A DNA stretch of 49,142 nt. It comes from Pseudobutyrivibrio sp. (GTDB lineage Bacteria; Bacillota; Clostridia; Lachnospirales; Lachnospiraceae). Made by a program: the position numbers and the translations under genes. Shown piece by piece: positions 1 to 49,142 of the stretch. The stretch spans positions 1-49,142 of the forward strand of contig JAILGH010000032.1 in NCBI GenBank assembly GCA_024697025.1, read 5' to 3'. Every line of letters begins with the position of its first letter. The stretch's first letter is position 1. The notes under the pieces were generated by a model. That model was given only the letters and a program-made list of their open reading frames with translations. It was not told the origin of the DNA and did not search any database.

Positions 1-66
1 ACAGTCTTAGATCCTAGAATGGCACAATTTTTAGATGTCTTTAATAGTGTTAAGGAGGTGAAATAG
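1..66 (+). CDS. DUF177 (YceD-type) protein, C-terminal end only
   Basis: Only the last 21 codons are in the window, so the gene is truncated by the window edge. The visible peptide reads TVLDPRMAQFLDVFNSVKEVK before TAG. The DPR-x-A-x-L pattern near the end is typical of DUF177/YceD proteins, which are nearly always encoded directly upstream of rpmF (known of the family). The stop lies one base before the rpmF start, which fits a two-gene operon. The family is linked to rRNA/ribosome metabolism, but its exact role here cannot be read from this fragment. Confidence 0.55.
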   Translation, partial: TVLDPRMAQFLDVFNSVKEVK

Positions 67-67
67 C

Positions 68-247
68 ATGTCTATTTGTCCAAAGAACAAATCTTCTAAG
101 GGAAGAAGAGATAAAAGAAGAGCAAACTGGAAGATGAGCAACCCTACACTCGTTAAGTGCAGCAAGTGCGGTGAGCTTATGGTTCCACACAGAGTTTGCA
201 AGAACTGTGGATCATACAACAAGAAAGAGATCATTACAGTAGAGTAA
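68..247 (+). CDS. rpmF: 50S ribosomal protein L32
   Basis: A 59-residue protein starting MSICPKNKSSKGRRDKRR. It has the basic N-terminus of L32 and a zinc ribbon made of CSKC and CKNC (Cys pairs near residues 31/34 and 44/47). L32 is a small protein of the large ribosomal subunit. The C-containing form shown here is the zinc-binding paralogue type. The ATG follows an AGGAGG at 52-57 inside the end of the upstream gene, so the two are translationally close. A strong terminator follows at 279. In most Firmicutes plsX comes next; here an A+T-rich island separates the two. Confidence 0.95.
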   Translation: MSICPKNKSSKGRRDKRRANWKMSNPTLVKCSKCGELMVPHRVCKNCGSYNKKEIITVE

Positions 248-278
248 TTTATATTGGCTGTTAATTACGGCAGGTTAG

Positions 279-310
279 AGAGTGAAATCGAAAGGTTTCA
301 CTCTTTTTTT
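279..310 (+). terminator. rpmF terminator
   Basis: A 9-bp stem AGAGTGAAA/TTTCACTCT (279-287 with 296-304) is followed by a run of T. A near-identical hairpin recurs at 1501-1536, just before the second orphan gene. Confidence 0.9.
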
Positions 311-361
311 GTTGTAAATAAATAAAAACAGAGTATAAGTTTTGGCTATTTTTATTTTTTT

Positions 362-402
362 AAAATGGAAAAAATTAATATTTTTTTGTGAATTATTAAT
401 AG
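362..402 (+). promoter_or_regulatory. orphan-family upstream element, copy 1
   Basis: AAAATGG plus an A-tract at 362-374, then 21 bases from the end of ATGG to GAAT (390-393), three bases, and TAATAG (397-402). The same arrangement precedes the other three orphan genes. It may be a promoter for an alternative sigma factor (GGAAAAA as -35, GAATN3WAATAK as -10). Alternatively GTGAAT is a -35 for TATAGA 17 bases downstream, and the conserved boxes are regulator sites. A GGAGG ribosome site follows at 429-433. Confidence 0.6.
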
Positions 403-440
403 GTGATAAATATAGATTTAACTTTTAGGAGGGAAAAGAA

Positions 441-1259
441 ATGGCAAGAAAAGATAAAGAAAGAGTACAAAGTAGGATATGGAATATAATTGGAAAGAAC
501 CTATATGATAGAAGAATTAATAAAGGGGCAATTAAAAATCTGAATCAATTCTCAAAAGAGATGTCTGAAAATAATATAATACCTGAGGGATATAAAAAAC
601 GTTTTAAAGAGAATACTGAGCAAATAATTAACGATATTAAGAATGAGAAATTATCAATATGGAGAGAATTAAAAAATTTTTATCATAAAAAACCGACAGA
701 GCGAAGTACGCTTTACAAAAATGCTATACGTTTAGCTAGTGGAGTTGCTGCGTATTATTCGAATGTTGAGCTTTTTAATGTCTTTAATAATAATGAGAAT
801 TATGATTTTGTAGAATTTAACGATGTTTCAAAAAATGCTGATGATTTAGAAACTATAATTAAAATTGCAATTTTAGAACGCAATAGCGAAGAAAAATATA
901 ATTGTATAGTAGAAGATTTTAGCCATAATCTTTATGATTATTATAATAAAGATAGAACCATTATTCATAATAAGAAAGATATTAAAAAACTTAGTGAAAA
1001 TTTAAAAAATAAAAAAGTAAATGATTATATATATAAACCGCCATTGAAGCAACCTTCTTCTACTGTGTACTATTATAATTATATAGATGAAACAAAAAAC
1101 CTTCGATTGGAGCAACTTTATCCTAGTGTGCGCTATAATAATTTAAATAAAAAAACTAATAAACCGTTAATAGAAAATTCCTCGCTTACTATTGATAAAA
1201 AACGTAAACGCGAAGGAAACGATGAAGTGCCTGTTGCTAAGAAGCTGCGTTTCAAATAG
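441..1259 (+). CDS. A+T-rich orphan family protein A (unknown function)
   Basis: A 272-residue protein I do not recognise. It starts after AGGAGGGAAAAGAA, a good ribosome site. The first ~190 residues are rich in Lys, Asn, Glu and Ile and look helical. Residues ~195-240 are Tyr/Pro/Asn-rich, including YYYNY. The tail is very basic, with KKRKR at 253-257 and AKKLRFK as the last seven residues. No signal peptide, membrane segment or catalytic motif is visible. Base composition is far from that of its neighbours: bases 901-960 hold 13 G+C of 60, against 24 of 60 at 12901-12960 in ffh. It is monocistronic, between the copy-1 element and the terminator at 1294. The shared flanks and tail style place it with the genes at 1629, 2961 and 40044. 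Horizontal acquisition is likely, function unknown. Confidence 0.75.
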   Translation: MARKDKERVQSRIWNIIGKNLYDRRINKGAIKNLNQFSKEMSENNIIPEGYKKRFKENTEQIINDIKNEKLSIWRELKNFYHKKPTERSTLYKNAIRLASGVAAYYSNVELFNVFNNNENYDFVEFNDVSKNADDLETIIKIAILERNSEEKYNCIVEDFSHNLYDYYNKDRTIIHNKKDIKKLSENLKNKKVNDYIYKPPLKQPSSTVYYYNYIDETKNLRLEQLYPSVRYNNLNKKTNKPLIENSSLTIDKKRKREGNDEVPVAKKLRFK

Positions 1260-1293
1260 AATTCTATAAAAATCTAAATAGCAAGTATTTTAC

Positions 1294-1338
1294 ACACATT
1301 CATTTTGCAGATATCAATTGCAAGATGAATGTGTTTTT
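1294..1338 (+). terminator. orphan-family terminator, copy 1
   Basis: ACACATTCAT (1294-1303) pairs with ATGAATGTGT (1325-1334), with further TTGCA/TGCAA pairing inside, followed by TTTTT. The same ten-base stem ends the next two orphan genes. Confidence 0.8.
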
Positions 1339-1483
1339 AAATTATTTACGTAAATTATTGCATACTAATGACTTGTCTGATCATCCTACAAATCCATATT
1401 TACCAAAAAGCTTTAATCCAATTTCCAATTATGGAAAAATAAATAATAATGGCTCCCCAATACATAATATGAAAAGAGGATAA
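1325..1483 (+). pseudogene. possible remnant of another orphan-family gene
   Basis: A 52-codon open frame overlaps the right arm of the terminator and ends TAA at 1481-1483. It is too short for a family member and has no ribosome site. The peptide (NPYLPKSFNPISNYGKINNN, then ending NMKRG) has the Pro/Ser/Tyr/Asn-rich linker and short basic end seen at the C-termini of the full-length members. It is followed by a hairpin terminator, as a gene end would be. I infer a decayed 3' end. Chance openness in A+T-rich DNA is a serious alternative. Confidence 0.3.
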
Positions 1484-1500
1484 TTATATTTATTTTTTTA

Positions 1501-1536
1501 AGAGTGAAATCAAAGAAAGATTTCACTCTTTTTTTT
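1501..1536 (+). terminator. second copy of the rpmF-type terminator
   Basis: An 11-bp stem AGAGTGAAATC (1501-1511) with GATTTCACTCT (1519-1529), then eight T. The arms match the rpmF terminator at 279-304 almost base for base, which suggests duplication during insertion of the island. No intact gene end lies just upstream, only the remnant frame. Confidence 0.75.
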
Positions 1537-1537
1537 C

Positions 1538-1579
1538 AAAATGGAAAAAAGTAGATGGATTTTTTTGAATAGTAAATAG
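1538..1579 (+). promoter_or_regulatory. orphan-family upstream element, copy 2
   Basis: AAATGG plus an A-tract at 1539-1550, 22 bases from ATGG to GAAT (1567-1570), three bases, then AAATAG (1574-1579). It starts two bases after a terminator T-run. No good sigma-A -10 lies 17 bases after TTGAAT here. Confidence 0.6.
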
Positions 1580-1628
1580 ATGATAAGCTACAACATACAT
1601 TAGACTAAAATATTTAGGAGGACCAATT

Positions 1629-2813
1629 ATGAGAATTAATGTAGAAGAAGTGGAAAAATTTATAAAAAAACAAAGCAATAGCACTAGATTTCGTTACAGA
1701 AAAGCGTGGAATGCATTTAAAAATAATGCTAATAATGTGACTGCTGAAGAGTTGAAAGAACTTGCGATTGATTTCTGCAAAGATACATTGGAGGATAAGA
1801 TTTCAGCTGTTGGATATAATGAAATTAGTAATGAGAGTATAAGAGAGATAGTTAAAGAAACAGCTAGAATAATGACTGCGCTAAAATCAATTAATGATAA
1901 AGTGATAAAAATAGATGGACTTTTAGATGAATTATTCATCAAAACTAATAGAGGAACAAGCTTTACTGATGGTATTGTAAAAAAGAAATTAAGAGAGATA
2001 GTGTCAGAGGAAAAAATAAGTTTATCACCTCAAGATAAAGGAATAGTTTTAGATTATCTTTCTAATAGTAAACAAAATATTGTAAGATTTTTTGGTGAAG
2101 ATATAAATACATATTTCAGTGAAAAAAGTTCTGTGAAAAAAAGTAACGTGAATTCTTTTCTAAATTATGTTTCGCCCCTAAGAACAGAAGCTATAAAAAT
2201 ACTGGCTCGTGACCCGAAGGCTTCTGTAATTTATAAATCGGACTCAGAGACGTTAAAAAATGTAAACACAGATGATGTATATAATGTTTGTAAAAAAATT
2301 ATATTTGAAATAATGGATGGGAAAGATATAAGAAAAATAAACACTGATGATAAAAATAGAACAATTAGTAAGATTCAAGATGTTTTAAGACACACGAGTG
2401 ATGTGTATGATGAGTTTTTTAAAAATAAAAATCCGATAAAGGGGTTACAAGAGAGTCGTAAATGTAAAAAGCTTAAAACATTATGCAATAATGTTTTTGA
2501 ATCGATTACCAAAGAAATGAGTGCAGAAGAAGTAAAGAAAAATAAAGCGGGGTCGACAAATGAAAAAAAGTCTTCGGAAGAATGTATTTACCTAAGAAAG
2601 CGTTTTAGGGATGATGATATTGAAGAATATTCAATAGCATCCTCTTCTTCTGTGGCTTCAGATATACCGTCGAATTATAGCTATGTTAGCGGGAGAATGT
2701 CTCCCTATTATCCTAATAATAATTTAGGTGAAGGAAATCATAAGACTTTATCTAAAGCCTCTGAACATGCTACAAAGAAGATGCGTCTGAATTCGACTTT
2801 TGGACCTAAATAA
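1629..2813 (+). CDS. A+T-rich orphan family protein B (unknown function)
   Basis: A 394-residue protein I do not recognise. The start follows TTAGGAGGACCAATT. The opening ~60 residues (VEKFIKKQSNSTRFRYRKAW, then a helical stretch) loosely recall N-terminal SAM-like domains of tyrosine recombinases, but no catalytic R-H-R-Y region follows. Most of the rest is charged and helical. Residues ~317-322 are basic (LRKRFR), 346-365 form a Ser/Tyr/Pro/Asn linker, and the last 12 are KKMRLNSTFGPK. The linker resembles protein C (both IPS...S.YS/YV...YP.N). The tail resembles those of C and D. No signal peptide or membrane helix is seen. Monocistronic between the copy-2 element and the terminator at 2822. 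A+T-rich like protein A. Confidence 0.75.
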   Translation: MRINVEEVEKFIKKQSNSTRFRYRKAWNAFKNNANNVTAEELKELAIDFCKDTLEDKISAVGYNEISNESIREIVKETARIMTALKSINDKVIKIDGLLDELFIKTNRGTSFTDGIVKKKLREIVSEEKISLSPQDKGIVLDYLSNSKQNIVRFFGEDINTYFSEKSSVKKSNVNSFLNYVSPLRTEAIKILARDPKASVIYKSDSETLKNVNTDDVYNVCKKIIFEIMDGKDIRKINTDDKNRTISKIQDVLRHTSDVYDEFFKNKNPIKGLQESRKCKKLKTLCNNVFESITKEMSAEEVKKNKAGSTNEKKSSEECIYLRKRFRDDDIEEYSIASSSSVASDIPSNYSYVSGRMSPYYPNNNLGEGNHKTLSKASEHATKKMRLNSTFGPK

Positions 2814-2821
2814 TTATATAT

Positions 2822-2867
2822 ACACATTCATTTTGTATATAATATGCGAGATGAATGTGTTTTTTTT
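2822..2867 (+). terminator. orphan-family terminator, copy 2
   Basis: ACACATTCAT (2822-2831) pairs with ATGAATGTGT (2851-2860) around a 19-base loop, followed by an eight-base T-run. Confidence 0.85.
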
Positions 2868-2880
2868 ATTTTTTTGCTTG

Positions 2881-2921
2881 AAATGGAAAAAAATAGGTAA
2901 ATCTTTTTGAATTAATAATAT
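2881..2921 (+). promoter_or_regulatory. orphan-family upstream element, copy 3
   Basis: AAATGG plus an A-tract at 2881-2893, 22 bases from ATGG to GAAT (2909-2912), three bases, then TAATAT (2916-2921). It lies 14 bases after the T-run of the preceding gene's terminator. GGAG at 2948-2951 serves the start at 2961. Confidence 0.6.
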
Positions 2922-2960
2922 AGAAAGTAATAAAAAGATAATTTATTGGAGAATTAAGAT

Positions 2961-3905
2961 ATGAGTAATTCAAATGAAATGATTTCAAATAAAGAAATGT
3001 GGGAAAATTTAATAACATATTATGATGATGTTTGCACGTTAATGAATAAGAAAAGGGATCAATGCCAGGACATTTATAATAGTGTTCTAAGAATTGATGA
3101 CTTATCACTTAAAAAAGATTTTTTTGAAGAAAATACTCGTGTGATTGCTAAATTAAACAAAGTTCAATGGAATTTAGGCAATATAATAAAGAGACTTTCC
3201 AATGTATATCCAGAATCAATTTCAAAGAATGATTATAATCTTTTTCTAGAGAATATTAAAAATAATACACTAACGGATATTCAAAAAGCTGATGAGATAA
3301 TTGAGGAACATCAACTGAAAGCTAATAAACTAATTGATATTAATAAACCCAAAAATGAAATAAGCAAATCTCATAGTGAGGATGTTATTGACCATAAGCA
3401 GGAATTAATATCAAATTTAGAAAAATATAGGTCTGATATCGAAAATAAGATTAATAAAAAATATGTAGAGTTAAAAAATCTATATTGGGATAATAAATGC
3501 GGAGAGAAGCCGTTTGATGAATTATCAATTGAATTAGCAGAGATAAAGAGTTTATGTACCAAAGACATAGACGATGCTATCAATCGTATTAAAAAAATGG
3601 ATGCTTCTACTGTTGATAAGAGTGAGATAGACAGAGACTATATTGACACGATTAGTGCGGTTGAATTTTCATTCAAACATGATATTGCAAATTATGATAA
3701 TAAATTAGCTGTAAAGACAAACAATGATAATAAACAAGGTGTAAAGTTAAAAGAAAAGGAAGAGATAGTTATTCCTTCTTATAAATCTGCCTATAGTGAT
3801 TCTTATCCCCAAAATTCATGGATGCAGAGAAGTATTCAAGTGAGCAATGGGCAAAAAAATCAACAGGTAAATATTCAGAGAAATACTGGTCTAAAATTTA
3901 AATAA
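2961..3905 (+). CDS. A+T-rich orphan family protein C (unknown function)
   Basis: A 314-residue protein I do not recognise. Residues ~1-255 are charged and probably helical or coiled coil, with many Lys/Glu/Asp/Asn in heptad-like spacing. Residues 271-286 form a linker (IPSYKSAYSDSYPQNS) resembling that of protein B. The last ten residues are IQRNTGLKFK. There is no signal peptide, membrane segment or catalytic motif. The start is chosen for GGAGAATTAAGAT upstream. It is the last gene of the island before plsX, has its own upstream element and terminator, and shares the A+T-rich composition and heavy ATA/AGA codon use of its neighbours in the island. Confidence 0.75.
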   Translation: MSNSNEMISNKEMWENLITYYDDVCTLMNKKRDQCQDIYNSVLRIDDLSLKKDFFEENTRVIAKLNKVQWNLGNIIKRLSNVYPESISKNDYNLFLENIKNNTLTDIQKADEIIEEHQLKANKLIDINKPKNEISKSHSEDVIDHKQELISNLEKYRSDIENKINKKYVELKNLYWDNKCGEKPFDELSIELAEIKSLCTKDIDDAINRIKKMDASTVDKSEIDRDYIDTISAVEFSFKHDIANYDNKLAVKTNNDNKQGVKLKEKEEIVIPSYKSAYSDSYPQNSWMQRSIQVSNGQKNQQVNIQRNTGLKFK

Positions 3906-3968
3906 TTTATTATAGAGTTATACTGTGGATATTAAAAATTAAATATAAGCTTATAGAAAACAATATAT

Positions 3969-4018
3969 ACACATTCATTTTACTTATAACACATGTAAAA
4001 TGAATGTGTAATTTTTTT
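3969..4018 (+). terminator. orphan-family terminator, copy 3
   Basis: A perfect 15-bp stem (3969-3983 with 3995-4009) whose outer ten bases are again ACACATTCAT/ATGAATGTGT. A T-run starts at 4012. It insulates the plsX operon from the island. Confidence 0.9.
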
Positions 4019-4030
4019 ACCTTTTTTTGT

Positions 4031-4059
4031 TTGAATTATCCCCCTATATAAAGTATACT
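4031..4059 (+). promoter_or_regulatory. plsX operon promoter (sigma-A type)
   Basis: TTGAAT (4031-4036), 17-base spacer, TATACT (4054-4059). It lies after the last island terminator and 70 bases before the plsX start, so plsX-acpP keeps its own promoter despite the island. Confidence 0.7.
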
Positions 4060-4128
4060 TTAGTGAGTATGTAAAGCTAGATTATGATAGATATAAGTGT
4101 GAGTTTTATCTGTCAGGAAGGGGCAAAC

Positions 4129-5151
4129 ATGAGTGAATATACAGTAGTTGCACTTGATGCAATGGGCGGAGATAACGCGCCTAAGGCTATGGTTCTTGGT
4201 GCAGTCAATGCAGTCAGTGCAAATGATAAGATAAAGGTTATTCTTGTGGGAAATGAGTCTGCGATTCAAAGCGAGTTAGCACAGTACAAGTACCCACAGG
4301 AGCAGATAGAGATTAAGAATGCCACAGAGGTTATCGAGACCGCTGAGCATCCAGTTATGGCCATCAAGAAGAAGAAGGATTCTTCAATGGTTGTAGGCTT
4401 GCATTTAGTTAAGGACGGCACCGCTGATGCCTTTGTTTCTGCGGGCAATTCAGGTGCTCTTTTAGTAGGTAGCCTTGGTATTGTAGGTCGTATCCGTGGT
4501 ATTGAGAGAGCTCCATTTGGTACACTCTTTCCAGTTAAGAATGGCGTTGCCCTTTTAGCTGATTCTGGAGCAAATGTAGATTGTAGAGCAAGTCATCTGG
4601 TTCAGTTTGCCAAGATGGGTAGCATTTATATGGAAAAGGTTGTTGGTATCAAGAATCCTAAGGTGGCCATTGTCAATATTGGCGCCGAGGAGGAAAAGGG
4701 CAATGCACTTGTTAAGGAGACTATGCCTCTATTAAAGGAGTGTCAGGATATCAACTTTATCGGTAGCATCGAGGCTAGGGAGATTCCTTCTGGCTATGCT
4801 GATGTCATCGTATGCGACGGCTTCGTAGGAAACGTTATTTTGAAATTATTCGAGGGTCTTGCAAAGACTCTGTTTTCAGTAGTTAAGGAAGGCTTCATGA
4901 CCAATATTCGTTCTAAGATTGGTGCAGTACTTGCCCTTCCAGCTCTCAAGAATAAGCTTAAGACATTTGACGCCTCTGAATACGGCGGGGCGCCTCTTCT
5001 CGGCTTAAACGGTCTTGTGGTCAAGACACACGGCAGCGCCGAGGACAAGGAGGTTACTAATACAATTATTCAGTGTCTTACTTTCAAAGAGCAAAAGATT
5101 AATGAGTTTATTAGAGAAAATATTGTGATAGAAAAACAAAAGGAGGAATAA
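4129..5151 (+). CDS. plsX: phosphate acyltransferase PlsX
   Basis: A 340-residue enzyme that converts acyl-ACP and phosphate to acyl-phosphate, the first step of phosphatidic acid synthesis in Firmicutes (family knowledge). The N-terminus MSEYTVVALDAMGGDNAP carries the diagnostic DAMGGD at 10-15, and the body has GNSGALLVG. I chose ATG 4129, which has GGAAGGGG upstream and gives the usual PlsX start. An in-frame ATG at 4084 would add 15 residues but has no ribosome site. acpP follows after two bases. PlsX works with PlsY (23209) and GpsA (23896) elsewhere in this window. Confidence 0.96.
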   Translation: MSEYTVVALDAMGGDNAPKAMVLGAVNAVSANDKIKVILVGNESAIQSELAQYKYPQEQIEIKNATEVIETAEHPVMAIKKKKDSSMVVGLHLVKDGTADAFVSAGNSGALLVGSLGIVGRIRGIERAPFGTLFPVKNGVALLADSGANVDCRASHLVQFAKMGSIYMEKVVGIKNPKVAIVNIGAEEEKGNALVKETMPLLKECQDINFIGSIEAREIPSGYADVIVCDGFVGNVILKLFEGLAKTLFSVVKEGFMTNIRSKIGAVLALPALKNKLKTFDASEYGGAPLLGLNGLVVKTHGSAEDKEVTNTIIQCLTFKEQKINEFIRENIVIEKQKEE

Positions 5152-5153
5152 CA

Positions 5154-5390
5154 ATGGAATTCGATTTATTGAAGGAAATTATTGCTGAGGTTTTAAATGT
5201 AGATGCGGCAGAAATCAAGTTAAGCACAACTTTCGTTGATGACCTTGGTGCTGATTCTCTTGATGTATTCCAGATTATCATGGGCGTTGAAGAAAAGCTT
5301 AACATCGAAGTTGACACAGACGCAGCTGAGAAGCTTTCTACTGTTGGTGATGCTGTTGATTTGATCAAGAAGACAGTCGCTGAAAATTAA
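5154..5390 (+). CDS. acpP: acyl carrier protein
   Basis: A 78-residue acidic protein with the phosphopantetheine attachment motif GADSLD (Ser35). It carries acyl chains during fatty acid synthesis and donates them to PlsX. The start lies two bases after the plsX stop, with AAAGGAGGAA upstream. Length and motif are standard. A hairpin follows before rnc. Confidence 0.96.
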   Translation: MEFDLLKEIIAEVLNVDAAEIKLSTTFVDDLGADSLDVFQIIMGVEEKLNIEVDTDAAEKLSTVGDAVDLIKKTVAEN

Positions 5391-5404
5391 TTAAACCACA
5401 TTTT

Positions 5405-5429
5405 GAGTACCCAGTTAATCTGGGTGCTC
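5405..5429 (+). other. acpP-rnc intergenic hairpin
   Basis: GAGTACCCAG (5405-5414) pairs over ten bases, one of them G-U, with CTGGGTGCTC (5420-5429) around a five-base loop. No real T-run follows. It could be a weak attenuator, an mRNA stabiliser that favours high acpP levels, or an RNase III site regulating rnc. Confidence 0.5.
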
Positions 5430-5452
5430 TCTTTAAACTCAGGAGGTTTATT

Positions 5453-6154
5453 TTGAAGGATTTAAAGGAGTTTCAAAAGACTATTGGTTATGAGTTTAGA
5501 GACGAAAGCTTACTAAGGCAGGCGCTTACCCATAGCAGCTATGCCAATGAGCATCACATGAAGAAGCTCTCCGACAACGAGAGACTTGAGTTTTTAGGTG
5601 ATGCTGTTCTTGAAATAGTTTCTAGTGAGTTTTTGTATCTAAATTATACCGATTTAAATGAGGGCAAGCTTTCAAGGCTTAGAGCAAGCATTGTTTGTGA
5701 GCCTACACTTGCATACATTTGCAAAGAGATTAATCTTGGGGACTATGTGTTGCTTTCAAAGGGCGAGGACATGACTGGTGGCCGTGAGCGCAAGTCAATT
5801 CTTTCTGATGCCTTTGAGGCTACTATAGGGGCTATTTTTCTTGACGGTGGAATGGAGCCTGCTTCCAAGTATATTCATCGTTTCGTGTTAAACGATATTG
5901 AGCATAAGCAGCTATTTCATGACAGCAAGACTAGACTCCAAGAGGTTATTCAGGCTAATTTCAAGGAGCCACTTGTTTACAACCTTATTTCAGAGACTGG
6001 CCCAGATCACGCTAAGGAGTTTAAGGTTGAGGCTGTTGTAGGTGGTCGTGTCCTTGGTTCAGGAGTAGGTAGGACTAAAAAGGCTGCAGAGCAGGAGGCC
6101 GCTTACGAAGGCCTTATGAAGCTTCACAAGGAAGATTCAATTAAAATCATTTAG
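5453..6154 (+). CDS. rnc: ribonuclease III
   Basis: A 233-residue double-strand-specific endoribonuclease for rRNA precursor and mRNA processing. The N-terminal RNase III domain has the signature NERLEFLGD (42-50) and a second acidic site in DAFEATIGAIFLDGG. A dsRNA-binding domain occupies about 155-225, with the closing TKKAAEQEAA. The start is TTG, supported by CAGGAGGTTTATT just upstream. The order acpP-rnc-smc-ftsY is conserved in Firmicutes. Confidence 0.96.
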   Translation: MKDLKEFQKTIGYEFRDESLLRQALTHSSYANEHHMKKLSDNERLEFLGDAVLEIVSSEFLYLNYTDLNEGKLSRLRASIVCEPTLAYICKEINLGDYVLLSKGEDMTGGRERKSILSDAFEATIGAIFLDGGMEPASKYIHRFVLNDIEHKQLFHDSKTRLQEVIQANFKEPLVYNLISETGPDHAKEFKVEAVVGGRVLGSGVGRTKKAAEQEAAYEGLMKLHKEDSIKII

Positions 6155-6164
6155 GGAGTTTACA

Positions 6165-9100
6165 ATGTATCTTAAAAGTATCGAATTGTACGGATTTAAG
6201 TCATTTGCACACAAGATGAAATTCGAATTTCATAATGGAATCACTGGTATCGTTGGACCAAACGGTTCAGGAAAGAGTAACGTTGCAGATGCGGTTCGTT
6301 GGGTATTAGGTGAGCAGTCTGCAAAGCAGCTTCGTGGAGCTTCTATGCAGGATGTTATTTTCGCAGGTACAGAGGCTAGAAAGCCTCTTAGCTACGCCTA
6401 TGTAGCACTTACTATGGACAATTCAGACCATGTTCTTCCTGTTGATTACGAGGAAGTTACAATTGCGCGTCGTGTTTATCGTTCAGGTGAAAGTGAATAT
6501 CTTTTAAACGGTAGTCCTTGTCGTCTCAAGGATGTTTCAGAGTTATTTTATGATACCGGTGTTGGTAAAGAGGGTTACTCTATCATTGGACAGGGCCAGA
6601 TTGAAAAAATCCTTTCTGGTAAGCCTGAGGATAGACGTGAGCTTTTTGATGAGGCTGTTGGTATCGTTAAATTTAAAAAGAGAAAGGCTGCTTCTGTTAA
6701 GAAGCTTGAAAGCGAGCGCGAAAATCTCGTTCGTGTAAATGATATTTTGTCTGAGCAGGAGCGTAGAATTGGGCCTTTGGAAAAGCAGTCTGAGGATGCC
6801 AAGCAGTACTTAAAGTACAAGGAGGAGTTAAAGCGTATCGACGTTAATTCCTTCATGCTTGAGGTTGATAGGCTTCAGGGCGAGTTAGAAAAGGTTGAGA
6901 GCAATGTTAATATCGCATCTGAGCAGATGGCTTCAAGCAAGTCAGCCCAGGATGAAATTCGGCAGAAGTATGATTCTTTAGAGCAGGAGATTACAGAGCT
7001 TGATGAGCACATCGAGACTTTAAAGCAGAATCAATCTGATTCAACCCTTTTAAAGGGCAAGCTTGAAAATGAAATCGCTCTTTTAGAGGAGCAGATTCGT
7101 TCAGCTAATGCCACTGACGAGAACTTGGCAAGCCGTGTTGCTGAGATTCAGGCTGAAATTGATGATAAGAACAAGCAATTAGATGAATACAAGGAAGAAA
7201 AGGTTAGTCTTGATAAGACTTTAGAGGAGGCTGTTGAGCGTCTTGCTTCTGTAAAGAACAATTACAGTGAGTTGCAATCAGCCATCGTTTCTAACAACGA
7301 AAAGATTGAGCAGAATAACCAGGCTATTATGGAACTTCTCAACAACAGAGCTTCTATCAAGTCTAAGGAGCAGCGTCTTGAGACAATGCTTGAGCAGACC
7401 AACATTCGCAAGGCTAAGCTCAACCAGCGTCTCTTAGAGCGCAAAACTAAGGAAGAGGATTTAGACGTTGCAGTTTCCTTAGCCGAGGATGAGTTTAAGA
7501 ATGCTCAGACTCTCCTTTTAGATTTACAGGAAAAGGACAAGGAGTTTTCTGAGAAGGCAGCTGAGTGGAAAGAGAAAAGTCGCAAGACTTTTGATGAGTT
7601 GCAGGCCAAAAAGGACGAGTTTGCTAGAGTCCAGACCAAGCTTGAGTCTGTTAAGAATATTGCTGAGCGATACGAGGGATATGGAAATTCAACTCGTAGA
7701 GTTATGGAGCAAAAGGGCAAGGTTAAAGGCATTGAAGGTGTAGTATCTGACCTTATCCATGTTGAAAAGAAATACGAGATGGCCATCGAGACAGCTCTTG
7801 GTGGCAACATTCAAAATATTGTTACAGCTGATGAGGCTTGCGCCAAGACCCTTATCAACTTCCTCAAGGAAAACAAGCTTGGTAGAGCTACATTCCTTCC
7901 ACTTACATCTGTAGATGGCAGAGGTAACTTCAAAAAGACTGAGGTTCTCAAGGAAAAGGGAGTTCTTGGCTTAGCATCAGAGCTTGTTGAATGCGATAGC
8001 AAGTTTGATGGTGTTATTGCTTATCTTCTTGGCAGAGTGGTTGTTACTGACCATATTGATTCTGCTATTGCACTTGCAAAGAAGAATAGCTACAGCATCC
8101 ATATAGTTACACTTGACGGCGAGTACTTAGCTCCAGGTGGCTCTATGGCAGGTGGTCACTTCAAGAACAAGTCAAATCTTCTTGGTCGTAACCGTGAGAT
8201 TGAGGAGCTTGAGAGCAAGCTTGATGTCATCTCAAAGGAGATGGATGAGCTTAATAGCAGGGCTTCTGATATTGAGGCTGCAGCTGCGTTACTTGAGTCT
8301 GACAGAGAGGACAATACTACTAAGCTTAACGAGGCAGCTATTGCCTTAAATACTGCTAAGCTTGGTCTTGATAGGGCCAACGAGCAAAAGAAGGAAAGTC
8401 TCACTGCCTACGAGGGACTTTCAAAAGAAAGCGAAGAGCTGGAGACACAGCTTCTTGAAATTGCATCAGGCAAGAAGGAAATCGAGCTTGAAAAGCAGGA
8501 AAGCGACACCAAGGAAGCGGAGCTTCGAGAAGAGATTCAAAAGCTCAATGACGAGGTGGATGAAAAGACCTACATGGAGACTTCTGTTAACAGAACCATG
8601 TCTGAGGTTCAGATTGAGGAGGCAAATGCTAGAAATAAGGTTGATTTCGTTCAGCAAAATATTGACCGTATTTTAGCAGAAATCGAAAAGTCTCAGGGGG
8701 ATATTGAGTCTCTCAATGAAAATGCTCGCTCAACCAAGGAAGAGACTGAGGCCAAGAAGGCTCGCATCGAGGAAATCAAGGAGACTATCTCAGCTTCTGA
8801 TGAGTCCTTTGGTCAGCTTGAAAGCGAGATTAAGGAGACAGTTGCAAAAAGAGAGGCACTTAATAATTCTCACAAGAATTTCTTTGAGCAGCGCCAGGAG
8901 ATTTCTGATAGAATCACTGAGCTTGACAAGGAAATCTATCGTTTAGAGTCTCAAAAAGAAAAGATTAATGATGCCATTTCATATCAGAATAATTACATGT
9001 GGAATGAGTACGAGCTTACATATCATAGTGCTGAGGAGCTTAAGGATCCAGAGTACAATGATTTAGATCAGATGAAAAAGGATGCAAGCAAGATTAAGAA

Positions 9101-9725
9101 TGCTATTCGTGCAATGGGCAACGTCAATGTCAACGCCATTGAGGAGTACAAGGAGCTTTCGGAGCGTTACAACTTCCTTAAGGGACAGCATGACGATTTG
9201 GTTGAGGCTGAGGCTTCACTTGTACGTATCATTGATGAGTTGGACGAAGGTATGCGTCGCCAGTTTGAGGCAGGATTTAAGGATATTAAGGTGCAGTTTG
9301 ATAAGGCCTTTAAGGAACTTTTCGGAGGTGGTCACGGTACCTTAGAGCTTGTTGATGATAACGACCTTCTTGAGACAGGTATTATTATCAATGCACAGCC
9401 ACCAGGAAAGAAGCTTATTAACATGATGCAAATGTCCGGTGGTGAGAAATCGCTTACAGCTATTGCATTGTTGTTTGCAATTCAAAATCTTAAGCCTTCT
9501 CCATTCTGTCTTCTCGACGAGATTGAGGCGGCCCTTGATGATGCAAACGTTGATAGATTCGCAACTTATTTACACAAGCTTACAAAGAATACTCAGTTTA
9601 TTGTTATCACACACCGTCGTGGTACTATGAATGCCGCAGACAGACTGTTTGGTATTACCATGCAGGAAAAGGGTGTATCAGCCCTTGTTTCGGTTAACTT
9701 AATTGAGTCACAGTTGGATGATTAG
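6165..9725 (+). CDS. smc: chromosome segregation ATPase SMC
   Basis: A 1186-residue condensin subunit of the usual SMC length. Walker A GPNGSGKSN is at 31-39. Two long coiled coils flank the hinge, about residues 510-670, with glycine-rich GSMAGG near its end. The C-terminal head has the signature SGGEKS at about 1089 and Walker B with LLDEIEAALDD at about 1113. It dimerises at the hinge and, with ScpA/ScpB (not in the window), organises newly replicated DNA. It starts 10 bases after rnc and is two bases from ftsY, so it is probably one transcript. Confidence 0.97.
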   Translation: MYLKSIELYGFKSFAHKMKFEFHNGITGIVGPNGSGKSNVADAVRWVLGEQSAKQLRGASMQDVIFAGTEARKPLSYAYVALTMDNSDHVLPVDYEEVTIARRVYRSGESEYLLNGSPCRLKDVSELFYDTGVGKEGYSIIGQGQIEKILSGKPEDRRELFDEAVGIVKFKKRKAASVKKLESERENLVRVNDILSEQERRIGPLEKQSEDAKQYLKYKEELKRIDVNSFMLEVDRLQGELEKVESNVNIASEQMASSKSAQDEIRQKYDSLEQEITELDEHIETLKQNQSDSTLLKGKLENEIALLEEQIRSANATDENLASRVAEIQAEIDDKNKQLDEYKEEKVSLDKTLEEAVERLASVKNNYSELQSAIVSNNEKIEQNNQAIMELLNNRASIKSKEQRLETMLEQTNIRKAKLNQRLLERKTKEEDLDVAVSLAEDEFKNAQTLLLDLQEKDKEFSEKAAEWKEKSRKTFDELQAKKDEFARVQTKLESVKNIAERYEGYGNSTRRVMEQKGKVKGIEGVVSDLIHVEKKYEMAIETALGGNIQNIVTADEACAKTLINFLKENKLGRATFLPLTSVDGRGNFKKTEVLKEKGVLGLASELVECDSKFDGVIAYLLGRVVVTDHIDSAIALAKKNSYSIHIVTLDGEYLAPGGSMAGGHFKNKSNLLGRNREIEELESKLDVISKEMDELNSRASDIEAAAALLESDREDNTTKLNEAAIALNTAKLGLDRANEQKKESLTAYEGLSKESEELETQLLEIASGKKEIELEKQESDTKEAELREEIQKLNDEVDEKTYMETSVNRTMSEVQIEEANARNKVDFVQQNIDRILAEIEKSQGDIESLNENARSTKEETEAKKARIEEIKETISASDESFGQLESEIKETVAKREALNNSHKNFFEQRQEISDRITELDKEIYRLESQKEKINDAISYQNNYMWNEYELTYHSAEELKDPEYNDLDQMKKDASKIKNAIRAMGNVNVNAIEEYKELSERYNFLKGQHDDLVEAEASLVRIIDELDEGMRRQFEAGFKDIKVQFDKAFKELFGGGHGTLELVDDNDLLETGIIINAQPPGKKLINMMQMSGGEKSLTAIALLFAIQNLKPSPFCLLDEIEAALDDANVDRFATYLHKLTKNTQFIVITHRRGTMNAADRLFGITMQEKGVSALVSVNLIESQLDD

Positions 9726-9727
9726 TT

Positions 9728-10654
9728 ATGGCAGAAAAGATTACATTTTGGCAGCGCCTTATTAAAGGCTTGACCAAGACTAGAGACAATTTTATAAAGT
9801 CCATGGATTATGTTTTTAATGGATTTACCAATATTGATGATGATTTTTATGAGGAGCTTGAAGAGGTCCTTATAATGGGAGACATTGGTGTTCGTACTAC
9901 TGAAAACATTATCGATGATTTAAAGGATGCAGTTAAAAAAGAGCACATCAAAGAGCCGCAGGAGTGCAAGGATTTCCTTATTAACGAGATTAAGCAGCAG
10001 ATGGCTCTTGATGAAACATCATACGATTTTGAGAACAAGACTAGTGTTGTTCTTGTAATTGGAGTTAACGGTGTTGGAAAGACTACAACCATAGGAAAGC
10101 TTGCTGGCAAGCTAAAGGCAAATGGCAAGAAGGTTATGGTTGCAGGTGCGGATACATTTAGAGCTGCCGCTTCAGACCAGCTTAAAGAGTGGGCTGAAAG
10201 AGCAGGGGTAGATTTTGTTGGTGGCCCTGAGGGTTCTGATCCCGCTGCAGTAGTTTATGATGCAGTTCATGCTGCTAAGGCTAGGGGTGTAGACGTGCTT
10301 TTAGTTGATACAGCAGGGCGCCTTCACAACAAAAAGAACCTTATGAATGAGCTTTCTAAAATAGGCAACACAATTTCCAAAGAATTTCCAGAGGCATATA
10401 GAGAGACTTTAATCGTGCTTGATGGCACAACAGGTCAAAATGCTCTTGTTCAAGCAAAGGAATTTTCAGAGGTTACAGATATATCTGGTATTGTTTTGAC
10501 AAAACTTGACGGAACAGCCAAAGGTGGTATTGCAATCGCTATACAATCTGAGTTAAAATTGCCAGTAAAATATATTGGTGTTGGCGAGTCAATAGATGAT
10601 TTAGAGAAGTTCAACCCAGAGGAATTTGTTAATGCCTTATTCTACTCTGAGTAA
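9728..10654 (+). CDS. ftsY: signal recognition particle receptor FtsY
   Basis: A 308-residue SRP receptor GTPase. The short N-terminal helical N domain leads straight into the G domain, with GVNGVGKTTT at about 111-120, DTAGRLHNK and TKLDGTAKGG. The long acidic A domain of proteobacterial FtsY is absent, as is usual in Firmicutes. It pairs with Ffh (12346) to deliver nascent membrane proteins to the translocon. It lies two bases after smc. Confidence 0.96.
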   Translation: MAEKITFWQRLIKGLTKTRDNFIKSMDYVFNGFTNIDDDFYEELEEVLIMGDIGVRTTENIIDDLKDAVKKEHIKEPQECKDFLINEIKQQMALDETSYDFENKTSVVLVIGVNGVGKTTTIGKLAGKLKANGKKVMVAGADTFRAAASDQLKEWAERAGVDFVGGPEGSDPAAVVYDAVHAAKARGVDVLLVDTAGRLHNKKNLMNELSKIGNTISKEFPEAYRETLIVLDGTTGQNALVQAKEFSEVTDISGIVLTKLDGTAKGGIAIAIQSELKLPVKYIGVGESIDDLEKFNPEEFVNALFYSE

Positions 10655-10683
10655 ATATTTAAGTGTTAGGTAGGAGAAAAGTC

Positions 10684-11895
10684 ATGCTTACATTAGACAA
10701 ATTTGAAGAAGCCTCCAAGATAGTTACGGAGGTCACACATGAGACCAAACTAGTTTTTAGTGATTACTTTAGCGAGAAAAGCGGAAATCTTGTTTATCTC
10801 AAACCAGAAAATATGCAGCTTACAGGTGCTTACAAGCTTAGAGGTGCATACTACAAGATTAGTACTCTTTCAGATGAGGAAAGAGCCAAGGGACTTATTA
10901 CAGCATCAGCTGGAAATCATGCTCAGGGTGTTGCCTATGCAGCTCAGAAATATGGGGTAAAGGCTACAATCGTAATGCCAACTACAACACCGCTTATCAA
11001 GGTTAACCGTACCAAGAGCTACGGAGCCGAGGTTGTTTTATACGGTGATGTTTATGACGAGGCTTGCAACTATGCTTACCAGCTTGCTGACGAGCATGGA
11101 TATACATTCATCCATCCTTTTGATGATTTGGCAGTTGCCACAGGTCAGGGAACTATCGCAATGGAAATCTTTAAAGAGCTTCCACTTGTTGAGTATATCC
11201 TTGTTCCAATTGGTGGCGGCGGACTTGCAACAGGTGTATCTACACTTGCCAAGCTTCTTAATCCAAAGATTAAGGTTATCGGTGTTGAGCCTAGTGGAGC
11301 AGCTTCTCTTAAGGCTTCATTTGAAAAGGGAGAGGTTACAACCCTAAAGACAGTCAACACTATTGCTGATGGTACTGCAGTTAAGACTCCAGGTACCAAT
11401 ATTTTCCCTTACTTACAGCAAAATATCGATGAGATTATCACAGTTGATGATGATGAGCTTATTGTCGCATTCCTGGATATGGTAGAGAACCACAAGATGG
11501 TTGTTGAAAATTCCGGCTTGCTTACAGTTGCTGCTTTAAATCATCTTGGATTTAAGGACAAGAGAATCGTATCTGTATTGTCAGGCGGCAACATGGACGT
11601 TATTACAATGTCTTCAGTTGTACAGCAGGGATTGATTTTTAGAGACAGAATATTTACAGTTTCTGTACTTCTTCCAGATAAGCCAGGTATGCTTGCAAAG
11701 GTTGCACAGGTTATGGCAGACAATCAGGGTAATGTAATCAAGCTTGAGCACAACCAGTTTGTTACTACCAATCGTTCTGCCGCTGTTGAGCTTCGCATAA
11801 CACTTGAGGCATTTGGAACAGAGCACAAGGAGCAAATCCTTAAGGCGTTAGATGAAGGCGGATACAAGCCTAAGATTGTAAGGACTTTATTGTAA
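10684..11895 (+). CDS. ilvA: threonine ammonia-lyase with C-terminal ACT domain
   Basis: A 403-residue PLP enzyme that deaminates threonine to 2-oxobutyrate, feeding isoleucine synthesis or threonine catabolism. The PLP lysine is K51 in TGAYKLRGAYY, and the phosphate-binding loop is GGGGLATG at about 180. Residues ~325-400 form a single ACT regulatory domain, as in the medium-length class (about 400 residues) rather than the long two-ACT-like E. coli IlvA. The start is ATG 10684 with TAGGAG upstream; an in-frame upstream start at 10663 would add seven residues. It lies between ftsY and ylxM-ffh and ends in a terminator, so it closes the smc-ftsY transcript. Confidence 0.9.
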   Translation: MLTLDKFEEASKIVTEVTHETKLVFSDYFSEKSGNLVYLKPENMQLTGAYKLRGAYYKISTLSDEERAKGLITASAGNHAQGVAYAAQKYGVKATIVMPTTTPLIKVNRTKSYGAEVVLYGDVYDEACNYAYQLADEHGYTFIHPFDDLAVATGQGTIAMEIFKELPLVEYILVPIGGGGLATGVSTLAKLLNPKIKVIGVEPSGAASLKASFEKGEVTTLKTVNTIADGTAVKTPGTNIFPYLQQNIDEIITVDDDELIVAFLDMVENHKMVVENSGLLTVAALNHLGFKDKRIVSVLSGGNMDVITMSSVVQQGLIFRDRIFTVSVLLPDKPGMLAKVAQVMADNQGNVIKLEHNQFVTTNRSAAVELRITLEAFGTEHKEQILKALDEGGYKPKIVRTLL

Positions 11896-11931
11896 TTATA
11901 ACTATAATTGTCATCGAAGATGACTGATGAG

Positions 11932-11971
11932 GAGAGTGTCAAGTATAAACCCTTGACACCTCTTTTTTTTT
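11932..11971 (+). terminator. ilvA terminator overlapping the next promoter
   Basis: GAG-a-GTGTCAAG (11932-11943, one bulged A) pairs with CTTGACACCTC (11952-11962), followed by nine T. The right arm contains the TTGACA -35 box of the ylxM promoter, and the T-run lies in that promoter's spacer. Confidence 0.85.
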
Positions 11972-11981
11972 ATAGTATATT
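11953..11981 (+). promoter_or_regulatory. ylxM-ffh promoter (sigma-A type)
   Basis: Consensus TTGACA (11953-11958), 17-base T-rich spacer, TATATT (11976-11981). It lies 25 bases before the ylxM start and is embedded in the ilvA terminator. Confidence 0.8.
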
Positions 11982-12006
11982 ATCTAAGGTCGTTAAGAGG
12001 AGAGAG

Positions 12007-12342
12007 ATGGAAGATAAGATTAAATCAGGATATTTATATGATTTTTATGGCGAGCTTCTTACAGAGCACCAGCGTAGTGTTTACGAGATGAGTGTTCTTG
12101 AGGACTTATCTTTGTCTGAGATAGCAGATGCTCTTTCCATTTCAAGACAGGGTGTTCACGACACTATCAAGCGTTGTGACAAGCTACTTGAAGATTACGA
12201 GTCTCGACTACACCTAGTTGAGAAGTTTATGCATATTAAGGCGGACATTGTCCGCATTGACCAGTTAACTACAGGAAGTCCTGACGCCGCTACTTTGGCT
12301 GAGATTTCCCGTTTATCCAAATCGATTTTAGAGGAACTTTAA
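12007..12342 (+). CDS. ylxM: YlxM-family SRP-associated helix-turn-helix protein
   Basis: A 111-residue protein with a sigma-70 region-4-like helix-turn-helix ([19 protein letters not shown], about 38-56). The family is encoded next to ffh in Firmicutes and modulates SRP activity; in streptococci it binds SRP components. I chose ATG 12007, with AAGAGGAGAGAG upstream, over longer in-frame readings that run back into the promoter. It is followed by ffh after three bases. Confidence 0.88.
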
Positions 12343-12345
12343 TTT

Positions 12346-13686
12346 ATGGCTTTTGATTCTCTTTCAGAAAAGCTCCAGGGCGTCTTCAAAAACCTTCGCA
12401 GTAAGGGCCGCTTATCAGAGGCAGATGTCAAAGCAGCTTTAAAGGAAGTTAAGATGGCTCTCTTAGAGGCCGACGTTAACTTTAAGGTTGTAAAGCAGTT
12501 TACCAATGCGGTTACAGAGCGAGCTATTGGCTCAGATGTTATGAATGGCCTTAATCCAGGCCAGATGGTAATCAAGATTGTTAACGAAGAGCTTGTTAGC
12601 TTGATGGGCTCTGAGGTTACAGATATAACTTTTGGAACAGGTGGCGCCATCACAACAATCATGATGGTTGGTCTTCAGGGTGCTGGTAAAACTACCACCA
12701 CAGCCAAGCTTGCCGGCAAGGTTAAGCAAAAGGGAAAGAAGCCACTGTTGGTTGCCTGTGATATTTACCGTCCAGCTGCTATCGAGCAGTTGCAGGTCAA
12801 TGGTAAGAAGCAGGATGTTGAGGTCTTCTCTTTAGGAGACAAGGAGAAGCCAGTTAAGATAGCTAAAGAGGCTATGGATTATGCTAAGAAGAACGGCTTT
12901 GATGTAGTCATTTTTGATACTGCAGGTCGTCTTCATATAGATGAGGACATGATGAACGAGCTTGAGTCAATCAAGAGTAACATCGACATCCTCAACACAA
13001 TACTTGTAGTAGATGCCATGACAGGTCAGGATGCTGTCAATGTTTCATCAACTTTCGATGAAAAGATAGGTATCGATGGCGTCATCATCACCAAGCTTGA
13101 TGGTGATACCAGAGGCGGTGCAGCACTTTCTATTAAGGCTGTTACAGGTAAGCCTATTCTCTACGCAGGTATGGGAGAGAAGTTATCAGATTTGGAGCAG
13201 TTCCATCCTGATAGAATGGCCAGTCGAATCCTTGGCATGGGCGATGTGTTATCACTCATTGAAAAGGCGGAGGCGGAAATCGATAAGGACGCTGCATTAA
13301 AGCTATCAAAGAAGGTCAAAAAAGCATCCTTCGATTTCAACGACTATTTATTATCTATGGAACAGATGAAGAAGCTTGGTGGGCTCTCATCAATCCTTGG
13401 CATGATGCCAGGTATGAATTCATCACAGATGGCTCAGTTAGAGGGCGCTGTGGATGACAAGAAGCTTTCTCACATAGAGGCAATCATTCTTTCAATGACA
13501 CCTGCAGAGCGTGAGAATCCTAAATTGCTAAATCCTAGCAGAAAGCACAGAATTGCTGCTGGAGCTGGTTTAGATATTGCTGAGGTTAATCGTTTCGTTA
13601 AGCAGTTTGAGCAATCAAAAAAGATGATGAAGCGAATGCCAAATATGATGGGCAAAGGAAAGGGTGGATTCCCATTTCCATTTTAA
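12346..13686 (+). CDS. ffh: signal recognition particle GTPase Ffh
   Basis: A 446-residue protein component of SRP. The N-terminal helical domain is followed by GTPase motifs GLQGAGKTTT (about 108-117), DTAGRLHID and TKLDGDTRGG. The Met-rich M domain (about 300-446) binds SRP RNA and signal peptides, with a tail rich in MMKRMPNMM. It forms the heart of the co-translational targeting pathway with FtsY. No strong ribosome site is visible beyond GAGG inside ylxM, suggesting translational coupling. Confidence 0.97.
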   Translation: MAFDSLSEKLQGVFKNLRSKGRLSEADVKAALKEVKMALLEADVNFKVVKQFTNAVTERAIGSDVMNGLNPGQMVIKIVNEELVSLMGSEVTDITFGTGGAITTIMMVGLQGAGKTTTTAKLAGKVKQKGKKPLLVACDIYRPAAIEQLQVNGKKQDVEVFSLGDKEKPVKIAKEAMDYAKKNGFDVVIFDTAGRLHIDEDMMNELESIKSNIDILNTILVVDAMTGQDAVNVSSTFDEKIGIDGVIITKLDGDTRGGAALSIKAVTGKPILYAGMGEKLSDLEQFHPDRMASRILGMGDVLSLIEKAEAEIDKDAALKLSKKVKKASFDFNDYLLSMEQMKKLGGLSSILGMMPGMNSSQMAQLEGAVDDKKLSHIEAIILSMTPAERENPKLLNPSRKHRIAAGAGLDIAEVNRFVKQFEQSKKMMKRMPNMMGKGKGGFPFPF

Positions 13687-13724
13687 CCATTCAACCATTT
13701 TGTTATTAATAGGAGGAAATTAAA

Positions 13725-13967
13725 ATGGCAGTAAAGATTAGATTAAAGAGAATGGGTCAGAAGAAGAGACCTATCTACAGAATCGTTGTAGCAGATGCTA
13801 GATCACCACGTGATGGTAGAAACATCGACGAAATCGGTACATACGATCCAAATCAGGAGCCAGCTGAGGTTACAGTTGACGCTGAGGCAGCTAAGAAGTG
13901 GATTGCTAATGGTGCAAAGCCAACTGAGACAGTTGCTAGACTTTTCAAGCAGGCAGGAGTACAGTAA
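13725..13967 (+). CDS. rpsP: 30S ribosomal protein S16
   Basis: An 80-residue protein starting [20 protein letters not shown], the S16 signature. It is a small-subunit assembly protein. A strong AGGAGG lies upstream. The order ffh-rpsP-khpA-rimM-trmD-rplS is standard for Firmicutes. Confidence 0.97.
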
Positions 13968-13997
13968 TTTACACAATCGAAAGGTAGAGGAATAGTG

Positions 13998-14234
13998 ATG
14001 AAAGAATTAGTTGAAGTAATTGCTAAGTCACTTGTAGACAATCCAAGCGAGGTTGTTGTTTCCGAGAAAGAAGACGCAAAGGCTATCGTTGTTGAGCTTC
14101 GCGTAGCACCTTCTGATATGGGTAAGGTTATTGGAAAACAGGGAAGAATCGCAAAGGCTATACGTGCGGTTGTTAAGGCTGCAGCCTCAAAGATTGACAA
14201 GAAAGTTATCGTAGATATAATCGACGCTAATTAA
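13998..14234 (+). CDS. khpA: KH-domain RNA-binding protein KhpA
   Basis: A 78-residue single KH domain with the GxxG loop in KVIGKQGRIAKAIR (about 43-56). KhpA pairs with KhpB (Jag) as a global RNA binder affecting cell-wall growth in Firmicutes; KhpB is not in the window. ATG 13998 is chosen, with TAGAGG upstream; an overlapping in-frame GTG at 13995 is equally possible. A terminator follows. Confidence 0.9.
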   Translation: MKELVEVIAKSLVDNPSEVVVSEKEDAKAIVVELRVAPSDMGKVIGKQGRIAKAIRAVVKAAASKIDKKVIVDIIDAN

Positions 14235-14237
14235 TTT

Positions 14238-14269
14238 TTAGGCCTGATGTTTTGTCAGGCCTAATTTTC
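14238..14269 (+). terminator. khpA terminator
   Basis: A ten-base stem TTAGGCCTGA (14238-14247) with TCAGGCCTAA (14255-14264), followed by TTTTCTCTTT. Confidence 0.85.
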
Positions 14270-14335
14270 TCTTTATGGGATATTATTTACTATTTAAAGT
14301 AGGGATTAGATATATTATTTGTATAGGAGCATAGT

Positions 14336-14854
14336 TTGGAAGAATTATTTCAGGTAGGTTCAATTACACAGACACATGGAATCAGAGGAGAGGTAAAGGT
14401 ATTTCCTCTTACTGATGATATTTCCAGATTTAAAAACATGAAAAATCTTCTCTTAGATGGTGGGAAGGAAGGTTATATTACTCTTGAGGTGGAAAATGCT
14501 AGACCTCAAAAGAACCTTGTTATCCTTAAGTTTAAGGGAATTGACAATATTAATGACATCGAAAGATTTAAGGGTAAGGGCCTTTATGTCACCAAGGAGA
14601 ATCGTGTTAAGCTCAAAAAGGATGAGTACTTTATTGCTGATTTGATTGGATGCGACGTGTACGTTGATGAGGATTCAGACAACAAGTTTGGTGAGATTAC
14701 AGATGTTTTGCAGACTGGTGCAAATGATGTATACGAGATTAAGCTTAATGATGGAAGGTCTGTTTTAGTACCAGCCATTAAGGATTGCATTTTAAATGTA
14801 GACATTGAGGGCAGACGAATTGACATGCACCTTTTGAAGGGATTAATTGATTAA
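14336..14854 (+). CDS. rimM: 16S rRNA processing protein RimM
   Basis: A 172-residue 30S maturation factor that binds S19. The N-terminal domain has VGSITQTHGIRGEVKV, the family hallmark, and the C-terminal PRC-barrel includes the VPAIKDCI-like motif near the end. The start is TTG with AGGAG nine bases upstream. A 100-base gap with a terminator separates it from khpA, so rimM-trmD probably has its own promoter; the A+T-rich stretch at 14285-14320 is a candidate, but I could not settle boxes. Confidence 0.95.
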   Translation: MEELFQVGSITQTHGIRGEVKVFPLTDDISRFKNMKNLLLDGGKEGYITLEVENARPQKNLVILKFKGIDNINDIERFKGKGLYVTKENRVKLKKDEYFIADLIGCDVYVDEDSDNKFGEITDVLQTGANDVYEIKLNDGRSVLVPAIKDCILNVDIEGRRIDMHLLKGLID

Positions 14855-14855
14855 T

Positions 14856-15563
14856 ATGAAGTACTATATACTTACACTTTTTCCAGAAATGATAGAGGAT
14901 GCATTAAACACTAGTATCCTTGGTAGAGCCAAGACTGCTGGTGCCATTTCCTTTGAGGCTATCAATATTAGAGATTACACCTTAGATAAGCACAAGAAGG
15001 TTGATGATTATCCTTATGGAGGTGGGGCAGGTATGGTTTTGCAGGCACAACCAATTTACGATGCTTATCAGGCTGTTTGTAATAAGGCTGGCCACAAGGT
15101 GCATTGCATTTATCTGACACCGCAGGGCAAGCTTTTCACTCAATCAGATGCCAAGTCTCTTGCTTTAAAGGAGGATATATGCCTGCTTTGTGGTCACTAT
15201 GAGGGTATAGATGAGCGTGTATTAGAAGAGATAGTTGATGAATATTATTCCATTGGCGATTATGTTTTAACAGGTGGTGAGTTACCTTCACTTGTTATGA
15301 TAGATGCTATTTCAAGAATGGTTCCTGGAGTTCTTACCAACTCAGAGTCGGGAGAGGACGAGTCCTTGGAGAACAATTTACTTGAGTATCCTCAGTATTC
15401 TCGACCAGAGACTTGGAACGATAGACAGGTTCCACCAATTCTTTTATCAGGCGACCACGCCAAGGTTGACATGTGGAGACATGAGCAATCAATCTTGCGT
15501 ACCAAGGAGAGACGTCCTGATTTATATGCCAAGTATTTGGCTGAAAATGCAGATAATAAATAG
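14856..15563 (+). CDS. trmD: tRNA (guanine-N1)-methyltransferase TrmD
   Basis: A 235-residue SPOUT methyltransferase that makes m1G37 in tRNAs. It has MKYYILTLFPEM at the start, YGGGAGMV, LCGHYEGIDERV and the knot motif YVLTGGELP. ATG 14856, one base after the rimM stop, matches the family start. An in-frame TTG at 14847 sits better behind GAAGGG and would add three residues. Confidence 0.95.
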   Translation: MKYYILTLFPEMIEDALNTSILGRAKTAGAISFEAINIRDYTLDKHKKVDDYPYGGGAGMVLQAQPIYDAYQAVCNKAGHKVHCIYLTPQGKLFTQSDAKSLALKEDICLLCGHYEGIDERVLEEIVDEYYSIGDYVLTGGELPSLVMIDAISRMVPGVLTNSESGEDESLENNLLEYPQYSRPETWNDRQVPPILLSGDHAKVDMWRHEQSILRTKERRPDLYAKYLAENADNK

Positions 15564-15564
15564 G

Positions 15565-15593
15565 TTGAATTATCTATTCAATCGTGTTATTAT
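15565..15593 (+). promoter_or_regulatory. rplS promoter (sigma-A type)
   Basis: TTGAAT (15565-15570), 17-base spacer, TATTAT (15588-15593), just after the trmD stop. The leader to the rplS start is about 75 bases, long enough for an L19-type autoregulatory structure, though I cannot confirm one. Confidence 0.65.
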
Positions 15594-15675
15594 ACTAGAG
15601 TTGCTAAAAGAAGAGATGGTCCGCTGATTTACAATAGGGTATTTCAAGAACGTCGCGAGAGTTTAGGAGGAAAAA

Positions 15676-16026
15676 ATGAACGCAAACGAGATTATTAGAA
15701 ACATTGAAGCTGCTGAGCTTAAGGCAGAGTTACCTGAGTTTCAGGTAGGTGACACAGTTAAGGTTTACGGCCGTATCGTTGAGGGTAACCGTACTCGTGT
15801 ACAGGTATTTGAGGGTACAGTTATCAAGAGACAGGGCGGAAGCAACCGTGAGACATTCACAGTTCGCAAGAACTCTAACGGTGTTGGTGTAGAAAAGACT
15901 TGGCCACTTCACAGCCCTAACGTTGAGAAGATCGAAGTAGTTAGAAAGGGTAAAGTTCGTAGAGCTAAGCTTTACTACCTCAGAAATCTCACAGGTAAGA
16001 AGGCAAAGGTTAAGGAAAGAATCTAG
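15676..16026 (+). CDS. rplS: 50S ribosomal protein L19
   Basis: A 116-residue protein with the L19 patterns [20 protein letters not shown] and [20 protein letters not shown]. It lies at the interface of the ribosomal subunits. TTAGGAGGAAAAA precedes the ATG. It has its own promoter and terminator, so it can be made apart from the rimM-trmD unit. Confidence 0.97.
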
Positions 16027-16039
16027 TCTCGACAAGTTG

Positions 16040-16069
16040 GAACAGTCACTTATGTGGCTGTTCTTTTTT
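16040..16069 (+). terminator. rplS terminator
   Basis: GAACAGTCAC (16040-16049) pairs with GTGGCTGTTC (16054-16063), one G-U pair, four-base loop, then six T. Confidence 0.9.
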
Positions 16070-16163
16070 CTTTGTAGGAAAATGCAAAGCAAAACTCTTT
16101 CATGTATGGTAATTATGGACAATATGCGGTATATTATTACTAAAGATTATAAAGGGATTTTGT

Positions 16164-16760
16164 ATGTTTTTATCAAAAAGAAGATTATCAAACAATTCGT
16201 TATTTAGAAAAAAAGATGGACTTAGTTTTAGACGTCGCCGCAGGAAAATTGATTTCGACAAAGTTAAGCATATTCTCCTGTTGGTTGTAGAGCTGGTGCT
16301 TGTTGTAGGCCTTGCTTACGGTGTCGTTATATGTTTTGGTAAGCAGGTGGAGTGTTCTAATGCTTCTATGGAGCCAACCTACGAAACATCCGATAAATTA
16401 CTTATAAACATTATTGCTTACAAGTTTAATAGTCCAGAGCGTGGAGATGTTATTGCATTTAAACCAAGGTCCAATGTTAATGCAAGTTACAGTGTTAAGC
16501 GAGTTATCGGCTTGCCTGGTGACACTTTATATATTAAGAGTGGTCGAATCTATATCAATGAGGAGCTTTACAAGGAGGGTATGGAGTTAGACCCTATTGA
16601 GAATGCAGGGGTTGCTGCTTCACCTATCAAGTTATTGGACAACCAGTATTTTGTTTTAGGTGACAACCGTAATTCGTCGGAGGATTCTAGGTACGAGAGT
16701 ATCGGTTTACTTTCAAAGGAAGATATTTTAGGAAAAATATGGATTAAATATCCATTCTAG
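16164..16760 (+). CDS. lepB: signal peptidase I, first copy
   Basis: A 198-residue membrane-anchored peptidase that removes signal peptides from exported proteins. A strongly basic cytoplasmic N-terminus (RRRRRK at 23-28) precedes one membrane helix at about 36-57. The catalytic serine is S68 in NASMEPT, the catalytic lysine is K112 in VKRVIGLPGD, and GDNRNSSEDSR forms the last conserved box. A second, longer copy follows at 17619 across rbgA. The serine box reads CSNASMEPT rather than the more usual V-x-G-x-SM, so substrate preference may differ. Confidence 0.92.
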   Translation: MFLSKRRLSNNSLFRKKDGLSFRRRRRKIDFDKVKHILLLVVELVLVVGLAYGVVICFGKQVECSNASMEPTYETSDKLLINIIAYKFNSPERGDVIAFKPRSNVNASYSVKRVIGLPGDTLYIKSGRIYINEELYKEGMELDPIENAGVAASPIKLLDNQYFVLGDNRNSSEDSRYESIGLLSKEDILGKIWIKYPF

Positions 16761-16769
16761 AGGTGCAAT

Positions 16770-17609
16770 ATGGAATTTCAATGGTATCCAGGGCATATGA
16801 CCAAAGCAAAGCGTCAGATGCAGGAAGATATTAAGCTTATCGATTTAATAATAGAGGTTATTGATGCAAGATGTCCGGTTTCAAGCCGTAATCCAGATAT
16901 TAATGGATTAGCTTCAGGTAAGCTTAGGCTTGTACTTTTAAATAAGTCAGATTTGGCCGACAAGGATACTAACCGTAAATGGGTTGAGTATTTTAAGGGG
17001 CAGGGCTTTTATGTGGTTGAGCTTGACTCAAGAGACCGCAAGAATATGAAGGGTGTGCAGGCTACTTTGGATGAAGTTTGTGCAGCTAAGTTCGAACGCG
17101 ACAGAAAGCGCGGCATCAAGAACAGGCCTGTTAGAGCAATGGTGGTTGGTATACCTAATGTTGGTAAGTCAACCTTTATCAATTCCTTTGCTGGACGTTC
17201 AGTGGCCAAGACTGGCAACAAGCCAGGCGTAACCAAGGGCAAGCAGTGGATTAAGCTTAATAAGTCAGTAGAGCTTTTAGATACTCCAGGTATTTTATGG
17301 CCTAAGTTTGAGGACAATACAGTTGGATTACATCTTGCATTTATTGGTTCTATCAACGATGCGATTGTTGAGACAAGAGAGCTTGCGCTAGAGCTTACTG
17401 ATTTTCTTACCAGTAATTATCCAGGTATTATTAATAAAAGATATGGCGTGGATGAATCTCAGCAAAATCATGAGATTATTACGGATATTGCAAAGAATCG
17501 TAACTTCGTCAAGAAGGGTTCGGAGTTTGATTTTGATAAGGCGGCAGCTGTTCTTATAGATGAGTTTAGAAGCGGAAGCCTTGGCAATATATCACTGGAA
17601 AGACCATAG
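16770..17609 (+). CDS. rbgA: ribosome biogenesis GTPase RbgA (YlqF)
   Basis: A 279-residue circularly permuted GTPase needed for late 50S assembly. The motif order is G4 (NKSD, 58-61), then G1 (GIPNVGKST, about 127-135), then G3 (DTPG, about 170), which is diagnostic of the permuted family. The N-terminus FQWYPGHMTKAKRQM is characteristic. A helical C-terminal domain follows. It sits between two lepB copies in a tight run (9-base gaps). Confidence 0.96.
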   Translation: MEFQWYPGHMTKAKRQMQEDIKLIDLIIEVIDARCPVSSRNPDINGLASGKLRLVLLNKSDLADKDTNRKWVEYFKGQGFYVVELDSRDRKNMKGVQATLDEVCAAKFERDRKRGIKNRPVRAMVVGIPNVGKSTFINSFAGRSVAKTGNKPGVTKGKQWIKLNKSVELLDTPGILWPKFEDNTVGLHLAFIGSINDAIVETRELALELTDFLTSNYPGIINKRYGVDESQQNHEIITDIAKNRNFVKKGSEFDFDKAAAVLIDEFRSGSLGNISLERP

Positions 17610-17618
17610 GAGGATGAC

Positions 17619-18320
17619 ATGAAAGTTATCGACTTTGATGAAGAAGAAATAGAAATCAAGAGAAAGATTGAGAAGGCGAGACATAATATAAGTGAGGTAG
17701 AGGATCTTTCTGATTTTGATTCCAAGTCTAAGAAGCCTTCAAAGGATAAAGGTAAGGATGATGAGGAGTTGGAGCCTCTTACACCTAAGGCAGTAGCACG
17801 AGAGATTTTTAGCGTTATTTTCAACGTTATAATGTGCTTTGTTATTGTGTTTTTAATCACCCATTTCATTGGGCAGAGAACAGTGGTTAGCGGTGAGTCC
17901 ATGATGGATACATTATATGATAGAGATAATCTTATTGTTGATAAGATTTCTTATAGATTACACGATCCTGAGAGATTCGACGTTATTGTATTTCCACCTA
18001 AGGAAGACGAAGGCGCTTTTTACATCAAGAGAGTTATTGGATTGCCAGGAGAGACTGTTAGAATCGATAGCTCTGGTAATATCTACATCAATGACCAGAT
18101 ACTTGAGGAAAGCTACGGCACTGATGTTATTAACAATCCGGGCAATGCCATTGATGATATACATCTAGGTGAAGATGAGTTCTTCGTATTAGGTGACAAC
18201 CGCAATAACAGTATGGATTCTCGTTGGCTTGGACCAATCAAGGGTGACGAGATTACAGGTAGAGCGTGGATAAGATTTTACCCATTTAACAAAGCTGGCT
18301 TAGTTGAGAACATTGAATAA
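17619..18320 (+). CDS. lepB: signal peptidase I, second copy
   Basis: A 233-residue signal peptidase I. It has an unusually long charged cytoplasmic N-terminus (about 60 residues of Lys/Glu/Asp), one membrane helix at about 64-82, the catalytic serine S94 in SGESMMDTL, the lysine K137 in IKRVIGLPGE, and the GDNRNNSMDSR box. It is a true paralogue of the 16164 gene rather than a recent duplicate. AGGAGG lies upstream of the start, nine bases after rbgA. Confidence 0.94.
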   Translation: MKVIDFDEEEIEIKRKIEKARHNISEVEDLSDFDSKSKKPSKDKGKDDEELEPLTPKAVAREIFSVIFNVIMCFVIVFLITHFIGQRTVVSGESMMDTLYDRDNLIVDKISYRLHDPERFDVIVFPPKEDEGAFYIKRVIGLPGETVRIDSSGNIYINDQILEESYGTDVINNPGNAIDDIHLGEDEFFVLGDNRNNSMDSRWLGPIKGDEITGRAWIRFYPFNKAGLVENIE

Positions 18321-18322
18321 TT

Positions 18323-19087
18323 ATGAGTGAAAAAAAGATTTCTGAAATTCAAAAACAGTACAAAGAGACAGAGCTTCCTCTGTTACCGGATTTTATTGAG
18401 GAATATATTAACGACTGTAGACCTGGCGTATCAAAGATTATAGGTCAGGCTCTAAAGCGAATGGAAAAGCTTCGTGTTGAAAAGGAGCGTATCGAAAAGC
18501 TTAAGGAGTACGAGTACAAATATTGGGAAAAGTACGATTATATTGGTGGCATAGACGAGGTTGGAAGAGGTCCTCTTGCAGGCCCTGTTGTTACAGCTTG
18601 TGTTATCTTGCCAAAAGATTGCGATATTTTATATATCAATGACTCCAAGAAGCTTTCTGCCACCAAGCGCGAGGAGCTTTACGAGGAGATTATGGCCAAG
18701 GCTGTTTCGGTTTCTATTGGTGTAGTTTCAGAGGCTAGAATTGACGAAATCAACATTTTACAGGCTACTTATGAGGCTATGAGACAGGCTATCAAGGAAA
18801 GCAAGGTGCAGCCTCAGCTACTTCTTAACGATGCAGTTACTATTCCTGAGGTTGATATTCCTCAGGTTGCCATTATAAAGGGTGACGCCAAGTCTATTTC
18901 CATTGGCGCAGCCAGCATTATTGCAAAGGTTACTAGGGATAGAATGATGGTTGAGTACGACCAGATTTACCCTGAATATAATTTCGCTTCCAACAAAGGC
19001 TACGGTTCTGCAGAGCATATTAAGGCTCTCAAGAATAGTGGACCTTGTCCAATTCACAGGAGATCTTTTATAGGTAACTTTGTCTAG
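18323..19087 (+). CDS. rnhB: ribonuclease HII
   Basis: A 254-residue enzyme that removes RNA from RNA/DNA hybrids and single ribonucleotides. The first catalytic pair lies in GGIDEVGRGPLAGPV (about 74-88), with later NDSKKL and the helix ending in HIKALKNSGPCPIHRRSF. The N-terminal ~70-residue helical extension is typical of Firmicute RNase HII. It starts two bases after lepB. Confidence 0.95.
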   Translation: MSEKKISEIQKQYKETELPLLPDFIEEYINDCRPGVSKIIGQALKRMEKLRVEKERIEKLKEYEYKYWEKYDYIGGIDEVGRGPLAGPVVTACVILPKDCDILYINDSKKLSATKREELYEEIMAKAVSVSIGVVSEARIDEINILQATYEAMRQAIKESKVQPQLLLNDAVTIPEVDIPQVAIIKGDAKSISIGAASIIAKVTRDRMMVEYDQIYPEYNFASNKGYGSAEHIKALKNSGPCPIHRRSFIGNFV

Positions 19088-19101
19088 GCGGTTGGTGAAT
19101 T

Positions 19102-20961
19102 ATGAATATTAACAATGGTTTAAACCCATACAATTCCAATTTTGTAAATAATACTGATGTGGCCAAAATGAGTCAGGGTCAGTCCCTTACAGGCACCCCT
19201 GCGTCTAGCCTTAAAGAAGGTGAGATTTTTGAAGGCTCAGTCAATTCTATAGAGAATGGAAAGGTTACTATCGGTCTTGCCAACGGCCAGACTATGACAG
19301 CCCGTCTTGATGCGGGAGTAAGCCTCACCCAGGGACAGTCGGTTTTCTTTGAGGTGAAGAGTAACGACGGCAACCTTATCCAGATTCGTCCAATTTCTTT
19401 AGATTCACTAGCGGCCAATCCAACATTACTTAAAGCTCTTGATATGGCAAACATTGCAGCCAACGAAAGAACCATCAATATGGTTAATTCGATGATGCAA
19501 AATTCTATGTCAATCAGCCCTGAGAACTTGGCAGTTATGAATAGGGCTATGATTAACAATCCCACTGTAGATGCCCAGACTCTTGTTACAATGGCAAAGT
19601 CTGGTCTTGAAATTACACCGGACAATGTAAATATGTTTGTTAATTACGCCAACGACAAGGCTCTCATGACTGATAATTTTCAAGTGATATCAGACATGCT
19701 TCCTAAGCTTATGTCATCGGGTGATATTTCTACCCAAGATGCTATTCAAATAAACAATCAGATTAAAGAGATTTTCCTTCCTGCTGAGCAGCAGGTGGCA
19801 CAAGCAAGTCAAGAGGTGGAGGCTGCCACCCAGCAAAACACCACATCTACAAATCCGGAGACAGCAAGTGTAGTAAATGATGGCACTCAATCCAGTGTTA
19901 TAGATAGCGCTGTTAATGGCAGGGCCGGAGATATTCCTGTTTTAGATAATGATGTGCTTACTTCAGGAGCAAAGCCAGAGGCCCAGGCAAATCAACAACC
20001 AGGGGTTTCGGTTAATCCTGAGCAGACGGCTACTGCAAATCAGACAACTCAGGCGAATCAGGCCGAGGCACAGGAGACTGTTGCTCAAAATGAGCTTGGC
20101 AATCAGCTACTTAATAGCTTTGCTGGTGAAAAGCAGATTACTTCCTTTAATACCTTGCTTAATTCGCTGCCTGATTTTCCAAAGGATAATTTGGAGATTT
20201 TCAGTGAGGACGGCACATTAAAGGCTGATGCCAACATTAAAGAGGTTTTTAGAGAAATTACTGATTTTTTAAACAATCATCCTGATATACCAAAGGAAAC
20301 TTTAAATGATTTGATTAGATCGCCACTTTATAGCGGTCTTCTTAAGAATATTATTTCTAATAGCTTTGCTATGGAGCCTAAGGATGTTACCAAACCAGGT
20401 GAGATTTCAAAGCTTTATGAGCGTGTGCTCAAACAGACGGAGGCTCTTGAGCGGCTAGTTGCAAACTTTGCCAATAAAGCAGCTGAAACTATCAAGAATC
20501 AGACTGCAGAGATTAAGCAAAATATTAATTTCATGAATTCAGCAAACGAGATTTATAACTTCGTTCAGATTCCTCTGAAAATGTACAATCAAAACACTGA
20601 CAGCATGCTTTATGTACGCCAGAACAAAAAGAGTAGCTATGAGGCAGGCGAGGAGATTACTGCATTTTTGCATTTTGACATGGAATATCTTGGTCCGACA
20701 GATGTATTTATTTCTCTCAAGGAGACTAATGTTGGTTGCAAGTGGAATCTTGCAAACGAGGATTCTATGAATCTTATAGAACAAAATCTTGATATTCTAA
20801 CAAAGCGACTTGAAGAGAAAGGCTTTAGCGTAAGCTCGCAGGTTACCTGTAATGAGCCAAGAGCCAGCTTTGTTGAAGATTTTCTTGGTGCTGCGCCAGT
20901 TTCAACCGAGAGCTCTTCAGCAGGATTAGTGCACAGATACAGCTTTGATATGAGGGCATAA
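19102..20961 (+). CDS. ylqG: FliK-like protein YlqG
   Basis: A 619-residue protein between rnhB and ylqH, the position of B. subtilis ylqG. The N-terminal ~100 residues form a small beta domain (EGEIFEGSVNSIENGKVTIG). The centre is low-complexity, Gln/Ala/Asn/Thr-rich (about 225-340). The last ~130 residues resemble the C-terminal domain of flagellar hook-length protein FliK (ITAFLHFDMEYLGPTDVFIS, then a long amphipathic helix and GFSVSSQV). FliK uses that domain to act on FlhB, and the next gene is an FlhB tail homologue. No flagellar genes are nearby, so a role in flagellar export is not shown. Confidence 0.75.
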   Translation: MNINNGLNPYNSNFVNNTDVAKMSQGQSLTGTPASSLKEGEIFEGSVNSIENGKVTIGLANGQTMTARLDAGVSLTQGQSVFFEVKSNDGNLIQIRPISLDSLAANPTLLKALDMANIAANERTINMVNSMMQNSMSISPENLAVMNRAMINNPTVDAQTLVTMAKSGLEITPDNVNMFVNYANDKALMTDNFQVISDMLPKLMSSGDISTQDAIQINNQIKEIFLPAEQQVAQASQEVEAATQQNTTSTNPETASVVNDGTQSSVIDSAVNGRAGDIPVLDNDVLTSGAKPEAQANQQPGVSVNPEQTATANQTTQANQAEAQETVAQNELGNQLLNSFAGEKQITSFNTLLNSLPDFPKDNLEIFSEDGTLKADANIKEVFREITDFLNNHPDIPKETLNDLIRSPLYSGLLKNIISNSFAMEPKDVTKPGEISKLYERVLKQTEALERLVANFANKAAETIKNQTAEIKQNINFMNSANEIYNFVQIPLKMYNQNTDSMLYVRQNKKSSYEAGEEITAFLHFDMEYLGPTDVFISLKETNVGCKWNLANEDSMNLIEQNLDILTKRLEEKGFSVSSQVTCNEPRASFVEDFLGAAPVSTESSSAGLVHRYSFDMRA

Positions 20962-20963
20962 CT

Positions 20964-21251
20964 ATGGCAGAAGACAAAAAATTCGATAAAGACAAAACCG
21001 CCGTTGCGCTTTCGTATGAGGCTGGTGATACTGCTCCTAAAATTCTTGCTTCCGGCAAGGGATATGTTGCTGAGCAGATTATTCAGGAAGCCAAGAAAAA
21101 CGATGTGCCTTTTTATCAGGATAATGAGTTAGCGCAAACTCTTAGCAAGCTTAACATAGGGGACGCCATTCCACCTGAATTGTACGAGGTTGTTGCTGAG
21201 ATTTTGGTTTTTGTTAATGACATGGAAAAGATTAAATCAAAATTACATTAG
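20964..21251 (+). CDS. ylqH: FlhB C-terminal domain homologue YlqH
   Basis: A 95-residue soluble protein matching the cytoplasmic tail of FlhB/YscU export-switch proteins: TAVALSYE, APKILASGKGYVAEQI, NELAQTLSKLNIGDAIPPELYEVVAEIL (split here). The NPTH self-cleavage motif that should precede AVAL is absent (DKDKTAVALSY instead), as are the membrane helices. So it is a stand-alone switch-domain relative without autocleavage. It starts two bases after the FliK-like ylqG. Confidence 0.85.
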   Translation: MAEDKKFDKDKTAVALSYEAGDTAPKILASGKGYVAEQIIQEAKKNDVPFYQDNELAQTLSKLNIGDAIPPELYEVVAEILVFVNDMEKIKSKLH

Positions 21252-21260
21252 AGGTTTAAT

Positions 21261-21620
21261 TTGAATAACAGAAGACAAGGAAATGATTTTGAAAAACTTG
21301 CTGCCGATTATCTTCAGCGCCAGGGCATGGAAATTATCGAGTTTAATTTCTATTGCAAGGTGGGAGAGATAGATATTATTGCAAGAGACGGTAGTTATTT
21401 GGTTTTTGTAGAAGTAAAATATAGAAAGTCTGCGTCTAGTGGTGATGCAGCTTCTGCTGTTAATTTTGCTAAAATGCGAAAGATTTCACGGACAGCAGAT
21501 TTTTATTTGTATAGCCACCAATATGGTGGCGACACTAATGTACGATTTGATGTGGTGGCAATTGAATCAGGGCATTTACATCACTACAAAAATGCATTTG
21601 AGTATATTCCCGTATTTTAG
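21261..21620 (+). CDS. yraN: UPF0102 (YraN) nuclease-fold protein
   Basis: A 119-residue protein with the UPF0102 motif GEIDIIARDG...LVFVEVKYRKS, the D-x(n)-ExK signature of a restriction-endonuclease-like fold (about 37-58). The function is unproven; it is usually next to rnhB. The start is TTG with AGAGG upstream, nine bases after ylqH. A long structured intergenic region follows. Confidence 0.9.
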   Translation: MNNRRQGNDFEKLAADYLQRQGMEIIEFNFYCKVGEIDIIARDGSYLVFVEVKYRKSASSGDAASAVNFAKMRKISRTADFYLYSHQYGGDTNVRFDVVAIESGHLHHYKNAFEYIPVF

Positions 21621-21632
21621 CTATCGCAACTT

Positions 21633-21859
21633 TACAAGTGCTTGTACCTATTGTAAAATCTAGGCTGAGCGCAAATCTTACGATAACAATATATTAATAT
21701 TCTTTCCTCGGCTAACACGTCTCGTTCAGAACATTAATATATTGTTATCTAGATTTGTTTGAAACTATATTGCACTTGTAGCTATCAATGTTTATACATG
21801 CTTAAGGAGCCAATCTCGCGACGAAGCTGTATAAATATTGATAGCGTAACAAGCGCTCA
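21633..21859. other. structured intergenic element with two long related hairpins
   Basis: Between yraN and der. Hairpin 1: GATAACAATATATTAAT (21682-21698) pairs perfectly with 21733-21749, extended by CAAATCT/AGATTTG (21672-21678 with 21751-21757) and TTCT/AGAA, about 28 bp around a 24-base GC-richer loop. Hairpin 2: 18 bp, 21781-21798 with 21828-21845, one G-U pair. TACAAGTGC (21633-21641) can pair with GCACTTGTA (21772-21780) around hairpin 1, and TGAGCGC (21666-21672) with GCGCTCA (21853-21859). The arms of hairpin 2, read in reverse complement, resemble hairpin 1 (TTACGNTANCAATAT). It could be a small RNA, a der leader or a MITE-like repeat. The type is undecided. Confidence 0.6.
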
Positions 21860-21883
21860 TAGACCATAGAAGAGAGGTAAATT

Positions 21884-23209
21884 ATGTCGAGACCAGTTGT
21901 GGCTATAGTTGGCCGCCCTAATGTTGGAAAATCTACGCTTTTTAACGCCCTGGCAGGCGAGCGTATTTCTATAGTTAAAGATACACCAGGTGTTACAAGA
22001 GATCGTATTTATGCAGATGTTTCATGGCTCAACTACGATTTTACAATGATTGATACCGGTGGTATCGAGCCTGATTCAAAGGATATTATCCTTTCTCAGA
22101 TGCGTGAGCAGGCGCAGATTGCCATTGATACAGCAGATGTTATTATTTTCCTTGTGGACGTTAAGCAAGGCCTTGTTGATAGTGATTCTAAGGTTGCTGA
22201 TATGCTTCGCAGAAGTCACAAGCCAGTTGTGCTTGTTGTTAACAAGGTTGATAGCTTTGAGCGAGACATGGCAGATGTCTACGAGTTTTACAATCTTGGT
22301 ATTGGTGACCCAATTGCGATTTCTGCTTCATCAAGACTCGGTTTTGGTGATATGCTTGATGTGGTTGTCAGCTATTTCCCTGAGCCATCTGGAGATGAGG
22401 AGGAGGACGACACTCCACGAATAGCTGTCATTGGTAAGCCAAACGTTGGTAAATCATCATTGATTAACAAGCTATGTGGTGAGGAGCGAGTTATTGTTTC
22501 AGATATAGCGGGCACTACTCGTGATGCTGTAGATACTAGAGTTCGCTACAATCATAAGGATTATATCTTTATCGATACAGCAGGGCTTCGTCGCAAGAGC
22601 AAGATTAAAGAGGACTTGGAGAGATATTCAATAGTTCGTGCTGTTGCTTCAGTTGAGAAATCAGACGTTGTAATTATCATGATAGATGCCACCGAAGGTG
22701 TTACAGAGCAGGATGCCAAGATTGCAGGTATTGCACATGACCGCGGCAAGGGCATTATCATAGCTGTCAATAAATGGGATGCTATTGAAAAGAATGACAA
22801 GACAATGAAGGAGCACGAGCAGAAGATTCGCCAGATTCTTTCTTTCATGCCTTACGCTTCAATTCTTTTTATCTCAGTTAAGAGTGGTCAGCGTCTCGGC
22901 AAGATTTACGAGACCATTGATTCTGTTATTGAGAACAATTCAATGCGTATTGCTACTGGTGTCCTTAACGAGATTGTTACTGAGGCAGTTGCGCTTCAGC
23001 AGCCACCTACTGACAAGGGAAAGAGACTCAAGATATTCTATACTACACAGGTTGCTGTTAAGCCGCCTACGTTTGTTATATTTGTCAATGAAAAATACTT
23101 GATGCATTTTTCATATGTTCGTTATCTTGAAAACAGAATTAGAGATGCTTTTGGCTTCGAAGGCACTTCACTTAAATTTATCATTAGAGAAAGAAAGGAA
23201 AACGAATAA
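21884..23209 (+). CDS. der: ribosome biogenesis GTPase Der (EngA)
   Basis: A 441-residue tandem GTPase required for 50S assembly. The first G domain has GRPNVGKST (10-18) and DTGGIEPD. The second has GKPNVGKSS (about 184-192), [11 protein letters not shown] and NKWD. A C-terminal KH-like domain follows ([16 protein letters not shown]). The start has AGAGAGGTAA upstream. Its stop overlaps the plsY start by one base, so translation is coupled. Confidence 0.97.
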
Positions 23210-23865
23210 TGATAGCAGGGAGACTTATTGCTTTAGCTATTGGCTATTGCTTTGGCATGATTTTGATGGGGTACCTCATTGGAAAGTCCAAAAACATTGA
23301 TTTAACAAAGGTAGGTAGTGGTAATGTTGGCACTACTAACACACTCAGAAATCTTGGCGTTTCAGCAGGTCTTATTACACTTGTTTGGGACTGTTTAAAA
23401 TGCGTTGTAGCAGTTTTTGTTGTATGGCTGTTTTTCAGAAACTTCTATGATAATATTTATATTTATAAGATGTATGCAGGTCTTGGAGTAGTTCTAGGAC
23501 ATGATTTTCCTGTATATATGAAGTTTAAAGGTGGTAAAGGAATTGCATCAACTCTTGGATTTATCATTGCTTTATTTCCAATGGGGCTTCCAATTCCAGC
23601 AATTATCTTTATTGCGATAGTTGCTCTTACAAGATACGTATCTTTGGGCTCTATGATTGGTGTTTTTTCTTTTGCAGCGGAGATGGTTGTTGCTGCAAAA
23701 ATGGGAATGCTTGATGATGTGTTTGTAGGTAAGGAACTTACAGAGGCAGTTGTCATTTGTTGTGTGGTAGCTGCTATTGCCATAGCTTTACATCATGCAA
23801 ATATTAAGCGTTTAATTAATGGAAACGAGAATAAGTTTTCATTCCATCCAGAAACTAGAGAATAA
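23209..23865 (+). CDS. plsY: glycerol-3-phosphate acyltransferase PlsY
   Basis: A 218-residue integral membrane enzyme that transfers the acyl group from PlsX-made acyl-phosphate to glycerol-3-phosphate. Conserved motifs are GSGNVGTTNTLRNLG, GHDFPVYMKFKGGKGIAST and the last His-containing segment. Several membrane helices are evident. It starts within the TAATG overlap with der. The gpsA gene next door supplies its glycerol-3-phosphate. Confidence 0.96.
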   Translation: MIAGRLIALAIGYCFGMILMGYLIGKSKNIDLTKVGSGNVGTTNTLRNLGVSAGLITLVWDCLKCVVAVFVVWLFFRNFYDNIYIYKMYAGLGVVLGHDFPVYMKFKGGKGIASTLGFIIALFPMGLPIPAIIFIAIVALTRYVSLGSMIGVFSFAAEMVVAAKMGMLDDVFVGKELTEAVVICCVVAAIAIALHHANIKRLINGNENKFSFHPETRE

Positions 23866-23895
23866 TTTTAACCTAATAATTTTGGAGATTTTGTA

Positions 23896-24906
23896 ATGGC
23901 TAGAATTAGTGTACTTGGTGCAGGAAGCTGGGGCATCGCCCTAGCTGTAATGCTTGAGAAAAATGGACATGAAGTTACTGTATGGTCTCATCGTCAGTCA
24001 CAGGTTGACCAGATGAAGGATACCCATACTAGTGACAAGATAAAAGGAGTGAAGCTTCCAGATTCACTTATTTTCACTGCAGATATTCAATCTGCGGTTC
24101 TTTCTGCTGATGTGGTTCTTTTTGCTGTTCCTTCAAAGGCAACAAGAGAAACTGCTGAGAAAATCAAACAATTTATCAATGATAATCAGATTTTTATTAC
24201 AGTTACAAAGGGCATCGAGGAAGATACTCTGTTTACACAGACAGAGATTTTAGAGGATGTGTTAGGCAAGGATAAACGTATATGCGTATTATCTGGTCCA
24301 AGCCATGCAGAAGAGGTTGTTGTATTTAATCCAACAGTTGTTGTTGCAGGCTCAACAGATCGCCAAGTTGCTTTATTTGTTCAGAACCTTTTTATGAACA
24401 AGTATTTTAGAGTATATTCTTCACCAGATGTTAAGGGTATCGAGGTTGGTGCAGCCCTCAAAAATGTCATTGCCTTAGCTGCAGGTATGTCAGACGGGCT
24501 AGGATTTGGGGATAATGCCAAGGCTGCTCTTATTACTCGTGGTATCAAGGAGATTTCTTCCCTTGCTGTTGCCATGGGCGGACAGGCCGAGACTCTTTCT
24601 GGTCTTACTGGTGTAGGCGATCTTATTGTTACATGTTCATCTATGCATTCTAGAAATAGGATGGCAGGATTCTACATTGGACAAGGTATGACCAAGGATG
24701 AGGCGATGGACAAAGTTGCCATGGTAGTAGAGGGTGTTTATTCTGCAAAGGCTGCCAAGAAGCTTGCAGAAAAATACAACATAGAAATGCCTATAGTTGA
24801 AATCGTAAATGCGGTATTATTTGATAACCTTCCTGTGAAGGATGCAGTTTACGAACTTATGACTCGCTCAAAGAAGGATGAAACCTCTGAGCTAGAGTGG
24901 GAGTAA
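23896..24906 (+). CDS. gpsA: glycerol-3-phosphate dehydrogenase [NAD(P)+]
   Basis: A 336-residue dehydrogenase that makes sn-glycerol-3-phosphate from dihydroxyacetone phosphate for phospholipids. The nucleotide motif GAGSWGIALA is at 7-16, and the catalytic-lysine region is VGAALKNVIALAAG with GDNAKAAL. GGAG lies upstream of the ATG. The der-plsY-gpsA order is standard. In spore formers spoIVA often follows; here it does not. The reading frame stays open for 28 codons after the TAA. Confidence 0.96.
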   Translation: MARISVLGAGSWGIALAVMLEKNGHEVTVWSHRQSQVDQMKDTHTSDKIKGVKLPDSLIFTADIQSAVLSADVVLFAVPSKATRETAEKIKQFINDNQIFITVTKGIEEDTLFTQTEILEDVLGKDKRICVLSGPSHAEEVVVFNPTVVVAGSTDRQVALFVQNLFMNKYFRVYSSPDVKGIEVGAALKNVIALAAGMSDGLGFGDNAKAALITRGIKEISSLAVAMGGQAETLSGLTGVGDLIVTCSSMHSRNRMAGFYIGQGMTKDEAMDKVAMVVEGVYSAKAAKKLAEKYNIEMPIVEIVNAVLFDNLPVKDAVYELMTRSKKDETSELEWE

Positions 24907-25014
24907 GCTATTATTTGCCTTGGATTTAAGTGGGCAAAAGAGGCAAAGATTCAGTGGGAGAAGGAAGATAAAAATTATAGCGAAGCAGAATAGAGTAATT
25001 AATTAGTACTTATG

Positions 25015-25041
25015 GCCTCAGTTCGTTATTTGGACCGAGGC
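25015..25041 (+). other. hairpin between gpsA and the MIF-like gene
   Basis: GCCTCAGTTC (25015-25024) pairs with GGACCGAGGC (25032-25041), with one mismatch and one G-T, around seven bases. No T-run follows, so it is a weak terminator at best. Confidence 0.4.
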
Positions 25042-25070
25042 TAATTATATAAATAAAGGAGGATTATGTT

Positions 25071-25412
25071 ATGCCATTTATTGATTCAAAAATTACATTA
25101 CCAGTTACTGCAGAGGTTAAGGAGGACATTAAGTCTGAGCTTGGTAAGCTTATATCTACTCTTAACAAGAGTGAGACTTATCTCATGGTAGGTATCGATG
25201 ACAACTATGATTTGTGGTTTGGAGGAAACAAGCTTGATAAGGGAGCTTATGTTTCAGTAAGCTTGTTTGGAAATGCTCCATCCGATGCCTATGACAAGCT
25301 GACAGGACAGATTTGCCAGCTTTTTGAAGAGAAGCTTGGAATCCCGGGAAGCTCAGTTTATGTAACCTATCATCCAGTTACAGACTGGGGCTGGAATGGA
25401 GGCAATTTTTAA
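25071..25412 (+). CDS. MIF-like tautomerase family protein
   Basis: A 113-residue protein of the macrophage migration inhibitory factor family, close to the 115 residues of human MIF. It keeps the catalytic N-terminal proline (MPFI; Pro becomes residue 1 after Met removal). Other family landmarks are YDLWFGG, a beta strand AYVSVSLFG, the helix YDKLTGQICQLFEEKLGIPG, VYVTYHPV and the C-terminal WGWNGGNF, which parallels the mammalian VGWNNSTF end. Enzymatically such proteins tautomerise phenylpyruvate or dopachrome; the natural bacterial substrate is unknown. It has no signal peptide. AAAGGAGG lies upstream. Confidence 0.88.
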   Translation: MPFIDSKITLPVTAEVKEDIKSELGKLISTLNKSETYLMVGIDDNYDLWFGGNKLDKGAYVSVSLFGNAPSDAYDKLTGQICQLFEEKLGIPGSSVYVTYHPVTDWGWNGGNF

Positions 25413-25436
25413 CTTTTCTACATAAGGAGTGGGGTT

Positions 25437-26108
25437 ATGAAGTTGGAGTTATTGGTGCAGGGTCTTGTGAAGGTTGTTAGCGGCTTTATTATAATGGCGC
25501 TTTTAATTTTCATACCTGCAGATTCTTTAGGTTATTGGCAGGGCTGGTTGCTGCTTGGAGTTCTTTTTATCCCTATGGTGGTTGCGGGATTTATTTTGTA
25601 TTTTTGTAATCCCGAGCTACTTAAGAAAAGGCTAAATGCTCGGGAAGAGCAAATGGAGCAAAAGGTTGTGGTAGCTTTAAGCGGACTGATGTTTATGGTT
25701 GCCTTTATTTTTGCTGGCTTAAATTATAGATTTAAGTGGCTTGTGCTTCCAAGAGAAATTACTTTTGTAGCTACAATCATTTTTATTTTGGCTTACATTT
25801 TATATGGAGAAGTCATTAGAGAAAATGAATATCTTTCACGCACTATTGAAGTCCAGGAAAATCAAAAGGTTGTAGATACCGGAATATATAGCCTGGTGCG
25901 ACATCCTATGTATTTCACAACGCTATTTATGTTTTTAGCCATGCCGCTTATTCTTGGCTCGCTTATTTCATTTATAATTCTGCTTACATACATTCCTATT
26001 ATCGTAAAAAGGATTAAAAATGAAGAGGAAGTCTTAAAGAAGGGACTTGCTGGTTATAGCCAGTACATGGATAAAGTAAAATACAGATTGATACCATTTA
26101 TATGGTAG
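25437..26108 (+). CDS. isoprenylcysteine carboxyl methyltransferase-like membrane protein
   Basis: A 223-residue protein with about five membrane helices and the SAM-binding signature of the ICMT/PEMT superfamily, VVDTGIYSLVRHPMYFT (about 146-162), followed by a hydrophobic stretch and RIKNEEEVLKKGL...YMDKVKYRLIPFIW. Bacterial members are uncharacterised lipid or small-molecule methyltransferases. It lies 24 bases after the MIF-like gene and may be co-transcribed with it and the SGNH gene. Confidence 0.8.
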   Translation: MKLELLVQGLVKVVSGFIIMALLIFIPADSLGYWQGWLLLGVLFIPMVVAGFILYFCNPELLKKRLNAREEQMEQKVVVALSGLMFMVAFIFAGLNYRFKWLVLPREITFVATIIFILAYILYGEVIRENEYLSRTIEVQENQKVVDTGIYSLVRHPMYFTTLFMFLAMPLILGSLISFIILLTYIPIIVKRIKNEEEVLKKGLAGYSQYMDKVKYRLIPFIW

Positions 26109-26134
26109 AAAATAAATTATTGGAGAATGTTTTT

Positions 26135-26770
26135 ATGAAAACTGTATTATGTTATGGGGATTCAAACACTTACGGCCATGTGCCAGAAACTGGGTTGAGA
26201 TACCCAAGGGATGTGCGTTATCCAGGTAGATTACAGATGCTTCTCGGTGATGAGTACACTGTAATCGAGGAGGGTTGCAACGGTCGCACCACAATCCAAG
26301 ATGATCCAATTGAGGGGTGGAAGAACGGTCTTGATTATCTTAAGCCCTGTCTTAATTCTCACAAGCCTGTTGATATAGTTGTGATGATGCTTGGAAGCAA
26401 TGATTTAAAGACTGTATTTCATCTTTCTGCAAAGGAGATTGCAGAGGCTGCAGGAAGGCTTGTGGACGAAATCATTGAATTTGCAAAGGAAAAGCAAAGC
26501 TTTATTCCAAAGATTATTTTGGTTTCTCCGCCAGAAATTGGTGAGGGGATAACAAGATCGCCATTTGCAGGCTCCTTTGATGAAAGCGCTATAGAAAGGT
26601 CTAGGCAATTTCCTGAGCATTACAAGAGGGTTGCAGATGAAAAGGGCTGTGTATTTTTTGATGCAGCAAAGTGTATTTCACCATCAGAGTTTGATTCCTT
26701 ACACCTGACTCCTGAGGCCCACAAGGTTTTGGCTGAGAAGCTAAGTGAAGTTATTTTACAGCTGTCATAA
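26135..26770 (+). CDS. SGNH/GDSL-family hydrolase (arylesterase-like)
   Basis: A 211-residue cytoplasmic esterase. Block I is VLCYGDSNTYG with nucleophile Ser10. The block III-like GSNDLKTVF supplies the oxyanion Asn, and block V DSLHLTPEAH supplies Asp and His. It resembles the arylesterase/acyl-CoA-thioesterase-I-like group. I chose ATG 26135, with TTGGAG upstream, over an in-frame ATG at 26102 that overlaps the previous gene. The substrate cannot be told from sequence. Confidence 0.85.
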   Translation: MKTVLCYGDSNTYGHVPETGLRYPRDVRYPGRLQMLLGDEYTVIEEGCNGRTTIQDDPIEGWKNGLDYLKPCLNSHKPVDIVVMMLGSNDLKTVFHLSAKEIAEAAGRLVDEIIEFAKEKQSFIPKIILVSPPEIGEGITRSPFAGSFDESAIERSRQFPEHYKRVADEKGCVFFDAAKCISPSEFDSLHLTPEAHKVLAEKLSEVILQLS

Positions 26771-26933
26771 AAATAACTTATGTATATTTTGGAGTATGAA
26801 TACAATTTTGTGTATTAAAGAAATAGGATAATCAAGGATTTCATAAAGTCCATTTAAGCCTATAATTAATTTTTTATGATTTCATTTACCATAAGAATTA
26901 TTAGTAATAAATAATTTGATTAACGAGGTTAGT

Positions 26934-27755
26934 ATGAGCACAACAATTACAGTAGTGGTAGACAATATTGCAGCCATGGACTTACAGGGTGAGTGGGGCC
27001 TATCATTTTTAATAGAATATGCAGATAAAAAGATTCTCCTTGATGCAGGAGGTTCTAATCTTTTCTTAACGAATCTTAAAGGCCTTGGATTTGATGTAAA
27101 GGATATAGATTACGGCGTCCTTAGTCACGCACATTATGATCATGCCAACGGCATTCCATATTTTTTTGAAAATAATAGTAGTGCCAAGTTTTGCCTGAGA
27201 GAGGGAAGTGATACCAACTGCTATCGCAATTTAAAATTCTTTTTCAAAAAATACATTGGCATTCCAAAGAAATTACTTAAAAAATATCCAGATAGAATTG
27301 AAATGGTTTCCGGTGACTATAAGCTTATGGATGGAGTGTATATTATCCCTCACAAGACGCCTGGTCTTGATGTGCTTGGTAAACGAGAGCAGATGTATCA
27401 AAAAATTAATCGCAAGTGGATGCTTGATGATTTTTCTCATGAGCAAAGCCTTGTATTAGATACTGATAAGGGCCTTGTGATTCTCAATTCCTGCTCACAT
27501 GGTGGGGCCGGCAATATAATTGACGAGGTTCAAAGGACATTCCCTGACAAGCATATATATGGCTACATTGGAGGCCTTCACCTTTACAACAAGACTAAGG
27601 CCGAGATTTTAAAGGTGGCAGAAATCTTTAAAGAGAAAAATATAGAGTGCATCTATACAGGACACTGTACCATGAATAGGGCCTTTGGAATCCTTAAGGA
27701 AGAGCTTGGAGAAAGAGTTCAGCAATTAAGTGTTGGACTAAAAATAACAATTTAA
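26934..27755 (+). CDS. metallo-beta-lactamase-fold hydrolase (COG1237 type)
   Basis: A 273-residue protein with the metal motif SHAHYDH (about 64-70), later SCSHGG and the C-terminal YTGHCT. This layout matches the group annotated as dihydropterin-methyl-ribofuranosylaminobenzene phosphate synthase-like, whose bacterial role is unclear. ATG 26934 is chosen for ACGAGGTTAGT upstream; an in-frame start at 26916 would add six residues. The 163-base gap before it is A+T-rich with no terminator that I can support. Confidence 0.85.
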   Translation: MSTTITVVVDNIAAMDLQGEWGLSFLIEYADKKILLDAGGSNLFLTNLKGLGFDVKDIDYGVLSHAHYDHANGIPYFFENNSSAKFCLREGSDTNCYRNLKFFFKKYIGIPKKLLKKYPDRIEMVSGDYKLMDGVYIIPHKTPGLDVLGKREQMYQKINRKWMLDDFSHEQSLVLDTDKGLVILNSCSHGGAGNIIDEVQRTFPDKHIYGYIGGLHLYNKTKAEILKVAEIFKEKNIECIYTGHCTMNRAFGILKEELGERVQQLSVGLKITI

Positions 27756-27838
27756 GGTTATAGCTTAGATTTGTTCCAATTATATTTTTAAAAAATAATA
27801 ATCTGGTGAGAAATTAAGAAAAATATAAGGAGTCTAAT

Positions 27839-28468
27839 ATGAACGAAAACATTGCAAAGAGAAACAGTCTGCTGGCACAGAAGGTTATTGCAGGTATCGA
27901 TTCCAGAAATATGAAGGGGTACTATGCAAACAGCAAGGAGGAAGCATTAAAGCTTGCTTTGGATTTAATTCCTGAAAAATCTTCAGTTACCATGGGTGGA
28001 GCCATGAGTGCTCACGAGATTGGTCTTGTTGATGCTCTTCAAAAGGGTGATTACGATTTTATCGACAGAGATGCTTATGAGGACAAGAGAGCAGCTATGC
28101 TTAAGGCATATGATGCTGACTTTTTCATTAGCAGCGCTAATGCTATTACGGAGGATGGTGTAATTGTAAATATCGATGGCAATGCCAATCGCGTTTCAGC
28201 CATTGCACAGGGACCAAAGCATGTTATTTTTATAGTGGGCATGAATAAGGTTTGTCCAGATGTTGATGCTGCCATGAAGCGCGCCCGCAATGTTGCTGCA
28301 CCAATCAATGCACAGAGATTTGGTCTTTCAACTCCATGTGCCAAGACAGGCTCATGTATGAACTGCAAATCACCTGATACTATTTGCTGTCAGTTTTTGG
28401 TTACAAGATTCTCAAGACATCCTGGTAGAATTCATGTAATCATGGTTAATGACAATTTGGGTTATTAA
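27839..28468 (+). CDS. LUD-domain protein (LutC-like)
   Basis: A 209-residue protein that is essentially one LUD domain: VTMGGAMSAHEIGLVDAL, DFFISSANAITEDGVIVNIDGNANRVSA (split over about 95-125), and VIFIVGMNKVCPDVDAAM. It has Cys-rich CAKTGSCMNCKSPDTICC (about 173-190), a possible metal site often seen in stand-alone LUD proteins. LUD proteins include LutB/LutC of lactate utilisation, but no lutA/lutB partner is nearby, so the substrate is unknown. ATAAGGAG lies upstream. Confidence 0.82.
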   Translation: MNENIAKRNSLLAQKVIAGIDSRNMKGYYANSKEEALKLALDLIPEKSSVTMGGAMSAHEIGLVDALQKGDYDFIDRDAYEDKRAAMLKAYDADFFISSANAITEDGVIVNIDGNANRVSAIAQGPKHVIFIVGMNKVCPDVDAAMKRARNVAAPINAQRFGLSTPCAKTGSCMNCKSPDTICCQFLVTRFSRHPGRIHVIMVNDNLGY

Positions 28469-28553
28469 ACTTCTCTAAAACCTTGATTTGTGAATAAATT
28501 TTAGTGTAAATTTGTCTGAAAAGTGAAACTTTATTTTGTGGCTTTTATACTTA

Positions 28554-28610
28554 TTGACTACTAGATTATGTGGTGGTACTATAATTTTAGTAACACAATA
28601 TCTAGTAGTT
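28554..28610 (+). promoter_or_regulatory. nrdD promoter region with inverted repeat (possible NrdR boxes)
   Basis: It lies in the 330-base gap 28469-28798. TTGACT (28554-28559) with TACTAT 17 bases on, or TATAAT (28580-28585) 20 bases on, is a candidate promoter. ACTACTAGAT (28557-28566) and ATCTAGTAGT (28600-28609) form a perfect inverted repeat around it. The right copy, ACACAATATCTAGTAG, fits the NrdR-box pattern ACACWATATATWGTGT well; the left copy fits less well, and the centres are 35 bases apart. The right arm is followed by six T, so a terminator is the alternative. The remaining leader to 28798 is A+T-rich and shows nothing else I can support. Confidence 0.45.
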
Positions 28611-28798
28611 TTTTATTGTAAATTACTAAATATTGACTGAAAATTTGATTATTAGGATGTCTAAATTCTAGCTTAACAAGCAATATTTCTATAAGAGTAT
28701 TTATTGAATTTAAGTGTTTACAATTTTCAGAATGACTTTATTTTGAATTAGAGTTTTTAGGGAATATAGGATTTGGTTTTAATAACCCGGAGGTTAGT

Positions 28799-30922
28799 AT
28801 GGAGAGATTTGTAGTTAAAAAGGATGGAGCACTTGAGCCATTTGACGTGCAAAAGGTAGTTGAGGCTGTGGGAAAGTCTGCAACTCGTGTGCTAGTTAAA
28901 TTTACTCCAGAGCAGGAGAAGTTTATTTGTCAATTTGTTGAGGAGAGAGTGGAGGAGCTTGGCCTTGAGAAGATTGAGATTGCACAAATGCATAATATTG
29001 TTGAGGGAGCGTTGGAGCGAGTTAATCCAATGGTTGCAAAGTCTTATAGAGATTATCGTAACTATAAGCAGGACTTTGTCCAGATGCTGGATGACGTTTA
29101 CAAAAAGTCTCAAAACATTATGTACATTGGCGACAAGGAGAATTCAAACACTGATTCAGCACTTGTTTCTACCAAGCGCTCGTTGATTTTCAATGAGCTT
29201 AACAGAGAGCTTTACAAGAAGTTCTTCCTTACAACAGAGGAAGTTCAGGCTATTCGTGATGGCTACATTTACATTCACGATATGAATGCTCGTCGAGACA
29301 CTATGAACTGTTGTCTTTTCGATGTTAAGTCTGTTCTTGAGGGCGGATTTGAGATGGGGAACATTTTCTACAACGAGCCAAAGAGTCTTGATGTGGCATT
29401 TGATGTTATCGGAGACATTGTTCTTTCTGCTGCAAGCCAGCAGTATGGTGGATTTACTATTCCACAGGCTGATCAGATTTTAGAGAAGTATGCTCAAAAG
29501 TCATTTGATAAATATATGAGCAAGTACCTTTCACTTGGCATTGACGAGGAGAAGGCTAGAGAAGTTTCCATGAGCGAGGTTGAGCGTGAGATGGAGCAGG
29601 GCTTCCAGGGTTGGGAGTACAAGTTTAACACAGTTGCTTCTTCAAGAGGTGATTATCCATTTATCACCGTTACAATTGGCCTTGGCACAACTGTATTTGC
29701 CAAGATGGCTTCTAAAGCCTGCCTTAAGGTTCGTTCAATCGGTCAGGGCAAGCCTGGTTTCAAGAAGCCAGTTCTCTTCCCTAAGATTGTATTCTTGTAT
29801 GATGAGAATTTACATGGCCCAGGCAAGGAGCTTGAGGATGTTTTCGAGGCAGGTATAGATTGCTCTCGCAAGACTATGTATCCAGATTGGCTTTCACTTA
29901 CTGGTGAGGGCTATATTGCCAGCATGTACAAGAAGTATGGCAAAGTAATTTCGCCAATGGGATGTCGTGCTTTCCTTTCTCCTTGGTATGAGAATGGTGG
30001 CATGAAGCCTGCAGATGAAAACGATGAGCCTATCTTCATCGGAAGATTTAACATAGGTGCAGTTTCACTTCATTTGCCAATGATTCTTGCTAAGTCACGT
30101 CAGGAGTCTAAGGACTTCTATCAGGTGCTTGATTATTATCTTGAGATGATTCGCAAGCTTCACATCCGTACTTATGCATACCTTGGTGAGATGAGAGCTA
30201 GCACCAATCCTTTAGCATATTGCGAGGGTGGTTTCTATGGTGGACACCTTGGCTTCCACGACAAGATTAAGCCATTGCTTAAGGCTGCAACAGCATCTTT
30301 TGGTATTACAGCCTTTAACGAGCTTCAGGAGCTTTACAATGGCAAGTCACTTGTTGAGGATGGAGAGTTTGCCCTTGAAGTTTTAAAGCACATCAATGAA
30401 AAGGTCGCTGAGTTTAAGGAAGCCGATGGCAATTTATATGCTATCTACGGCACACCTGCAGAGAATCTTTGTGGATTGCAGGTAAAGCAGTTTAGAAATA
30501 AATACGGCATTATAGAAAATGTTTCTGATAGAGAATATGTTTCCAATTCATTCCACTGTCATGTTTCTGAAAACATTACTCCTATCGAGAAACAGGATAA
30601 GGAAGGACGTTTCTGGGAGCTTTCTAACGGTGGCAAGATTCAGTATGTCCGCTATCCAATCAACTACAACCGAGAGGCTGTTAAGACTCTTGTACGTCGC
30701 GCAATGGCCAAGGGATTTTATGAGGGTGTCAACCTTTCCCTTTCTTACTGTGATGATTGCGGACACGAGGAGTTGGAGATGGATGTTTGCCCAGTATGTG
30801 GCAGTAAGAATCTCACCAAGATAGACAGAATGAACGGATATCTTTCTTATTCACGAGTAAAAGGAGATACTCGCCTTAATGAGGCAAAGATGGCGGAAAT
30901 CGCCGATCGTAAATCTATGTAG
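28799..30922 (+). CDS. nrdD: anaerobic ribonucleoside-triphosphate reductase
   Basis: A 707-residue glycyl-radical enzyme that reduces NTPs to dNTPs without oxygen. The N-terminal ~90 residues are an ATP-cone allosteric domain (VVKKDGALEPFDVQKV). The catalytic barrel follows. Near the end are the zinc cysteines CDDC and CPVC, then the glycyl-radical loop RMNGYLSYSRVKGD. The length is usual for the family. CGGAGG lies upstream. nrdG, its activase, follows directly. Confidence 0.96.
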   Translation: MERFVVKKDGALEPFDVQKVVEAVGKSATRVLVKFTPEQEKFICQFVEERVEELGLEKIEIAQMHNIVEGALERVNPMVAKSYRDYRNYKQDFVQMLDDVYKKSQNIMYIGDKENSNTDSALVSTKRSLIFNELNRELYKKFFLTTEEVQAIRDGYIYIHDMNARRDTMNCCLFDVKSVLEGGFEMGNIFYNEPKSLDVAFDVIGDIVLSAASQQYGGFTIPQADQILEKYAQKSFDKYMSKYLSLGIDEEKAREVSMSEVEREMEQGFQGWEYKFNTVASSRGDYPFITVTIGLGTTVFAKMASKACLKVRSIGQGKPGFKKPVLFPKIVFLYDENLHGPGKELEDVFEAGIDCSRKTMYPDWLSLTGEGYIASMYKKYGKVISPMGCRAFLSPWYENGGMKPADENDEPIFIGRFNIGAVSLHLPMILAKSRQESKDFYQVLDYYLEMIRKLHIRTYAYLGEMRASTNPLAYCEGGFYGGHLGFHDKIKPLLKAATASFGITAFNELQELYNGKSLVEDGEFALEVLKHINEKVAEFKEADGNLYAIYGTPAENLCGLQVKQFRNKYGIIENVSDREYVSNSFHCHVSENITPIEKQDKEGRFWELSNGGKIQYVRYPINYNREAVKTLVRRAMAKGFYEGVNLSLSYCDDCGHEELEMDVCPVCGSKNLTKIDRMNGYLSYSRVKGDTRLNEAKMAEIADRKSM

Positions 30923-30935
30923 GAGCGGAGAATTA

Positions 30936-31427
30936 ATGAATTACCACAATATTACTAAAGATGACATGCTTAATGGTGATGGCCTTCGCGTTGTTTTGTG
31001 GCTGTCTGGCTGTAATCATCATTGTAAGGAATGTCAAAACCCAATCACATGGGACCCTGACAGCGGACTAAAGTTTGATGCGGCAGCCAAAGAAGAGTTA
31101 TTTGAAGTGCTTTCTAGAGATTATATTTCCGGGATTACTTTTAGCGGCGGCGACCCATTGTTTCCAGGAAATCGTGATGAAGTGACGGAGCTTGCCCGGG
31201 AGATTAGGGAGAAATTTCCCGGCAAGACCGTCTGGCTTTACACTGGCTACACATACGAAGAAATCAAATCTCTAGATATTATGGAATACGTTGATGTTTT
31301 AGTTGACGGAGAATTTGAAATTGATAAGATAGATTTGCAGGCTAAATGGAGAGGCAGCATCAATCAGCGAGTTATCGATGTTCCTCAGACCAGAAAGCTG
31401 GACCAAATAGTTTTGCACGTAGATTAA
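30936..31427 (+). CDS. nrdG: anaerobic ribonucleotide reductase activating protein
   Basis: A 163-residue radical-SAM enzyme that installs the glycyl radical on NrdD. The cluster motif is CNHHCKEC (CxxxCxxC, about 27-34), followed by GGDPLF. I chose ATG 30936, 13 bases after the nrdD stop with TAGGAGCGGAG upstream. A longer in-frame reading from 30879 overlaps nrdD and lacks support. Confidence 0.95.
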   Translation: MNYHNITKDDMLNGDGLRVVLWLSGCNHHCKECQNPITWDPDSGLKFDAAAKEELFEVLSRDYISGITFSGGDPLFPGNRDEVTELAREIREKFPGKTVWLYTGYTYEEIKSLDIMEYVDVLVDGEFEIDKIDLQAKWRGSINQRVIDVPQTRKLDQIVLHVD

Positions 31428-31447
31428 TTTGCTAGGAGAATATATTT

Positions 31448-31894
31448 ATGAATACCATCAAAATGAATATTACCAAGCTTACCGATTCTGCTAAGCTTCC
31501 AGAGAGGGGCTCAGAGTACGCTGCAGGTTATGATTTATTTGCAGACATTGCAGAGGAGGTTAAGATTGCACCACACGAGACTAAGATGATTGGAACAGGT
31601 CTTGCCATGGAAATCCCAGTTGGATATTTCGGAGGCATTTTTGCAAGATCCGGACTTTCAGCAAAGGAAGGTCTTAGACCTGCCAACTGTGTTGGTGTTG
31701 TTGATTCAGATTATAGAGGAGAAGTTAAGGTTGCACTTCACAATGATGGTGAAGTTGAAAGAGTAGTTACACCGGCTCAAAAGATTGCACAGCTAGTTGT
31801 AGTTCCTTTCCTTTCAGTTGAGTTTTCAGAGGTTTCAGAGCTTTCTGATACAGCTCGTGGAGAGGGTGGATTTGGTTCTACAGGCAAACACTAG
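31448..31894 (+). CDS. dut: dUTP diphosphatase
   Basis: A 148-residue trimeric dUTPase that hydrolyses dUTP to dUMP and keeps uracil out of DNA. The five motifs are present: AAGYDLFA, ARSGLSAKEGL, GVVDSDYRGEV, AQKIAQLVV and the flexible C-terminal RGEGGFGSTG. It follows nrdG by 20 bases, tying dNTP production to dNTP cleaning. Confidence 0.96.
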   Translation: MNTIKMNITKLTDSAKLPERGSEYAAGYDLFADIAEEVKIAPHETKMIGTGLAMEIPVGYFGGIFARSGLSAKEGLRPANCVGVVDSDYRGEVKVALHNDGEVERVVTPAQKIAQLVVVPFLSVEFSEVSELSDTARGEGGFGSTGKH

Positions 31895-31904
31895 ATATAA
31901 TTTT

Positions 31905-31928
31905 GGCGTCTGGCAAACACCAGACGCC
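31905..31928 (+). terminator. dut downstream hairpin
   Basis: A perfect nine-base GC-rich stem GGCGTCTGG (31905-31913) with CCAGACGCC (31920-31928) around six bases. The following bases are not a T-run, so termination may be partial. Confidence 0.5.
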
Positions 31929-31964
31929 ATTAGTAATGTATTGAAAGAAAGAGAGTAATTAATT

Positions 31965-33890
31965 ATGGCAAAAAAGGTTACCTATGACGAAAGCAGTATA
32001 TCTGTTTTAGAGGGACTAGAGGCAGTTAGAAAACGTCCTGGAATGTATATAGGTTCTACGTCCCGCAAGGGTCTTAACCATTTGATATACGAAATTGTAG
32101 ACAACTCAGTTGATGAGCACCTTGCAGGCGAGTGCGATACTATTTATGTCACCCTTGAAAAGGATGGCAGCTGTACTGTTGAGGATAATGGTAGAGGTAT
32201 TCCTGTTGGTATGCATGCCAAGGGAGTTCCTGCTGCACGACTTGTATTTTCTACACTCCACGCTGGTGGTAAGTTTGATGACAGCGTATACAAGACTTCC
32301 GGTGGTTTGCACGGTGTTGGTTCTTCTGTTGTAAATGCACTTAGTGAATATATGGTTGTTGATATTTCTCGTGAGGGCTTCGTTCATCACGATAGATATG
32401 AGAGAGGCGTACCAACTGAAAGGCTTGTGGATGGACTTCTTCCAAAGGTTTCCAAAACCAACAAGCACGGTACCAAAATCAACTTCCTTCCAGATTCTGA
32501 GATTTTCGAGAAGACCTACTTTAAAGAGGATGATATTAAGTCACGCCTCCATGAGACAGCTTATCTTAACCCAGGTCTTACTATCAATTACGCAGATTTG
32601 CGAGGGGAAGACCCTGAGTATATGACATTCCACGAGCCTGATGGCATCAAGGGATTTGTTAAGGAGATTAATAAGACTGCTGAGGCGCTTCATGACGTAG
32701 TTTACTTTACAGGCAAGAGTGATGATATCGAGCTTGAGATAGCCTTCCAGTACTGCAACGAGTTCAAGGAAAACATCCTTGGTTTCTGTAACAATATTTA
32801 CAACTCAGAGGGCGGTACTCACATTACAGGCTTCAAGACAGTGCTTACAACAGTTATCAATAGCTATGCCCGTGAGCTTGGAATCTTAAAGGATAAGGAT
32901 GCCAACTTTACCGGCGCAGATGTGCGAAACGGTATTACAGCTATCGTTTCTATCAAGCATCCTGACCCACGCTTCGAAGGTCAGACCAAGACTAAGCTTG
33001 ATAACCCAGATGCATCTAAGGCTACTCAAAAGATTTGTCAGGATGAGTTTACACTTTTCTTCGATAGAAATCTTGAGACTTTAAAGGCTATTATTTCCTG
33101 CGCAGAAAAGAGTGCCAAGATTCGTAAATCCGAAGAGAAGGCAAAGACCAATCTTCTTACAAAGCAAAAGTTTTCTTTTGACCAAAACGGTAAGCTTTCT
33201 AATTGCGAGTCTAGGGATGCAGAAAAATGCGAAATATTCATCGTAGAGGGAGATTCCGCTGGTGGTTCAGCAAAGAAGGCGCGCAACCGTATGTATCAGG
33301 CAATCATGCCAATTCGTGGTAAGATTCTTAACGTTGAAAAGGCCTCCATGGACAAGGTGCTTGCCAACGCCGAGATCAAGACACTTATCAATGCTTTTGG
33401 TTGCGGCTTCTCAGAAGGATATGGCAACGACTTTGATATTTCAAAGCTTCGTTACAACAAGATTGTAATTATGGCCGATGCCGACGTGGATGGTGCTCAC
33501 ATTAGCACACTTTTACTTACATTCTTCTACAGATTTATGCCAGATTTAATTCGCGAGGGACATGTTTACATTGCTATGCCACCTCTTTACAAGGCTATTC
33601 CTTCAAAAGGCGAAGAGGAATATCTTTACGACGATGTTGCTCTTGAAAAGTATCGTAAGAGAATGGAAGGCAAGTCATTTACACTTCAGAGATACAAAGG
33701 TCTTGGAGAGATGGATGCAGAGCAACTTTGGGAGACAACTTTAGACCCAGAGCGTCGCAAGTTAAAGCTTGTAGAAATCGAGGATGCACTTATGGCATCT
33801 GAGGTTACAGAGCTTCTTATGGGTAGCGATGTAGCTCCTCGTAAAGAATTTATTTACAAGCACGCACGCGAGGCTGAAATAGATGTTTAG
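31965..33890 (+). CDS. parE: type IIA topoisomerase subunit B (ParE-like)
   Basis: A 641-residue ATPase subunit. It has a GHKL ATPase domain (VDNSVDEHLAG, EDNGRGIPVG, SGGLHGVGSSVVNAL), a transducer domain with GQTKTKL, and a TOPRIM domain with EGDSAGGSA, PIRGKILNVEKA and DADVDGAH. Choosing between GyrB and ParE from this alone is hard. I favour topoisomerase IV because the adjacent A subunit lacks a GyrA box and the locus is not next to dnaA-recF. The ATG has only GAGAG upstream. Confidence 0.8.
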   Translation: MAKKVTYDESSISVLEGLEAVRKRPGMYIGSTSRKGLNHLIYEIVDNSVDEHLAGECDTIYVTLEKDGSCTVEDNGRGIPVGMHAKGVPAARLVFSTLHAGGKFDDSVYKTSGGLHGVGSSVVNALSEYMVVDISREGFVHHDRYERGVPTERLVDGLLPKVSKTNKHGTKINFLPDSEIFEKTYFKEDDIKSRLHETAYLNPGLTINYADLRGEDPEYMTFHEPDGIKGFVKEINKTAEALHDVVYFTGKSDDIELEIAFQYCNEFKENILGFCNNIYNSEGGTHITGFKTVLTTVINSYARELGILKDKDANFTGADVRNGITAIVSIKHPDPRFEGQTKTKLDNPDASKATQKICQDEFTLFFDRNLETLKAIISCAEKSAKIRKSEEKAKTNLLTKQKFSFDQNGKLSNCESRDAEKCEIFIVEGDSAGGSAKKARNRMYQAIMPIRGKILNVEKASMDKVLANAEIKTLINAFGCGFSEGYGNDFDISKLRYNKIVIMADADVDGAHISTLLLTFFYRFMPDLIREGHVYIAMPPLYKAIPSKGEEEYLYDDVALEKYRKRMEGKSFTLQRYKGLGEMDAEQLWETTLDPERRKLKLVEIEDALMASEVTELLMGSDVAPRKEFIYKHAREAEIDV

Positions 33891-33906
33891 AAAGGGTTAT
33901 ATATAA

Positions 33907-36147
33907 ATGGCACAAGATATTATTAGAACAGAATATTCTGAGATAATGCAAAAATCCTTCATAGATTATTCTATGTCTGTCATACTTGCCCGTGCAGTAC
34001 CAGATGTTAGAGATGGTCTTAAGCCAGTACAGCGTCGTACTCTTTACGATATGTACGAGCTGAAGGTTGATTATAATAAACCATACAAAAAGTCAGCCCG
34101 TATCGTAGGTGATACAATGGGTAAATATCATCCACATGGTGACAGCTCAATTTACGAAGCCTTGGTTGTTATGAGCCAGGACTTCAAAAAGAGCCTTCCA
34201 CTTGTAGATGGTCATGGTAACTTTGGTTCTATCGAGGGTGATGGAGCCGCTGCCATGCGTTACACAGAGGCTAGACTTGCCAAGGTGGCGCAAGAAGTTT
34301 ACCTTGGTGATTTAGATAAAAATGTAGTAGATTTTGTACCAAACTATGATGAGACAGAAAAGGAGCCAGAGGTTCTTCCAGTTCGTGTTCCAAACCTTCT
34401 CATTAACGGTTCAGATGGTATTGCCGTAGGTATGGTTACATCTATTCCTCAGCATAATTTAGGTGAGGTAGTCGACGGTGTTATTGCTTACATGAAAAAT
34501 CCAGACATCAACACCAAGGAAATGCTTGAAATCATTCCTGGTCCAGATTTTCCAACTGGCGGTATTGTAACCAACAAGGATGATTTGCTTGAGATTTATT
34601 CTACTGGTGTTGGCAAAATAAAGATTCGTGGCAAGGCCGAAATCGAGAAGATTAAAGGCGGCAAGGAGCAAATCGTAATTACGGAGATTCCTTATCCAAT
34701 GATAGGAGCCAACATAGGAAAGTTCCTGAATGACATTTTCTCCCTTGTTGAATCTAAAAAGACAAACGATATTACTGATATTTCAAATCAGTCAAAGGGT
34801 GAACAGATGAGAATTGTCATCGAGCTTAGAAAGGGCTCTGATGCACAAAATGTTCTCAATCTTTTATACAAGAAGACTCGTTTGGAGGATACCTTTGGTG
34901 TAAATATGCTTGCTGTTGCTGATGGCAAGCCAGAGACACTAGGCATTGTTCCAATTATTAGACATCATGTTAATTTCCAGTATGAGCTTTGCACTAGAAA
35001 GTACACACATCTTCTTGGCAAGGAAAACGACAAAAAGGAAATTCAAGAAGGCTTAATAAAGGCCTGTGATGTTATCGATTTGATTATCGAGATTTTACGT
35101 GGTTCTCAGGATATTAAGCAGGCCAAAGCATGTCTTGTTGACGGTATCACTGCAGGTATTAAGTTTAAGTCACAGCAGTCTAAAAGGGATGCTGAGCAGC
35201 TTCATTTTACTGATAGACAGGCTCAGGCAATTCTTGATATGAGACTTCATAGATTAATCGGCCTTGAAATCGAGGCTCTTCGTGCAGATTATGATGAGAC
35301 TCTAGGGAAGATTGCTACCTACAGCAAGATTCTTGGCTCTCGCGCAGAGATGGCCAAGGTTATTATCAAGGACCTTCAAGCAATCAAAAAGGAATACGCA
35401 AAAGAGCGTCGCACTGTCATCGACAATGTTGAGGAGGCAATTGTAGAAGAGAAGCCAATCGAGGTTATTGATGTGGCAGTTCTTATCGATAGATTTGCTT
35501 ATGCTAGGGTTGTGGATATGCCAACTTACGAGCGTAACAAAGAGGCTGCAGAGATTGAGTCTAAAAAGATTATCTTCTGCAAGAATGTTGACAAGCTTTG
35601 TCTATTCACTGAAAAGGGCGACATGCATACAGTTAAGGTTCTAAGCCTTCCATTTGGTAAGTTTAGAGACAAGGGGCAGCCAATTGATACAGCTGAAAAG
35701 GGCTCTAAGATTGACTTGAACAAGGAGAATCTATTGCTTGCTGATTCTATGGCAAATATTGTTTCTAAGAAGCTATTGTTTGGTACCAAGCAGTCTATGA
35801 TTAAAGTTGTAGATGGAACTGAGTTTGATGTATCAAGAAAGCTTATTGCTGCAACTAAGCTTGCAGATAAGGATGAGTTGATTTGCGTTAAGATTATTGG
35901 TGAAGGCGATACTGTAGTAATGCAGTCAGCTAAGGATATGTTCCTTAGAATTCAGGGAGATACAATTCCTGCCAAGAAGAAAACTGCTGTTGGTGTACGT
36001 GGAATGAAGCTTGCAAAGGGTGATGAGCTTGTTGAGATTCACGTTCTTGCTGAGGGCGAAGCCAAGGATGTTAAGGTTAAGGACAAGGAGATTTCTCTTA
36101 ACAGACTTCACATTGCATCTCGAGACACTAAGGGAGTTAAGAAATGA
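33907..36147 (+). CDS. parC: type IIA topoisomerase subunit A (ParC-like)
   Basis: A 746-residue DNA-cleaving subunit. The active tyrosine is Y119 in AAMRYTEARL. The quinolone region reads HPHGDSSIYEAL, with S80 and E84 at the positions equivalent to GyrA S83/D87, i.e. no common resistance change. The C-terminal beta-pinwheel (about 500-740) has no recognisable GyrA box (QRRGGKG type); FGKFRDKG occupies a comparable place. That favours a decatenating topoisomerase IV rather than gyrase. The stop overlaps the next gene. Confidence 0.82.
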   Translation: MAQDIIRTEYSEIMQKSFIDYSMSVILARAVPDVRDGLKPVQRRTLYDMYELKVDYNKPYKKSARIVGDTMGKYHPHGDSSIYEALVVMSQDFKKSLPLVDGHGNFGSIEGDGAAAMRYTEARLAKVAQEVYLGDLDKNVVDFVPNYDETEKEPEVLPVRVPNLLINGSDGIAVGMVTSIPQHNLGEVVDGVIAYMKNPDINTKEMLEIIPGPDFPTGGIVTNKDDLLEIYSTGVGKIKIRGKAEIEKIKGGKEQIVITEIPYPMIGANIGKFLNDIFSLVESKKTNDITDISNQSKGEQMRIVIELRKGSDAQNVLNLLYKKTRLEDTFGVNMLAVADGKPETLGIVPIIRHHVNFQYELCTRKYTHLLGKENDKKEIQEGLIKACDVIDLIIEILRGSQDIKQAKACLVDGITAGIKFKSQQSKRDAEQLHFTDRQAQAILDMRLHRLIGLEIEALRADYDETLGKIATYSKILGSRAEMAKVIIKDLQAIKKEYAKERRTVIDNVEEAIVEEKPIEVIDVAVLIDRFAYARVVDMPTYERNKEAAEIESKKIIFCKNVDKLCLFTEKGDMHTVKVLSLPFGKFRDKGQPIDTAEKGSKIDLNKENLLLADSMANIVSKKLLFGTKQSMIKVVDGTEFDVSRKLIAATKLADKDELICVKIIGEGDTVVMQSAKDMFLRIQGDTIPAKKKTAVGVRGMKLAKGDELVEIHVLAEGEAKDVKVKDKEISLNRLHIASRDTKGVKK

Positions 36148-36797
36148 TTAAAAACATTTTATTTGATTTAGACGGTACAATTGTTGATTCAGCACCTAGT
36201 ATAATCGATTGTCTTAAAAAGGCTCTCAATAAATACGGATATGAGATTCCTGATTATGCTACACTTCGTAAATGCGTAGGGCCACCTTTTACATATTCTT
36301 TTCCTAACTACTTGCACGTCAAGCCAGAGGATATGACGGATATGATTACAACCTACAGATACTATTACGACACTGAGAATTGCTGCTTGCAGGCAGATGT
36401 ATTTGAAGGTGTAGAGGGGCTTTTAAACTCCCTTGTCAAAAGGGGCTACAACCTGATGGTCTGTACGTCAAAGCCGGAGCCTACTGCAAGAAAGCTTTTA
36501 GAAAATCTTGGGGTTGCCCAGTATTTTACTGATATCTGTGGCGCCACCATGGATGCCAAGATTGACACTAAGGCTCAGGTGATTGACCTTTGTTTTAAAA
36601 GGGCTCCTTGGATGACTAAGGAGGACACAGTTCTCATTGGTGACACAAAGTTTGATTGTGATGGCGCCAACCAAAGAAATATAGATTGCATTGGTATTAC
36701 ATGGGGCTTTGGCGAAAGACAAGACCTTGTGGAACATGACGCAGCTGTGATATTGGACTTTCCAAGCGAGGTATTAGATTATATTGAATCAAATTAA
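36144..36797 (+). CDS. HAD-family hydrolase (phosphoglycolate phosphatase-like)
   Basis: A 217-residue haloacid dehalogenase-type phosphatase. Motif I is FDLDGT with nucleophile Asp8. The cap domain spans about 18-85. Motif II is in VCTSKPEPT, and motif IV is LIGDTKFDCDGA. It resembles the Gph/PgpA-like subgroup acting on small phosphorylated metabolites, but the substrate is not determinable. It starts in an ATGA overlap with parC, so translation is coupled. Confidence 0.88.
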   Translation: MIKNILFDLDGTIVDSAPSIIDCLKKALNKYGYEIPDYATLRKCVGPPFTYSFPNYLHVKPEDMTDMITTYRYYYDTENCCLQADVFEGVEGLLNSLVKRGYNLMVCTSKPEPTARKLLENLGVAQYFTDICGATMDAKIDTKAQVIDLCFKRAPWMTKEDTVLIGDTKFDCDGANQRNIDCIGITWGFGERQDLVEHDAAVILDFPSEVLDYIESN

Positions 36798-37425
36798 GTT
36801 TAATCGCATAAATAAAATACTATATCCATTATTTATTTACTTTATTGTGTACCAAGTTGGCGGTAACTTTTTGTTTTTAGAATTTGGAGAAAAATGGGGC
36901 AGACCACTCTGCCTCATTATTTCAGGTTTAGTTTGTCTTGTACCACTAGGATTAATGTACAAGGCATCGCCAAAGCTTATTCCAGATAAGATTACTTCGG
37001 CAAAGCAGGTTGTTTACTTGGCACTGCAGGTTGTTGCGGTAGTAGCAATTGGCATTATTTTAAATGTTATTCTTACTCAGTCGGGTCTTGTTAATCAGTC
37101 CAAGGGATATGCCAAGGCTAAGGAAACTCTTTTAGATGGAAGCATTTTTATTCAGATACTTTGTAGTGTTATTGTGGTACCGATTTTAGAGGAAATACTC
37201 CTTAGAGGAATAATTTGTACGCAAGTTTATTTTTGGCATGGTCCTTGGATGGCAATCATAACTTCGTCAATTTTTTTTGGTATTCTGCATAATAATATAG
37301 TACAATTTATTTATGCATTAGTTATTGGGTTGGGACTTGGGTTTATTTTTATCAAGAGTAAGAGGTTATCCATTTGCATTCTTGCCCATAGCATTATTAA
37401 TCTTGTAGTTATACTACTTACATGA
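36784..37425 (+). CDS. CPBP-family intramembrane metalloprotease
   Basis: A 213-residue membrane protein with about six helices and the CPBP (Abi) glutamic-protease motifs: EEILLRG (about 136-142), FGILHNN (about 166-172) and LAHSIIN (about 200-206). Eukaryotic relatives cut prenylated proteins; bacterial ones act in bacteriocin self-immunity or membrane proteolysis. The TTG start overlaps the HAD gene by 14 bases, with GAGG inside that gene; the start is less certain than the rest. Confidence 0.82.
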   Translation: MNQIKFNRINKILYPLFIYFIVYQVGGNFLFLEFGEKWGRPLCLIISGLVCLVPLGLMYKASPKLIPDKITSAKQVVYLALQVVAVVAIGIILNVILTQSGLVNQSKGYAKAKETLLDGSIFIQILCSVIVVPILEEILLRGIICTQVYFWHGPWMAIITSSIFFGILHNNIVQFIYALVIGLGLGFIFIKSKRLSICILAHSIINLVVILLT

Positions 37426-37439
37426 TGGACGGAGGTATT

Positions 37440-37907
37440 ATGGAGGACAAAGTTACACTTACTATTGGGAAACAAAAAAGCATTGCACTTATTGCACATG
37501 ATGGCAAAAAGCCACTACTAATCGACTGGTGCATGGAAAATAAAGAGATTTTACAGCAGCATGTTCTTTGCGGAACAGGTACAACTGCTCGTATGATTTC
37601 CGACAAGACAGGTCTTACTGTTAAGGGCTACAACTCAGGTCCACTTGGTGGTGACCAGCAGATAGGAGCTAAGGTTGTTGAAGGCAGAATTGATTTGATT
37701 ATTTTCTTTTCTGATCCACTTACAGCCCAGCCTCATGATCCAGATGTTAAGGCGCTTGTGAGAATTGCTCAGGTTTATGATATTCCTATTGCAGTCAACA
37801 AGGCTTCGGCTGATTTCATGATTAAATCTGCCTTTATGAATGAGTGCTATGATCACGACGTAATTAATTTCCAGAAGAACATTGATCAGAGAGCTAAAAC
37901 TCTTTAA
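37440..37907 (+). CDS. mgsA: methylglyoxal synthase
   Basis: A 155-residue enzyme converting dihydroxyacetone phosphate to methylglyoxal and phosphate, an overflow bypass of glycolysis. Motifs: IALIAHDGKK, GTGTTARMI, NSGPLGGDQQIGAKV with the catalytic Asp, and FFSDPLTAQPHDPDVKAL. I chose ATG 37440, preceded by GGAGG; an in-frame ATG at 37422 overlaps the protease gene. Confidence 0.95.
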   Translation: MEDKVTLTIGKQKSIALIAHDGKKPLLIDWCMENKEILQQHVLCGTGTTARMISDKTGLTVKGYNSGPLGGDQQIGAKVVEGRIDLIIFFSDPLTAQPHDPDVKALVRIAQVYDIPIAVNKASADFMIKSAFMNECYDHDVINFQKNIDQRAKTL

Positions 37908-37917
37908 GGAGGACGAT

Positions 37918-38652
37918 ATGGCAAACAATACAGGAGAAATTAAAGAATCTAAAGCAGGCTTAGCAGCACATATTATTGGTTCTATAGCATTTCTTGCAGT
38001 TGGTATATGTTTATATGTTTTTGACAACAACTTTATTTCAACTTTAGTTTACAGTTATTCTGTTTTGGCAGTTGGAGTTTTGTTTATTATCTTTGGCGCG
38101 TACTACATGATTAAATATTTCTTTAATGGTGAATACGCAAGGATTTCCAACTATGGATTTACCATGGGTGTGATTCTAGTAATCATTGGTTCGGCTATCA
38201 TCTTTAAGGCTGACATTATATCAAGCTTTATTGATGCTGGTATTTGTCTTATTGGTGCTGTGCTAGGCGCAGTTATGCTTCAGCAGTCATTTGCACTTTT
38301 TCATATGCAAAGAGGCATATGGTTTTTGAATCTTATCTTTGGACTTGCTGCAATTGGCGCTAGCGCTTATGTTTTGTTAGAGCAGTTCAAGTTCTTTGAT
38401 GGTAGCTTTTTAAGTTGTCTTTATTTGATTGTTATGGGAGCGGTTTCTTTATTCTCGCTTTTATTAATGGCAATCGGTCTCAAGGATCACAAGAATGACT
38501 CCGAGAGAGCGTTAAAGCGCAATATTGAAGAGGCGCCAGACAAGAATGCAGTTGATGAATCTATATTTGAGGATGAACCTGTTTCTGAGGTTGAGGAGGC
38601 CTTTGTAGAGGAGCCACAGCCTGGTGATGATTCTTTATTTGATGAGGAATAA
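37918..38652 (+). CDS. multi-pass membrane protein with acidic C-tail (DUF308-like)
   Basis: A 244-residue protein with about six membrane helices (residues ~15-185) in three helical pairs, a layout like HdeD/DUF308 proteins. The last ~45 residues are strongly acidic and cytoplasmic (EDEPVSEVEEAFVEEP). I do not recognise a specific family with certainty. TAAGGAGGACGAT precedes ATG 37918, ten bases after mgsA, and the next gene follows by six bases. Confidence 0.7.
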   Translation: MANNTGEIKESKAGLAAHIIGSIAFLAVGICLYVFDNNFISTLVYSYSVLAVGVLFIIFGAYYMIKYFFNGEYARISNYGFTMGVILVIIGSAIIFKADIISSFIDAGICLIGAVLGAVMLQQSFALFHMQRGIWFLNLIFGLAAIGASAYVLLEQFKFFDGSFLSCLYLIVMGAVSLFSLLLMAIGLKDHKNDSERALKRNIEEAPDKNAVDESIFEDEPVSEVEEAFVEEPQPGDDSLFDEE

Positions 38653-38658
38653 TTAAAT

Positions 38659-39795
38659 ATGTCAAATATTTTGGATTACTTGGATTGGAGAGCGGATATA
38701 CCTTTTGAGGTTGATCCATTCAATGAGGTGGACAGCCTGGTTTTGTGCGAGCTGGTTTACACAGCCTTTGATGACATCGTTCCTGGTCCTGGCCTTAAGG
38801 ATAAAATCTCCATTGAGGATGCCTGTAATCTGTTTTTTGAAAAGTATTCTAAGGAGGAACTTTTGGCTAAGACTAATCTTACAAAGGTTGCTCCTTTTCT
38901 CATGGAAAAGATGGCAGGCTCTGTAAGATATGGAGGCATGAAGTTATCCGGCTTTGTAAATGAGATAGACGCAATCGACCAGCTTCAATTTGCTGCCTGT
39001 ACATTTCATTTGACCGACGGCACTATTTTTGTGGCCTTCAGAGGTACAGACGACAGCCTGGTGGGCTGGAAGGAAGACTTTAACATGAGCTTTTCCAATG
39101 GTACAGGCGGACAGCGTAAGGCTGTAGAGTATTTAAACGACAATTTTTCCAGCACCATGAGGCCGCTTCGCATTGGCGGTCACTCCAAGGGTGGCAACTT
39201 TGCAGTATATGCCAGTGCCTTTAGCTATTCTCATATTAAGGATAATATTTTAAATATATACAATTTTGACGGCCCGGGCTTCATACCAGAGATTGTTCAG
39301 TCTCAGGAGTACAAGTCAATTGTAAGCAAGATTATAAAGTTTATTCCGGAGGAATCCATAATCGGACTTCTCATGTACACCAAGGCTCAGGTGGAGATAG
39401 TTGAAAGCAGCAACAAAGGCATCAATCAGCACGATTTAATGTCATGGCAAATCACCAAAAATACATTTAATCGTAGAGACGCCGTTGCAGAATCTTCTCT
39501 GGTTACAGATGAGATTTTAAAGAAATGGGTTCTTAAATTTGACTATGAAACAAGGGAGGCCTTTTGTGATATTTTCTTTGGCTCCATGGCGGCTTCCGGT
39601 GCAACAAAGTTCTCGCAGGTTACCTCCAACAAGCCTCGTATGATTGCAACCTTTACCAAGGAGATTCAAAACCTATCTCCTGAAAATCAGGCTCTTGTAA
39701 TAGATGCCATTACAAGCCTTGTGGCTTACAGTGGAGAGAGCATCAAGAATTCAATTCTCTCTAAGATATCTAAGAATATTTTATCTAAAAAATAG
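38659..39795 (+). CDS. DUF2974 (Mbeg1-like) alpha/beta hydrolase
   Basis: A 378-residue protein starting MSNILDYLDWRADIPF, a start typical of the DUF2974 family. It has the lipase-like nucleophile elbow GGHSKGGNFAVYA (Ser at about 174), VAFRGTDDSLVGWKEDF as the oxyanion region, and NFDGPGF with a likely acid residue. The substrate is unknown; the family is common in gut Firmicutes. No signal peptide. It ends the 36144-39795 run, and a terminator overlaps its stop codon. Confidence 0.82.
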   Translation: MSNILDYLDWRADIPFEVDPFNEVDSLVLCELVYTAFDDIVPGPGLKDKISIEDACNLFFEKYSKEELLAKTNLTKVAPFLMEKMAGSVRYGGMKLSGFVNEIDAIDQLQFAACTFHLTDGTIFVAFRGTDDSLVGWKEDFNMSFSNGTGGQRKAVEYLNDNFSSTMRPLRIGGHSKGGNFAVYASAFSYSHIKDNILNIYNFDGPGFIPEIVQSQEYKSIVSKIIKFIPEESIIGLLMYTKAQVEIVESSNKGINQHDLMSWQITKNTFNRRDAVAESSLVTDEILKKWVLKFDYETREAFCDIFFGSMAASGATKFSQVTSNKPRMIATFTKEIQNLSPENQALVIDAITSLVAYSGESIKNSILSKISKNILSKK

Positions 39796-39829
39796 ACAAA
39801 AATCCAGTGGGAGATTTGTCTATTTTTTT
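39791..39829 (+). terminator. DUF2974 gene terminator
   Basis: AATAGACAAA (39791-39800) pairs with TTTGTCTATT (39815-39824), with extra TC/GA pairing inside, then seven T. The left arm includes the stop codon. The fourth orphan-family upstream element follows eight bases later. Confidence 0.85.
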
Positions 39830-39836
39830 ATTGCGG

Positions 39837-39876
39837 AAATGGAAAAATCAAAAAAATTTTATTGAATTGTAAATAG
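39837..39876 (+). promoter_or_regulatory. orphan-family upstream element, copy 4
   Basis: AAATGG plus an A-tract at 39837-39847, 21 bases from ATGG to GAAT (39864-39867), three bases, then AAATAG (39871-39876). This copy also has TTGAAT with TATATT 16 bases on, so a sigma-A reading is possible. The leader to the gene is much longer (about 165 bases) than in the other three. Confidence 0.6.
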
Positions 39877-39964
39877 AAGGCTATATATTAAACCACGACA
39901 TAACAAAAGACTGTTTTATCAATTTTAGAAAGGAGTATATAAAAATTAAGACGTAGGGAGATTT

Positions 39965-39985
39965 ATGAAAAATATCATTAGCTAG
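39965..39985 (+). other. possible six-codon leader peptide
   Basis: ATG AAA AAT ATC ATT AGC TAG, preceded by TAGGGAG at 39954-39960, sits inside the long leader of orphan gene D. It could be a leader peptide coupling translation to expression. Being so short, it may be chance. Confidence 0.25.
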
Positions 39986-40043
39986 AATATGGGGAGATAT
40001 AAAAGATAGTTGATTAAATAATTAGAAAGGGATAGGTGAGAAA

Positions 40044-41057
40044 ATGGAAGTACATGTTGAAGATTTGTTAAATTGTTATTCTCAAACAAATAATATTGAT
40101 AAGGTTAAAGAAAAAATAGATGAATTATTAATGTCTCTTAGCAAGGATGATTTAAATAAACTTTTACTTGAATGTAGAAATAAATTTAGTGATACATATA
40201 AAGATTTGATTTCAGCGCTCAACACAGAACTTACTGAATTAACGGAATATGTCAATAAATATAATACAGAACATTTTAAATTTGATTTTGAAAACAATGG
40301 TAAAATCGATAAAATTTCTGTGGCTGATTATTTAGCTCGATTAAATGCAGATAAATCTACTTTTGATAATTATATCAAAGAGAATTTAGGACAAAAAGGC
40401 ATAGGCCCTCGAAAGACGCGAATAAAAAAATTAGTGGAATACATACATAACTCTGATAATGTAACAAACGAGACTATGGAAAAAATAAAATTTTCTGAAC
40501 AATTAAGGGCTAGTCATAATTTGGGTAAAAAGTTTTTTATGCAGTTTTCTAAGAACGCTAAAAAAATAACAGCAAATATAATTACTCTATGGAAAAGTAG
40601 AAATGGAAGTGGATTGCAAGTATATGATATAGAACGAGATAAATTTATAAATATAAATAAGAATTCTTTGAATTCAGCAAAGCCAGCACAGGTGCAAAAT
40701 GTTTCAAATATTAATGATTCTTCGAAACATCGCGATTATCGCAATTGTTATATTAATAGACAACATAAGTTTAGTGGGCCAACGCCTGTGAAATTAGCAG
40801 ATACGAGCTTTATATATCCGAGGGCACTGGAAACAGAGTATGAATCCGTAAATCCAGCCGTAGACGAAAGTATATATCAGCTGGATCCCAAAAGAATAGA
40901 TAGTGCGGCATATTCTGAAGAACATAGTGAAACATTGAAGCGTAATAACGAAGGTAAAAAAATGGCTAGTAGAGATAAGTCGTATCCGGCTTCCACATCT
41001 ATTACAGCTAATGGTAATTCAATGAAACAACGAAATAGCACGCATTCTCTTAATTGA
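40044..41057 (+). CDS. A+T-rich orphan family protein D (unknown function)
   Basis: A 337-residue protein I do not recognise, isolated from the other three members by 36 kb. Residues ~1-200 are charged and helical (Leu/Lys/Asp/Glu/Asn). The second half is a loosely ordered linker rich in Ser, Asn, Tyr and Pro, and the end is KQRNSTHSLN, resembling the tails of protein B (RLNSTFGPK) and C (QRNTGLKFK). No signal peptide, membrane helix or catalytic motif is seen. The start is supported by GATAGGTGAG. It shares the upstream element and A+T-rich composition with A-C but lacks their ACACATTCAT terminator; a different hairpin follows at 41088. Confidence 0.75.
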   Translation: MEVHVEDLLNCYSQTNNIDKVKEKIDELLMSLSKDDLNKLLLECRNKFSDTYKDLISALNTELTELTEYVNKYNTEHFKFDFENNGKIDKISVADYLARLNADKSTFDNYIKENLGQKGIGPRKTRIKKLVEYIHNSDNVTNETMEKIKFSEQLRASHNLGKKFFMQFSKNAKKITANIITLWKSRNGSGLQVYDIERDKFININKNSLNSAKPAQVQNVSNINDSSKHRDYRNCYINRQHKFSGPTPVKLADTSFIYPRALETEYESVNPAVDESIYQLDPKRIDSAAYSEEHSETLKRNNEGKKMASRDKSYPASTSITANGNSMKQRNSTHSLN

Positions 41058-41087
41058 ATAATTTAATAAATAATTAATAAAAATTTT

Positions 41088-41144
41088 AGCATTCTGTCAA
41101 AAAAACAAAGCGCTTTTTGCTTGCATGTATTTTGATAGAATGCT
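41088..41144 (+). other. long hairpin overlapping the groES promoter
   Basis: A 15-bp stem, AGCATTCTGTCAAAA (41088-41102) with TTTTGATAGAATGCT (41130-41144), one G-U pair. The loop holds the palindrome AAAGCGCTTT (41107-41116) and the groES -35 box. A short T-run (41152-41156) follows eight bases later. It could end orphan gene D transcription. Confidence 0.6.
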
Positions 41145-41149
41145 ATTAT
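41121..41149 (+). promoter_or_regulatory. groES-groEL promoter (sigma-A type)
   Basis: TTGCAT (41121-41126), 17-base spacer, TATTAT (41144-41149). The expected start near 41156 places the CIRCE operator at the beginning of the transcript. Confidence 0.75.
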
Positions 41150-41160
41150 ACTTTTTGGAG

Positions 41161-41187
41161 TTAGCACTCTAGGTTGAAGAGTGCTAA
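41161..41187 (+). promoter_or_regulatory. CIRCE operator (HrcA site)
   Basis: A perfect match to CIRCE: TTAGCACTC (41161-41169), nine bases, GAGTGCTAA (41179-41187). The heat-shock repressor HrcA binds this site in Firmicutes, so groES-groEL is HrcA-controlled. hrcA itself is not in the window. Confidence 0.97.
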
Positions 41188-41226
41188 TCGATGAATTTGA
41201 TATTCTATTTTAGGAGGTAATATAAA

Positions 41227-41511
41227 ATGAAATTAGTTCCATTAACTGATCGTGTAGTTTTAAAGCAATGCGAGGCAGAGGAGACTACAAAGTCTGGTAT
41301 CATTCTTGCTTCAGCAGCGCAGGAAAAGCCACAGGAGGCACTTGTTATAGCAGTTGGTCCTGGCGGGGTTGTAGATGGTAAAGAGATTACTATGCAAGTT
41401 AAGGAAGGCCAGAAGGTTATTTACTCTAAGTACGCAGGTACAGAAGTAAAGCTTGAAGGTGAAGAATATATTATTGTTCGTCAGAATGATATTCTTGCAG
41501 TTGTTGAATAG
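41227..41511 (+). CDS. groES: co-chaperonin GroES
   Basis: A 94-residue lid of the GroEL chamber. It has the GroES N-terminus LVPLTDRVVLKQCEAEETTKSGI with the mobile loop, and YSKYAGTEVKLEGEEYIIV near the end. TTTTAGGAGG lies upstream. It is the first gene of the CIRCE-controlled pair. Confidence 0.97.
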   Translation: MKLVPLTDRVVLKQCEAEETTKSGIILASAAQEKPQEALVIAVGPGGVVDGKEITMQVKEGQKVIYSKYAGTEVKLEGEEYIIVRQNDILAVVE

Positions 41512-41544
41512 AATTATTGACTGCATTTAAACCTAAAATCATGA

Positions 41545-43194
<1,650 letters not shown>

Positions 43195-43210
43195 TAAAAT
43201 AAACTATTTC

Positions 43211-43243
43211 AGGACTAGCCAAATGAAGGCTAGTCCTTTTTTT
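43211..43243 (+). terminator. groEL terminator
   Basis: A perfect ten-base stem AGGACTAGCC (43211-43220) with GGCTAGTCCT (43228-43237), seven-base loop, then seven T. Confidence 0.93.
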
Positions 43244-43285
43244 CTGAATTATTATACTTAGCGCCTAACGAGAAGTTGCAATAGT

Positions 43286-43381
43286 ATGAATATTTTTTCG
43301 TTTTTAGGTTTTAATTATGCCTTGATTATGGTAATATTATCAGCGGTGTTTTTTATTATGATTTTAATACATTTTACATAG
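43286..43381 (+). CDS. possible 31-residue single-span membrane peptide
   Basis: MNIFSFLGFNYALIMVILSA, then VFFIMILIHFT, ends TAG nine bases before the DegV gene. Residues 11-29 form one continuous hydrophobic helix. GAGAAG lies ten bases upstream of the ATG, a weak ribosome site. Such short hydrophobic peptides can be small membrane regulators or toxins. The alternative is chance in a T-rich gap. No antisense RNA or homologue can be judged here. Confidence 0.35.
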   Translation: MNIFSFLGFNYALIMVILSAVFFIMILIHFT

Positions 43382-43390
43382 AGGTAATTT

Positions 43391-44263
43391 ATGAGCAAGG
43401 TAGCAGTACTTACAGATAGTAACAGTGGCATTACTCAGGCACAATCTAAGGAGCTTGGAATTTTTGTTGAGCCAATGCCTTTTTATATTGATGGACAGTT
43501 GTATTACGAGGATATCGACCTTACTCAGGATGAGTTTTATGAGAAGCTCACTCAGGGTGGCGAGATTAAGACTTCTATGCCTATTACAGGCAATCTTATG
43601 GACACATGGGATAAGATTCTCAAGGATTACGACGAGATAGTTTACATTCCAATGTCATCAGGACTTTCTTCATCTTGTGCTACAGCCAAGATGCTTGCAG
43701 AGGATTACGATGGTAGGGTTGTAGTAGTAGATAATCAGCGTATTTCAGTTACACAGAAGCTTTCGGCTTTAGAGGCTAAAAAGCTTGCAGATATGGGCAA
43801 GTCAGCTCAGGCGATATGTGATGCTCTTATGTCTATTAAGTTAGATTCAAGAATCTACATCACAGTAGATACTTTAGAGTACCTTAAAAAGGGCGGTCGT
43901 CTTACTCCAGCAGTTGCAGCTATCGGTTCACTTCTCAAGATTAAGCCGGTTTTATCTATCTATGGCGAGAAGCTTGATAAGTATAGCATGGCACGCACCA
44001 TGAAGGCTGCCAAGACTACAATGATTGAAGCCTTAAAGAAGGATATGGATGAGGTTCTCAAGATTGAGAGCATTGATGATGTAATGATTTCAATTGCACA
44101 CACACAGAATCTTGAAGCAGCTGAGAAGTTTAAAGAAGAGTTGCTTGAAGAGTTCCCTGGCAAAGAGATTTGGATTGACCCATTGTCCCTTTCTGTTTCA
44201 TGTCACATAGGTCCAGGCGCCCTTGCTTGTACAGTGACTAGGAAATTAATTAATCTTGATTAA
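43391..44263 (+). CDS. DegV-family fatty-acid-binding protein
   Basis: A 290-residue two-domain protein of the DegV/FakB family, which binds a fatty acid and, with the kinase FakA, phosphorylates it for phospholipid synthesis. The N-terminus is VAVLTDSNSGITQAQ, with MPISGN-like SMPITGNLM and the VPISSGLSSS-equivalent IPMSSGLSSSCATA at about 83-96. The helix-rich second domain has TLEYLKKGGRLTPAVAAIGSLL. Whether it is FakB1- or FakB2-like is not clear. GAGGTAATTT precedes the start. Confidence 0.88.
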   Translation: MSKVAVLTDSNSGITQAQSKELGIFVEPMPFYIDGQLYYEDIDLTQDEFYEKLTQGGEIKTSMPITGNLMDTWDKILKDYDEIVYIPMSSGLSSSCATAKMLAEDYDGRVVVVDNQRISVTQKLSALEAKKLADMGKSAQAICDALMSIKLDSRIYITVDTLEYLKKGGRLTPAVAAIGSLLKIKPVLSIYGEKLDKYSMARTMKAAKTTMIEALKKDMDEVLKIESIDDVMISIAHTQNLEAAEKFKEELLEEFPGKEIWIDPLSLSVSCHIGPGALACTVTRKLINLD

Positions 44264-44346
44264 ATAATTTGTTTATTAGGATTTTGCACTGGGTTTACTT
44301 TGTAAAATCTTGATATAAATAAAAGAACTTTTCTAGGAGGATAATT

Positions 44347-45621
44347 ATGGTAAAAGCTGTTGTAGGTGCCAACTGGGGCGACGAAGGCAAAGGAAAGATT
44401 ACAGATATGATGGCTGCAGATGCAGACATTATCGTTCGTTTCCAAGGAGGAGCTAATGCTGGTCACACTATCGTGAACAATTATGGTAAGTTTGCTCTTC
44501 ACACATTACCTTCAGGTGTATTTTATAACCACACCACTAGTATTATTGGCAATGGTGTTGCTCTTAATATTCCTATTCTTATCAAGGAGATTAAGTCCAT
44601 AGAGGAAAAGGGAGTACCTGCACCACACATCTTGGTTTCTGATAGAGCCCAGATTGTTATGCCATATCACATTCTTTTTGATCAGTATGAAGAGGAACGT
44701 CTCGGCAAGGCTTCATTCGGTTCTACAAAGAGTGGTATCGCTCCTTTCTATTCAGATAAATATGCAAAGATTGGTTATCAGGTTCAGGAGTTGTTTGATG
44801 ACGAGCTTCTCAAGGAGAAGGTAGTTCGTACATGTGATCAAAAGAACGTTCTTTTAGAGCACCTTTATCATAAGCCACTCCTTCAGCCAGAAGAGCTTTT
44901 AGCTACACTTCATGAGTATAGAGATATGATTGCTCCTTACGTTTGCGATACATCTGCATACCTTTGGAATGCAATCAAAGAGAACAAGACAATCCTTCTT
45001 GAGGGGCAGCTTGGTACTTTAAAGGACCCAGATCATGGTATTTACCCAATGGTAACATCATCGTCTACACTTGCTCCTTATGGATGTATTGGTGCTGGTA
45101 TTCCAGCTCAGGAGCTCAAGCAGGTTGTTACTGTATGTAAGGCTTATTCTTCAGCAGTTGGTGCTGGTGCATTTGTTTCAGAGATATTTGGTGATGAGGC
45201 TGACGAGCTTAGACGTCGTGGTGGCGATGGCGGTGAGTTCGGCGCAACAACAGGTCGTCCACGTCGTATGGGCTGGTTTGACTGTGTAGCTTCCAAGTAT
45301 GGTTGTAGAATGCAGGGTACTACTGATGTAGCATTTACTGTAGTTGACGTTCTTGGATACCTTGATGAGATTCCAGTTTGCGTTGGTTACGAAATCGATG
45401 GAGAGGTTACAACAGACTTCCCTGTTACAAGCAAGCTTGAGAAGGCTAAGCCTGTTCTTAAGACACTTCCAGGATGGAAGACTGATATTCGTGGCATCAA
45501 GAAGTACGAGGATCTTCCTGAGAACTGCCGTAACTACATTGAGTTCATTGAAAAGGAAATCGGATTCCCAATCACAATGGTTTCAAATGGTCCAGGCAGA
45601 GAGGACATCATATATAGATAA
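44347..45621 (+). CDS. purA: adenylosuccinate synthetase
   Basis: A 424-residue enzyme that joins IMP and aspartate with GTP in AMP synthesis. The P-loop-like GANWGDEGKGKITD is at 7-20, NAGHT binds IMP, and GRPRRMGWFDCV marks the later domain. TCTAGGAGGATAATT precedes the ATG. It is a single-gene unit with a clear terminator. The order of the loop region between 190 and 240 is typical of the Clostridia form. Confidence 0.96.
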   Translation: MVKAVVGANWGDEGKGKITDMMAADADIIVRFQGGANAGHTIVNNYGKFALHTLPSGVFYNHTTSIIGNGVALNIPILIKEIKSIEEKGVPAPHILVSDRAQIVMPYHILFDQYEEERLGKASFGSTKSGIAPFYSDKYAKIGYQVQELFDDELLKEKVVRTCDQKNVLLEHLYHKPLLQPEELLATLHEYRDMIAPYVCDTSAYLWNAIKENKTILLEGQLGTLKDPDHGIYPMVTSSSTLAPYGCIGAGIPAQELKQVVTVCKAYSSAVGAGAFVSEIFGDEADELRRRGGDGGEFGATTGRPRRMGWFDCVASKYGCRMQGTTDVAFTVVDVLGYLDEIPVCVGYEIDGEVTTDFPVTSKLEKAKPVLKTLPGWKTDIRGIKKYEDLPENCRNYIEFIEKEIGFPITMVSNGPGREDIIYR

Positions 45622-45628
45622 TAATTCT

Positions 45629-45664
45629 AAAATGCTTTACAATATAAGTTGTAAAGCATTTTTT
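45629..45664 (+). terminator. purA terminator
   Basis: A perfect 14-base stem AAAATGCTTTACAA (45629-45642) with TTGTAAAGCATTTT (45649-45662), six-base loop, ending in a T-run. Confidence 0.92.
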
Positions 45665-45765
45665 CTTACTTAATTAATCAGAGTGGGCTGAGACTTTGAT
45701 CTAAATGTTTATTCACATTTATTATTTTGACTTGCGTTAGAGGATACTTGAAAAGGGGAAAATAT

Positions 45766-46392
45766 ATGGAGAATTTATTTCAATCAAAAAAAGCAAAAAT
45801 AATCATGGCTGGTGTAGCTATAGCTCTAATTGTGCTGCTTTTAATTGCGCTTATTAGGCACGGCGGTTTTGAGACTGAGCCTAAGGGGCAAACTCCTGAG
45901 GAGATTGCTGAGGAGGCTAGGAATCAGTACGATGATGACTATGCAGATGAGCTAGACGAGGAAAGTGCTACCGAGGACGATGGTGAGCAGGTTTTCTTTA
46001 TGCCTAAAGAGGACGTTTATTCATTTTCAATGACAGATGCCCATGGGATATTGCTTACATTTGATAGGCAGGACGACCAGTGGATTTATACAGGGGATAA
46101 GTCTCTTGATGTTAACGAGGAGAGAATCGACAAGATTCTCAATTATTTATGCGATGTTCGCTTTAAAAAGGTTTATGATGATAAAAATGGCAGTAAGTAC
46201 AACCTTGATCAAAGCGCTGATATGTATATAATTGCGGATTCTTCTGGGAATTCTACCATTATTTCACTGGGAGAGTCTCAGGAAAAGGGTGTTTACTTTG
46301 CGCTAAATTATGATTTTTCAAAAATCTACTTAAATAGTGGTAAACTTTCAAAAGTTAGAGAGTATACCCTTGAAGAGTTATTGGCACTATAG
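45766..46392 (+). CDS. membrane-anchored DUF4340-like protein
   Basis: A 208-residue protein with one N-terminal membrane helix (about 10-30) after a short basic stretch. An acidic linker (about 40-80) follows, then an outside domain with the DUF4340-like pattern of repeated beta strands (FSMTDAHGILLTFDRQDDQW, DKSLDVNEERIDKILNYL). DUF4340 proteins are often next to ABC/gliding transport genes, but none is here. I chose ATG 45766 (AAAAGGGGAAAATAT upstream) over 45727. Confidence 0.7.
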   Translation: MENLFQSKKAKIIMAGVAIALIVLLLIALIRHGGFETEPKGQTPEEIAEEARNQYDDDYADELDEESATEDDGEQVFFMPKEDVYSFSMTDAHGILLTFDRQDDQWIYTGDKSLDVNEERIDKILNYLCDVRFKKVYDDKNGSKYNLDQSADMYIIADSSGNSTIISLGESQEKGVYFALNYDFSKIYLNSGKLSKVREYTLEELLAL

Positions 46393-46401
46393 AATCTATT
46401 G

Positions 46402-46430
46402 TTTACAACGATTATAGACTGTGATATTAT
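46402..46430 (+). promoter_or_regulatory. rpsO promoter (sigma-A type)
   Basis: TTTACA (46402-46407), 17-base spacer, TATTAT (46425-46430), giving a leader of about 80 bases before rpsO. Confidence 0.7.
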
Positions 46431-46447
46431 ATTTCAGTACGATTACT

Positions 46448-46498
46448 GTAACTCAGGTTTTGGACACTCCGACCTTTTCCTTAGTTACGGCTTATTAA
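46448..46498 (+). promoter_or_regulatory. rpsO leader hairpin (possible S15 autoregulatory site)
   Basis: GTAACTCAGG (46448-46457) pairs with CCTTAGTTAC (46489-46498), one mismatch, enclosing further short G-C pairing (GG/CC). A leader structure before rpsO fits the autoregulatory S15-binding mRNAs known in bacteria. The exact S15-binding motif cannot be confirmed by eye. Confidence 0.45.
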
Positions 46499-46516
46499 CA
46501 ATTAGGAGGTAGTAAA

Positions 46517-46783
46517 ATGATTACAAAAGAGAAAAAGCAGGCTATTATCAATGAGTATGCTAGAACAGCTGGCGACACAGGTTCTCCAGAGGTTCAGATT
46601 GCAGTTCTTACAGCTCGTATTTCAGAGCTTACAGAGCACCTTAAGGCTAACCCAGGTGATCATCATTCACGTCGTGGTATGATGAAGATGGTTGGTAAGA
46701 GAAGAAACCTTCTTGCATACCTTAAGAATACTGACATTGAGAGATATCGTTCAATCATTGAGCGTCTTGGCTTAAGAAAGTAA
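46517..46783 (+). CDS. rpsO: 30S ribosomal protein S15
   Basis: An 88-residue primary 16S-binding protein. It has the S15 features [45 protein letters not shown] and the ending [30 protein letters not shown] lies upstream. pnp follows, as in many bacteria. Confidence 0.97.
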
Positions 46784-46790
46784 TCTATAT

Positions 46791-46819
46791 GAGCGGAGTG
46801 ACTTTACTCCGCTCGTTTT
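46791..46819 (+). terminator. rpsO terminator
   Basis: A perfect nine-base stem GAGCGGAGT (46791-46799) with ACTCCGCTC (46806-46814), then GTTTTC. Some read-through into pnp is likely, since the gap to pnp shows no clear promoter. Confidence 0.8.
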
Positions 46820-46847
46820 CTTATGATTTTTTGTTAACAAGCTCAAT

Positions 46848-46912
46848 CCGAAGTTACTGAATTTGGAACGAAACGGCGAAGCGATTGTTCGCTTCATTTT
46901 CAGTAGTTTCGG
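46848..46912 (+). promoter_or_regulatory. pnp leader hairpin
   Basis: CCGAA-GT-TACTGAA (46848-46861) pairs with TTCAGTA-GT-TTCGG (46899-46912) around an inner stem GAAGCGA/TCGCTTC (46878-46884 with 46889-46895). A long pnp leader duplex cut by RNase III is the basis of pnp autocontrol in E. coli; whether this one works alike is inference. Confidence 0.6.
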
Positions 46913-46951
46913 GTTAGTGCTTAAATATAAATACTCAGTAAGGAGAAAACC

Positions 46952-49039
46952 ATGAAGACTTTTACAATGGATTTAGCTGGTAGAACACTTCGTGTTGATA
47001 TCGGCAGAGTTGCAGCTCAAGCAAATGGAGCAGCATTTATTCAGTATGGTGATACTACAGTTCTTTCAACTGCTACAGCATCAGACAAGCCACGTGATGG
47101 TATTGATTTCTTCCCACTTTCAGTTGAGTTCGAAGAGAAGACATATGCAGTTGGCAAGATTCCAGGTGGGTTCAATAAGAGAGAGGGTAAGGCTTCTGAG
47201 AACGCTGTTCTTACTTCTCGTGTTATTGATAGACCTATGCGTCCACTTTTCCCAAAGGATTATCGTAACGACGTAACACTTAACAATATGGTTATGGCAG
47301 TAGACCCACAGTGCCGTCCAGAGCTTGTTGCAATGCTTGGTGCTGCTATTTCTACATGTATTTCAGATATCCCATTTGATGGCCCTTGCGCTATGACACA
47401 GATGGGTATGGTTGATGGAGAGCTTATTGTCAATCCATCACAGGAGCAGTGGGATAAGGGTGACCTTAAGCTTACAGTTGCTTCTACAAAGGAAAAGGTT
47501 ATCATGATCGAGGCTGGTGCCAACATCATCCCTGAGGACAAGATGATTGAGGCTATTTACAAGTGCCACGATGTTAACCAGACAGTTATCGCATTTATCG
47601 AGCAGATGGTTGCTGAGTGCGGCAAGCCAAAGCACGAGTACACATCATGCGCTATTCCAGAGGAGCTTTTCGCAAAGATTAAAGAAATCGTTCCTCCAAC
47701 AGAGATGGAAGGCGCTGTATTTACAGATGAGAAGCAGGTTCGCGAGGAGAACATTCGTCAGATTACAGAGCGTCTTGAAGAGGCTTTTGCTGACAACGAG
47801 GAGTACCTTGCAGTTCTTGGAGAAGCTATTTACCAATATGAAAAGAAGACAGTTCGCAAGATGATTCTTAAGGACCACAAGCGTCCAGACGGTCGTGAGC
47901 TTAACCAGATTCGTCCACTTGAAGCTGAGGTTGATATTGTTCCTAGAGTTCACGGTTCTTCAATGTTTACACGTGGACAAACACAGATTTGCGATGTAGT
48001 TACACTTGCACCTCTTTCAGAGGCACAGAAGATAGATGGTTTAGATGCATTTGTTACTGAGAAGAGATACATGCATCACTACAATTTCCCTGCATATTCA
48101 GTAGGAGAGACAAAGCCATCACGTGGACCAGGACGTCGTGAAATCGGACATGGCGCACTTGCAGAGAGAGCACTTCTTCCTGTACTTCCATCAGCAGAAG
48201 AGTTCCCATACGCTATTCGTGCTGTATCTGAGACATTTGAGTCAAATGGTTCTACATCTATGGCATCTACATGTGCATCATGTATGTCGCTTATGGCAGC
48301 CGGTGTTCCTCTTAAGGCAATGGTAGCTGGTATCTCTTGCGGTCTTGTTACAGGCGATACAGATGACGATTTCGTACTTCTTACAGATATCCAGGGTCTT
48401 GAAGATTTCTTCGGAGACATGGACTTTAAGGTAACAGGTACACATAAGGGTATCACAGCTATCCAGATGGATATCAAGATCCATGGTCTTACACGTTCTA
48501 TCGTTGAAGGCGCTATCGGAAGATGTAAAGATGCTCGTGAGTTCATCATGAACGGTGTTATGCATGATGCTATTGCTGAACCTCGTAAGGAAGTATCCAA
48601 GTACGCTCCTAAGATCATTTCAATGGAAGTTCCTGTTGATAAGATCGGTGATGTAGTTGGTCAGCGTGGTAAGACAATCAATGAGATCATCGCACGTACA
48701 GGTGTTAAGATCGATATAACAGATGATGGTAAGGTTTCTATCTGCGGCGAAGATCAGGCTAAGCTTGATGAAGCTAAAGAGATGATCAGAATCATCATCA
48801 CAGATTTTGAAAAAGGCCAGATCTTTAAGGGTAAGGTTGTAAGCATTAAAGAATTCGGTGCATTCATCGAGTTCGCACCTGGTAAGGAAGGCATGGTACA
48901 TATCTCCAAGATTTCCAAGGAGAGACTTGATCATGTAGAAGATATTCTTACTCTTGGTGATGAAGTTACAGTTGTATGCCTTGGTAAGGATCGTATGGGC
49001 AGAATCAGCTTCTCTATGAAGGATGTTGCTCAGAACTGA
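46952..49039 (+). CDS. pnp: polyribonucleotide nucleotidyltransferase (PNPase)
   Basis: A 695-residue phosphorolytic 3'-5' exoribonuclease forming a trimer. Two RNase PH domains (about 1-215 and 300-540, the second with GRREIGHGALAERAL and GDTDDDF) flank a helical linker. A KH domain follows at about 550-610 (VGQRGKTINEIIARTGVKID) and an S1 domain at about 620-690 (GKVVSIKEFGAFIEF). TAAGGAGAAAACC precedes the ATG. The length is standard. Confidence 0.97.
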   Translation: MKTFTMDLAGRTLRVDIGRVAAQANGAAFIQYGDTTVLSTATASDKPRDGIDFFPLSVEFEEKTYAVGKIPGGFNKREGKASENAVLTSRVIDRPMRPLFPKDYRNDVTLNNMVMAVDPQCRPELVAMLGAAISTCISDIPFDGPCAMTQMGMVDGELIVNPSQEQWDKGDLKLTVASTKEKVIMIEAGANIIPEDKMIEAIYKCHDVNQTVIAFIEQMVAECGKPKHEYTSCAIPEELFAKIKEIVPPTEMEGAVFTDEKQVREENIRQITERLEEAFADNEEYLAVLGEAIYQYEKKTVRKMILKDHKRPDGRELNQIRPLEAEVDIVPRVHGSSMFTRGQTQICDVVTLAPLSEAQKIDGLDAFVTEKRYMHHYNFPAYSVGETKPSRGPGRREIGHGALAERALLPVLPSAEEFPYAIRAVSETFESNGSTSMASTCASCMSLMAAGVPLKAMVAGISCGLVTGDTDDDFVLLTDIQGLEDFFGDMDFKVTGTHKGITAIQMDIKIHGLTRSIVEGAIGRCKDAREFIMNGVMHDAIAEPRKEVSKYAPKIISMEVPVDKIGDVVGQRGKTINEIIARTGVKIDITDDGKVSICGEDQAKLDEAKEMIRIIITDFEKGQIFKGKVVSIKEFGAFIEFAPGKEGMVHISKISKERLDHVEDILTLGDEVTVVCLGKDRMGRISFSMKDVAQN

Positions 49040-49049
49040 CAATAAAAAT

Positions 49050-49094
49050 AAGAGATTGCCTGATAAACTTTAAAGGTTTTGATGACAATCTCTT
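49050..49094 (+). terminator. pnp downstream hairpin
   Basis: AAGAGATTG (49050-49058) pairs with CAATCTCTT (49086-49094) around a 27-base loop containing CTTTAAAG. A short T-run overlaps the right arm. Moderate terminator. Confidence 0.6.
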
Positions 49095-49110
49095 TATGTT
49101 GTGCAAATTG

Positions 49111-49138
49111 GCCGGTGTGAAATGCATACCGGCTTTTA
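49111..49138 (+). terminator. second hairpin after pnp
   Basis: GCCGGTGTG (49111-49119) pairs with CATACCGGC (49125-49133), one G-U pair, followed by TTTTATT. It could be the main terminator of pnp, or that of a gene on the other strand beyond the window edge. Confidence 0.6.
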
Positions 49139-49142
49139 TTAG

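Follow-up and report, generated by a model that had tools for sequence, protein, structure and literature searches.

Gram-negative effector type IV secretion systems (T4SSs) derive from conjugation machinery, possess a VirD4 coupling protein and draw on effector genes dispersed over the genome, and many T4SS signals lack a consensus. In the antibacterial X-T4SS of Xanthomonas, lipase toxins are accompanied by lipoprotein immunity proteins. The available excerpts of the literature describe this system as a T4SS repurposed for protein delivery (PMC12624023) and report CaaX ends in the Legionella AnkB and Pel proteins (PMC4951486). For Gram-positive bacteria, protein export by a T4SS is described in such excerpts for the 89K system of Streptococcus suis and SspA-1 (PMC4897608, PMC12857230), the latter being called the first T4SS virulence effector of Gram-positives (PMC4897608). 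Excerpts on the T4SSs of the monoderm Patescibacteria describe them as related to conjugation systems, mostly without a relaxase and presumed co-opted (PMC12102498), with several VirB2-like pilins (PMC12857230). Among the matches listed in our literature search, no title or abstract opening mentions a repertoire of T4SS effectors for Pseudobutyrivibrio or any other Lachnospiraceae. Here we describe four genes, A to D, in a window of 49,142 nt (the whole stretch of DNA analyzed), which we read best as belonging to a large effector-like regulon in a rumen Pseudobutyrivibrio.

Four genes behind near-identical promoters

The candidate effector genes A (441..1259, 272 amino acids [aa], GC 26.6%), B (1629..2813, 394 aa), C (2961..3905, 314 aa, GC 27.5%), and D (40044..41057, 337 aa, GC 30.3%) are open reading frames (ORFs) on the plus strand, each with a Shine-Dalgarno-like sequence and an ATG. 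Their products end in VAKKLRFK (a Lys/Arg-rich end), MRLNSTFGPK, IQRNTGLKFK, and MKQRNSTHSLN, respectively, matching the lengths and ends (KKLRFK, RLNSTFGPK, QRNTGLKFK, and QRNSTHSLN) of the original prediction. The promoter claimed to be common to them was borne out as well: the pattern AAATGGAAAAA-N-TGAAT has four exact matches in the window, each upstream of one of the four genes, compared to 0.00 expected in shuffled sequences. These near-identical promoters are located on the plus strand at 363..393 for A (AAATGGAAAAA ... GTGAAT; PWM score, 38.9), 1539..1570 for B (43.9), 2881..2912 for C (39.4), and 39837..39867 for D (45.1), and the start codons of A, C, and D lie 46, 47, and 175 nt past them. 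By our reading, the layout TGGAAAA-N14/15-TTTTTTGAATTATAAATAG would comprise a −35-like TGGAAA and a −10-like TTGAAT, 16 to 17 bp apart. Terminator-like hairpins, all on the plus strand, follow A (1294..1334; inverted repeat I23 and direct repeats D2/D3, with similar copies 3′ of B and C), B (2821..2860; direct repeats D3 and D5 and inverted repeat I2), and C (3968..4010; inverted repeat I20, with 16-nt arms that are 100% complementary). A terminator-like sequence 3′ of rpmF (279-310) has a second copy on the plus strand just 5′ of the B promoter (1501..1535; direct repeats D10, 95%, and D13, 93%), which suggests a local duplication.

A phmmer all-against-all comparison found no similarity among the bodies of A to D, as expected from the remark that they look different, and for the same reason the four proteins do not form the single family that had been proposed. 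A linker thought to be common to B and C (IPS...S.Y...YP.N) was not recovered either, given that the two proteins have no phmmer match at an E value of 0.01 and that the stretches align only with gaps. Pfam, PHROGs, and NCBIfam gave no usable assignment for A to D, the best being D to phrog_241 (E = 0.004). A phage origin was considered and rejected, since PHROGs returned nothing for A to C at an E value of 0.01 and only this weak hit for D; the A-C stretch had no match among phage records. B has a homologue at the same locus (35% over residues 1 to 352) in the sister species Pseudobutyrivibrio sp. UBA1225 (G009), and a PDB sequence search with B, the only one of the four searched, and this homologue gave no match. 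The low-confidence model of B (pLDDT, 41.8) is mostly helical up to about residue 306 and has no predicted structure in residues 307 to 394 (nt 2547-2810); at this pLDDT, a claim about its fold was set aside.

A promoter-linked gene set and its T4SS locus

In the genome carrying A to D (G000), the strict promoter pattern occurs at 13 sites, compared to 0 for the reversed control, and a looser pattern at 40 sites, compared to 5. The exact pattern was searched in 29 genomes of the genus, the looser one in 8, and a stringent one in a wider contig collection. Matrix scoring of the stretches fetched around pattern hits in G000, with sites below 20 dropped, yielded 44 sites scoring at least 20, of which 3 have no ORF and the remaining 41 precede 40 different ORFs. 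The distance from promoter to start is 38 to 257 nt, with one T4SS gene at 352 nt. These 40 ORFs comprise 35 candidates (polar-tailed proteins of cytosolic type, most of which belong to no family), two T4SS genes (VirB11-like and VirB6 behind the pilin), two secreted paralogues, and one membrane protein. Under the same promoter, G009 has 29 direct candidates, giving 64 for the two genomes, both of which are drafts (∼91% complete); a FliS homologue also belongs to the G009 regulon. The candidate genes are scattered across the genome and not gathered on one element. We excluded from the counts by hand the T4SS genes L071:11004, L072:5505, and L091:5658, the membrane protein L051:3013, and the promoter hits that fell on the T4SS gene L133 and on L135 (gltX, ∼400 nt away). 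Four ORFs with a hydrophobic N terminus were excluded by rule and restored for the transmembrane (TM) count. The background consisted of 231 ORFs from the same loci, which this N-terminal rule reduced to 163 for the composition test. Operon followers were tried as an extension of the set, and 3 of the 22 hand-added ORFs proved to hold ordinary domains (MraW/RsmH, AraC, and Amidase_2); these three are absent from the 64 direct candidates and present in the totals of 48 and 38 (86 proteins).

Behind the same promoter, G000 encodes VirD4, VirB4, a VirB11-like ATPase, an NlpC/P60 protein, a pilin, and four VirB6 proteins. The Pfam/NCBIfam scores were 576 bits for VirB4 (cutoff, 325), 263 for VirD4 (250), 79 for T2SSE (24.9), and 40 for NlpC/P60 (23); two of the four TrbL/VirB6 paralogues score above the cutoff, with the other two assigned by likeness, and the pilin (25.3) falls just under it (27.9). 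Given that VirB4, VirD4, VirB6, a wall hydrolase, and a pilin occur together, the locus encodes a T4SS, assigned by sequence to the VirB4-CD1110/VirD4-CD1115 type with a VirB11-like ATPase. The promoter sequence is common to the VirB11-like/VirB4 operon, the pilin, and the 35 candidates, and, judged by it, the T4SS and its candidate substrates appear to be coregulated. A T4SS, encoded here at another place in the genome than A to D, is the kind of machine that effector-like substrates would need, and its location under this promoter supports such a role for the candidates.

The T4SS and a conserved protein of 297 to 309 aa are found in the same 4 of 29 Pseudobutyrivibrio congeners (G000, G009, G012, and G022), two of which (G000 and G009) hold the expanded regulon; VirB11 and the conserved protein were each searched for in these 29 genomes and in a sample of 397 genomes of the family. 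The machine of G009 is the same as that of G000, with four VirB6 proteins. The gene for the conserved protein, at C11:29823-30716 in G000, lies close to the T4SS in G000, G012, and G022 and on another contig in G009, and this co-occurrence in four of four genomes, together with its nearness to the T4SS in three, makes it a candidate for the regulator. It matched no family or fold in Pfam, a PDB sequence search, or a fold search (model pLDDT, 51.5), and with these searches negative, a sigma-factor reading based on a sequence impression was dropped.

Tails and ends of the candidates

The motif R-x(0,1)-N-[S/T], picked by eye after viewing the full list of G000 tails, occurs within the 20 C-terminal residues of 11 of the 35 promoter-linked proteins of G000, including B, C, and D but not A. 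Shuffled tails give an expectation of 2.2 to 2.3, none of 500 shuffles reached 11, and the controls contained the motif in 2 of 231 background ORFs and, for internal windows of the same proteins, in 0 to 2 of 35. Since the motif was chosen from the whole list, no direct candidates of G000 form a held-out set; among the 13 G000 operon followers, 3 of them ordinary proteins, it occurs twice, a count reached in 57 of 500 shuffles. None of the 29 G009 candidates has it, so the motif is species specific and no signal common to both species was found. The related ends proposed for A to D thus go beyond composition within G000, where B, C, and D share the motif, and extend neither to A nor to G009.

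Compared to the 163 filtered background ORFs, the candidate tails contain fewer acidic (P = 3e-7) and hydrophobic (P = 6e-18) residues and more N/Q/S/T (P = 9e-15); their net charge differs (P = 2e-6), mainly due to the fewer acidic residues, with R+K weakly higher (P = 0.04). This composition and the low-confidence model of B indicate that the candidates have a disordered polar C-terminal region. TM-like segments are present in 3 of 69 promoter-linked non-T4SS ORFs versus 92 of 231 background ORFs, and the GC contents are 31.5% and 39.7%, respectively. CaaX-like ends occur in 3 of the 64 direct candidates, compared to ∼0.03 expected (P = 2e-6 to 7e-6), in a post hoc comparison where two of the three lie at one locus; in two of the three, the sole Cys is at position −4. 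One of the 231 background ORFs also has such an end. These ends may point to a eukaryotic recipient, for which a ciliate or fungus of the rumen would be the most plausible choice. Nuclear localization signals, tempting in A and B, were dropped, since such motifs show no excess over shuffles (22 of 58 versus 20.9 ± 2.8).

Candidate substrates, their machine, and known systems

We consider it probable that, in this Gram-positive commensal, a repurposed T4SS takes A to D as substrates and would deliver them to other cells, which may be rumen protists. Setting aside the notion of a family, the variable bodies, the lack of a signal peptide, the common promoter, and the fitting T4SS under it, from which we infer translocation, largely bear out the original idea of C-terminally recognized substrates or polymorphic effectors. 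In favor of this reading, too, a ToxN RNase domain is present in one candidate and an Mbeg1-like lipase domain in another. The T4SS of a conjugative element would have become resident in the genome, shed its relaxase, and come under a dedicated promoter; in two species, this promoter also precedes dozens of orphan genes dispersed over the genome. A single regulator, possibly the conserved protein found only with the T4SS, would turn on machine and substrates together. VirD4 would capture the cytosolic helical proteins via their disordered polar tails, NlpC/P60 would open the wall, and the pilin/VirB6 channel would pass the proteins into the contacted cell, where prenyltransferases of the recipient could anchor CaaX-ended proteins to membranes. 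A fuller scenario, which we put forward tentatively and at somewhat less than even chances, is an independent, Legionella-like invention of the Firmicutes with its own promoter and perhaps a new class of transcription regulator, by which a Gram-positive rumen commensal injects several dozen fast-renewed effectors into rumen protists, with host prenylation exploited by some of these proteins.

It is unlikely that the T4SS serves as an antibacterial weapon in the manner of the Xanthomonas X-T4SS, with the regulon proteins as toxins against rival rumen bacteria, even though G012 and G022 lend this some weight. There, the same T4SS, again with no relaxase found, has no large regulon and lies beside Mbeg1-like proteins of 605 to 880 aa and several lipoproteins, possibly immunity proteins, so that the neighborhood looks more antibacterial; in addition, the ToxN RNase domain belongs to a candidate of G009. 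However, phmmer all-against-all of 80 proteins found no domain common to the candidates that could correspond to the X-T4SS recognition domain, a scan of the ORF lists by eye showed no partner gene, small or for a lipoprotein, that regularly accompanies the direct candidates, and we know of no use for CaaX ends in bacteria. Somewhat less likely still is a stress or phase regulon of coiled-coil proteins that stay in the cell, to which the T4SS just happens to belong, with A to D acting inside the bacterium. The bodies do look helical and cytosolic, and the regulon also holds secreted paralogues, a membrane protein, and the FliS homologue of G009, but exported effectors fit better with the tail bias, the CaaX-like ends, and the turnover of the candidates, since most of the 80 proteins compared by phmmer have no recognizable counterpart between congeners, while VirB4 and plsX are 87% and 91% identical.

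We regard it as very improbable that the machine is still conjugative and cotransfers A to D with DNA into bacteria as anti-restriction, establishment, or exclusion factors. The T4SS does resemble conjugative elements of a similar gene set, and its place differs between species: in G009, the T4SS is found on contig C64 and not within the S10-operon/MATE/unknown-protein block, which lies on contig C10. The T4SS may therefore still move, an observation that slightly lowered our confidence in the effector reading and slightly raised it in the conjugative one. A further element of G000, on contig C74, has a VirB4-like gene of its own and a PF03432 relaxase, and this relaxase might work in trans. 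Nevertheless, the relaxase expected of a conjugation system (ICE) was not found: inspection of the G000:C11 1-42 kb ORFs by eye revealed none, two relaxase queries from related elements found none in G009 and, in G000, matched only a separate element (20 to 21 bits, 25 to 28%), and one of the two found none in G012 and G022; moreover, the candidates are spread over the genome and not on one element. That the tail similarity is compositional and A to D are unrelated orphans with no link between them, as their lack of body homology and the unmatched B-C linker might suggest, is hardly credible, being already contradicted by the common promoter (chance expectation, 0.00) and by a tail motif count above all 500 shuffles in G000.

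Read as a probable effector system, the locus provides a concrete candidate for a Gram-positive effector T4SS, comprising a machine, a promoter, and a substrate list, with predictions testable in a nonpathogen. If true, a conjugative element would have become an injection system within one genus, which holds a relaxase-bearing element in one species, and the machine without a relaxase found in four, two of them with the expanded regulon, and rumen bacteria would be in direct molecular conflict or symbiosis with other cells such as ciliates.

Among known systems, the conjugative elements of the Lachnospiraceae G363, G131, G224, G078, and G005 have a VirB11-like ATPase that is 56 to 61% identical; VirB4 (55 to 56%) and VirD4 (55 to 58%) are similar in G363 and G131, and the pilin (59%), VirB6 (28%), and a PrgI-like protein (39%) in G131. 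These elements bear a relaxase (PF03432 by Pfam in all four tested of the five; by similarity in G078), and neither promoter matrix nor pattern revealed such a regulon in the stretches read. The Xanthomonas X-T4SS resembles the neighborhood in G012 and G022, but the candidates here share no recognition domain that we found and have no immunity partners evident by eye. The S. suis 89K is a mobile island whose T4SS also transfers DNA and has one reported effector, in contrast to the dedicated promoter, the dozens of candidates, and the lack of a detected relaxase here. The Patescibacteria T4SSs belong to another phylum; several VirB6 proteins are present here, together with a shared-promoter, effector-like regulon of which the available excerpts on Patescibacteria make no mention. 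Compared to the Gram-negative effector T4SSs, our system has a monoderm host, another T4SS class, no known effector family, and a delivery that we infer, yet it is like Legionella Dot/Icm, Bartonella VirB/D4, and H. pylori Cag in its apparently conjugation-derived machine, its VirD4, and its dispersed genes for candidate effectors with variable bodies.

Promoter-linked genes in the window and in the genome

ORFs A (441-1259), B (1629-2813), C (2961-3905) and D (40044-41057), all on the forward strand, are intact, with the lengths and C termini that the original prediction gave them, and they received no usable assignment in Pfam, PHROGs, or NCBIfam. Each is preceded by AAATGGAAAAA-N-TGAAT at an almost fixed spacing. 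The common promoter proposed for them was borne out, with four exact matches in the window, all 5' of A-D, against 0.00 expected. A, B, and C are bracketed by rpmF and plsX. Terminator-like hairpins and the rpmF-ending sequence are repeated around A-C, which suggests that the slot expanded through local copying of promoter and terminator, the coding sequences in between being unlike. D is flanked by groES and an Mbeg1-like lipase-type gene (PF11187; 38659-39795), which lies directly 5' of the D promoter and whose product has no evident signal peptide.

In the source genome (G000; 2.71 Mb, 110 contigs, of which the window is C50), a strict promoter pattern yielded 13 sites versus 0 for the reversed pattern, and a looser one 40 versus 5 for the reversed control. 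We then applied a weight matrix to the stretches around pattern sites, where 44 sites scored at least 20; 3 had no ORF and 41 led to 40 distinct ORFs, starting 38 to 257 nt 3' of the site except for one T4SS gene at 352 nt. These comprise 35 candidates (putative effectors lacking a hydrophobic N terminus), 2 T4SS genes, 2 secreted paralogues, and 1 membrane protein. With 29 from the sister species Pseudobutyrivibrio sp. UBA1225 (G009), there are 64 direct candidates, with a median of about 336 aa and a GC content of 31.5% versus 39.7% in 231 other ORFs. Transmembrane-like segments occur in 1/64 of them versus 92/231 of the others, and in 3/69 once ORFs excluded for hydrophobic N termini or by hand are restored.

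Few known domains were seen. At an E value of 0.001, 17 Pfam families were found among 86 proteins, several of them sharing a protein and some falling on three ordinary followers (genes behind candidates in an operon); the domains traced to direct candidates are one Mbeg1-like lipase, one ToxN RNase, and one FliS. Weak matches among the 86 were to coiled-coil families: Fib_alpha (two), KxDL, and GrpE. In G009 (coordinates within numbered stretches), an Mbeg1-like protein (L085:2305-3957) sits behind the regulon promoter, a 633-aa regulon protein (L089:7356-9257) has an N-terminal ToxN endoribonuclease domain above the Pfam cutoff, and a FliS-type flagellar chaperone (L090:919-1290), which residues 139-204 of A weakly match (E value of 0.004), lies immediately 3' of a regulon promoter. 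Small secreted paralogues (MKKQIIA...) with promoter copies 5' occur in both species (L021:5157-5723, L021:6786-7304, and L093:2770-3327). The stringent pattern found five stretches in genome_contigs, the sole exact-match record outside UBA1225 being that of a Bacillales MAG (L111; 5,283 bases).

Turnover of the candidates and their C termini

Between G000 and G009, VirB4 is 87% and PlsX 91% identical, whereas B, from the shared slot, reaches just 35%; for most candidates, no counterpart could be recognized in the other species. In 8/35 cases, a conserved gene flanking the G000 candidate also lies next to one in G009, and in 2 of these 8 it was the T4SS ATPase. The slot is kept and its cargo replaced, matching the turnover shown by effectors in conflict or host adaptation.

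The last 30 residues of 58 promoter-linked ORFs contain fewer acidic (P = 3e-7) and hydrophobic (P = 6e-18) and more N/Q/S/T residues (P = 9e-15) than those of 163 other ORFs, with R+K weakly different (P = 0.04). The motif R-x(0,1)-N-[S/T], picked after inspection of the G000 tails, occurs in the last 20 residues of 11/35 G000 candidates (shuffle mean of 2.2, with 0/500 shuffles reaching 11), compared with 2/231 background ORFs and 0 to 2/35 in internal windows; among followers it was not significant (2/13), and G009 candidates had none (0/29). Two neighboring G009 proteins, only weakly alike in their bodies, share the end SPKQQGLG. Three proteins have CaaX-like ends with X = L (CTFL, CNIL, and CIIL; about 0.03 expected), and in the first two this cysteine is the sole one. 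NLS-like motifs were not enriched.

A T4SS and the search for its relaxase

The regulon promoter also lies 5' of a T4SS on G000 contig C11. This locus encodes a VirB11-like ATPase, a VirB4-N-like protein, a VirB4 of CD1110 type (576 bits; cutoff, 325), an NlpC/P60 protein, a VirD4 of CD1115 type (263 bits; cutoff, 250), a VirB2-like pilin that has a promoter copy to itself, four VirB6 paralogues (two exceeding the TrbL cutoff, two by likeness), a PrgI-like protein, and membrane proteins. Given its T2SSE match and that no NCBIfam subfamily reaches its cutoff, the ATPase is best called VirB11/TadA-superfamily.

Among the 397 family genomes sampled, an ATPase about 60% identical occurs in just four besides G000, and an ~600-aa relaxase adjoins it in three and lies ~5 kb away in the fourth (G078). 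In the congener G005, a relaxase is next to an ATPase of 56% identity. The relaxases of G005 and of the Lachnospiraceae genomes G363, G131, and G224 exceed the Pfam PF03432 cutoff. Queries with the G363 and G005 relaxases found no counterpart in G009 and only a 20- to 21-bit match in G000, on a separate element on contig C74, to a protein of 387 aa that is a PF03432 relaxase in its own right; in the congeners G012 and G022, the query from G005 found none. VirB4 and VirD4 are 55 to 58% identical to their G363 and G131 counterparts, so descent from a relaxase-bearing element of that kind is the simple reading. The C74 region (L142 and L127) is a second region resembling an integrative element and carries VirB4-like and NlpC-like genes of its own. 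In Lachnospiraceae conjugative elements (L103, L105/L106, L101, L100, and L125), a VirB11/TadA-superfamily ATPase lies beside or near the relaxase, although Gram-positive T4SSs are described as lacking VirB11.

The T4SS with no relaxase found is present in 4/29 Pseudobutyrivibrio genomes (G000, G009, G012, and G022). The same four encode a conserved protein of 297 to 309 aa and no known family (L072:11824-12717, minus strand, on C11 in G000), a candidate regulator not found in the other 396 family genomes sampled. It is close to the T4SS in three of them (G000, G012, and G022). The G009 copy shares contig C10 with the S10 operon and MATE gene, an arrangement also seen in G000, but the G009 T4SS is on C64 (L128 compared with L071/L072 and L133/L091). 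As this block holds the T4SS in G000 and not in G009, the T4SS either shifted position between these two species or was inserted separately.

The genome-wide regulon is limited to G000 (13 strict sites) and G009 (19), with 0 to 2 in other genus genomes; looser sites in G012 and G022 number three and four at the T4SS locus, plus one elsewhere each. Their T4SS loci are adjoined by Mbeg1-like proteins and lipoprotein-like genes; the former may act as lipase toxins against bacteria and the latter may encode the immunity lipoproteins. The large Mbeg1-like proteins there (L122:6873-9386, L123:4665-7307, and L124:15878-17695), with lipoprotein-like neighbors, have ends that resemble each other (...RRMAAHC and ...RKAFAHC).

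Possible recipients and comparison with known systems

We consider it fairly probable that the candidates are T4SS substrates. Machine and substrates would be turned on together, VirD4 would capture the regulon proteins via their tails, and these would pass into a contacted cell. On this substrate reading, a eukaryotic recipient is slightly favored, because of the CaaX ends and because no immunity partner genes of the candidates were seen by eye. Rumen ciliates would be plausible, since the related genus Butyrivibrio is described as enriched in ciliate-associated communities, in a source that discusses this mainly as selective predation (PMC6079354). Such a T4SS would suit resistance to, or exploitation of, a predator.

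In diderms, effector T4SSs are well documented. For monoderms, a T4SS review names Streptococcus suis (PMC12857230), whose 89K T4SS is credited with exporting SspA-1 (PMC4897608), and few reports of protein translocators, in streptococci, are mentioned elsewhere (PMC12102498). The latter source describes the T4SSs of Patescibacteria as mostly relaxase-less (PMC12102498), which compares with a G000 system for which no cognate relaxase was found. Ends of the CaaX type are described as sites of host prenylation in Legionella T4SS effectors (PMC4951486), and CaaX-like ends were seen here in three proteins. Among the literature matches listed, nothing concerned this Pseudobutyrivibrio T4SS and regulon. 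What is known is the principle of an effector T4SS; what is not is this lineage, this type of machine, the promoter, and the substrates.
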